From contig NW_003145767.1 in assembly GCF_000003605.2 (NCBI RefSeq), forward strand, positions 1-53,955: DNA of 53,955 nucleotides. The letters are read 5' to 3'. A model generated the notes under the pieces. It was not told the DNA's origin, ran no database searches, and was given only the letters and a program-made list of their open reading frames with translations. The translations under genes and the position numbers were made by a program. Source of the stretch: Saccoglossus kowalevskii (Eukaryota > Hemichordata > Enteropneusta > Harrimaniidae). This document shows, one piece after another, positions 1 through 53,955 of this stretch; position 1 is the first letter of the stretch; the number at the start of each line of letters is the position of its first letter.

Positions 1-3000
1 TTCATCACCATATTATGGATGTTAATTTTGGCATGGATAACGTGCCATATTATGGATGTTAATTTTGGCATGGATACCACGCCATATTATGGACGTTAAT
101 TTTGGCATGTATACCACGCCATATTATGGACGTTAATTTTGGCATGGATCCGCGCCATATTATGGACGTTAATTTTGGCATGGATCCGCACCATATTATG
201 GACGTTAATTTTGGCATGGACACCGCACCATATTATGGACGTTAATTTTGGCATGGATACCACGCCATATTATGGACGTTAATTTTGGCATGGATAGCAC
301 ATCATATTATGGACGTTAATTTTGGCATGGATTCGCACCATATTATGGACGTTAATTTTGGCATGGATCCGCGCCATATTATGGACGTTAATTTTGGCAT
401 GGATACCGCGCTATATTATGGACGTAAATTTTGGCATGGATACCGCGCCATATTATGGACGGTAATTTTGGCATGGATACCGCGCCATATTATGGACGGT
501 AATTTTGGCATGGATACCGCGCCATATTATGGACGTTAATTTTGGCATGGATACCGCGCCATATTATGGACGTTAATTTTGGCATGGACGCCGCACCATA
601 TTATGGACGTTAATTTTGGCATGGATCCGCACCATATTATGGACGGTAATTTTGGCATGGATCCGTGCCATATTATGGACGTTAATTTTGGAATGGATAC
701 CGCGCCATATTATGGACGTTAATTTTGGCATGGATTCGCACCATATTATGGACGTTAATTTTGGCATGGATACCGCGCCATATTATAGACGTTAATTTTG
801 GCATGGATACCGCGCCATATTATGGACGTTAATTTTGGCATGGATACCGTGCCATATTATGGACGTTAATTTTGGCATTGATACCGCGCCATATTATGGA
901 CGTTAATTTTGGCATTAATACTGCACCATATTATGGACGTTAATTTTGGCATGGATACCGCACCATATTATCCACGTTAATTTTGGCATGGATACTGTGC
1001 CATATTATGGACGTTAATTTTGGCATGGATACCGCGCCATATTATGGACGTCAATTTTAGCATGGACACCGCACCATATTATGGACGTTAATTTTGGCAT
1101 GGATACCGCACCATATTATGGACGTTAATTTTGGCATGGATAACGTGCCATATTATGGATGTTAATTTTGGCATGGATACCACGCCATATTATGGACGTT
1201 AATTTTGGCATGTATACCACGCCATATTATGGACGTTAATTTTGGCATGGATACCACGCCATATTATGGACGTTAATTTTGGCATGGATACCGCGCCATA
1301 TTATGGACGTTAATTTTGGCATGGATACCGCGCCATATTATGGACGTTTATTTTGGCATGGATACCGCGCCATATTATGGATGTTAATTTTGGCATGGAT
1401 ACCGCACCATATTATGGACGTTAATTTTGGCATGGGTCCGTGCCATATTATGGACGTTAATTTTGGCATGGATACTGCGCTATATTATGGACGTTAATTT
1501 TGGCATGGATCAGCGCCATATTATGGACGTTAATTTTGGCATGGATACCGCGCCATATTATGGACGTTAATTTTGGCATGGATACCACGCCATATTATGG
1601 ACGTTAATTTTGGCATGGACACCGCACCATATTATGGACGTTAATTTTGGCATGGATACCACGCCATATTATGGACGTTAATTTTGGCATGGATAGCACA
1701 TCATATTATGGACGTTAATTTTGGCATGGATTCGCACCATATTATGAACGTTAATTTTGGCATGGATCCGCGCCATATTATGGACGTTAATTTTGGCATG
1801 GATACCGCGCCATATTATGGACGTTAATTTTGGCATGGATACCGCGCCATATTATGGACGGTAATTTTGGCATGGATACCGCGCCATATTATGGACGGTA
1901 ATTTTGGCATGGATACCGCGCCATATTATGGACGTTAATTTTGGCATGGATACCGCGCCATATTATGGACGTTAATTTTGGCATGGACGCCGCACCATAT
2001 TATGGACATTAATTTTGGCATGGATCCGCATCATATTATGGACGGTAATTTTGGCATGGATACCGCACCATATTATGGACGTTAATTTTGGCATGGATAA
2101 CGCGCCATATTATGGATGTTAATTTTGGCATGGATAGCACGCCATATTATGGACGTTAATTTTGGCATGTATACCACGCCATATTATGGACGTTAATTTT
2201 GGCATGAATACCACGCCATATTATGGACGTTAATTTTGGCATGGATACCGCGCCATATTATGGACGTTAATTTTGGCATGGATACCGCGCCATATTATGG
2301 ACGTTTATTTTGGCATGGATACCGCACCATATTATGGACGTTAATTTTGGCATGGGTCCGTGCCATATTATGGACGTTAATTTTGGCATGGATACTGCGC
2401 TATATTATGGACGTTAATTTTGGCATGGATCAGCGCCATATTATGGACGTTAATTTTGGCATGGACACGCGCCATATTATGGACATTAATTTTGGCATGG
2501 ATCCGAGCCATATTATGGACGTTAATTTTGTCATGGATCCATGCCATACTATGGACATTAATTTTGGAATGGATACCGCGCCATATTATGGACGTTAATT
2601 TTGGCATGGATACCGCGCCATATTATGGACGTTAATTTTGGCATGGATACCGTGCCATATTATGGACGTTAATTTTGGCATTGATACCGCGCCATATTAT
2701 GGACGTTAATTTTGGCATTAATACTGCACCATATTATGGACGTTAATTTTGGCATGGATACCGCGCCATATTATGGGCGTTAATTTTGGCATGGATACCG
2801 CGCCATATTATGGACGTTAATTTTGGCATGGATACCGCGCCATATTATGGATGTCAATTTTAGCATGGACACTGCACCATATTATGGACGTTAATTTTGG
2901 CATGGATACCGCACCATATTATGGACGTTAATTTTGGCATGGATAACGCGCCATATTATGGATGTTAATTTTGTCATGGATACCACGGCATATTATGGAC

Positions 3001-4754
3001 GTTAATTTTGGCATGTATACCACGCCATATTATGGACGTTAATTTTGGCATGGATACCGCGCCATATTATGGACGTTAATTTTGGCATGGATACCGCGCC
3101 ATATTATGGACGTTAATTTTGGCATGGATAACGCGCCATATTATGGATGTTAATTTTGGAATGGATACCGCACCATATTATGGATGTTAATTTTGGCATG
3201 GATCCGCGCCATATTTTGGACGTTAATTTTGGCATGGATACCGCATCATATTATGTACGTTAATTTTGGCATGGACACGCGCCATATTATGGACATTAAT
3301 TTTGGCATGGATACACACCATATTATGGATGTTAATTTTGGCATGTATACCACGCCATATTATGAACGTTAATTTTGGCATGGATACCAAGCCATATTAT
3401 GGACGTTAATTTTGGCATGGATACCGCGCCATATTATGGACGTTAATTTTGGCATGGATACCGCGCCATATTATGGACGTTTATTTTGGCATGGATACCG
3501 CGCCATATTATGGATGTTAATTTTGGCATGGATACCGCACCATATTATGGACGTTAATTTTGGCATGGGTCCGTGCCATATTATGGACGTTAATTTTGGC
3601 ATGGATACTGCGCCATATTATGGATGTTAATTTTGGCATGGATCAGCGCCATATTATGGACGTTAATTTTGGCATGGATACCGCGCCATATTATGGACGT
3701 TAATTTTGGCATGGATACCGCGCCATATTATGGACGTTATTTTTGGCATGGACACTGCACCATATTATGGACGGTAATTTTGGCATGGATCCGTGCCATA
3801 TTATGGACGGTAATTTTGGCATGGATCCGTGCCATATTATGGACGTTAATTTTGGCATGGATACGACGCCATATTATGGACGTTAATTTTGGCATGGATA
3901 CCGTGCCATATTATGGATGTCAATTTTAGTATGGACACCGCACCATATTATGGACGTTAATTTTGGCATGGATACCGCACCATATTATGGACGTTAATTT
4001 TGGCATGGATACCGTGCCATATTATGGACGTTAATTTTGGCATGGATAACGCGCCATATTATGGACGTTTATTTTGGCATGGATACCGCGCCATATTATG
4101 GACGTTAATTTTGGCATGGATAGCACATCATATTATGGACGTTAATTTTGGCATGGATACCACACCATATTATGGACATTAATTTTGGCATGGATAGCAC
4201 ATCATATTATGGACGTTAATTTTGGCATGGATTCGCACCATATTATGGACGTTAATTTTGGCATGGATCCGCGCCATATTATGAACGTTAATTTTGGCAT
4301 GGATCCGCGCCATATTATGGACGTTAATTTTGGCATGGATACCGTGCCATATTATGGACGTTAATTTTGGCATGGATACCGCGCCATATTATGGGACGTT
4401 AATTTTGGCATGGATACCGTGCCATATTATGGACGTTAATTTTGGCATGGATCCGCGCCATATTATGGACATTAATTTTGGCATGGATCCGAGCCATATT
4501 ATGGACGTTAATTTTGGCACAGATCCGCGCCATATTATGGACGTTAATTTTGGCATGTAAACCACGCCATATTATGGACGTTTATTTTGGCGTGGATACC
4601 ACGCCATATTATGGACGTTAATTTTGGCATGGATACCGCGCCATATTATGGACATTAATTTTGGCATGGATACCGTGCCATATTATGGACGTTAATTTTG
4701 GCATGTATAACGCGCCATATTAAGGACGTTAATTTTGGCATGGATACTGCACCA

Positions 4755-4762
4755 TACATGTA
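4755..4762. other. TACATGTA insertion, context I
   Basis: CATGTA is gained at the TA of CCATA|TTATGG. The context (CATGTATAACGCG, CATATTAAGG, ATACTGCACC, insertion, CATGTATACCACACC) is shared with 22138, 33562 and 46200, so these four are probably one event copied by satellite amplification. Confidence 0.6.
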
Positions 4763-5102
4763 TTATGGACGTTAATTTTGGCATGTATACCACACCATAT
4801 TATGGACGTTAATTTTGGCATGGATACAACGCCATATTAGGGACGTTAATTTTGGCATAGATACCGCGCCATATTATGGACGTTAATTTTGGCATGGGTT
4901 CGTGCCATATTATGGACGTTAATTTTGGCATGGATACCGCGCCATATTATGGACGTTAATATTGGCATGGATCAGCGCCATATTATGGACGTTAATTTTG
5001 GCATGGATACCGCGCCATATTATGGACGTTAATTTTGGCATGGATACCACGCCACATTATGGACGTTAATTTTGGCATGGCACTGCTCCATATTATGGAC
5101 AT

Positions 5103-5110
5103 TACATGTA
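5103..5110. other. TACATGTA insertion, context V
   Basis: CATGTA is gained at the TA in GACATTA|ATTTTGG, a different monomer position from context I. The next linker is GATACCGTACC. Copies lie at 22487 and 46549, with a changed one at 33911. An empty relative (GACATTAATTTTGG followed by GATACCGTACC) has its TA at 7944-7945. Confidence 0.6.
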
Positions 5111-5715
5111 ATTTTGGCATGGATACCGTACCATATTATGGACGTTAATTTTGGCATGGATCCGCGCCATATTATGGACGTTTATTTTGGCATGGATACC
5201 ACGCCATATTATGGACGTTAATTTTGGCATGGATAGCACATCATATTATGGACGTTAATTTTGGCATTGATCCGTGCCATATTATGGACGTTAATTTTGG
5301 CATGGATCCGTGCCATATTATGGACGTTAATTTTGGCATTGATCCGCGCCATATTATGGACATTAATTTTGGCATGGATACCGCGCCATATTATGGACGT
5401 TAATTTTGGCATGGATACCGCGCCATATTATGAACGGTAATTTTGGCATGGATACCGCGCCATATTATGGACGTTAATTTTGGCATGGATACCGCGCCAT
5501 ATTATGGACGTTAATTTTGGCATGGACACTGCACCATATTATGGATGTTAATTTTGGCATGGATCCGCACCACATTATGGACGGTAATTTTGGCATGGAT
5601 CCGTGCCATATTATGGACGTTAATTTTGGAATGGATACCGCTCCATATTATGGACGTTAATTTTGGCATGGATACCGCACCATATTATGGACGTTAATTT
5701 TGGCATGGATCCACG

Positions 5716-8587
5716 CCATATTTTGGATGTTAATTTTGGCATGGATACCACGCCATATTATGGACGTTAATTTTGGCATGGATACCGCGCCATATTATGG
5801 ACGTTAATTTTGGCATGGATACCGCGCCATATTATGGACATTAATTTTGGCATGGATCCGCGCCATATTATGGACGTTAATTTTGGCATGGATCCGCACC
5901 ATATTATGGACGTTAATTTTGGCATGGATACCGCGCCATATTATGGACGTTAATTTTGGCATGGATACCGCGCCATATTATGGACGTTAATTTTGGCATG
6001 GATACCGTGCCATATTATGGACGTTAATTTTGGCATTGATACCGCGCCATATTATGGACGTTAATTTTGGCATTAATACTGCACCATATTATGGACGTTA
6101 ATTTTGGCATGGATACCGCGCCATATTATGGACGTTAATTTTGGCATGGATACCGTGCCATATTATGGACGTTAATTTTGGCATGGATACCGTGCCATAT
6201 TATGGACGTCAATTTTAGCATGGACACCGCACCATATTATGGACGTTAATTTTGGCATGGATACCGCACCATATTATGGACGTTAATTTTGGCATGGATA
6301 ACGTGCCATATTATGGATGTTAATTTTGGCATGGATACCACGCCATATTATGGACGTTAATTTTGGCATGTATACCACGCCATATTATGGACGTTAATTT
6401 TGGCATGGATACCACGCCATATTATGGACGTTAATTTTGGCATGGATACCGCGCCATATTATGGACGTTAATTTTGGCATGGATACCGCGCCATATTATG
6501 GACGTTTATTTTGGCATGGATACCGCGCCATATTATGGATGTTAATTTTGGCATGGATACCGCACCATATTATGGACGTTAATTTTGGCATGGGTCCGTG
6601 CCATATTATGGACGTTAATTTTGGCATGGATCCGCGCCATATTATGGACGTTAATTTTGGCATGGATACCACACCATATTATGGACGTTAATTTTGGCAT
6701 GGATAGCACATCATATTATGGACGTTAATTTTGGCATGGATCCGCGCCATATTATGGACGTTAATTTTTTTCATGGATCCGCGCCATATTATGGACGTTA
6801 ATTTTAGCATTGATCCGCGCCATATTATGGACGTTAATTTTGGCATGGATACCGCGCCATATTATGGACGTTAATTTTGGCATGGATACCGCGCCATATT
6901 ATGAACGGTAATTTTGGCATGGATACCGCGCCATATTATGGACGTTAATTTTGGCATGGATACCGTGCCATATTACTGTATGGACGTTAATTTTGGCATG
7001 GATACCGCGCCATATTATGGGACGTTAATTTTGGCATGGATACCACGCCATATTTATGGACATTAATTTTGGCATGGATACCGTACCATATTATGGACGT
7101 TAATTTTGGCATGGATCCGCGCCATATTATGGACGTTAATTTTGGCATGGATACCACGCCATATTATGGACGTTAATTTTGGCATGGATAGCACATCATA
7201 TTATGGACGTTAATTTTGGCATGGATCCGTGCCATATTATGGACGTTAATTTTGGCATGGATCCGCGCCATATTATGGACGTTAATTTTGGCATTGATCC
7301 GCGCCATATTATGGACATTAATTTTGGCATGGATACCGCGCCATTTTATGGACGTTAATTTTGGCATGGATACCGCACCATATTATGAACGGTAATTTTG
7401 GCATGGATACCGCGCCATATTATGGACGTTAATTTTGGCATGGATACCGCGCCATATTATGGACGTTAATTTTGGCATGGACACTGCACCATATTATGGA
7501 CGTTAATTTTGGCATGGATCCGCACCACATTATGGACGGTAATTTTGGCATGGATCCGTGCCATATTATGGACGTTAATTTTGGCATGGATACCACGCCA
7601 TATTATGGACGTTAATTTTGGCATAGATACCGCGCCATATTATGGACATTAATTTTGGCATGTATACCACGCCATATTATGGACGTTATTTTTGGCGTGG
7701 ATACCACGCCATATTATGAACGTTAATTTTGGCATGGGTCCGTGCCATATTATGGACGTTAATTTTGGCATGGATACCACGCCATATTATGGACGTTAAT
7801 ATTGGCATGGATCAGCGCCATATTATGGACGTTAATTTTGGCATGGATACCGCGCCATATTATGGACGTTAATTTTGGCATGGATACCACGCCATATTAT
7901 GGACGTTAATTTTGGCATGGACACCGCACCATATTATGGACATTAATTTTGGCATGGATACCGTACCATATTATGGACGTTAATTTTGGCATGGATCAGC
8001 GCCATATTATGGACGTTAATTTTGGCATGGATACCACGCCATATTATGGACGTTAATTTTGGCATGGATAGCACATCATATTATGGACGTTAATTTTGGC
8101 ATGGATCCGCGCCATATTATGGACGTTAATTTTGGCATGGATCCGCGCCATATTATGGACGTTAATTTTGGCATTGATCCGCGCCATATTATGGACGTTA
8201 ATTTTGGCATGGATACCGCGCCATATTATGGACATTAATTTTGGCATGGATACCGCGCCATATTATGAACGGTAATTTTGGCATGGATACCGCGCCATAT
8301 TATGGACGTTAATTTTGGCATGGATACCACGCCATATTATGGACGTTAATTTTGGCATGGATACCGCACCATATTATGGACGTTAATTTTGGCATGGACA
8401 CTGCACCATATTATGGACGTTAATTTTGGCATGGATCCGCACCACATTATGGACGGTAATTTTGGCATGGATCCGTGCCATATTATGGACGTTAATTTTG
8501 GAATGGATACCGCTCCATATTATGGACGTTAATTTTGGCATGGATACCGCACCATATTATGGACGTTAATTTTGGCATGGATCCGCG
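5716..8587 (+). repeat. HOR copy, 2,872 bp between landmark monomers
   Basis: It starts at a CCATATTTTGGATG landmark monomer and runs to the next one. Its first kilobase follows the order of the 40458 unit: GACATT monomer, CATTGATACC, CATTAATACTGCACC, GTCAATTTTAG (near 6207), GATAACGTG, CATGTATACC, GTTTATT, GGGTCCGTG. It departs from that order near 6620 and is longer than the 2.0-2.3 kb units at 38-45 kb, so it holds extra internally duplicated monomers. It contains a TACTGTA insertion at 6974. No gene. Confidence 0.75.
6974..6980. other. TACTGTA insertion (5-bp gain)
   Basis: CCATATTATGG reads CCATATTACTGTATGG, a gain of CTGTA at the second TA of the monomer head. TA-CTG-TA has the form of the three-nucleotide scar described for Sleeping Beauty-type Tc1 transposons. 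It occurs once in the window. Confidence 0.55.
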
Positions 8588-8942
8588 CCATATTTTGGAT
8601 GTTAATTTTGGCATGGATACCGCGCCATATTATGGACGTTAATTTTGGCATGGATACCGCGCCATATTATGGACGTTAATTTTGGCATGGATACCGCGCC
8701 ATATTATGGACATTAATTTTGGCATGGATCCGCGCCATATTATGGACGTTAATTTTGGCATGGATCCGCACCATATTATGGACGTTAATTTTGGCATGGA
8801 TACCGCGCCATATTATGGACGTTAATTTTGGCATGGATACCGCGCCATATTATGGACGTTAATTTTGGCATGGATACCGTGCCATATTATGGACGTTAAT
8901 TTTGGCATTGATACCGCGCCATATTATGGACGTTAATTTTGG

Positions 8943-10223
8943 CATTAATACTGCACCATATTATGGACGTTAATTTTGGCATGGATACCGCGCCATATTA
9001 TGGACGTTAATTTTGGCATGGATACCGCGCCATATTATGGACGTCAATTTTAGCATGGACACCGCACCATATTATGGACGTTAATTTTGGCATGGATACC
9101 GCACCATATTATGGACGTTAATTTTGGCATGGATACCGTGCCATATTATGGACGTTAATTTTGGCATGGATAACGCGCCATATTATGGACGTTAATTTTG
9201 GCATGGATACCACGCCATATTATGGATGTTAAATTTGGCATGTATACCACGCCATATTATGGACGTTAATTTTGGCATGGATACCACGCCATATTATGGA
9301 CGTTAATTTTGGCATGGATACCGCGCCATATTATGGACGTTAATTTTGGCATGGATACCGCGCCATATTATGGACATTTATTTTGGCATGGATACCGCGC
9401 CATATTATGGACGTTAATTTTGGCATGGATAGCACATCATATTATGGACGTTAATTTTGGCATGGATACCACGCCATATTATGGACATTAATTTTGGCAT
9501 GGATAGCACATCATATTATGGACGTTAATTTTGGCATGGATTCGCACCATATTATGGACGTTAATTTTGGCATGGATCCGCGCCATATTATGAACGTTAA
9601 TTTTGGCATGGATCCGCGCCATATTATGGACGTTAATTTTGGCATGGATACCGCGCCATATTATGGACGTTAATTTTGGCATGGATACCGCGCCATATTA
9701 TGGACGTTATTTTTGGCATGGACACTGCACAATATTATGGACGTTAATTTTGGCATGGATCCGCACCACATTATGGACGGTAATTTTGGCATGGATCCGT
9801 GCCATATTATGGACGTTAATTTTGGCATGGATACGACGCCATATTATGGACGTTAATTTTGGCATGGATACCGTGCCATATCATGGATGTCAATTTTAGT
9901 ATGGACACCGCACCATATTATGGACGTTAATTTTGGCATGGATACCGCACCATATTATGAACGTTAATTTTGGCATGGATACCGTGCCATATTATGGACG
10001 TTAATTTTGGCATGGATAACGCGCCATATTATGGACATTAATTTTGGCATGGATACCACACCATATTATGGATGTTAATTTTGGCATGTATACCACGCCA
10101 TATTATGAACGTTAATTTTGGCATGGATACCAAGCCATATTATGGACGTTAATTTTGGCATGGATACCGCGCCATATTATGGACGTTAATTTTGGCATGC
10201 ATACCGCGCCATATTATGGACGT
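8943..10223 (+). repeat. Segment duplicated at +20,071 bp (copy 1)
   Basis: The monomer order and private variants match 29014-30294 at a constant offset of 20,071 bp, including the unusual GGCATGCATACC monomer at 10194 and the TTTTAGTATGG monomer near 9890. The two diverge just after 10223, where this copy enters a GTTTATT monomer and the other does not. A few single-base differences are visible, for example GTTAAATTTGG near 9231 here against GTTAATTTTGG there. Confidence 0.85.
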
Positions 10224-11018
10224 TTATTTTGGCATGGATACCGCGCCATATTATGGATGTTAATTTTGGCATGGATACCGCACCATATTATGGACGTTAA
10301 TTTTGGCATGGGTCCGTGCCATATTATGGACGTTAATTTTGGCATGGATACTGCGCCATATTATGGACGTTAATTTTGGCATGGATCAGCGCCATATTAT
10401 GGACGTTAATTTTGGCATGGATACCGCGCCATATTATGGACGTTAATTTTGGCATGGATACCACGCCATATTATGGACGTTAATTTTGGCATGGACACCG
10501 CACCATATTATGGACGTTAATTTTGGCATGGATACCACGCCATATTATGGACGTTAATTTTGGCATGGATACCACGCCATATTATGGACGTTAATTTTGG
10601 CATGGATTCGCACCATATTATGGACGTTAATTTTGGCATGGATCCGCGCCATATTATGGACGTTAATTTTGGCATGGATACCGCGCCATATTATGGACGT
10701 AAATTTTGGCATGTATACCACACCATATTATGGACGTTAATTTTGGCATGGATACCGCGCCCTATTATGGACGTTAATTTTGGCATGGATACCGCGCCAT
10801 ATTATGGACGTTAATTTTGGCATGGATGCCGCACCATATTATGGACGTTAATTTTGGCATGGATCCGCACCATATTATGGACGGTAATTTTGGCATGGAT
10901 CCGTGCCATATTATGGACGTTAATTTTGGAATGGATACCGCTCCATATTATGGACGTTAATTTTGGCATGGATACCGCACCATATTATGGATGTTAATTT
11001 TGGCATGGATCCGCGCCA

Positions 11019-11026
11019 TACATGTA
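11019..11026. other. TACATGTA insertion, unique context VI
   Basis: CATGTA is gained in CCATA|TTTTGGACG. The paralogous monomer with its TA at 13389-13390 is empty. The offset between the two segments is 2,370 bp here and 2,364 bp at the next landmark (11281 and 13645), matching a 6-bp gain. Confidence 0.65.
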
Positions 11027-11280
11027 TTTTGGACGTTAATTTTGGCATGGATACCGCATCATATTATGTACGTTAATTTTGGCATGGATCCGCGCCATAT
11101 TATGGACATTAATTTTGGCATGGATCCGAGCCATATTATGGACGTTAATTTTGGCACAGATCCGCGCCATATTATGGACGTTAATTTTGGCATGTAAACC
11201 ACGCCATATTATCTACGTTAATTTTGGCGTGGATACCACGCCATATTATGGATGTTAATTTTGGCATGGATACCGCGCCA

Positions 11281-11288
11281 TACATGTA
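11281..11288. other. TACATGTA insertion, context II
   Basis: CATGTA is gained at CCATA|TTATGG after a GCGTGGATACCACG and GGATG monomer pair. The same context occurs at 13645, 42226, 48637 and 49414. Confidence 0.6.
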
Positions 11289-13345
11289 TTATGGACGTTA
11301 ATTTTGGCATGTATACCACGCCATATTATGGACGTTAATTTTGGCATGGATACCACGCCATATTATGGACGTTAATTTTGGCATTAATACTGCACCATGT
11401 TATGGACGTTAATTTTGGCATGGATACCACGCCATATTATGGACGTTAATTTTGGCATGGATAGCACATCATATTATGGACGTTAATTTTGGCATGGATT
11501 CGCACCATATTATGGACGTTAATTTTGGCATGGATCCGCGCCATATTATGGACGTTAATTTTGGCATGGATACCGCGCCATATTATGGACGTTAATTTTG
11601 GCATGGATACCGCGCCATATTATGGACGGTAATTTTGGCATGGATACCGCGCCATATTATGGACGGTAATTTTGGCATGGATACCGCGCCATATTAAGGA
11701 CGTTAATTTTGGCATGGATACCGCGCCATATTATGGACGTTAATTTTGGCATGGACGCCGCACCATATTATGGACATTAATTTTGGCATGGATCCGCACC
11801 ATATTATGGACGGTAATTTTGGCATGGATACCGCACCATATTATGGACGTTAATTTTGGCATGGATAACGCGCCATATTATGGACGTTAATTTTGGCATG
11901 GATACCACGCCATATTATGGACGTTAATTTTGGCATGTATACCACGCCATATTATGGACGTTAATTTTGGCATGAATACCACGCCATATTATGGACGTTA
12001 ATTTTGGCATGGATACCGTGCCATATTATGGACGTTAATTTTGGCATGGATACCGCGCCATATTATGGACGTTTATTTTGGCATGGATACCGCGCCATAT
12101 TATGGATGTTAATTTTGGCATGGATACCGCACCATATTATGGACGTTAATTTTGGCATGGGTCCGTGCCATATTATGAACGTTAATTTTGGCATGGATAC
12201 TGCGCTATATTATGGACGTTAATTTTGGCATGGATCAGCGCCATATTATGGACGTTAATTTTGGCATGGATACCGCGCCATATTATGGACGTTAATTTTG
12301 GCATGGATACCACGCCATATTATGGACGTTAATTTTGGCATGGACACCGCACCATATTATGGACGTTAATTTTGGCATGGATACCACGCCATATTATGGA
12401 CGTTAATTTTGGCATGGATAGCGCATCATATTATGGACGTTAATTTTGGCATGGATTCGCACCATATTATGGACGTTAATTTTGGCATGGATCCGCGCCA
12501 TATTATGGACGTTAATTTTGGCATGGATACCGCGCCATATTATGGACGTAAATTTTGGCATGGATACCGCGCCATATTATGGACGGTAATTTTGGCATGG
12601 ATACCGCGCCATATTATGGACGTTAATTTTGGCATGGATACCGCGCCATATTATGGACGTTAATTTTGGCATGGATACCGCGCCATATTATGGACGTTAA
12701 TTTTGGCATGGACGCCGCACCATATTATGGACGTTAATTTTGGCATGGATCCGCACCATATTATGGACGGTAATTTTGGCATGGATCCGTGCCATATTAT
12801 GGACGTTAATTTTGGAATGGATACCGCTCCATATTATGGACGTTAATTTTGGCATGGATACCGCACCATATTATGGATGTTAATTTTGGTATGGATACCA
12901 CGCCATATTATGGACGTTAATTTTGGCATGGATTCGCACCATATTATGGACGTTAATTTTGGCATGGATTCGCGCCATATTATGGACGTTAATTTTGGCA
13001 TGGATACCGCGCCATATTATGGACGTAAATTTTGGCATGGATACCGCGCCATATTATGGACGGTAATTTTGGCATGGATACCGCGCCATATTATGGACGT
13101 TAATTTTGGCATGGATACCGCGCCATATTATGGACGTTAATTTTGGCATGGATACCGCGCCATATTATGGACGTTAATTTTGGCATGGATGCCGCACCAT
13201 ATTATGGACGTTAATTTTGGCATAGATCCGCACCATATTATGGACGGTAATTTTGGCATGGATCCGTGCCATATTATGGACGTTAATTTTGGAATGGATA
13301 CCGCTCCATATTATGGACGTTAATTTTGGCATGGATACCGCACCA

Positions 13346-13354
13346 TACAATGTA
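13346..13354. other. TACAATGTA insertion (7-bp gain)
   Basis: CCATATTATGGATG reads CCATACAATGTATTATGG. The related segment at +28,588 bp has a plain TA at 41934-41935, and the offset falls to 28,581 bp downstream, so the gain is exactly seven bases. Confidence 0.6.
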
Positions 13355-13644
13355 TTATGGATGTTAATTTTGGCATGGATCCGCGCCATATTTTGGACGT
13401 TAATTTTGGCATGGATACCGCATCATATTATGTACGTTAATTTTGGCATGGATCCGCGCCATATTATGGACATTAATTTTGGCATGGATCCGAGCCATAT
13501 TATGGACGTTAATTTTGGCACAGATCCGCGCCATATTATGGACGTTAATTTTGGCATGTAAACCACGCCATATTATCTACGTTAATTTTGGCGTGGATAC
13601 CACGCCATATTATGGATGTTAATTTTGGCATGGATACCGCGCCA

Positions 13645-13652
13645 TACATGTA
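13645..13652. other. TACATGTA insertion, context II
   Basis: This is a copy of the context II site, and the following monomer ends CATGTATACCATGCC. It is the partner of 42226 at an offset of 28,581 bp. Confidence 0.6.
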
Positions 13653-13705
13653 TTATGGACGTTAATTTTGGCATGTATACCATGCCATATTATGGACGTT
13701 AATTT

Positions 13706-13724
13706 TGGCATGGATACCATGCCA
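13706..13724. repeat. Perfect inverted repeat in linker (8-bp arms)
   Basis: TGGCATGG-ATA-CCATGCCA is a perfect hairpin with a 3-base loop. The usual linker (ACCGCGCC) gives the same fold with one mismatch and one G-T pair. Both bases that complete it are CpG transitions (CGCG to CATG). Confidence 0.7.
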
Positions 13725-13852
13725 TATTATGGACGTTAATTTTGGCATGGACACCGCACCATATTATGGACGTTAATTTTGGCATGGATACCACGCCATA
13801 TTATGGACGTTAATTTTGGCATGGATAGCACATCATAATATGGACGTTAATT

Positions 13853-15200
13853 TTGGCATGGATTCGCACCATATTATGGACGTTAATTTTGGCATGGATC
13901 CGCGCCATATTATGGACGTTAATTTTGGCATGATACCGCGCCATATTATGGACGTTAATTTTGGCATGGACACTGCACCATATTATGGACGTTAATTTTG
14001 GCATGGATCCGCACCACATTATGGACGGTAATTTTGGCATGGATCCGTGCCATATTATGGACGTTAATTTTGGCATGGATAGCACATCATATTATGGACG
14101 TTAATTTTGGCATGGATCCGCGCCATATTATGGACGTTAATTTTGGCATGGATCCGCGCCATATTATGGACGTTAATTTTGGCATTGATCCGTGCCATAT
14201 TATGGACGTTAATTTTGGCATGGATACCGCGCCATATTATGGACGTTAATTTTGGCATGGATACCGCGCCATATTATGAACGGTAATTTTGGCATGGATA
14301 CCACGCCATATTATGGACGTTAATTTTGGCATGGATACCGCGCCATATTATGGACGTTAATTTTGGCATGGATACCGTGCCATATTATGGACGTTAATTT
14401 CGGCATGGACACTGCACCATATTATGGACGTTAATTTTGGCATGGATCCGCACCACATTATAGACGGTAATTTTGGCATGGATCCGTGCCATATTATGGA
14501 CGTTAATTTTGGAATGGATACCGCTCCATATTATGGACGTTAATTTTGGCATGGATACCGCACCATATTATGGACGTTAATTTTGGCATGGATCCGCGCC
14601 ATATTTTGGATGTTAATTTTGGCATGGATACCACGCCATATTATGGACGTTAATTTTGGCATGGATACCGCGCCATATTATGGACGTTAATTTTGGCATG
14701 GATACCGCGCCTTATTATGGACATTAATTTTGGCATGGATCCGCGCCATATTATGGACGTTAATTTTGGCATGGATCCGCACCATATTATGGACGTTAAT
14801 TTTGGCATGGATACCGCGCCATATTATGGACGTTAATTTTGGCATGGATACCGCGCCATATTATGGACGTTAATTTTGGCATGGATACCGTGCCATATTA
14901 TGGACGTTAATTTTGGCATTGATACCGCGCCATATTATGGACGTTAATTTTGGCATTAATACTGCACCATATTATGGACGTTAATTTTGGCATGGATACC
15001 GCGCCATATTATGGACGTTAATTTTGGCATGGATACTGCGCTATATTATGGACGTTAATTTTTGGCATGGATACCGCGCCATATTATGGACGTCAATTTT
15101 AGCATGGACACCGCACCATATTATGGACGTTAATTTTGGCATGGATACCGCACCATATTATGGATGTTAATTTTGGCATGGATAACGTGCCATATTATGG
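13853..15200 (+). repeat. Segment duplicated at about +3,485 bp (copy 1)
   Basis: It matches 17339-18684 monomer by monomer for about 1.35 kb. Shared rare features include AATTTCGGCATGG, GCCTTATTATGG and CCACATTA monomers. The offset changes by single bases where one copy has a small indel: a missing G near 13932 and an extra T near 15060. Homology ends near 15200, where this copy jumps directly from a GATAACGTG monomer to a GATCAGCG monomer. Confidence 0.85.
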
Positions 15201-16950
15201 ATGTAATTTTGGCATGGATCAGCGCCATATTATGGACGTTAATTTTGCGCATGGATACCGCGCCATATTATGGACGTTAATTTTGGCATGGATACCACGC
15301 CATATTATGGACGTTAATTTTGGCATGGACACCGCACCATATTATGGACGTTAATTTTGGCATGGATACCACGCCATATTATGGACGTTAATTTTGGCAT
15401 GGATAGCACATCATATTATGGACGTTAATTTTGGCATGGATTCGCACCATATTATGAACGTTAATTTTGGCATGGATCCGCGCCATATTATGGACGTTAA
15501 TTTTGGCATGGATACCGCGCCATATTATGGACGTTAATTTTGGCATGGATACCGCGCCATATTATGGACGGTAATTTTGGCATGGATACCGCGCCATATT
15601 ATGGACGGTAATTTTGGCATGGATACCGCGCCATATTATGGACGTTAATTTTGGCATGGATACCGCGCCATATTATGGACGTTAATTTTGGCATGGACGC
15701 CGCACCATATTATGGACATTAATTTTGGCATGGATCCGCATCATATTATGGACGGTAATTTTGGCATGGATACCGCACCATATTATGGACGTTAATTTTG
15801 GCATGGATAACGCGCCATATTATGGATGTTAATTTTGGCATGGATACCACGCCATATTATGGACGTTAATTTTGGCATGTATACCACGCCATATTATGGA
15901 CGTTAATTTTGGCATGAATACCACGCCATATTATGGACGTTAATTTTGGCATGGATACCGCGCCATATTATGGACGTTAATTTTGGCATGGATACCGCAC
16001 CATATTATGGACGTTAATTTTGGCATGGGTCCGTGCCATATTATGGACGTTAATTTTGGCATGGATACTGCGCTATATTATGGACGTTAATTTTGGCATG
16101 GATCAGCGCCATATTATGGACGTTAATTTTGGCATGGATACCGCGCCATATTATGGACGTTAATTTTGGCATGGATACCACGCCATATTATGGACGTTAA
16201 TTTTGGCATGGACACCGCACCATATTATGGACGTTAATTTTGGCATGGATACCACGCCATATTATGGACGTTAATTTTGGCATGGATAGCACATCATATT
16301 ATGGACGTTAATTTTGGCATGAATTCGCACCATATTATGGACGTTAATTTTGGCATGGATCCGCGCAATATTATGGACGTTAATTTTGGCATGGATACCG
16401 CGCCATATTATGGACGTTAATTTTGGCATGGATACCGCTCCATATTATGGACGGTAATTTTGGCATGGATACCGCGCCATATTATGGACGTTAATTTTGG
16501 CATGGATACCGCACCATATTATGGACGTTAATTTTGGCATGGATACCGCGCCATATTATGGACGTTAATTTTGGCATGGACACTGCACCATATTATGGAC
16601 GTTAATTTTGGCATGGATCCGCACCACATTATGGACGGTAATTTTGGCATGGATCCGTGCCATATTATGGACGTTAATTTTGGCATGGATAGCACATCAT
16701 ATTATGGACGTTAATTTTGGCATGGATCCGCGCCATATTATGGACGTTAATTTTGGCATGGATCCGCGCCATATTATGGACGTTAATTTTGGCATGGATC
16801 CGCACCACATTATGGACGGTAATTTTGGCATGGATCCGTGCCATATTATGGACGTTAATTTTGGAATGGATACCGCTCCATATTATGGACGTTAATTTTG
16901 GCATGGATACCGCACCATATTATGGACGTTAATTTTGGCATGGATCCGCG
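14599..16950 (+). repeat. HOR copy, 2,352 bp between landmark monomers
   Basis: The CCATATTTTGGATG landmark at 14599 is followed by the usual block order through GTCAATTTTAG at about 15091. At 15200 nine monomers expected from the 40458 unit (its monomers 17-25) are absent. The order then resumes with GATCAGCG and continues through GATAGCACATCAT, GACGGTAATT and GACGCCGCACC monomers. No gene is present. Confidence 0.75.
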
Positions 16951-17180
16951 CCATATTTTGGATGTTAATTTTGGCATGGATACCACGCCATATTATGGAC
17001 GTTAATTTTGGCATGGATACCGCGCCATATTATGGACGTTAATTTTGGCATGGATACCGCGCCATATTATGGACATTAATTTTGGCATGGATCCGCGCCA
17101 TATTATGGACGTTAATTTTGGCATGGATACGCACCATATTATGGACGTTAATTTTGGCATGGATACCGCGCCATATTATG
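16571..17180 (+). repeat. Segment duplicated at +35,992 bp (copy 1, empty TA site)
   Basis: It matches 52562-53172 at an offset of 35,991-35,992 bp; the one-base change is an extra T near 52621. The match includes the CCACATTATGGACGG monomers and the CCATATTTTGGATG landmark at 16951. At 17055-17056 this copy has a plain TA in GGATACCGCG, where the distal copy has TACATGTA. Confidence 0.85.
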
Positions 17181-18083
17181 GACGTTAATTTTGGCATGGA
17201 CGCCGCACCATATTATGGACGTTAATTTTGGCATGGATCCGCACCATATTATGGACGGTAATTTTGGCATGGATCCGTGCCATATTATGGACGTTAATTT
17301 TGGAATGGATACCGCGCCATATTATGGACGTTAATTTTGGCATGGATTCGCACCATATTATGGACGTTAATTTTGGCATGGATCCGCGCCATATTATGGA
17401 CGTTAATTTTGGCATGGATACCGCGCCATATTATGGACGTTAATTTTGGCATGGACACTGCACCATATTATGGACGTTAATTTTGGCATGGATCCGCACC
17501 ACATTATGGACGGTAATTTTGGCATGGATCCGTGCCATATTATGGACGTTAATTTTGGCATGGATAGCACATCATATTATGGACGTTAATTTTGGCATGG
17601 ATCCGCGCCATATTATGGACGTTAATTTTGGCATGGATCCGCGCCATATTATGGACGTTAATTTTGGCATTGATCCGTGCCATATTATGGACGTTAATTT
17701 TGGCATGGATACCGCACCATATTATGGACGTTAATTTTGGCATGGATACCGCGCCATATTATGAACGGTAATTTTGGCATGGATACCACGCCATATTATG
17801 GACGTTAATTTTGGCATGGATACCGCGCCATATTATGGACGTTAATTTTGGCATGGATACCGTGCCATATTATGGACGTTAATTTCGGCATGGACACTGC
17901 ACCATATTATGGACGTTAATTTTGGCATGGATCCGCACCACATTATGGACGGTAATTTTGGCATGGATCCGTGCCATATTATGGACGTTAATTTTGGAAT
18001 GGATACCGCTCCATATTATGGACGTTAATTTTGGCATGGATACCGCACCATATTATGGACGTTAATTTTGGCATGGATCCGCG
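16951..18083 (+). repeat. Short HOR copy, 1,133 bp between landmark monomers
   Basis: Landmark to landmark this is about half the usual unit. It begins with the ordinary block, then at about 17190 passes into GACGCCGCACC, GACGGTAATT and GATTCGCACC monomers and from 17339 into the copy of 13853-15200. It is best read as a unit shortened by unequal exchange. Confidence 0.7.
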
Positions 18084-18684
18084 CCATATTTTGGATGGTA
18101 ATTTTGGCATGGATACCACGCCATATTATGGACGTTAATTTTGGCATGGATACCGCGCCATATTATGGACGTTAATTTTGGCATGGATACCGCGCCTTAT
18201 TATGGACATTAATTTTGGCATGGATCCGCGCCATATTATGGACGTTAATTTTGGCATGGATCCGCACCATATTATGGACGTTAATTTTGGCATGGATACC
18301 GCGCCATATTATGGACGTTAATTTTGGCATGGATACCGCGCCATATTATGGACGTTAATTTTGGCATGGATACCGTGCCATATTATGGACGTTAATTTTG
18401 GCATTGATACCGCGCCATATTATGGACGTTAATTTTGGCATTAATACTGCACCATATTATGGACGTTAATTTTGGCATGGATACCGCGCCATATTATGGA
18501 CGTTAATTTTGGCATGGATACCGTGCCATATTATGGACGTTAATTTTGGCATGGATACCGCGCCATATTATGGACGTCAATTTTAGCATGGACACCGCAC
18601 CATATTATGGACGTTAATTTTGGCATGGATACCGCACCATATTATGGATGTTAATTTTGGCATGGATAACGTGCCATATTATGG
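17339..18684 (+). repeat. Segment duplicated at about -3,485 bp (copy 2)
   Basis: This is the partner of 13853-15200. It keeps the full GATAACGTG to GATACCACG succession at its right end, so the proximal copy is the one that lost monomers. Here the landmark monomer at 18084 reads TTTTGGATGGTAATT, a private change. Confidence 0.85.
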
Positions 18685-19104
18685 ATGTTAATTTTGGCAT
18701 GGATACCACGCCATATTATGGACGTTAATTTTGGCATGTATACCACGCCATATTATGGACGTTAATTTTGGCATGGATACCACGCCATATTATGGACGTT
18801 AATTTTGGCATGGATACCGCGCCATATTATGGACGTTAATTTTGGCATGGATACCGCGCCATATTATGGACGTTTATTTTGGCATGGATACCGCGCCATA
18901 TTATGGATGTTAATTTTGGCATGGATACCGCACCATATTATGGACGTTAATTTGGCATGGGTCCGTGCCATATTATGGACGTTAATTTTGGCATGGATAC
19001 TGCGCTATATTATGGACGTTAATTTTGGCATGGATCAGCGCCATATTATGGACGTTAATTTTGGCATGGATACCGCGCCACATTATGGACGTTAATTTTG
19101 GCAT

Positions 19105-19915
19105 GGATACCACGCCATATTATGGACGTTAATTTTGGCATGGACACCGCACCATATTATGGACGTTAATTTTGGCATGGATACCACGCCATATTATGGA
19201 CGTTAATTTTGGCATGGATAGCACATCATATTATGGACGTTAATTTTGGCATGGATTCGCACCATATTATGAACGTTAATTTTGGCATGGATCCGCGCCA
19301 TATTATGGACGTTAATTTTGGCATGGATACCGCGCCATATTATGGACGTTAATTTTGGCATGGATACCGCGCCATATTATGGACGGTAATTTTGGCATGG
19401 ATACCGCGCCATATTATGGACGGTAATTTTGGCATGGATACCGCGCCATATTATGGACGGTAATTTTGGCATGGATACCGCGCCATATTATGGACGTTAA
19501 TTTTGGCATGGACGCCGCACCATATTATGGACATTAATTTTGGCATGGATCCGCACCATATTATGGACGGTAATTTTGGCATGGATACCGCACCATATTA
19601 TGGACGTTAATTTTGGCATGGATAACGCGCCATATTATGGATGTTAATTTTGGCATGGATACCACGCCATATTATGGACGTTAATTTTGGCATGTATACC
19701 ACGCCATATTATGGACGTTAATTTTGGCATGAATACCACGCCATATTATGGACGTTAATTTTGGCATGGATACCGCGCCATATTATGGACGTTAATTTTG
19801 GCATGGATACCGCGCCATATTATGGACGTTTATTTTGGCATGGATACCGCACCATATTATGGACGTTAATTTTGGCATGGGTCCGTGCCATATTATGGAC
19901 GTTAATTTTGGCATG
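19105..19915 (+). repeat. Tandem-type duplication, offset 1,216 bp (copy 1)
   Basis: It matches 20321-21131 at a constant offset of 1,216 bp over about 810 bp. Shared monomers include GATAGCACATCAT, ATTATGAACG, three successive GACGGTAATT monomers, GACGCCGCACC and CATGAATACC. It ends where this copy enters a GACGTAAATT monomer. Confidence 0.85.
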
Positions 19916-20320
19916 GATACCGCGCCATATTATGGACGTAAATTTTGGCATGGATACCGCGCCATATTATGGACGGTAATTTTGGCATGGATACCGCGCC
20001 ATATTTTGGACGTTAATTTTGGCATGGATACCGCGCCATATTATGGACGTTAATTTTGGCATGGATACCGCGCCATATTATGGACGTTAATTTTGGCATG
20101 GATGCCGCACCATATTATGGACGTTAATTTTGGCATAGATCCGCACCATATTATGGACGGTAATTTTGGCATGGATTCGTGCCATATTATGGACGTTAAT
20201 TTTGGAATGGATACCGCTCCATATTATGGACGTTAATTTTGGCATGGATACCGCACCATATTATGGGATGTTAATTTTGGCATGGATCCGCGCCATATTA
20301 TGGACGTTAATTTTGGCATG

Positions 20321-21131
20321 GATACCACGCCATATTATGTTACGTTAATTTTGGCATGGACACCGCACCATATTATGGACGTTAATTTTGGCATGGATAC
20401 CACGCCATATTATGGACGTTAATTTTGGCATGGATAGCACATCATATTATGGACGTTAATTTTGGCATGGATTCGCACCATATTATGAACGTTAATTTTG
20501 GCATGGATCCGCGCCATATTATGGACGTTAATTTTGGCATGGATACCGCGCCATATTATGGACGTTAATTTTGGCATGGATACCGCGCCATATTATGGAC
20601 GGTAATTTTGGCATGGATACCGCGCCATATTATGGACGGTAATTTTGGCATGGATACCGCGCCATATTATGGACGGTAATTTTGGCATGGATACCGCGCC
20701 ATATTATGGACGTTAATTTTGGCATGGACGCCGCACCATATTATGGACATTAATTTTGGCATGGATCCGCACCATATTATGGACGGTAATTTTGGCATGG
20801 ATACCGCACCATATTATGGACGTTAATTTTGGCATGGATAACGCGCCATATTATGGATGTTAATTTTGGCATGGATACCACGCCATATTATGGACGTTAA
20901 TTTTGGCATGTATACCACGCCATATTATGGACGTTAATTTTGGCATGAATACCACGCCATATTATGGACGTTAATTTTGGCATGGATACCGCGCCATATT
21001 ATGGACGTTAATTTTGGCATGGATACCGCGCCATATTATGGACGTTTATTTTGGCATGGATACCGCACCATATTATGGACGTTAATTTTGGCATGGGTCC
21101 GTGCCATATTATGGACGTTAATTTTGGCATG
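20321..21131 (+). repeat. Tandem-type duplication, offset 1,216 bp (copy 2)
   Basis: This is the second copy of 19105-19915. Its left edge carries an odd monomer, CATATTATGTTACG near 20332, that may mark the recombination joint. To the right it continues into GATACTGCGCTATATT rather than GACGTAAATT. Confidence 0.85.
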
Positions 21132-22137
21132 GATACTGCGCTATATTATGGACGTTAATTTTGGCATGGATCAGCGCCATATTATGGACGTTAATTTTGG
21201 CATGGATACCGCGCCATATTATGGACGTTAATTTTGGCATGGATACCACGCCATATTATGGACGTTAATTTTGGCATGGACACCGCACCATATTATGGAC
21301 GTTAATTTTGGCATGGATACCACGCCATATTATGGACGTTAATTTTGGCATGGATAGCGCGCCATATTATGGACGTTAATTTTGGCATGGATACTGTGCC
21401 ATATTATGGACGTTAATTTTGGCATGGATACCGCGCCATATTATGGACGTCAATTTTAGCATGGACACCGCACCATATTATGGACGTTAATTTTGGCATG
21501 GATACCGCACCATATTATGGACGTTAATTTTGGCATGGATAACGTGCCATATTATGGATGTTAATTTTGGCATGGATACCACGCCATATTATGGACGTTA
21601 ATTTTGGCATGTATACCACGCCATATTATGGACGTTAATTTTGGCATGGATACCACGCCATATTATGGACGTTAATTTTGGCATGGATACCGCGCCATAT
21701 TATGGACGTTAATTTTGGCATGGATACCGCGCCATATTATGGACGTTTATTTTGGCATGGATACCGCGCCATATTATGGATGTTAATTTTGGCATGGATA
21801 CCGCACCATATTATGGACGTTAATTTTGGCATGGGTCCGTGCCATATTATGGACGTTAATTTTGGCATGGATACTGCGCTATATTATGGACGTTAATTTT
21901 GGCATGGATCAGCGCCATATTATGGACGTTAATATTGGCATGGATCAGCGCCATATTATGGACGTTAATTTTGGCATGGATACGCGCCATATTATGGACA
22001 TTAATTTTGGCATGGATACCGTGCCATATTATGGACGTTAATTTTGGCATGTATAACGCGCCATATTAAGGACGTTAATTTTGGCAAGGATACCGCGCCA
22101 TATTATGGACGTTAATTTTGGCAAGGATACCGCACCA

Positions 22138-22145
22138 TACATGTA
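22138..22145. other. TACATGTA insertion, context I
   Basis: This is a copy of the context I site, here preceded by a GGCAAGGATACCGCACC linker. Confidence 0.6.
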
Positions 22146-22198
22146 TTATGGACGTTAATTTTGGCATGTATACCACACCATATTATGGACGTTAATTT

Positions 22199-22217
22199 TG
22201 GCATGGATACCATGCCA
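22199..22217. repeat. Perfect inverted repeat in linker (8-bp arms)
   Basis: This is the same CCATGCCA linker variant and the same hairpin as at 13706. Confidence 0.7.
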
Positions 22218-22486
22218 TATTATGGACGTTAATTTTGGCATAGATACCGCGCCATATTATGGACGTTAATTTTGGCATGGGTCCGTGCCATATTATGGAC
22301 GTTAATTTTGGCATGGATACCGCGCCATATTATGGACGTTAATATTGGCATGGATCAGCGCCATATTATGGACGTTAATTTTGGCATGGATACCGCGCCA
22401 TATTATGGACGTTTATTTTGGCATGGATACCACGCCATATTATGGACGTTAATTTTGGCATGGACACCGCTCCATATTATGGACAT

Positions 22487-22494
22487 TACATGTA
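22487..22494. other. TACATGTA insertion, context V
   Basis: This is a copy of the GACATTA site, preceded by GACACCGCTCC and followed by GATACCGTACC. Confidence 0.6.
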
Positions 22495-22848
22495 ATTTTG
22501 GCATGGATACCGTACCATATTATGGACGTTAATTTTGGCATGGATCCGCGCCATATTATGGACGTTAATTTTGGCATGGATACCACGCCATATTATGGAC
22601 GTTAATTTTGGCATGGATCCGCGCCATATTATGGACGTTAATTTTGGCATTGATCCGCGCCATATTATGGACGTTAATTTTGGCATGGATACCGCGCCAT
22701 ATTATGGACATTAATTTTGGCATGGATACCGCGCCATATTATGAACGGTAATTTTGGGCATGGATACCGCGCCATATTATGGACGTTAATTTTGGCATGG
22801 ATACCGCGCCATATTATGGACGTAAATTTTGGCATGGATACCGCGCCA

Positions 22849-22856
22849 TACATGTA
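22849..22856. other. TACATGTA insertion, context III
   Basis: CATGTA is gained at CCATA|TTATGG after a GACGTAAATT monomer and before GTTAATAATGG. Copies lie at 30650 and 36414, with a doubled relative at 36181. Confidence 0.6.
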
Positions 22857-25800
22857 TTATGGACGTTAATAATGGCATGTATACCACGCCATATTATGGA
22901 CGTTAATTTTGGCATGGATACCACGCCATATTATGGACGTTAATTTTGGCATAGATACCGCGCCATATTATGGACATTAATTTTGGCATGGGTCCGTGCC
23001 ATATTATGGACGTTAATTTTGGCATGGATACCGCGCCATATTATGGACGTTAATATTGGCATGGATCAGCGCCATATTATGGACGTTAATTTTGGCATGG
23101 ATACCGCGCCATATTATGGACGTTAATTTTGGCATGGACACTGCACCATATTATGGACGTTAATTTTGGCATGGATCCGCGCCATATTATGGACGTTAAT
23201 TTTGGCATGGATACCGCGCCATATTATGGACGTAAATTTTGGCATGTATACCACACCATATTATGGACGTTAATATTGGCATGGATCAGCGCCATATTAT
23301 GGACGTTAATTTTGGCATGGATACCGCGCCATATTATGGACGTTAATTTTGGCATGGATACCGCACCATATTATGGACGTTAATTTTGGCATGGACACTG
23401 CACCATATTATGGACGTTAATTTTGGCATGGATCCGCACCACATTATGGACGGTAATTTTGGCATGGATCCGTGCCATATTATGGACATTAATTTTGGCA
23501 TGGATACCACGCCATATTATGGACGTTAATTTTGGCATTAATACTGCACCATGTTATGGACGTTAATTTTGGCATGGATACCGCGCCATATTATGGACGT
23601 TAATTTTGGCATGGATACCGCGCCATATTATGGACGTCAATTTTAGCATGGACACCGCACCATATTATGGACGTTAATTTTGGCATGGATACCGCACCAT
23701 ATTATGGACGTTAATTTTGGCATGGATGCCGTGCCATATTATGGACGTTAATTTTGGCATGGATACCGTGCCATATTATGGACGTTAATTTTGGCATGGA
23801 TAACGCGCCATATTATGGACATTAATTTTGGCATGGATACCACACCATATTATGGATGTTAATTTTGGCATGTATACCACGCCATATTATGAACGTTAAT
23901 TTTGGCATGGATACCAAGCCATATTATGGACGTTAATTTTGGCATGGATACCGCGCCATATTATGGACGTTAATTTTGGCATGGATACCGCGCCATATTA
24001 TGGACGTTTATTTTGGCATGGATACCGCGCCATATTATGGATGTTAATTTTGGCATGGATACCGCACCATATTATGGACGTTAATTTTGGCATGGGTCCG
24101 TGCCATATTATGGACGTTAATTTTGGCATGGATACTGCGCCATATTATGGATGTTAATTTTGGCATGGATCAGCGCCATATTATGGACGTTAATTTTGGC
24201 ATGGATACCGCGCCATATTACGGACGTTAATTTTGGCATGGATACCACGCCATATTATGGACGTTAATTTTGGCATGGACACCGCACCATAATATGGACG
24301 TTAATTTTGGCATGGATACCACGCCATATTATGGACGTTAATTTTGGCATGGATTCGCACCATATTATGGACGTTAATTTTGGCATGGATCCGCGCCATA
24401 TTATGAACGTTAATTTTGGCATGGATCCGCGCCATATTATGGACGTTAATTTTGGCATGGATACCGCGCCATATTATGGACGGTAATTTTGGCATGGATA
24501 CCGCGCCATATTATGGACGGTAATTTTGGCATGGATACCGCGCCATATTATGGACGTTAATTTTGGCATGGACACCGCACCATATTATGGATGTTAATTT
24601 TGGCATGGATCCGCACCATATTATGGACGGTAATTTTGGCCTGGATCCGTGCCATATTATGGACGTTAATTTTGGAATGGATACCGCTCCATATTATGGA
24701 CGTTAATTTTGGCATGGATACCGCGCCATATTTTGGACGTTAATTTTGGCATGGATACCGCATCATATTATGTACGTTAATTTTGGCATGGATCCGCGCC
24801 ATATTATGGACATTAATTTTGGCATGGATCCGAGCCATATTATGGACGTTAATTTTGGCACAGATCCGCGCCATATTATGGACGTTAATTTTGGCATGTA
24901 AACCACGCCATATTATGGACGTTTATTTTGGCATGGATCCGTGCCATATTATGGACGTTAATTTTGGCATGGATACCACGCCATATTATGGACGTTAATT
25001 TTGGCATAGATACCGCGCCATATTATGGACATTAATTTTGGCATGTATACCACGCCATATTATGGACGTTAATTTTGGCATGGATACCGCGCCATATTAT
25101 GGACGTTAATTTTGGCATGGGTCCGCGCCATATTATGGACGTTAATTTTGGCATGGACACTGCACCATATTATGGACGTTAATTTTGGCATAGATACCGC
25201 ACCACATTATGGACGGTAATTTTGGCATGGATACCGTGCCATATTATGGACGTTAATTTTGGCATGGATACGACGCCATATTATGGACGTTAATTTTGGC
25301 ATGGATACCGTGCCATATTATGGACGTTAATTTTGGCATGGATAGCACATCATATTATGGACGTTAATTTTGGCATGGATACCGCACCATATTATGGACG
25401 TTAATTTTGGCATGGATAGCACATCATATTATGGACGTTAATTTTGGCATGGATTCGCACCATATTATGGACGTTAATTTTGGCATGGATCCGCGCCATA
25501 TTATGAACGTTAATTTTGGCATGGATACCGCGCCATATTATGGACGTTAATTTTGGCATGGATACCGCGCCATATTATGGACGTTAATTTTGGCATGGAT
25601 ACCGCGCCATATTATGGACGTTATTTTTGGCATGGACACTGCACCATATTATGGACGTTAATTTTGGCATGGATCCGCACCACATTATGGACGGTAATTT
25701 TGGCATGGATCCGTGCCATATTATGGACGTTAATTTTGGCATGGATACGACGCCATATTATGGACGTTAATTTTGGCATGGATACCGTGCCATATTATGG

Positions 25801-26199
25801 ATGTCAATTTTAGTATGGACACCGCACCATATTATGGACGTTAATTTTGGCATGGATACCGCACCATATTATGGACGTTAATTTTGGCATGGATACCGTG
25901 CCATATTATGGACGTTAATTTTGGCATGGATAACGCGCCATATTATGGACATTAATTTTGGCATGGATACCACACCATATTATGGATGTTAATTTTGGCA
26001 TGTATACCACGCCATATTATGAACGTTAATTTTGGCATGGATACCAAGCCATATTATGGACGTTAATTTTGGCATGGATACCGCGCCATATTATGGACGT
26101 TAATTTTGGCATGGATACCGCGCCATATTATGGACGTTTATTTTGGCATGGATACCGCGCCATATTATGGATGTTAATTTTGGCATGGATACCGCACCA

Positions 26200-26890
26200 T
26201 ATTATGGACGTTAATTTTGGCATGGGTCCGTGCCATATTATGGACGTTAATTTTGGCATGGATACTGCGCCATATTATGGACGTTAATTTTGGCATGGAT
26301 CAGTGCCATATTATGGACGTTAATTTTGGCATGGATACCGCGCCATATTATGGACGTTAATTTTGGCATGGATACCACGCCATATTATGGACGTTAATTT
26401 TGGCATGGACACCGCACCATATTATGGACGTTAATTTTGGCATGGATACCACGCCATATTATGGACGTTAATTTTGGCATGGATAGCACATCATATTATG
26501 GACGTTAATTTTGGCATGGATTCGCACCATATTATGGACGTTAATTTTGGCATGGATCCGCGCCATATTATGGACGTTAATTTTGGCATGGATACCGCGC
26601 CATATTATGGACGTAAATTTTGGCATGGATACCGCGCCATATTATGGACGGTAATTTTGGCATGGATACCGCGCCATATTATGGACGGTAATTTTGGCAT
26701 GGATACCGCGCCATATTATGGACGTTAATTTTGGCATGGATACCGCGCCATATTATGGACGTTAATTTTGGCATGGACGCCGCACCATATTATGGACGTT
26801 AATTTTGGCATGGATCCGCACCATATTATGGACGGTAATTTTGGCATGGATCCGTGCCATATTATGGACGTTAATTTTGGAATGGATACC
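26200..26890 (+). repeat. Duplication, offset 1,613 bp (copy 1)
   Basis: It matches 27813-28503 in order: GGGTCCGTG, a GATACTGCG monomer, GATCAG(T/C)G, GACACCGCACC, GATAGC(A/G)CATCAT, GATTCGCACC, GACGTAAATT, two GACGGTAATT monomers and GACG(C/T)GCACC-type monomers. The copies differ by scattered single bases. Confidence 0.75.
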
Positions 26891-27819
26891 GCGCCATATT
26901 ATGGACGTTAATTTTGGCATGGATACCGCGCCATATTATGGACGTTTATTTTGGCATGGATACCGCGCCATATTATGGATGTTAATTTTGGCATGGATAC
27001 CGCACCATATTATGGACGTTAATTTTGGCATGGGTCCGTGCCATATTATGGACGTTAATTTTGGCATGGATACTGCGCTATATTATGGACGTTAATTTTG
27101 GCATGGATCAGCGCCATATTATGGACGTTAATTTTGGCATGGATACCGCGCCATATTATGGACGTTAATTTTGGCATGGATACCACGCCATATTATGGAC
27201 GTTAATTTTGGCATGGACACCGCACCATATTATGGACGTTAATTTTGGCATGGATACCACGCCATATTATGGACGTTAATTTTGGCATGAATAGCACATC
27301 ATATTATGGACGTTAATTTTGGCATGGATTCGCACCATATTATGAACGTTAATTTTGGCATGGATCCGCGCCATATTATGGACGTTAATTTTGGCATGGA
27401 TACCGCGCCATATTATGGACGTTAATTTTGGCATGGATACCGTGCCATATTATGGACGGTAATTTTGGCATGGATACCGCGCCATATTATGGACGGTAAT
27501 TTTGGCATGGATACCGCGCCATATTATGGACGTTATTTTGGCATGACGCCGCACCATATTATGGACATTAATTTGGCATGGATCCGCACCATATTATGGA
27601 CGGTAATTTTGGCATGGATCCGTGCCATATTATGGACGTTAATTTTGGAATGGATACCGCTCCATATTATGGACGTTAATTTTGGCATGGATACCGCACC
27701 ATATTATGGATGTTAATTTTGGTATGGATACCACGCCATATTATGGACGTTAATTTTGGCATGGATACCGCGCCATATTATGGACGTTTATTTTGGCATG
27801 GATACCGCACCATATTATG

Positions 27820-28587
27820 GACGTTAATTTTGGCATGGGTCCGTGCCATATTATGGACGTTAATTTTGGCATGGATACTGCGCTATATTATGGACGTTAA
27901 TTTTGGCATGGATCAGCGCCATATTATGGACGTTAATTTTGGCATGGATACCGCGCCATATTATGGACGTTAATTTTGGCATGGATACCACGCCATATTA
28001 TGGACGTTAATTTTGGCATGGACACCGCACCATATTATGGACGTTAATTTTGGCATGGATACCACGCCATATTATGGACGTTAATTTTGGCATGGATAGC
28101 GCATCATATTATGGACGTTAATTTTGGCATGGATTCGCACCATATTATGGATGTTAATTTTGGCATGGATCCGCGCCATATTATGGACGTTAATTTTGGC
28201 ATGGATACCGCGCCATATTATGGACGTAAATTTTGGCATGGATACCGCGCCATATTATGGACGGTAATTTTGGCATGGATACCGCGCCATATTATGGACG
28301 GTAATTTTGGCATGGATACCGCGCCATATTATGGACGTTAATTTTGGCATGGATACCGCGCCATATTATGGACGTTAATTTTGGCATGGACGCTGCACCA
28401 TATTATGGACGTTAATTTTGGCATGGATCCGCACCATATTATGGACGGTAATTTTGGCATGGATCCGTGCCATATTATGGACGTTAATTTTGGAATGGAT
28501 ACCGCTCCATATTATGGACGTTAATTTTGGCATGGATACCGCACCATATTATGGATGTTAATTTTGGTATGGATACCACGCCATATT
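27820..28587 (+). repeat. Segment duplicated at +22,086 bp (copy 1)
   Basis: It matches 49906-50673 at a constant offset of 22,086 bp. The rare GACGCTGCACC (28390) and TTTTGGTATGG (28563) monomers are shared by both. It also overlaps the second copy of the 1,613-bp-offset pair. Confidence 0.85.
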
Positions 28588-28803
28588 ATGGACGTTAATT
28601 TTGGCATGGATACCGCGCCATATTATGGACGTTTATTTTGGCATGGATACCGCACCATATTATGGACGTTAATTTTGGCATGGGTCCGTGCCATATTATG
28701 GACGTTAATTTTGGCATGGATACTGCGCCATATTATGGACGTTAATATTGGCATGGATCAGCGCCATATTATGGACGTTAATTTTGGCATGGATACCGCG
28801 CCA

Positions 28804-28811
28804 TACATGTA
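28804..28811. other. TACATGTA insertion, unique context IV
   Basis: CATGTA is gained at CCATA|TTATGG after GATCAGCG and GATACCGCG monomers. The following monomer ends GATACCGCACC and not CATGTATACC. Other GATCAGCG and GATACCGCG pairs, for example near 21170-21220, are empty, so this looks like a separate event. Confidence 0.6.
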
Positions 28812-29013
28812 TTATGGACGTTAATTTTGGCATGGATACCGCACCATATTATGGACGTTAATTTTGGCATGGACACTGCACCATATTATGGACGTTAATT
28901 TTGGCATGGATCCGCACCACATTATGGACGGTAATTTTGGCATGGATCCGTGCCATATTATGGACGTTAATTTTGGCATGGATACCACGCCATATTATGG
29001 ACGTTAATTTTGG

Positions 29014-30294
29014 CATTAATACTGCACCATGTTATGGACGTTAATTTTGGCATGGATACCGCGCCATATTATGGACGTTAATTTTGGCATGGATACCGCG
29101 CCATATTATGGACGTCAATTTTAGCATGGACACCGCACCATATTATGGACGTTAATTTTGGCATGGATACCGCACCATATTATGGACGTTAATTTTGGCA
29201 TGGATGCCGTGCCATATTATGGACGTTAATTTTGGCATGGATAACGCGCCATATTATGGACGTTAATTTTGGCATGGATACCACGCCATATTATGGATGT
29301 TAATTTTGGCATGTATACCACGCCATATTATGGACGTTAATTTTGGCATGGATACCACGCCATATTATGGACGTTAATTTTGGCATGGATACCGCGCCAT
29401 ATTATGGACGTTAATTTTGGCATGGATACCGCGCCATATTATGGACGTTTATTTTGGCATGGATACCGCGCCATATTATGGACGTTAATTTTGGCATGGA
29501 TAGCACATCATATTATGGACGTTAATTTTGGCATGGATACCACGCCATATTATGGACATTAATTTTGGCATGGATAGCACATCATATTATGGACGTTAAT
29601 TTTGGCATGGATTCGCACCATATTATGGACGTTAATTTTGGCATGGATCCGCGCCATATTATGAACGTTAATTTTGGCATGGATCCGCGCCATATTATGG
29701 ACGTTAATTTTGGCATGGATACCGCGCCATATTATGGACGTTAATTTTGGCATGGATACCGCGCCATATTATGGACGTTATTTTTGGCATGGACACTGCA
29801 CAATATTATGGACGTTAATTTTGGCATGGATCCGCACCACATTATGGACGGTAATTTTGGCATGGATCCGTGCCATATTATGGACGTTAATTTTGGCATG
29901 GATACGACGCCATATTATGGACGTTAATTTTGGCATGGATACCGTGCCATATTATGGATGTCAATTTTAGTATGGACACCGCACCATATTATGGACGTTA
30001 ATTTTGGCATGGATACCGCACCATATTATGAACGTTAATTTTGGCATGGATACCGTGCCATATTATGGACGTTAATTTTGGCATGGATAACGCGCCATAT
30101 TATGGACATTAATTTTGGCATGGATACCACACCATATTATGGATGTTAATTTTGGCATGTATACCACGCCATATTATGAACGTTAATTTTGGCATGGATA
30201 CCAAGCCATATTATGGACGTTAATTTTGGCATGGATACCGCGCCATATTATGGACGTTAATTTTGGCATGCATACCGCGCCATATTATGGACGT
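29014..30294 (+). repeat. Segment duplicated at -20,071 bp (copy 2)
   Basis: This is the partner of 8943-10223 and shares the GGCATGCATACC monomer (30265). Its left end has CACCATGTTATGG where the proximal copy has CACCATATTATGG. Most of it is also repeated at about +2.1 kb: offset 2,103 bp up to about 29.56 kb, then 2,029 bp after a two-monomer indel. Confidence 0.85.
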
Positions 30295-30540
30295 TAATTT
30301 TGGCATGGATACCACGCCATATTATGGACGTTAATTTTGGCATAGATACCGTGCCATATTATGGACGTTAATTTTGGCATGGGTCCGTGCCATATTATGG
30401 ACGTTAATTTTGGCATGGATACCGCTCCATATTATGGACGTTAATTTTGGCATGGATACCGCACCATATTATGGATGTTAATTTTGGCATGGATACCACG
30501 CCATATTATGGACGTTAATTTTGGCATGGATTCGCACCAT

Positions 30541-31663
30541 ATTATGGACGTTAATTTTGGCATGGATCCGCGCCATATTATGGACGTTAATTTTGGCATG
30601 GATACCGCGCCATATTATGGACGTAAATTTTGGCATGGATACCGCGCCATACATGTATTATGGACGTTAATAATGGCATGTATACCACGCCATATTATGG
30701 ACGTTAATTTTGGCATGGATACCACGCCATATTATGGACGTTAATTTTGGCATAGATACCGCGCCATATTATGGACATTAATTTTGGCATGGGTCCGTGC
30801 CATATTATGGACGTTAATTTTGGCATGGATACCGCGCCATATTATGGACGTTAATATTGGCATGGATCAGCGCCATATTATGGACGTTAATTTTGGCATG
30901 GATACCGCGCCATATTATGGACGTTAATTTTGGCATGGATACCGCACCATATTATGGACGTTAATTTTGGCATGGACACTGCACCATATTATGGACGTTA
31001 ATTTTGGCATGGATCCGCACCACATTATGGACGGTAATTTTGGCATGGATCCGTGCCATATTATGGACATTAATTTTGGCATGGATACCACGCCATATTA
31101 TGGACGTTAATTTTGGCATTAATACTGCACCATGTTATGGACGTTAATTTTGGCATGGATACCGCGCCATATTATGGACGTTAATTTTGGCATGGATACC
31201 GCGCCATATTATGGACGTCAATTTTAGCATGGACACCGCACCATATTATGGACGTTAATTTTGGCATGGATACCGCACCATATTATGGACGTTAATTTTG
31301 GCATGGATGCCGTGCCATATTATGGACGTTAATTTTGGCATGGATAACGCGCCATATTATGGACGTTAATTTTGGCATGGATACCACGCCATATTATGGA
31401 TGTTAATTTTGGCATGTATACCACGCCATATTATGGACGTTAATTTTGGCATGGATACCACGCCATATTATGGACGTTAATTTTGGCATGGATACCGCGC
31501 CATATTATGGACGTTAATTTTGGCATGGATACCGCGCCATATTATGGACGTTTATTTTGGCATGGATACCGCGCCATATTATGGACGTTAATTTTGGCAT
31601 GGATAGCACATCATATTATGGACGTTAATTTTGGCATGGATTCGCACCATATTATGGACGTTA
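30541..31663 (+). repeat. Segment duplicated at +5,764 bp (copy 1)
   Basis: It matches 36305-37427 at a constant offset of 5,764 bp, checked at GTTAATAATGG, CATTAATACTGCACCATGTT, GTCAATTTTAG and GATAGCACATCAT. Both copies carry the TACATGTA insertion in the monomer before GTTAATAATGG (30650 and 36414). Beyond the right end the other copy has two extra monomers (74 bp). Confidence 0.85.
30650..30657. other. TACATGTA insertion, context III
   Basis: This is a copy of the context III site, the partner of 36414 at an offset of 5,764 bp. Confidence 0.6.
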
Positions 31664-32112
31664 ATTTTGGCATGGATCCGCGCCATATTATGAACGTTAA
31701 TTTTGGCATGGATCCGCGCCATATTATGGACGTTAATTTTGGCATGGATACCGCGCCATATTATGGACGTTAATTTTGGCATGGATACCGCGCCATATTA
31801 TGGACGTTATTTTTGGCATGGACACTGCACCATATTATGGACGTTAATTTTGGCATGGATCCGCACCACATTATGGACGGTAATTTTGGCATGGATCCGT
31901 GCCATATTATGGACGTTAATTTTGGCATGGATACGACGCCATATTATGGACGTTAATTTTCGCATGGATACCGTGCCATATTATGGATGTCAATTTTAGT
32001 ATGGACACCGCACCATATTATGGACGTTAATTTTGGCATGGATACCGCACCATATTATGGACGTTAATTTTGGCATGGATACCGTGCCATATTATGGACG
32101 TTAATTTTGGCA
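31595..32112 (+). repeat. Duplication, offset 1,398 bp (copy 1)
   Basis: It matches 32993-33510: GATAGCACATCAT, GATTCGCACC, ATTATGAACG, GTTATTTTTGG, CCACATTATGG, GATACGACG and TTTTAGTATGG monomers in the same order. The copies separate where this one has GATAACGCG and the other has CATGTATAACGCG. Confidence 0.8.
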
Positions 32113-32992
32113 TGGATAACGCGCCATATTATGGACATTAATTTTGGCATGGATACCACACCATATTATGGATGTTAATTTTGGCATGTATACCACGCCA
32201 TATTATGAACGTTAATTTTGGCATGGATACCAAGCCATATTATGGACGTTAATTTTGGCATGGATACCGCGCCATATTATGGACGTTAATTTTGGCATGG
32301 ATACCGCGCCATATTATGGACGTTTATTTTGGCATGGATACCGCGCCATATTATGGATGTTAATTTTGGCATGGATACCGCACCATATTATGGACGTTAA
32401 TTTTGGCATGGGTCCGTGCCATATTATGGACGTTAATTTTGGCATGGATACTGCGCCATATTATGGATGTTAATTTTGGCATGGATCAGCGCCATATTAT
32501 GGACGTTAATTTTGGCATGGATACCGCGCCATATTATGGACGTTAATTTTGGCATGGATACCACGCCATATTATGGACGTTAATTTTGGCATGGACACCG
32601 CACCATAATATGGACGTTAATTTTGGCATGGATACCACGCCATATTATGGACGTTAATTTTGGCATGGATAGCACATCATATTATGGACGTTAATTTTGG
32701 CATGGATTCGCACCATATTATGGACGTTAATTTTGGCATGGATACCACGCCATATTATGGACGTTAATTTTGGCATGGACACCGCACCATAATATGGACG
32801 TTAATTTTGGCATGGATACCACGCCATATTATGGACGTTAATTTTGGCATGGATACCGCGCCATATTATGGACGTTAATTTTGGCATGGATACCGCGCCA
32901 TATTATGGACGTTAATTTTGGCATGGATAGCACATCATATTATGGACGTTAATTTTGGCATGGATACCACGCCATATTATGGACATTAATTT

Positions 32993-33510
32993 TGGCATGG
33001 ATAGCACATCATATTATGGACGTTAATTTTGGCATGGATTCGCACCATATTATGGACGTTAATTTTGGCATGGATCCGCGCCATATTATGAACGTTAATT
33101 TTGGCATGGATCCGCGCCATATTATGGACGTTAATTTTGGCATGGATACCGCGCCATATTATGGACGTTAATTTTGGCATGGATACCGCGCCATATTATG
33201 GACGTTATTTTTGGCATGGACACTGCACCATATTATGGACGTTAATTTTGGCATGGATCCGCACCACATTATGGACGGTAATTTTGGCATGGATCCGTGC
33301 CATATTATGGACGTTAATTTTGGCATGGATACGACGCCATATTATGGACGTTAATTTTGGCATGGATACCGTGCCATATTATGGATGTCAATTTTAGTAT
33401 GGACACCGCACCATATTATGGACGTTAATTTTGGCATGGATACCACACCATATTATGGACGTTAATTTTGGCATGGATACCGTGCCATATTATGGACGTT
33501 AATTTTGGCA
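32993..33510 (+). repeat. Duplication, offset 1,398 bp (copy 2)
   Basis: This is the second copy of 31595-32112. Immediately downstream is the CATGTATAACGCG and CATATTAAGG pair of monomers that in four places precedes a TACATGTA insertion (here 33562). Confidence 0.8.
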
Positions 33511-33561
33511 TGTATAACGCGCCATATTAAGGACGTTAATTTTGGCATGGATACTGCGCCA

Positions 33562-33569
33562 TACATGTA
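33562..33569. other. TACATGTA insertion, context I
   Basis: This is a copy of the context I site, with an ATACTGCGCC linker before it. Confidence 0.6.
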
Positions 33570-33910
33570 TTATGGACGTTAATTTTGGCATGTATACCAC
33601 ACCATATTATGGATGTTAATTTTGGCATGGATACCACGCCATATTATGGACGTTAATTTTGGCATAGATACCGCGCCATATTATGGACGTTAATTTTGGC
33701 ATGGGTCCGTGCCATATTATGGACGTTAATTATGGCATGGATACCACGCCATATTATGGACGTTAATATTGGCATGGATCAGCGCCATATTATGGACGTT
33801 AATTTTGGCATGGATACCGCGCCATATTATGGACGTTAATTTTGGCATGGATACCACGCCATATTATGGACGTTAATTTTGGCATGGACACCGCTCCATA
33901 TTATGGACAT

Positions 33911-33918
33911 TACATTTA
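33911..33918. other. TACATTTA, changed insertion of context V
   Basis: It has the same context as 5103, 22487 and 46549 (GACACCGCTCC before, GATACCGTACC after), with one G to T change in the inserted hexamer. It was probably copied and then mutated. Confidence 0.55.
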
Positions 33919-35189
33919 ATTTTGGCATGGATACCGTACCATATTATGGACGTTAATTTTGGCATGGATCCGCGCCATATTATGGACGTTAATTTTGGCA
34001 TGGATACCACGCCATATTATGGACGTTAATTTTGGCATGGATAGCACATCATATTATGGACGTTAATTTTGGCATGGATCCGTGCCATATTATGGACGTT
34101 AATTTTGGCATGGATCCGCGCCATATTATGGACGTTAATTTTGGCATGGATACCGCGCCATATTATGAACGGTAATTTTGGCATGGATACCGCGCCATAT
34201 TATGGACGTTAATTTTGGCATGGATACCGCGCCATATTATGGACGTTAATTTTGGCATGGACACTGCACCATATTATGGACGTTAATTTTGGCATGGATC
34301 CGCACCACATTATGGACGGTAATTTTGGCATGGATCCGTGCCATATTATGGACGTTAATTTTGGAATGGATACCGCTCCATATTATGGACGTTAATTTTG
34401 GCATGGATACCGCACCATATTATGGACGTTAATTTTGGCATGGATCCGTGCCACATTATGGACGGTGATTTTGGCATGGATCCGTGCCATATTATGGACG
34501 TTAATTTTGGCATGGATACCGCGCCATATTATGGATGTTAATTTTGGCATGGATACGCACCATATTATGGACGTTGATTTTGGCATGGGTCCGTGCCATA
34601 TTATGGGCGTTAATTTTGGCATGGATACCGCGCCATATTATGGACATTAATTTTGGCATGGATCCGCGCCATATTATGGACGTTAATTTTGGCATGGATC
34701 CGCACCATATTATGGACGTTAATTTTGGCATGGATACCGCGCCATATTATGGACGTTAATTTTGGCATGGATACCGCGCCATATTATGGACGTTAATTTT
34801 GGCATGGATACAGTGCCATATTATGGACGTTAATTTTGGCATTGATACCGCGCCATATTATGGACGTTAATTTTGGCATTAATACTGCACCATATTATGG
34901 ACGTTAATTTTGGCATGGATACCGCGCCATATTATGGACGTTAATTTTGGCATGGATACCGCGCCATATTATGGACGTCAATTTTAGCATGGACACCGCA
35001 CCATATTATGGACGTTAATTTTGGCATGGATACCGCACCATATTATGGACGTTAATTTTGGCATGGATACCGTGCCATATTATGGACGTTAATTTTGGCA
35101 TGGATAACGCGCCATATTATGGACGTTAATTTTGGCAGGTATACCACGCCATATTATGGACGTTAATTTTGGCATGGGTCCGTGCCATA

Positions 35190-35693
35190 TTATGGACGGT
35201 AATTTTGGCATGGATCCGTGCCATATTATGGACATTAATTTTGGCATGGATACCACGCCATATTATGGACGTTAATTTTGGCATTAATACTGCACCATGT
35301 TATGGACGTTAATTTTGGCATGGATACCGCGCCATATTATGGACGTTAATTTTGGCATGGATACCGCGCCATATTATGGACGTCAATTTTAGCATGGACA
35401 CCGCACCATATTATGGACGTTAATTTTGGCATGGATACCGCACCATATTATGGACGTTAATTTTGGCATGGATGCCGTGCCATATTATGGACGTTAATTT
35501 TGGCATGGAATATGCGCCATATTATGGACGTTAATTTTGGCATGGATACCACGCCATATTATGGATGTTAATTTTGGCATGTATACCACGTCATATTATG
35601 GACGTTAATTTTGGCATGGATACCACGCCATATTATGGACGTTAATTTTGGCATGGATACCGCGCCATATTATGGACGTTAATTTTGGCATGG
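35190..35693 (+). repeat. Duplication, offset 1,599 bp (copy 1)
   Basis: It matches 36789-37292. Two private monomers prove the relation: CATGGAATATGCGCC (35504 and 37103) and CATGTATACCACGTCAT (35578 and 37177). Neither variant was found elsewhere in the window. Confidence 0.85.
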
Positions 35694-36180
35694 ATCCGCG
35701 CCATATTATGGACGTTAATTTTGGCATGGATACCGCGCCATATTATGGACGTAAATTTTGGCATGGATACCGCGCCATATTATGGACGGTAATTTTGGCA
35801 TGGATACCGCGCCATATTATGGACGTTAATTTTGGCATGGACGCCGCACCATATTATGGACATTAATTTTGGCATGGATCCGCACCATATTATGGACGTA
35901 AATTTTGGCATGGATCCGTGCCATATTATGGACGTTAATTTTGGAATGGATACCAATCCATATTATGGACGTTAATTTTGGCATGGATACCGCACCATAT
36001 TATGGATGTTAATTTTGGCATGGATACCACGCCATATTATGGACGTTAATTTTGGCATGGATTCGCACCATATTATGGACGTTAATTTTGGCATGGATCC
36101 GCGCCATATTATGGACGTTAATTTTGGCATGGATACCGCGCCATATTATGGACGTAAATTTTGGCATGGATACCGCGCCA

Positions 36181-36194
36181 TACATGTACATGTA
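36181..36194. other. Doubled insertion, TACATGTACATGTA
   Basis: Two CATGTA hexamers lie in tandem at CCATA|TTATGG. The neighbouring relative 233 bp downstream (36414) has one. The distance falls to 227 bp at the next CATGTATACC, so the difference is exactly one hexamer. Confidence 0.65.
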
Positions 36195-36304
36195 TTATGG
36201 ACGTTAATTTTGGCATGTATACCACGCCATATTATGGACGTTAATTTTGGCATGGATACCACGCCATATTATGGACGTTAATTTTGGCATAGATACCGTG
36301 CCAT

Positions 36305-37427
36305 ATTATGGACGTTAATTTTGGCATGGATCCGCGCCATATTATGGACGTTAATTTTGGCATGGATACCGCGCCATATTATGGACGTAAATTTTGGCAT
36401 GGATACCGCGCCATACATGTATTATGGACGTTAATAATGGCATGTATACCACGCCATATTATGGACGTTAATTTTGGCATGGATACCACGCCATATTATG
36501 GACGTTAATTTTGGCATAGATACCGCGCCATATTATGGACATTAATTTTGGCATGGGTCCGTGCCATATTATGGACGTTAATTTTGGCATGGATACCGCG
36601 CCATATTATGGACGTTAATATTGGCATGGATCAGCGCCATATTATGGACGTTAATTTTGGCATGGATACCGCGCCATATTATGGACGTTAATTTTGGCAT
36701 GGATACCGCACCATATTATGGACGTTAATTTTGGCATGGACACTGCACCATATTATGGACGTTAATTTTGGCATGGATCCGCACCACATTATGGACGGTA
36801 ATTTTGGCATGGATCCGTGCCATATTATGGACATTAATTTTGGCATGGATACCACGCCATATTATGGACGTTAATTTTGGCATTAATACTGCACCATGTT
36901 ATGGACGTTAATTTTGGCATGGATACCGCGCCATATTATGGACGTTAATTTTGGCATGGATACCGCGCCATATTATGGACGTCAATTTTAGCATGGACAC
37001 CGCACCATATTATGGACGTTAATTTTGGCATGGATACCGCACCATATTATGGACGTTAATTTTGGCATGGATGCCGTGCCATATTATGGACGTTAATTTT
37101 GGCATGGAATATGCGCCATATTATGGACGTTAATTTTGGCATGGATACCACGCCATATTATGGATGTTAATTTTGGCATGTATACCACGTCATATTATGG
37201 ACGTTAATTTTGGCATGGATACCACGCCATATTATGGACGTTAATTTTGGCATGGATACCGCGCCATATTATGGACGTTAATTTTGGCATGGATACCGCG
37301 CCATATTATGGACGTTTATTTTGGTATGGATACCGCGCCATATTATGGACGTTAATTTTGGCATGGATAGCACATCATATTATGGACGTTAATTTTGGCA
37401 TGGATACCACACCATATTATGGACATT
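36305..37427 (+). repeat. Segment duplicated at -5,764 bp (copy 2)
   Basis: This is the partner of 30541-31663. It includes the 36789-37292 copy of the 1,599-bp-offset duplication, so it was assembled by at least two exchanges. It has CATGGAATATGCGCC where the proximal copy has CATGGATAACGCGCC. Confidence 0.85.
36414..36421. other. TACATGTA insertion, context III
   Basis: This is a copy of the context III site with a single hexamer, followed by GTTAATAATGG. Confidence 0.6.
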
Positions 37428-37997
37428 AATTTTGGCATGGATAGCACATCATATTATGGACGTTAATTTTGGCATGGATTCGCACCATATTATGGACGTT
37501 AATTTTGGCATGGATCCGCGCCATATTATGAATGTTAATTTTGGCATGGATCCGCGCCATATTATGGACATTAATTTTGGCATGGATACCGCGCCATATT
37601 ATGGACGTTAATTTTGGCATGGATACCGCGCCATATTATGGACGTTAATTTTGGCATGGATACCGCGCCATATTATGAACGGTAATTTTGGCATGGATAC
37701 CACGCCATATTATGGACGTTAATTTTGGCATGGATACCGCGCCATATTATGGACGTTAATTTTGGCATGGATACCGTGCCATATTATGGACGTTAATTTC
37801 GGCATGGACACTGCACCATATTATGGACGTTAATTTTGGCATGGATCCGCACCACATTATGGACGGTAATTTTGGCATGGATCCGTGCCATATTATGGAC
37901 GTTAATTTTGGAATGGATACCGCTCCATATTATGAACGTTAATTTTGGCATGGATACCGCACCATATTATGGACGTTAATTTTGGCATGGATCCGCG

Positions 37998-38216
37998 CCA
38001 TATTTTGGATGTTAATTTTGGCATGGATACCACGCCATATTATGGACGTTAATTTTGGCATGGATACCGCGCCATATTATGGACGTTAATTTTGGCATGG
38101 ATACCGCGCCTTATTATGGACATTAATTTTGGCATGGATCCGCGCCATATTATGGACGGTAATTTTGGCATGGATCCGTGCCATATTATGGACGTTAATT
38201 TTGGCATGGATCCGCG
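37998..38216 (+). repeat. 219-bp partial unit (six monomers) before the regular HOR block
   Basis: Three 37-bp and three 36-bp monomers lie between two CCATATTTTGGATG landmarks: GATACCACG, GATACCGCG, GATACCGCG followed by CTTATTATGG, GATCCGCG, a GACGGTAATT monomer with GATCCGTG, and GATCCGCG. It looks like a short slippage or unequal-exchange product at the left edge of the regular block. Confidence 0.8.
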
Positions 38217-40457
38217 CCATATTTTGGATGTTAATTTTGGCATGGATACCACGCCATATTATGGACGTTAATTTTGGCATGGATACCGCGCCATATTATG
38301 GACGTTAATTTTGGCATGGATACCGCGCCATATTATGGACATTAATTTTGGCATGGATCCGCGCCATATTATGGACGTTAATTTTGGCATGGATCCGCAC
38401 CATATTATGGACGTTAATTTTGGCATGGATACCGCGCCATATTATAGACGTTAATTTTGGCATGGATACCGCGCCATATTATGGACGTTAATTTTGGCAT
38501 GGATACCGTGCCATATTATGGACGTTAATTTTGGCATTGATACCGCGCCATATTATGGACGTTAATTTTGGCATTAATACTGCACCATATTATGGACGTT
38601 AATTTTGGCATGGATACCGCACCATATTATCCACGTTAATTTTGGCATGGATACTGTGCCATATTATGGACGTTAATTTTGGCATGGATACCGCGCCATA
38701 TTATGGACGTCAATTTTAGCATGGACACCGCACCATATTATGGACGTTAATTTTGGCATGGATACCGCACCATATTATGGACGTTAATTTTGGCATGGAT
38801 AACGTGCCATATTATGGATGTTAATTTTGGCATGGATACCACGCCATATTATGGACGTTAATTTTGGCATGTATACCACGCCATATTATGGACGTTAATT
38901 TTGGCATGATACCACGCCATATTATGGACGTTAATTTTGGCATGGATAAGCACATCATAATATGGACGTTAATTTTGGCATGGATTCGCACCATATTATG
39001 GACGTTAATTTTGGCATGGATCCGCGCCATATTATGGACGTTAATTTTGGCATGGATACCGCGCCATATTATGGACGTTAATTTTGGCATGGACACTGCA
39101 CCATATTATGGACGTTAATTTTGGCATGGATCCGCACCACATTATGGACGGTAATTTTGGCATGGATCCGTGCCATATTATGGACGTTAATTTTGGAATG
39201 GATACCGCTCCATATTATGGACGTTAATTTTGGCATGGATACCGCACCATATTATGGACGTTAATTTTGGCATGGATAACGCGCCATATTATGGATGTTA
39301 ATTTTGGCATGGATACCACGCCATATTATGGACGTTAATTTTGGCATGTATACCACGCCATATTATGGACATTAATTTTGGCATGGATACCGCGCCATAT
39401 TATGGATGTTTATTTTGGCATGGATACCGCGCCATATTATGGATGTTAATTTTGGCATGGATACCGCACCATATTATGGACGTTAATTTTGGCATGGGTC
39501 CGTGCCATATTATGGACGTTAATTTTGGCATGGATACTGCGCCATATTATGGACGTTAATTTTGGCATGGATCAGCGCCATATTATGAACGTTAATTTTG
39601 GCATGGATACCACGCCATATTATGGACGTTAATTTTGGCATGGATACCATGCCATATTATGGACGTTAATTTTGGCATGGACACCGCACCATATTATGGA
39701 CGTTAATTTTGGCATGGATACCACGCCATATTATGGACGTTAATTTTGGCATGGATAGAACATCATAATATGGACGTTAATTTTGGCATGGATTCGCACC
39801 ATATTATGGACGTTAATTTTGGCATGGATCCACGCCATATTATGGACGTTAATTTTGGCATGGATACCGCGCCATATTATGGACGTTAATTTTGGCATGG
39901 ACACTGCACCATATTATGGACGTTAATTTTGGCATGGATAGCACATCATATTATGGACGTTAATTTTGGCATGGATCCGCGCCATATTATGGACGTTAAT
40001 TTTGGCATGGATCCGCGCCATATTATGGACGTTAATTTTGGCATTGATCCGTGCCATATTATGGACGTTAATTTTGGCATGGATACCGGGCCATATTATA
40101 GACGTTAATTTTGGCATGGATACCGCGCCATATTATGAACGGTAATTTTGGCATGGATACCGCGCCATATTATGGACGTTAATTTTGGCATGGATACCGC
40201 GCCATATTATGGACGTTAATTTTGGCATGGATACCGTGCCATATTATGGACGTTAATTTCGGCATGGACACTGCACCATATTATAGACGTTAATTTTGGC
40301 ATGGATCCGCACCACATTATGGACGGTAATTTTGGCATGGATCCGTGCCATATTATGGACGTTAATTTTGGAATGGATACCGCTCCATATTATGGACGTT
40401 AATTTTGGCATGGATACCGCACCATATTATGGACGTTAATTTTGGCATGGATCCGCG
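38217..40457 (+). repeat. HOR unit 1 of the regular block, 2,241 bp
   Basis: Its first part follows the monomer order of the 40458 unit, up to the GATAACGTG monomer. After that it has its own second half (39.28-40.4 kb) with GATGTTTATT, GATAGAACATCATAATATGG, CATTGATCCGTG, GATACCGGG and AATTTCGGCATGG monomers. This second half returns in unit 3 at an offset of 4,527 bp (early part) and 4,417 bp (later part), but not in unit 2. No gene. Confidence 0.85.
39636..39654. repeat. Perfect inverted repeat in linker (8-bp arms)
   Basis: This is the same CCATGCCA linker variant and the same hairpin as at 13706. Confidence 0.7.
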
Positions 40458-42225
40458 CCATATTTTGGATGTTAATTTTGGCATGGATACCACGCCATAT
40501 TATGGACGTTAATTTTGGCATGGATACCGCGCCATATTATGGACGTTAATTTTGGCATGGATACCGCGCCATATTATGGACATTAATTTTGGCATGGATC
40601 CGCGCCATATTATGGACGTTAATTTTGGCATGGATCCGCACCATATTATGGACGTTAATTTTGGCATGGATACCGTGCCATATTATAGACGTTAATTTTG
40701 GCATGGATACCGCGCCATATTATGGACGTTAATTTTGGCATGGATACCGTGCCATATTATGGACGTTAATTTTGGCATTGATACCGCGCCATATTATGGA
40801 CGTTAATTTTGGCATTAATACTGCACCATATTATGGACGTTAATTTTGGCATGGATACCGCGCCATATTATGGACGTTAATTTTGGCATGGATACTGTGC
40901 CATATTATGGACGTTAATTTTGGCATGGATACCGCGCCATATTATGGACGTCAATTTTAGCATGGACACCGCACCATATTATGGACGTTAATTTTGGCAT
41001 GGATACCGCACCATATTATGGACGTTAATTTTGGCATGGATAACGTGCCATATTATGGATGTTAATTTTGGCATGGATACCACGCCATATTATGGACGTT
41101 AATTTTGGCATGTATACCACGCCATATTATGGACGTTAATTTTGGCATGGATACCACGCCATATTATGGACGTTAATTTTGGCATGGATACCGCGCCATA
41201 TTATGGACGTTAATTTTGGCATGGATACCGCGCCATATTATGGACGTTTATTTTGGCATGGATACCGCGCCATATTATGGATGTTAATTTTGGCATGGAT
41301 ACCGCACCATATTATGGACGTTAATTTTGGCATGGGTCCGTGCCATATTATGGACGTTAATTTTGGCATGGATACTGCGCTATATTATGGACGTTAATTT
41401 TGGCATGGATCAGCGCCATATTATGGACGTTAATTTTGGCATGGATACCGCGCCATATTATGGACGTTAATTTTGGCATGGATACCACGCCATATTATGG
41501 ACGTTAATTTTGGCATGGACACCGCACCATATTATGGACGTTAATTTTGGCATGGATACCACGCCATATTATGGACGTTAATTTTGGCATGGATAGCACA
41601 TCATATTATGGACGTTAATTTTGGCATGGATTCGCACCATATTATGAACGTTAATTTTGGCATGGATCCACGCCATATTATGGACGTTAATTTTGGCATG
41701 GATACCGCGCCATATTATGGACGTTAATTTTGGCATGGATACCGCGCCATATTATGGACGGTAATTTTGGCATGGATGCCGCACCATATTATGGACGGTA
41801 ATTTTGGCATAGATACCGCACCATATTATGGACGGTAATTTTGGCATGGATCCGTGCCATATTATGGACGTTAATTTTGGAATGGATACCGCTCCATATT
41901 ATGGACGTTAATTTTGGCATGGATACCGCACCATATTATGGATGTTAATTTTGGCATGGATCCGCGCCATATTTTGGACGTTAATTTTGGCATGGATACC
42001 GCATCATATTATGTACGTTAATTTTGGCATGGATCCGCGCCATATTATGGACATTAATTTTGGCATGGATCCGAGCCATATTATGGACGTTAATTTTGGC
42101 ACAGATCCGCGCCATATTATGGACGTTAATTTTGGCATGTAAACCACGCCATATTATCTACGTTAATTTTGGCGTGGATACCACGCCATATTATGGATGT
42201 TAATTTTGGCATGGATACCGCGCCA

Positions 42226-42233
42226 TACATGTA
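42226..42233. other. TACATGTA insertion, context II
   Basis: It lies in monomer 49 of the reference HOR unit and makes that monomer 43 bp. Units 1 and 3 lack this half of the HOR. Confidence 0.6.
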
Positions 42234-42286
42234 TTATGGACGTTAATTTTGGCATGTATACCATTCCATATTATGGACGTTAATTT

Positions 42287-42305
42287 TGGCATGGATACCA
42301 TGCCA
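42287..42305. repeat. Perfect inverted repeat in linker (8-bp arms)
   Basis: This is the same CCATGCCA linker variant. It lies in monomer 50 of the reference HOR unit, directly after the 43-bp insertion-bearing monomer. Confidence 0.7.
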
Positions 42306-42741
42306 TATTATGGACGTTAATTTTGGCATGGACACCGCACCATATTATGGACGTTAATTTTGGCATGGATACCACGCCATATTATGGACGTTAATTTTGG
42401 CATGGATAGCACATCATAATATGGACGTTAATTTTGGCATGGATTCGCACCATATTATGGACGTTAATTTTGGCATGGATCCGCGCCATATTATGGACGT
42501 TAATTTTGGCATGGATACCGCGCCATATTATGGACGTTAATTTTGGCATGGACACTGCACCATATTATGGACGTTAATTTTGGCATGGATCCGCACCACA
42601 TTATGGACGGTAATTTTGGCATGGATCCGTGCCATATTATGGACGTTAATTTTGGAATGGATACCGCTCCATATTATGGACGTTAATTTTGGCATGGATA
42701 CCGCACCATATTATGGACGTTAATTTTGGCATGGATCCGCG

Positions 42742-44763
42742 CCATATTTTGGATGTTAATTTTGGCATGGATACCACGCCATATTATGGACGTTAATTTT
42801 GGCATGGATACCGCGCCATATTATGGACGTTAATTTTGGCATGGATACCGCGCCATATTATGGACATTAATTTTGGCATGGATCCGCGCCATATTATGGA
42901 CGTTAATTTTGGCATGGATCCGCACCATATTATGGACGTTAATTTTGGCATGGATACCGCGCCATATTATAGACGTTAATTTTGGCATGGATACCGCGCC
43001 ATATTATGGACGTTAATTTTGGCATGGATACTATGCCATATTATGGACGTTAATTTTGGCATTGATACCGCGCCATATTATGGACGTTAATTTTGGCATT
43101 AATACTGCACCATATTATGGACGTTAATTTTGGCATGGATACCGCGCCATATTATGGACGTTAATTTTGGCATGGATACTGTGCCATATTATGGACGTTA
43201 ATTTTGGCATGGATACCGCGCCATATTATGGACGTCAATTTTAGCATGGACACCGCACCATATTATGGACGTTAATTTTGGCATGGATACCGCACCATAT
43301 TATGGACGTTAATTTTGGCATGGATAACGTGCCATATTATGGATGTTAATTTTGGCATGGATACCACGCCATATTATGGACGTTAATTTTGGCATGTATA
43401 CCACGCCATATTATGGACGTTAATTTTGGCATGGATACCACGCCATATTATGGACGTTAATTTTGGCATGGATACCGCGCCATATTATGGACGTTAATTT
43501 TGGCATGGATACCGCGCCATATTATGGACGTTTATTTTGGCATGGATACCGCGCCATATTATGGATGTTAATTTTGGCATGGATACCGCACCATATTATG
43601 GACGTTAATTTTGGCATGGGTCCGTGCCATATTATGGACGTTAATTTTGGCATGGATACTGCGCCATATTATGGACGTTAATTTTGGCATGGATCAGCGC
43701 CATATTATGGACGTTAATTTTGGCATGGATACCACGCCATATTATGGACGTCAATTTTAGCATGGACACCGCACCATATTATGGACGTTAATTTTGGCAT
43801 GGATAACGCGCCATATTATGGATGTTAATTTTGGCATGGATACCACGCCATATTATGGACGTTAATTTTGGCATGTATACCACGCCATATTATGGACATT
43901 AATTTTGGCATGGATACCGCGCCATATTATGGATGTTTATTTTGGCATGGATACCGCGCCATATTATGGATGTTAATTTTGGCATGGATACCGCACCATA
44001 TTATGGACGTTAATTTTGGCATGGGTCCGTGCCATATTGTGGACGTTAATTTTGGCATGGATACTGCGCCATATTATGGACGTTAATTTTGGCATGGACA
44101 CCGCACCATATTATGGACGTTAATTTTGGCATGGATACCACGCCATATTATGGACGTTAATTTTGGCATGGATAGAACATCATAATATGGACGTTAATTT
44201 TGGCATGGATTCGCACCATATTATGGACGTTAATTTTGGCATGGATCCACGCCATATTATGGACGTTAATTTTGGCATGGATACCGCGCCATATTATGGA
44301 CGTTAATTTTGGCATGGACACTGCACCATATTATGGACGTTAATTTTGGCATGGATAGCACATCATATTATGGACGTTAATTTTGGCATGGATCCGCGCC
44401 ATATTATGGACGTTAATTTTGGCATGGATCCGCGCCATATTATGGACGTTAATTTTGGCATTGATCCGTGCCATATTATGGACGTTAATTTTGGCATGGA
44501 TACCGGGCCATATTATAGACGTTAATTTTGGCATGGATACCGTGCCATATTATGGACGTTAATTTCGGCATGGACACTGCACCATATTATAGACGTTAAT
44601 TTTGGCATGGATCCGCACCACATTATGGACGGTAATTTTGGCATGGATCCGTGCCATATTATGGACGTTAATTTTGGAATGGATACCGCTCCATATTATG
44701 GACGTTAATTTTGGCATGGATACCGCACCATATTATGGACGTTAATTTTGGCATGGATCCGCG
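42742..44763 (+). repeat. HOR unit 3 of the regular block, 2,022 bp
   Basis: Monomers 1-26 follow unit 2 closely; at the offset of 2,284 bp only occasional single-base changes appear, for example GATACTATG near 43029. It then re-enters GTCAATTTTAG (second copy near 43750) and repeats part of the first block before taking the second half seen in unit 1. That internal partial repeat is a visible product of unequal exchange. Confidence 0.85.
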
Positions 44764-46199
44764 CCATATTTTGGATGTTAATTTTGGCATGGATACCACG
44801 CCATATTATGGACGTTAATTTTGGCATGGATACCGCGCCATATTATGGACGTTAATTTTGGCATGGATACCGCGCCATATTATGGACATTAATTTTGGCA
44901 TGGATCCGCGCCATATTATGGACGTTAATTTTGGCATGGATCCGCACCATATTATGGACGTTAATTTTGGCATGGATACCGTGCCATATTATAGACGTTA
45001 ATTTTGGCATGGATACCGCGCCATATTATGGACGTTAATTTTGGCATGGATACCGTGCCATATTATGGACGTTAATTTTGGCATTGATACCGCGCCATAT
45101 TATGGACGTTAATTTTGGCATTAATACTGCACCATATTATGGACGTTAATTTTTGGCATGGATACCGCGCCATATTATGGACGTTAATTTTGGCATGGAT
45201 ACTGTGCCATATTATGGATGTTAATTTTGGCATGGATCCGCACCATATTACGGACGTTACTTTTGGCATGGACACCGCACCATATTATGGACGTTAATTT
45301 TGGCATGGATCCGTGCCATATTTTGGACGTTAATTTTGGCATGGATACCGCGCCATATTATGGACGTTAATTTTGGCATGGATACCGCACCATATTATGG
45401 ACATTAATTTTGGCATGGATCCGTGCCATATTTTGGACGTTAATTTTGGCATGGATACCGCGCCATATTATGGACGTTAATTTTGGCATGGATACCGTGC
45501 CATATTATGGACGTTAATTTTGGCATGGATACCACGCCATATTATGGACGTTAATTTTGGCATGGATACCGCATCATATTATGGACGTTAATTTTGGCAT
45601 GATCACCGCACCATATTATGGATGTTAATTTTGGCATGGATCCGCGCCATATTACGGACGTTAATTTTGGCATGGACACCGCACCATATTATGGACGTTA
45701 ATTTTGGCATGGATCCGCACCATATTATGGACGGTAATTTTGGCATGGATCCGTGCCATATTATGGACGTTAATTTTGGAATGGAAACCGCTCCATATTA
45801 TGGACGTTAATTTTGGCATGGATACCGCGCCATATTTTGGACGTTAATTTTGGCATGGATACCGCATCATATTATGTACGTTAATTTTGGCATGGATCCG
45901 CGCCATATTATGGACATTAATTTTGGCATGGATCCGAGCCATATTATGGACGTTAATTTTGGCACAGATCCGCGCCATATTATGGACGTTAATTTTGGCA
46001 TGTAAACCACGCCATATTATGGACGTTTATTTTGGCGTGGATACCACGCCATATTATGGACGTTAATTTTGGCATGGATACCGCGCCATATTATGGACAT
46101 TAATTTTGGCATGGATACCGTGCCATATTATGGACGTTAATTTTGGCATGTATAACGCGCCATATTAAGGACGTTAATTTTGGCAAGGATACCACGCCA

Positions 46200-46207
46200 T
46201 ACATGTA
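46200..46207. other. TACATGTA insertion, context I
   Basis: This is a copy of the context I site, preceded by GGCAAGGATACCACGCC. Confidence 0.6.
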
Positions 46208-46548
46208 TTATGGACGTTAATTTTGGCATGTATACCACACCATATTATGGACGTTAATTTTGGCATGGATACCACACCATATTATGGACGTTAATTTTGG
46301 CATAGATACCGCGCCATATTATGGACGTTAATTTTGGCATGGGTCCGTGCCATATTATGGACGTTAATTTTGGCATGGATACCGCGCCCTATTATGGACG
46401 TTAATATTGGCATGGATCAGCGCCATATTATGGACGTTAATTTTGGCATGGATACCGCTCCATATTATGGACGTTAATTTTGGCATGGATACCACGCCAT
46501 ATTATGGACGTTAATTTTGGCATGGACACTGCTCCATATTATGGACAT

Positions 46549-46556
46549 TACATGTA
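46549..46556. other. TACATGTA insertion, context V
   Basis: This is a copy of the GACATTA site, preceded by GACACTGCTCC as at 5103. Confidence 0.6.
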
Positions 46557-48039
46557 ATTTTGGCATGGATACCGTACCATATTATGGACGTTAAGTTTGG
46601 CATGGATCCGCGCCATATTATGGATGTTAATTTTGGCATGGATACCACGCCATATTATGGACGTTAATTTTGGCATGGATAGAACATCATATTATGGACG
46701 TTAATTTTGGCATGGATCCGTGCCATATTATGGACGTTAATTTTGGCATGGATCCGCGCCATATTATGGACGTTAATTTTGGCATTGATCCGTGCCATAT
46801 TATGGACGTTAATTTTGGCATGGATACCGCGCCATATTATGGACGTTAATTTTGGCATGGATACCGCGCCATATTATGAACGGTAATTTTGGCATGGATA
46901 CCGCGCCATATTATGGACGTTAATTTTGGCATGGATACCGCGCCATATTATGGACGTTAATTTTGGCATGGACACTGCACCATATTATGGACGTTAATTT
47001 TGGCATGGATCCGCACCACATTATGGACGGTAATTTTGGCATGGATACCGTGCCATATTATGGACGTTAATTTTGGCATGGATACCACGCCATATTATGG
47101 ACGTTAATTTTGGCATGGATACCGCATCATATTATGGACATTAATTTTTTGGCATGATCACCGCCATATTATGGGCGTTAATTTTGGCATGGATACCGCG
47201 CCATATTATGGACATTAATTTTGGCATGGATCCGCGCCATATTATGGACGTTAATTTTGGCATGGATCCGCACCATATTATGGACGTTAATTTTGGCATG
47301 GATACCGCGCCATATTATGGACGTTAATTTTGGCATGGATACCGCGCCATATTATGGACGTTAATTTTGGCATGGATACAGTGCCATATTATGGACGTTA
47401 ATTTTGGCATTGATACCGCGCCATATTATGGACGTTAATTTTGGCATTAATACTGCACCATATTATGGACGTTAATTTTGGCATGGATACCGCGCCATAT
47501 TATGGACGTTAATTTTGGCATGGATACCGCGCCATATTATGGACGTCAATTTTAGCATGGACACCGCACCATATTATGGACGTTAATTTTGGCATGGATA
47601 CCGCACCATATTATGGACGTTAATTTTGGCATGGATACCGTGCCATATTATGGACGTTAATTTTGGCATGGATAACGCGCCATATTATGGACGTTAATTT
47701 TGGCATGGATACCACGCCATATTATGGATGTTAATTTTGGCAGGTATACCACGCCATATTATGGACGTTAATTTTGGCATGGGTCCGTGCCATATTATGG
47801 ACGTTAATTTTGGCATGGATACTGCGCCATATTGTGGACGTTAATTTTGGCATGGATCAGCGCCATATTATGGACGTTAATTTTGGCATTAATACTGCAC
47901 CATATTATGGACGTTAATTTTGGCATGGATACCGCGCCATATTATGGACGTTAATTTTGGCATGGATACCGCGCCATATTATGGACGTCAATTTTAGCAT
48001 GGACACCGCACCATATTATGGACGTTAACTTTGGCATGG

Positions 48040-48738
48040 ATAGCACATCATATTATGGACGTTAATTTTGGCATGGATTCGCACCATATTATGGACGTTA
48101 ATTTTGGCATGGATCCGCGCCATATTATGGACGTTAATTTTGGCATGGATACGGCGCCATATTATGGACGTTAATTTTGGCATGGATACCGCGCCATATT
48201 ATGGACGTAAATTTTGGCATGTATACCACACCATATTATGGACGTTAATTTTGGCATGGATACCGCGCCCTATTATGGACGTTAATTTTGGCATGGATAC
48301 CGCGCCATATTATGGACGTTAATTTTGGCATGGATGCCGCACCATATTATGGATGTTAATTTTGGCATGGATCCGCGCCATATTTTGGACGTTAATTTTG
48401 GCATGGATACCGCATCATATTATGTACGTTAATTTTGGCATGGATCCGCGCCATATTATGGACATTAATTTTGGCATGGATCCGAGCCATATTATGGACG
48501 TTAATTTTGGCACAGATCCGCGCCATATTATGGACGTTAATTTTGGCATGTAAACCACGCCATATTATCTACGTTAATTTTGGCGTGGATACCACGCCAT
48601 ATTATGGATGTTAATTTTGGCATGGATACCGCGCCATACATGTATTATGGACGTTAATTTTGGCATGTATACCACGCCATATTATGGACGTTAATTTTGG
48701 CATGGATACCACGCCATATTATGGACGTTAATTTTGGC
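48040..48738 (+). repeat. 777-bp tandem duplication (copy 1)
   Basis: It matches 48817-49515 with no difference noticed by eye over about 700 bp at an offset of exactly 777 bp. The shared set includes GATACGGCGCC (48149 and 48926), GCCCTATTATGG, TTTTGGACG, GGCACAGATCC, TATCTACG and the TACATGTA insertion (48637 and 49414). The unit continues to 48816 with a CATTAATACTGCACCATGTT monomer that copy 2 lacks. This is the freshest-looking tandem duplication in the window. Confidence 0.9.
48637..48644. other. TACATGTA insertion, context II
   Basis: It lies in copy 1 of the 777-bp tandem duplication. Confidence 0.6.
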
Positions 48739-48816
48739 ATTAATACTGCACCATGTTATGGACGTTAATTTTGGCATGGATACCACGCCATATTATGGAC
48801 GTTAATTTTGGCATGG

Positions 48817-49515
48817 ATAGCACATCATATTATGGACGTTAATTTTGGCATGGATTCGCACCATATTATGGACGTTAATTTTGGCATGGATCCGCGCCAT
48901 ATTATGGACGTTAATTTTGGCATGGATACGGCGCCATATTATGGACGTTAATTTTGGCATGGATACCGCGCCATATTATGGACGTAAATTTTGGCATGTA
49001 TACCACACCATATTATGGACGTTAATTTTGGCATGGATACCGCGCCCTATTATGGACGTTAATTTTGGCATGGATACCGCGCCATATTATGGACGTTAAT
49101 TTTGGCATGGATGCCGCACCATATTATGGATGTTAATTTTGGCATGGATCCGCGCCATATTTTGGACGTTAATTTTGGCATGGATACCGCATCATATTAT
49201 GTACGTTAATTTTGGCATGGATCCGCGCCATATTATGGACATTAATTTTGGCATGGATCCGAGCCATATTATGGACGTTAATTTTGGCACAGATCCGCGC
49301 CATATTATGGACGTTAATTTTGGCATGTAAACCACGCCATATTATCTACGTTAATTTTGGCGTGGATACCACGCCATATTATGGATGTTAATTTTGGCAT
49401 GGATACCGCGCCATACATGTATTATGGACGTTAATTTTGGCATGTATACCACGCCATATTATGGACGTTAATTTTGGCATGGATACCACGCCATATTATG
49501 GACGTTAATTTTGGC
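48817..49515 (+). repeat. 777-bp tandem duplication (copy 2)
   Basis: This is the second copy of 48040-48738. Upstream the two differ at once: copy 1 is preceded by GTTAACTTTGG, a private variant. Downstream copy 2 continues into GACACCGCACC instead of CATTAATACTGCACC. Confidence 0.9.
49414..49421. other. TACATGTA insertion, context II
   Basis: It lies in copy 2 of the 777-bp tandem duplication, exactly 777 bp from 48637, which shows that such scars spread by satellite duplication. Confidence 0.6.
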
Positions 49516-49905
49516 ATGGACACCGCACCATATTATGGACGTTAATTTTGGCATGGATACCACGCCATATTATGGACGTTAATTTTGGCATGGATAGCAC
49601 ATCATATTATGGACGTTAATTTTGGCATGGATTCGCACCATATTATGAACGTTAATTTTGGCATGGATCCACGCCATATTATGGACGTTAATTTTGGCAT
49701 GGATACCGCGCCATATTATGGACGTTAATTTTGGCATGGATACCGCGCCATATTATGGACGGTAATTTTGGCATGGATACCGCGCCATATTATGGACGGT
49801 AATTTTGGCATGGATACCGCGCCATATTATGGACGTTAATTTTGGCATGGATACCGCGCCATATTATGGACGTTAATTTTGGCATGGACGCCGCACCATA
49901 TTATG

Positions 49906-50673
49906 GACGTTAATTTTGGCATGGGTCCGTGCCATATTATGGACGTTAATTTTGGCATGGATACTGCGCTATATTATGGACGTTAATTTTGGCATGGATC
50001 AGCGCCATATTATGGACGTTAATTTTGGCATGGATACCGCGCCATATTATGGACGTTAATTTTGGCATGGATACCACGCCATATTATGGACGTTAATTTT
50101 GGCATGGACACCGCACCATATTATGGACGTTAATTTTGGCATGGATACCACGCCATATTATGGACGTTAATTTTGGCATGGATAGCGCATCATATTATGG
50201 ACGTTAATTTTGGCATGGATTCGCACCATATTATGGATGTTAATTTTGGCATGGATCCGCGCCATATTATGGACGTTAATTTTGGCATGGATACCGCGCC
50301 ATATTATGGACGTAAATTTTGGCATGGATACCGCGCCATATTATGGACGGTAATTTTGGCATGGATACCGCGCCATATTATGGACGGTAATTTTGGCATG
50401 GATACCGCGCCATATTATGGACGTTAATTTTGGCATGGATACCGCGCCATATTATGGACGTTAATTTTGGCATGGACGCTGCACCATATTATGGACGTTA
50501 ATTTTGGCATGGATCCGCACCATATTATGGACGGTAATTTTGGCATGGATCCGTGCCATATTATGGACGTTAATTTTGGAATGGATACCGCTCCATATTA
50601 TGGACGTTAATTTTGGCATGGATACCGCACCATATTATGGATGTTAATTTTGGTATGGATACCACGCCATATT
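49906..50673 (+). repeat. Segment duplicated at -22,086 bp (copy 2)
   Basis: This is the partner of 27820-28587. It shares GACGCTGCACC (50476) and TTTTGGTATGG (50649). To the left it is joined to a GACGCCGCACC monomer instead of a GTTTATT monomer, and to the right to GATTCGCACC instead of GATACCGCG, so both edges are clear recombination joints within the satellite. Confidence 0.85.
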
Positions 50674-51177
50674 ATGGATGTTAATTTTGGCATGGATTCG
50701 CACCATATTATGGACATTAATTTTGGCATGGATCCGCGCCATATTATGGACGTTAATTTTGGCATGGACACCGCACCATATTATGGACGTTAATTTTGGC
50801 ATGGATACCACGCCATATTATGGACGTTAATTTTGGCATGGATAGCACATCATAATATGGAAGTTAATTTTGGCATGGATTCGCACCATATTATGGACGT
50901 TAATTTTGGCATGGATCCGCGCCATATTATGGACGTTAATTTTGGCATGGATACCGCGCCATATTATGGACGTTAATTTTGGCATGGACACTGCACCATA
51001 TTATGGACGTTAATTTTGGCATGGATCCGCACCACATTATGGACGGTAATTTTGGCATGGATCCGTGCCATATTATGGACGTTAATTTTGGAATGGATAC
51101 CGCTCCATATTATGGACGTTAATTTTGGCATGGATACCGCACCATATTATGGACGTTAATTTTGGCATGGATCCGCG

Positions 51178-52942
51178 CCATATTTTGGATGTTAATTTTG
51201 GCATGGATACCACGCCATATTATGGACGTTAATTTTGGCATGGATACCGCGCCATATTATGGACGTTAATTTTGGCATGGATACCGCGCCATATTATGGA
51301 CATTAATTTTGGCATGGATCCGCGCCATATTATGGACGTTAATTTTGGCATGGATCCGCACCATATTATGGACGTTAATTTTGGCATGGATACCGCGCCA
51401 TATTATAGACGTTAATTTTGGCATGGATACCGCGCCATATTATGGACGTTAATTTTGGCATGGATACCGTGCCATATTATGGACGTTAATTTTGGCATTG
51501 ATACCGCGCCATATTATGGACGTTAATTTTGGCATTAATACTGCACCATATTATGGACGTTAATTTTGGCATGGATACCGCGCCATATTATGGACGTTAA
51601 TTTTGGCATGGATACTGTGCCATATTATGGACGTTAATTTTGGCATGGATACCGCGCCATATTATGGACGTCAATTTTAGCATGGACACCGCACCATATT
51701 ATGGACGTTAATTTTGGCATGGATACCGCACCATATTATGGACGTTAATTTTGGCATGGATAACGTGCCATATTATGGATGTTAATTTTGGCATGGATAC
51801 CACGCCATATTATGGACGTTAATTTTGGCATGGATACTGCGCCATATTATGGACATTAATTTTGGCATGGATCCGCGCCATATTATGGACGTTAATTTTG
51901 GCATGGATACCGCGCCATATTATGGACGTTAATTTTGGCATGGATACCGTGCCATATTATGGACGTTAATTTTGGCATGGATACCGCGCCATATTATGGA
52001 CGTTAATTTTGGCATGGATACCGTGCCATATTATGGACATTAATTTTGGCATTGATACCGCGCCATATTATGCACGTTAATTTTGGCATTAATACCGCAC
52101 CATATTATGGACGTTAATTTTGGCATGGATGCTGCGCCATATTATGGACGTTAATTTTGGCATGGATACCGCGCCATATTATGGACGTTAATTTTGGCAT
52201 GGATACCGCGCCATATTATGGACGTCAATTTTAGCATGGACACCGCACCATATTATGGACGTTAATTTTAGCATGGATACCGCACCATATTATGAACGTT
52301 AATTTTGGCATGGATACCGTGCCATATTATGGACGTTAATTTTGGCATGGATCCGCGCCATATTATGATGTTAATTTTGGCATAGATCCGCGCCATATTA
52401 TGGACGTTAATTTTGGCATTGATACCGCGCCATATTATGGACGTTAATTTTGGCATAGATACCGCGCCATATTATGAACGGTAATTTTGGCATGGATACC
52501 GCGCCATATTATGGACGTTAATTTTGGCATGGATACCCGCGCCATATTATGGACGTTAATTTTGGCATGGACACTGCACCATATTATGGACGTTAATTTT
52601 GGCATGGATCCGCACCACATTTATGGACGGTAATTTTGGCATGGATCCGTGCCATATTATGGACGTTAATTTTGGCATGGATAGCACATCATATTATGGA
52701 CGTTAATTTTGGCATGGATCCGCGCCATATTATGGACGTTAATTTTGGCATGGATCCGCGCCATATTATGGACGTTAATTTTGGCATGGATCCGCACCAC
52801 ATTATGGACGGTAATTTTGGCATGGATCCGTGCCATATTATGGACGTTAATTTTGGAATGGATACCGCTCCATATTATGGACGTTAATTTTGGCATGGAT
52901 ACCGCACCATATTATGGACGTTAATTTTGGCATGGATCCGCG
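51178..52942 (+). repeat. HOR copy, 1,765 bp between landmark monomers
   Basis: The landmark block runs in standard order to GATAACGTG near 51766. Part of the block is then repeated with variants (CATTGATACC near 52050, CATTAATACC near 52087, a second GTCAATTTTAG near 52225) before the segment matching 16.57-17.18 kb. It holds single-base indels such as CATTATGATG near 52361 and CCACATTTATGG near 52617. No gene. Confidence 0.75.
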
Positions 52943-53172
52943 CCATATTTTGGATGTTAATTTTGGCATGGATACCACGCCATATTATGGACGTTAATTT
53001 TGGCATGGATACCGCGCCATATTATGGACGTTAATTTTGGCATGGATACATGTACCGCGCCATATTATGGACATTAATTTTGGCATGGATCCGCGCCATA
53101 TTATGGACGTTAATTTTGGCATGGATCCGCACCATATTATGGACGTTAATTTTGGCATGGATACCGCGCCAT
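52562..53172 (+). repeat. Segment duplicated at -35,992 bp (copy 2, filled TA site)
   Basis: This is the partner of 16571-17180. It differs from that copy mainly by an extra T near 52621 and by the six-base gain at 53047-53054, where GGATACCGCG has become GGATACATGTACCGCG. Confidence 0.85.
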
Positions 53173-53955
53173 ATTATGGACGTTAATTTTGGCATGGATA
53201 CCGCGCCATATTATGGACGTTAATTTTGGCATGGATACCGTGCCATATTATGGACGTTAATTTTGGCATTGATACCGCGCCATATTATGGACGTTAATTT
53301 TGGCATTAATACTGCACCATATTATGGACGTTAATTTTGGCATGGATACCGCGCCATATTATGGACGTTAATTTTGGCATGGATACCGCGCCATATTATG
53401 GACGTTAATTTTGGCATGGATACCGCACCATATTATGGACGTCAATTTTAGCATGGACACCGCACCATATTATGGACGTTAATTTTGGCATGGATAACGC
53501 GCCATATTATGGATGTTAATTTTGGCATGGATACCACGCCATATTATGGACGTTAATTTTGGCATGTATACCACGCCATATTATGGACATTAATTTTGGC
53601 ATGGATACCGCGCCATATTATGGACGTTTATTTTGGCATGGATACCGCGCCATATTATGGATGTTAATTTTGGCATGGATACCGCACCATATTATGGACG
53701 TTAATTTTGGCATGGGTCCGTGCCATATTATGGACGTTAATTTTGGCATGGATACTGCGCCATATTATGGACGTTAATTTTGGCATGGATCAGCGCCATA
53801 TTATGGACGTTAATTTTGGCATGGATACCACGCCATATTATGGACGTCAATTTTAGCATGGACACCGCACCATATTATGGACGTTAATTTTGGCATGGAT
53901 AACGCGCCATATTATGGATGTTAATTTTGGCATGGATACCACGCCATATGATGAA
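52943..53955 (+). repeat. Last HOR fragment, cut by the window end
   Basis: It begins at the last CCATATTTTGGATG landmark and follows the standard block through GTCAATTTTAG (near 53440) and on to GGGTCCGTG and GATCAGCG monomers. It then repeats GTCAATTTTAG (near 53846). The final bases CCATATGATGAA depart from the monomer (CCATATTATGGA). Confidence 0.8.
53047..53054. other. TACATGTA insertion, unique context VIII
   Basis: CATGTA is gained in the linker, GGATA|CCGCG, a third monomer position. The paralog 35,992 bp upstream is empty at 17055-17056. No other linker insertion of this kind was found. Confidence 0.65.

What the first reader, a model, noticed from the sequence alone, without database searches (positions are those of the whole stretch)
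4755..53054. Recurrent CATGTA gains at TA dinucleotides look like Tc1/mariner-type excision footprints
Seen: TACATGTA replaces a plain TA at 20 places (4755, 5103, 11019, 11281, 13645, 22138, 22487, 22849, 28804, 30650, 33562, 36181 doubled, 36414, 42226, 46200, 46549, 48637, 49414, 53047, plus the mutated 33911), at three different TAs of the monomer: CCATA, GACATTA and GGATA. Two relatives, TACTGTA (6974, a fourth TA) and TACAATGTA (13346), have the same TA-N-TA form. Known: Tc1/mariner transposons target TA, duplicate it, and leave two TAs separated by a few terminal bases on excision; ends beginning CA and ending TG would give TA-CATG-TA. Inference: one or more such elements or their MITEs repeatedly entered and left this satellite, and the scars were then copied by HOR amplification. 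By context I count about nine separate events. No intact element is in the window.
Basis: partly seen in the sequence, partly recalled or inferred. Interest (0 to 1): 0.85.

Follow-up and report, generated by a model that had tools for sequence, protein, structure and literature searches.

The report
Likely transposon scars in satellite DNA
A long stretch of short repeated DNA carries the same six-letter addition at many TA sites, most likely scars left where a jumping gene landed and later left, and some scars were then copied along with the repeats; the jumping gene itself was not found.

Summary
Observation confirmed. The window is one 37-bp satellite array, 1466 monomers. Of 40 insertions, 18 are 1-2 bp; all 22 longer ones are TA-N-TA gains at the monomer's four TAs: 19 TACATGTA-type (one mutated), one doubled, one +5, one +7. 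Over four arrays (2503 monomers), 26 of 26 insertions of 3 bp or more are of this kind. First hits in the window number about seven, not nine: 13 of 16 CCATA scars share a rare linked variant. Five further contexts lie on other contigs.

Best reading: excision scars of a TA-targeting DDE transposon, multiplied by array amplification. Transposase sequences and TA-flanked elements with CTG ends exist in the genome. A donor with CA or CATG ends was not found. The outcome is unusually uniform: no 4-bp insertion in four arrays; seven TATATA-form hits elsewhere could not be read. That fits a self-complementary CATG overhang, or joining that keeps both CA overhangs. Not proven: the element is missing.

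The parts
8..53953 (+). 37-bp satellite array, consensus CCATATTATGGACGTTAATTTTGGCATGGATACCGCG; fills the whole contig
   Evidence: TRF; contig length equals window; 1466 monomers
4755..4762 (+). TACATGTA scar at TA1 (CCATA), amplified family ACD
5103..5110 (+). TACATGTA scar at TA3 (GACATTA), family B
6974..6980 (+). TACTGTA, +5 gain at TA2; same form as the Sleeping Beauty-type footprint
   Evidence: form in PMC3878927
11019..11026 (+). TACATGTA scar at TA1, single; closest relative (98.0%) empty at this TA
11281..11288 (+). TACATGTA scar at TA1, family ACD
13346..13354 (+). TACAATGTA, +7 gain at TA1, single; closest relative (97.7%) empty at this TA
13645..13652 (+). TACATGTA scar at TA1, family ACD
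22138..22145 (+). TACATGTA scar at TA1, family ACD
22487..22494 (+). TACATGTA scar at TA3, family B
22849..22856 (+). TACATGTA scar at TA1, family ACD
28804..28811 (+). TACATGTA scar at TA1, single; closest relative (97.1%) empty
30650..30657 (+). TACATGTA scar at TA1, family ACD
33562..33569 (+). TACATGTA scar at TA1, family ACD by linked variant; closest relatives (95.5%) empty
33911..33918 (+). TACATTTA, mutated scar at TA3, family B
36181..36194 (+). TACATGTACATGTA, doubled scar at TA1 (+12): second hit on a scar TA, or 6-bp slippage
36414..36421 (+). TACATGTA scar at TA1, family ACD
42226..42233 (+). TACATGTA scar at TA1, family ACD
46200..46207 (+). TACATGTA scar at TA1, family ACD
46549..46556 (+). 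TACATGTA scar at TA3, family B
48637..48644 (+). TACATGTA scar at TA1, family ACD
49414..49421 (+). TACATGTA scar at TA1, family ACD
53047..53054 (+). TACATGTA scar at TA4 (GGATA), single; closest relative (97.4%) empty

Best explanation
Each TACATGTA is the excision scar of a cut-and-paste DNA transposon (autonomous or MITE) of the TA-targeting IS630/Tc1/mariner kind. Shown here: the gains are real, all at TA dinucleotides, of the form TA-N-TA, nearly all with N = CATG, and several scars were copied with their satellite neighbourhood. Inferred: an element inserted at a TA, duplicating it; its transposase later cut it out, leaving short 3' overhangs of the element's ends on both flanks; end joining fused them. 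Either the overhang was 4 nt, CATG, which pairs with itself and so heals the same way each time, or it was 2 nt, CA, with both overhangs kept. Odd-length relatives (TACTGTA, TACAATGTA) would be a 3-nt element of the Sleeping Beauty sort and an imprecise or 5-nt joining. Unequal exchange or amplification then multiplied scarred segments.
For: 22 of 22 insertions of 5 bp or more in the window, and 26 of 26 of 3 bp or more in four arrays (2503 monomers), are TA-N-TA gains. CATG appears at three different TAs. Closest relatives of the single scars are unscarred at that TA. CCATACATGTATTATGG occurs 32 times in the genome, 13 in the window and 19 on five other contigs, reversed control 0; five contexts read on four of those contigs lack the linked variant of the window's main family. 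TACATGTATACATGTA and TACATGTA exceed their reversed controls genome-wide, 67 against 4 and 54306 against 29953 per strand. DDE_3 and DDE_1 sequences are present. Four TA-flanked inverted-repeat elements with CTG or CTG/CCG ends were seen (L026, L016, L018, L004), so TA-targeting elements have moved in this genome; a 3-nt CTG overhang would give the 6974 scar. A cut backbone with a self-complementary overhang rejoins precisely in the bacterial relative ISY100 (TATATA junction; PMC2170065 passage). Footprints of 2-4 bp are stated for Tc1/mariner (PMC7913693 passage).
Against: No donor element with CA or CATG ends was found. Three junction patterns at TA1 gave 17, 4 and 0 hits, none a resident element: 14 are the substitution variant CCATACACTGG, 1 is the window's +7 scar, 2 lie outside arrays, and the 4 are substitutions. 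The inverted-repeat scan over nine chosen end types gave one weak CA pair and no CATG. Four-bp insertions, typical of Tc1 in C. elegans soma, are absent in the four arrays. Genome-wide CCATA-YR-TATTATGG gave 9 hits against 4 reversed controls: 2 TACATA, 0 TATGTA, 7 TATATA form, three of these on C1724; none is on a contig where I know the satellite, but satellite contigs were not all listed and none of the 9 was read, so a second, +4 scar type is not excluded. The overhangs described for the family in the passages I saw are 2-3 nt, not 4. Array C632 (495 monomers) has no scar. A random sample, 117744 of 200000 letters masked, had 3 TACATGTA against 6 reversed.
Confidence: 0.67

Rival explanations
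1. One ancient scar (of any origin) was spread to other monomers by short-tract gene conversion and unequal exchange, so the recurrence is mostly copying, not repeated insertion.
For: 13 of 16 TA1 scars share the linked variant GGCATGTAT, so most copies do descend from one event; scarred copies are up to 99.0% alike over 900 bp; the same family recurs on contig C1260, 3 of 3 scars read. The closest relatives of 33562 are empty although it carries the linked variant, as exchange would give.
Against: In-register conversion cannot move a scar to another TA of the monomer, yet CATG gains occur at TA1, TA3 and TA4 and a +5 gain at TA2. 11019 and 13346 lie in neighbouring monomers of paralogous segments, each empty in the other.
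Confidence: 0.14
2. A transposon-free process: breaks at TA repaired by copying a few bases from nearby satellite (template switching), for example from the CATGTATA of variant monomers.
For: CATGTATA occurs 51 times in the window and lies 27 bp downstream of 12 of the 16 TA1 scars and 33 bp downstream of the doubled one.
Against: For 9 of 22 gains the nearest CATGTATA is more than 280 bp away; the outgoing switch would have no shared bases yet always start at TA; it would not always give TA-CATG-TA at three different TAs; no other inserted stretch of 3 bp or more exists in four arrays. The association with CATGTATA is explained by common descent.
Confidence: 0.1
3. Assembly or base-calling artefact.
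For: The contig is nothing but satellite, a sequence class that is hard to assemble.
Against: The gain is shared by diverged paralogues and by five other contigs, has a mutated descendant (33911), and spares 495 monomers of another array.
Confidence: 0.03

Closest known systems
Tc1/Tc3 excision footprints (Caenorhabditis elegans)
   Same: TA target, TA duplicated, a few terminal bases left between the two TAs; a 2-nt CA overhang is expected from ends that begin CA (that Tc1 and Tc3 ends begin CA is recalled)
   Different: Typical somatic Tc1 scar is +4 (78%; PMC13148408, passage); here +6 dominates and no 4-bp insertion was seen in four arrays
Sleeping Beauty / Frog Prince footprint TA-C(A/T)G-TA
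   Same: TACTGTA at 6974 has exactly this form (PMC3878927 table passage; another review passage, PMC2874221, writes TAG(T/A)CTA); TA-flanked elements with CTG ends exist in the genome
   Different: +5 not +6; no CCATAC(A/T)GTATTATGG at TA1 in the genome search
ISY100 (IS630/Tc1/mariner, bacterial)
   Same: A self-complementary overhang lets the cut backbone rejoin to one product (TATATA; PMC2170065 passage); the CATG model uses the same logic
   Different: 2-nt overhang TA, not 4-nt CATG; in vitro ligation
[quoted passage not shown]
   Same: Mariner-family element residing in satellite DNA (PMC2581405, start of abstract in listings)
   Different: There the element is present; here only scars, no element

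Membership tests
Tc1/mariner excision footprint | Located at a TA dinucleotide | tested here: met
   22 of 22 gains of 5 bp or more in the window
Tc1/mariner excision footprint | TA duplicated on both sides of a few bases (2-4 bp in PMC7913693, passage) | tested here: met
   TA-CATG-TA and TA-CTG-TA; the +7 form TA-CAATG-TA has 5 bases between, and the mutated copy 33911 has a changed base
Tc1/mariner excision footprint | Product spectrum of the two best-known members (+4 for Tc1, +5 for Sleeping Beauty) | tested here: not met
   +6 dominates; no 4-bp insertion in four arrays; +5 once and zero at TA1 genome-wide; 9 unread +4-like hits elsewhere
Tc1/mariner excision footprint | Donor element with matching terminal bases in the genome | tested here: inconclusive
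   CTG-ended TA elements found; CA/CATG-ended donor not found, but only about 104 kb of unmasked sequence could be scanned for inverted repeats
Tc1/mariner excision footprint | Transposase of the superfamily in the genome | tested here: met
   PF13358 27 matches (26 over cut-off), PF03184 54 matches, some of them pieces of one copy and possibly some host genes; one copy has a 343-aa open frame with DDE_3
Tc1/mariner excision footprint | Filled site seen as an allele or paralogue | tested here: not met
   None found at TA1 with three junction patterns; elements with other ends or at other TAs not covered

The most novel reading that the evidence does not exclude
A TA-targeting transposon whose ends start CATG and whose transposase cuts 4 nt inside would leave a self-complementary overhang and so a single perfect scar, TA-CATG-TA, every time. 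Such scars would have peppered this genome, so that TACATGTA (54306 against 29953 for the reversed control) is largely a fossil record of excisions, and the satellite array is the place where the before-and-after states can be read.
Probability: 0.2. Interest if true: 0.7.

Novelty: new variant of a known kind. Interest (0 to 1): 0.5.

Why it matters
Excision normally hides its own history, because an empty site is only recognisable if the ancestral sequence is known. A satellite gives that ancestor in more than a thousand copies, so scar spectrum, site choice and repair outcome of a transposon can be read from one assembly, and the scars track amplification of array segments. The uniform +6 outcome also asks a concrete question: a cohesive CATG overhang, or end joining that keeps both CA overhangs. 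In the listings of the held library I saw no paper on excision footprints inside satellite monomers (one search lists 15 of 102) or on TACATGTA as a transposon footprint (the three papers with the word are on Phytophthora); the library lacks most subscription journals.

Tried and rejected
Genome-wide enrichment: 20 stretches of 10 kb, 117744 of 200000 letters masked, gave 3 TACATGTA against 6 reversed controls, while the whole genome gives 54306 against 29953. The excess is real but modest and may be clustered.

L024 7990-8089 (TA-CAAATG...TTTG-TA) looked like a CA...TG donor. It matches places on 36 other contigs, but many matches include the 4-5 letters beyond the TA that the query held, so the TA is probably not its target duplication. 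Rejected as donor.

Other rows of the inverted-repeat scans that I did not use: L015 7418-7692, L021 5199-5267, L004 1515-2134, and single weak AC, CC, CA and TG pairs in L022, L014, L015 and L004. One search tried only nine end types.

L033 and L035, two transposase copies 93% alike over 1.6 kb, show no clear inverted ends and no TA at the left boundary, so they could not be matched to the scars; L034-L036 gave no inverted ends.

Left-junction hits (17): 12 on C632 (12 of 12 checked) and 2 on C2027 (both read) are the substitution variant CCATACACTGG, 1 is the window's +7 scar, 1 (C1003) is a single copy outside an array, 1 (C3771) looks like a coding exon. Right-junction hits (4): all substitutions, CCA to CTG.

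The L027 array (C3162) gains TACATGTA by +8 steps, a tandem duplication; not the same process.

The Fisher test printed used 17 TA1 scars instead of 16 and is not relied on. In one search the one-indel expectation (0.05 insertions, 0.02 deletions in the scars) makes it unlikely, not impossible, that +5 and +7 are secondary mutations. The first-hit event list in that call was entered by me, not computed. On recheck I lowered the main odds by 0.01 for the unread TATATA hits.
Full report
What is there. The window is a whole contig of 53,955 bp in an unnamed assembly of 572 Mb in 4830 contigs, and it is one uninterrupted 37-bp satellite, 1466 monomers by wraparound alignment, the two ends partial. 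The monomer has four TA dinucleotides: CCA-TA-TTATGG (TA1), TAT-TA-TGG (TA2), CGT-TA-ATT (TA3) and GGA-TA-CCG (TA4).

Observation. Forty insertions relative to the unit were found. Eighteen are 1-2 bp. The other twenty-two are 5, 6, 7 or 12 bp, and every one is a TA-N-TA gain: fourteen plain, one doubled and one +7 at TA1, one +5 at TA2, three plain and one mutated at TA3, one at TA4. There is nothing at 3, 4 or 8-11 bp. TACATGTA occurs 20 times against 3.42 expected from shuffles, 0 of 100 shuffles reaching 20.

How many events. With scars removed and 450 bp on either side compared, 11019, 13346, 28804 and 53047 have closest relatives 97.1-98.0% alike that are empty at that TA; 6974 has an empty closest relative at 94.6%. 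13 of the 16 TA1 scars sit in monomers with the variant GGCATGTAT, of which there are 51 in the window; I therefore treat these 13 as one amplified scar, although by overall identity the closest relatives of 33562 and of the doubled 36181 are empty. TA3 scars 5103, 22487, 33911 and 46549 are a second amplified family, lying 348-349 bp downstream of four of the 13. First hits in the window: that family, the TA3 family, 11019, 13346, 28804, 53047 and 6974, seven in all, plus the doubling at 36181. This grouping is my judgement.

Elsewhere in the genome. The satellite's 19-base core occurs 2779 times in the genome (listing capped, so not all satellite contigs are known), 823 of them in the window. 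CCATACATGTATTATGG occurs 32 times: 13 in the window, 12 on C1260, 3 on C3504, 2 on C914, 1 each on C1406 and C2943; reversed control 0. I read C632 whole (18,301 bp, 495 monomers, no insertion of 2 bp or more, no scar), C914 1-10000 of 14,475 (270 monomers, one insertion of 2 bp or more, a TA1 scar) and C1260 1-10000 of 26,411 (272 monomers, three, all TA1 scars of the GGCATGTAT family). Short stretches around scars on C3504 (two of three), C1406 and C2943 show four more contexts; these four and the C914 one lack GGCATGTAT. C1260, C3504, C1406 and C2943 were chosen by the +6 pattern and so say little about the spectrum; the window, C632 and C914 were not.

Product spectrum. If scars were made as in C. 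elegans soma, +4 would be typical (78%, PMC13148408 passage). Four-bp insertions are absent in all four arrays. CCATAC(A/T)GTATTATGG gives none. So in what was read the process is nearly uniform: +6, CATG. In Tc1/mariner elements the transposase cuts 2-3 nt inside the 5' ends (PMC2170065 and PMC7827188 passages), and footprints of 2-4 bp are stated (PMC7913693 passage). A 2-nt CA overhang gives CATG only if both overhangs are kept. A 4-nt CATG overhang would pair with itself and always give CATG. ISY100 shows the principle with a TA overhang. I cannot decide between the two.

Looking for the element. PF13358 matches 27 places and PF03184 54 in the genome, some of them pieces of one copy; one DDE_3 copy has a 343-aa open frame. 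Inverted-repeat scans over 94.5 kb and about 104 kb of unmasked, mostly non-satellite sequence (sizes; some loci had been chosen for TACATGTA) found TA-flanked elements in L016 (1002-1214), L018 (3061-3258), L004 (417-627) and L026 (881-1064), ends CTG...CAG in three and CTG...CGG in L026. A search with one of their ends gave 11 rows, 6 of them directly after a TA, from three of these elements (L016, L018, L004) and one more at the edge of L037. With a 3-nt overhang these would leave TACTGTA, the form seen at 6974. A donor for CATG was not seen: no CATG element and one weak CA pair in the scan, and no resident element at TA1 by three junction patterns (readings). Elements at other TAs, or starting CAT with another fourth base, were not tested.

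Genome-wide hint. Against this, the sample had 3 against 6. I hold genome-wide scarring as a lead, not a result.

Verdict. The finding is real and its main reading, scars of TA-targeting transposition, is the most likely (0.67). It is not established, because the filled state and the donor are missing and the product spectrum is not that of the best-known members. Literature: only passages were read of PMC13148408, PMC7913693, PMC3878927, PMC2874221, PMC8834629, PMC2170065, PMC6829131 and PMC7827188; PMC2581405 was seen only in listings. The original Tc1 footprint paper was not held. That Tc1 and Tc3 ends begin CA is recalled.

Noticed in passing
G000 whole genome; L001-L004: TACATGTA is 1.8 times as frequent as its reversed control genome-wide (54306 against 29953), and the double octamer 67 against 4.
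   Followed up: partly
L016 1002-1214, L018 3061-3258, L004 417-627, L037 edge: TA-flanked short inverted-repeat elements of about 200 bp with ends like CTGTGAAATACTTTATTTT, four copies met in about 110 kb; MITE-like, mariner-type target.
   Followed up: partly
L026 881-1064: A 180-bp TA-flanked element with CTG/CGG ends interrupts a 75-bp tandem array whose units hold TACATGTA.
   Followed up: no
G000:C1724 14920, 30626, 32321: CCATATATATTATGG three times on one contig: possibly a +4 TATATA variant of the satellite site, or an unrelated repeat; not read.
   Followed up: no
C632 (L028-L030), C2027 (L039, L040): Recurrent variant CCATACACTGG in place of CCATATTATGG, 12 on C632 and 2 read on C2027. 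Might be a decayed scar or clustered substitutions.
   Followed up: partly
window 8-53953: Monomers come in 37-bp and 36-bp forms (1058 and 369 of 1466 pieces), the short ones mostly lacking one base just after GAT (368 single-base gaps at one column).
   Followed up: no
L033, L035: Two DDE_3 transposase copies 93% alike over 1.6 kb without recognisable inverted ends; L033's protein has a weak PAX-like match below the family cut-off.
   Followed up: partly
L027 (C3162 429101-429900): A different tandem array rich in TACATGTATACATGTA that varies by +8 steps, unlike the satellite scars.
   Followed up: no
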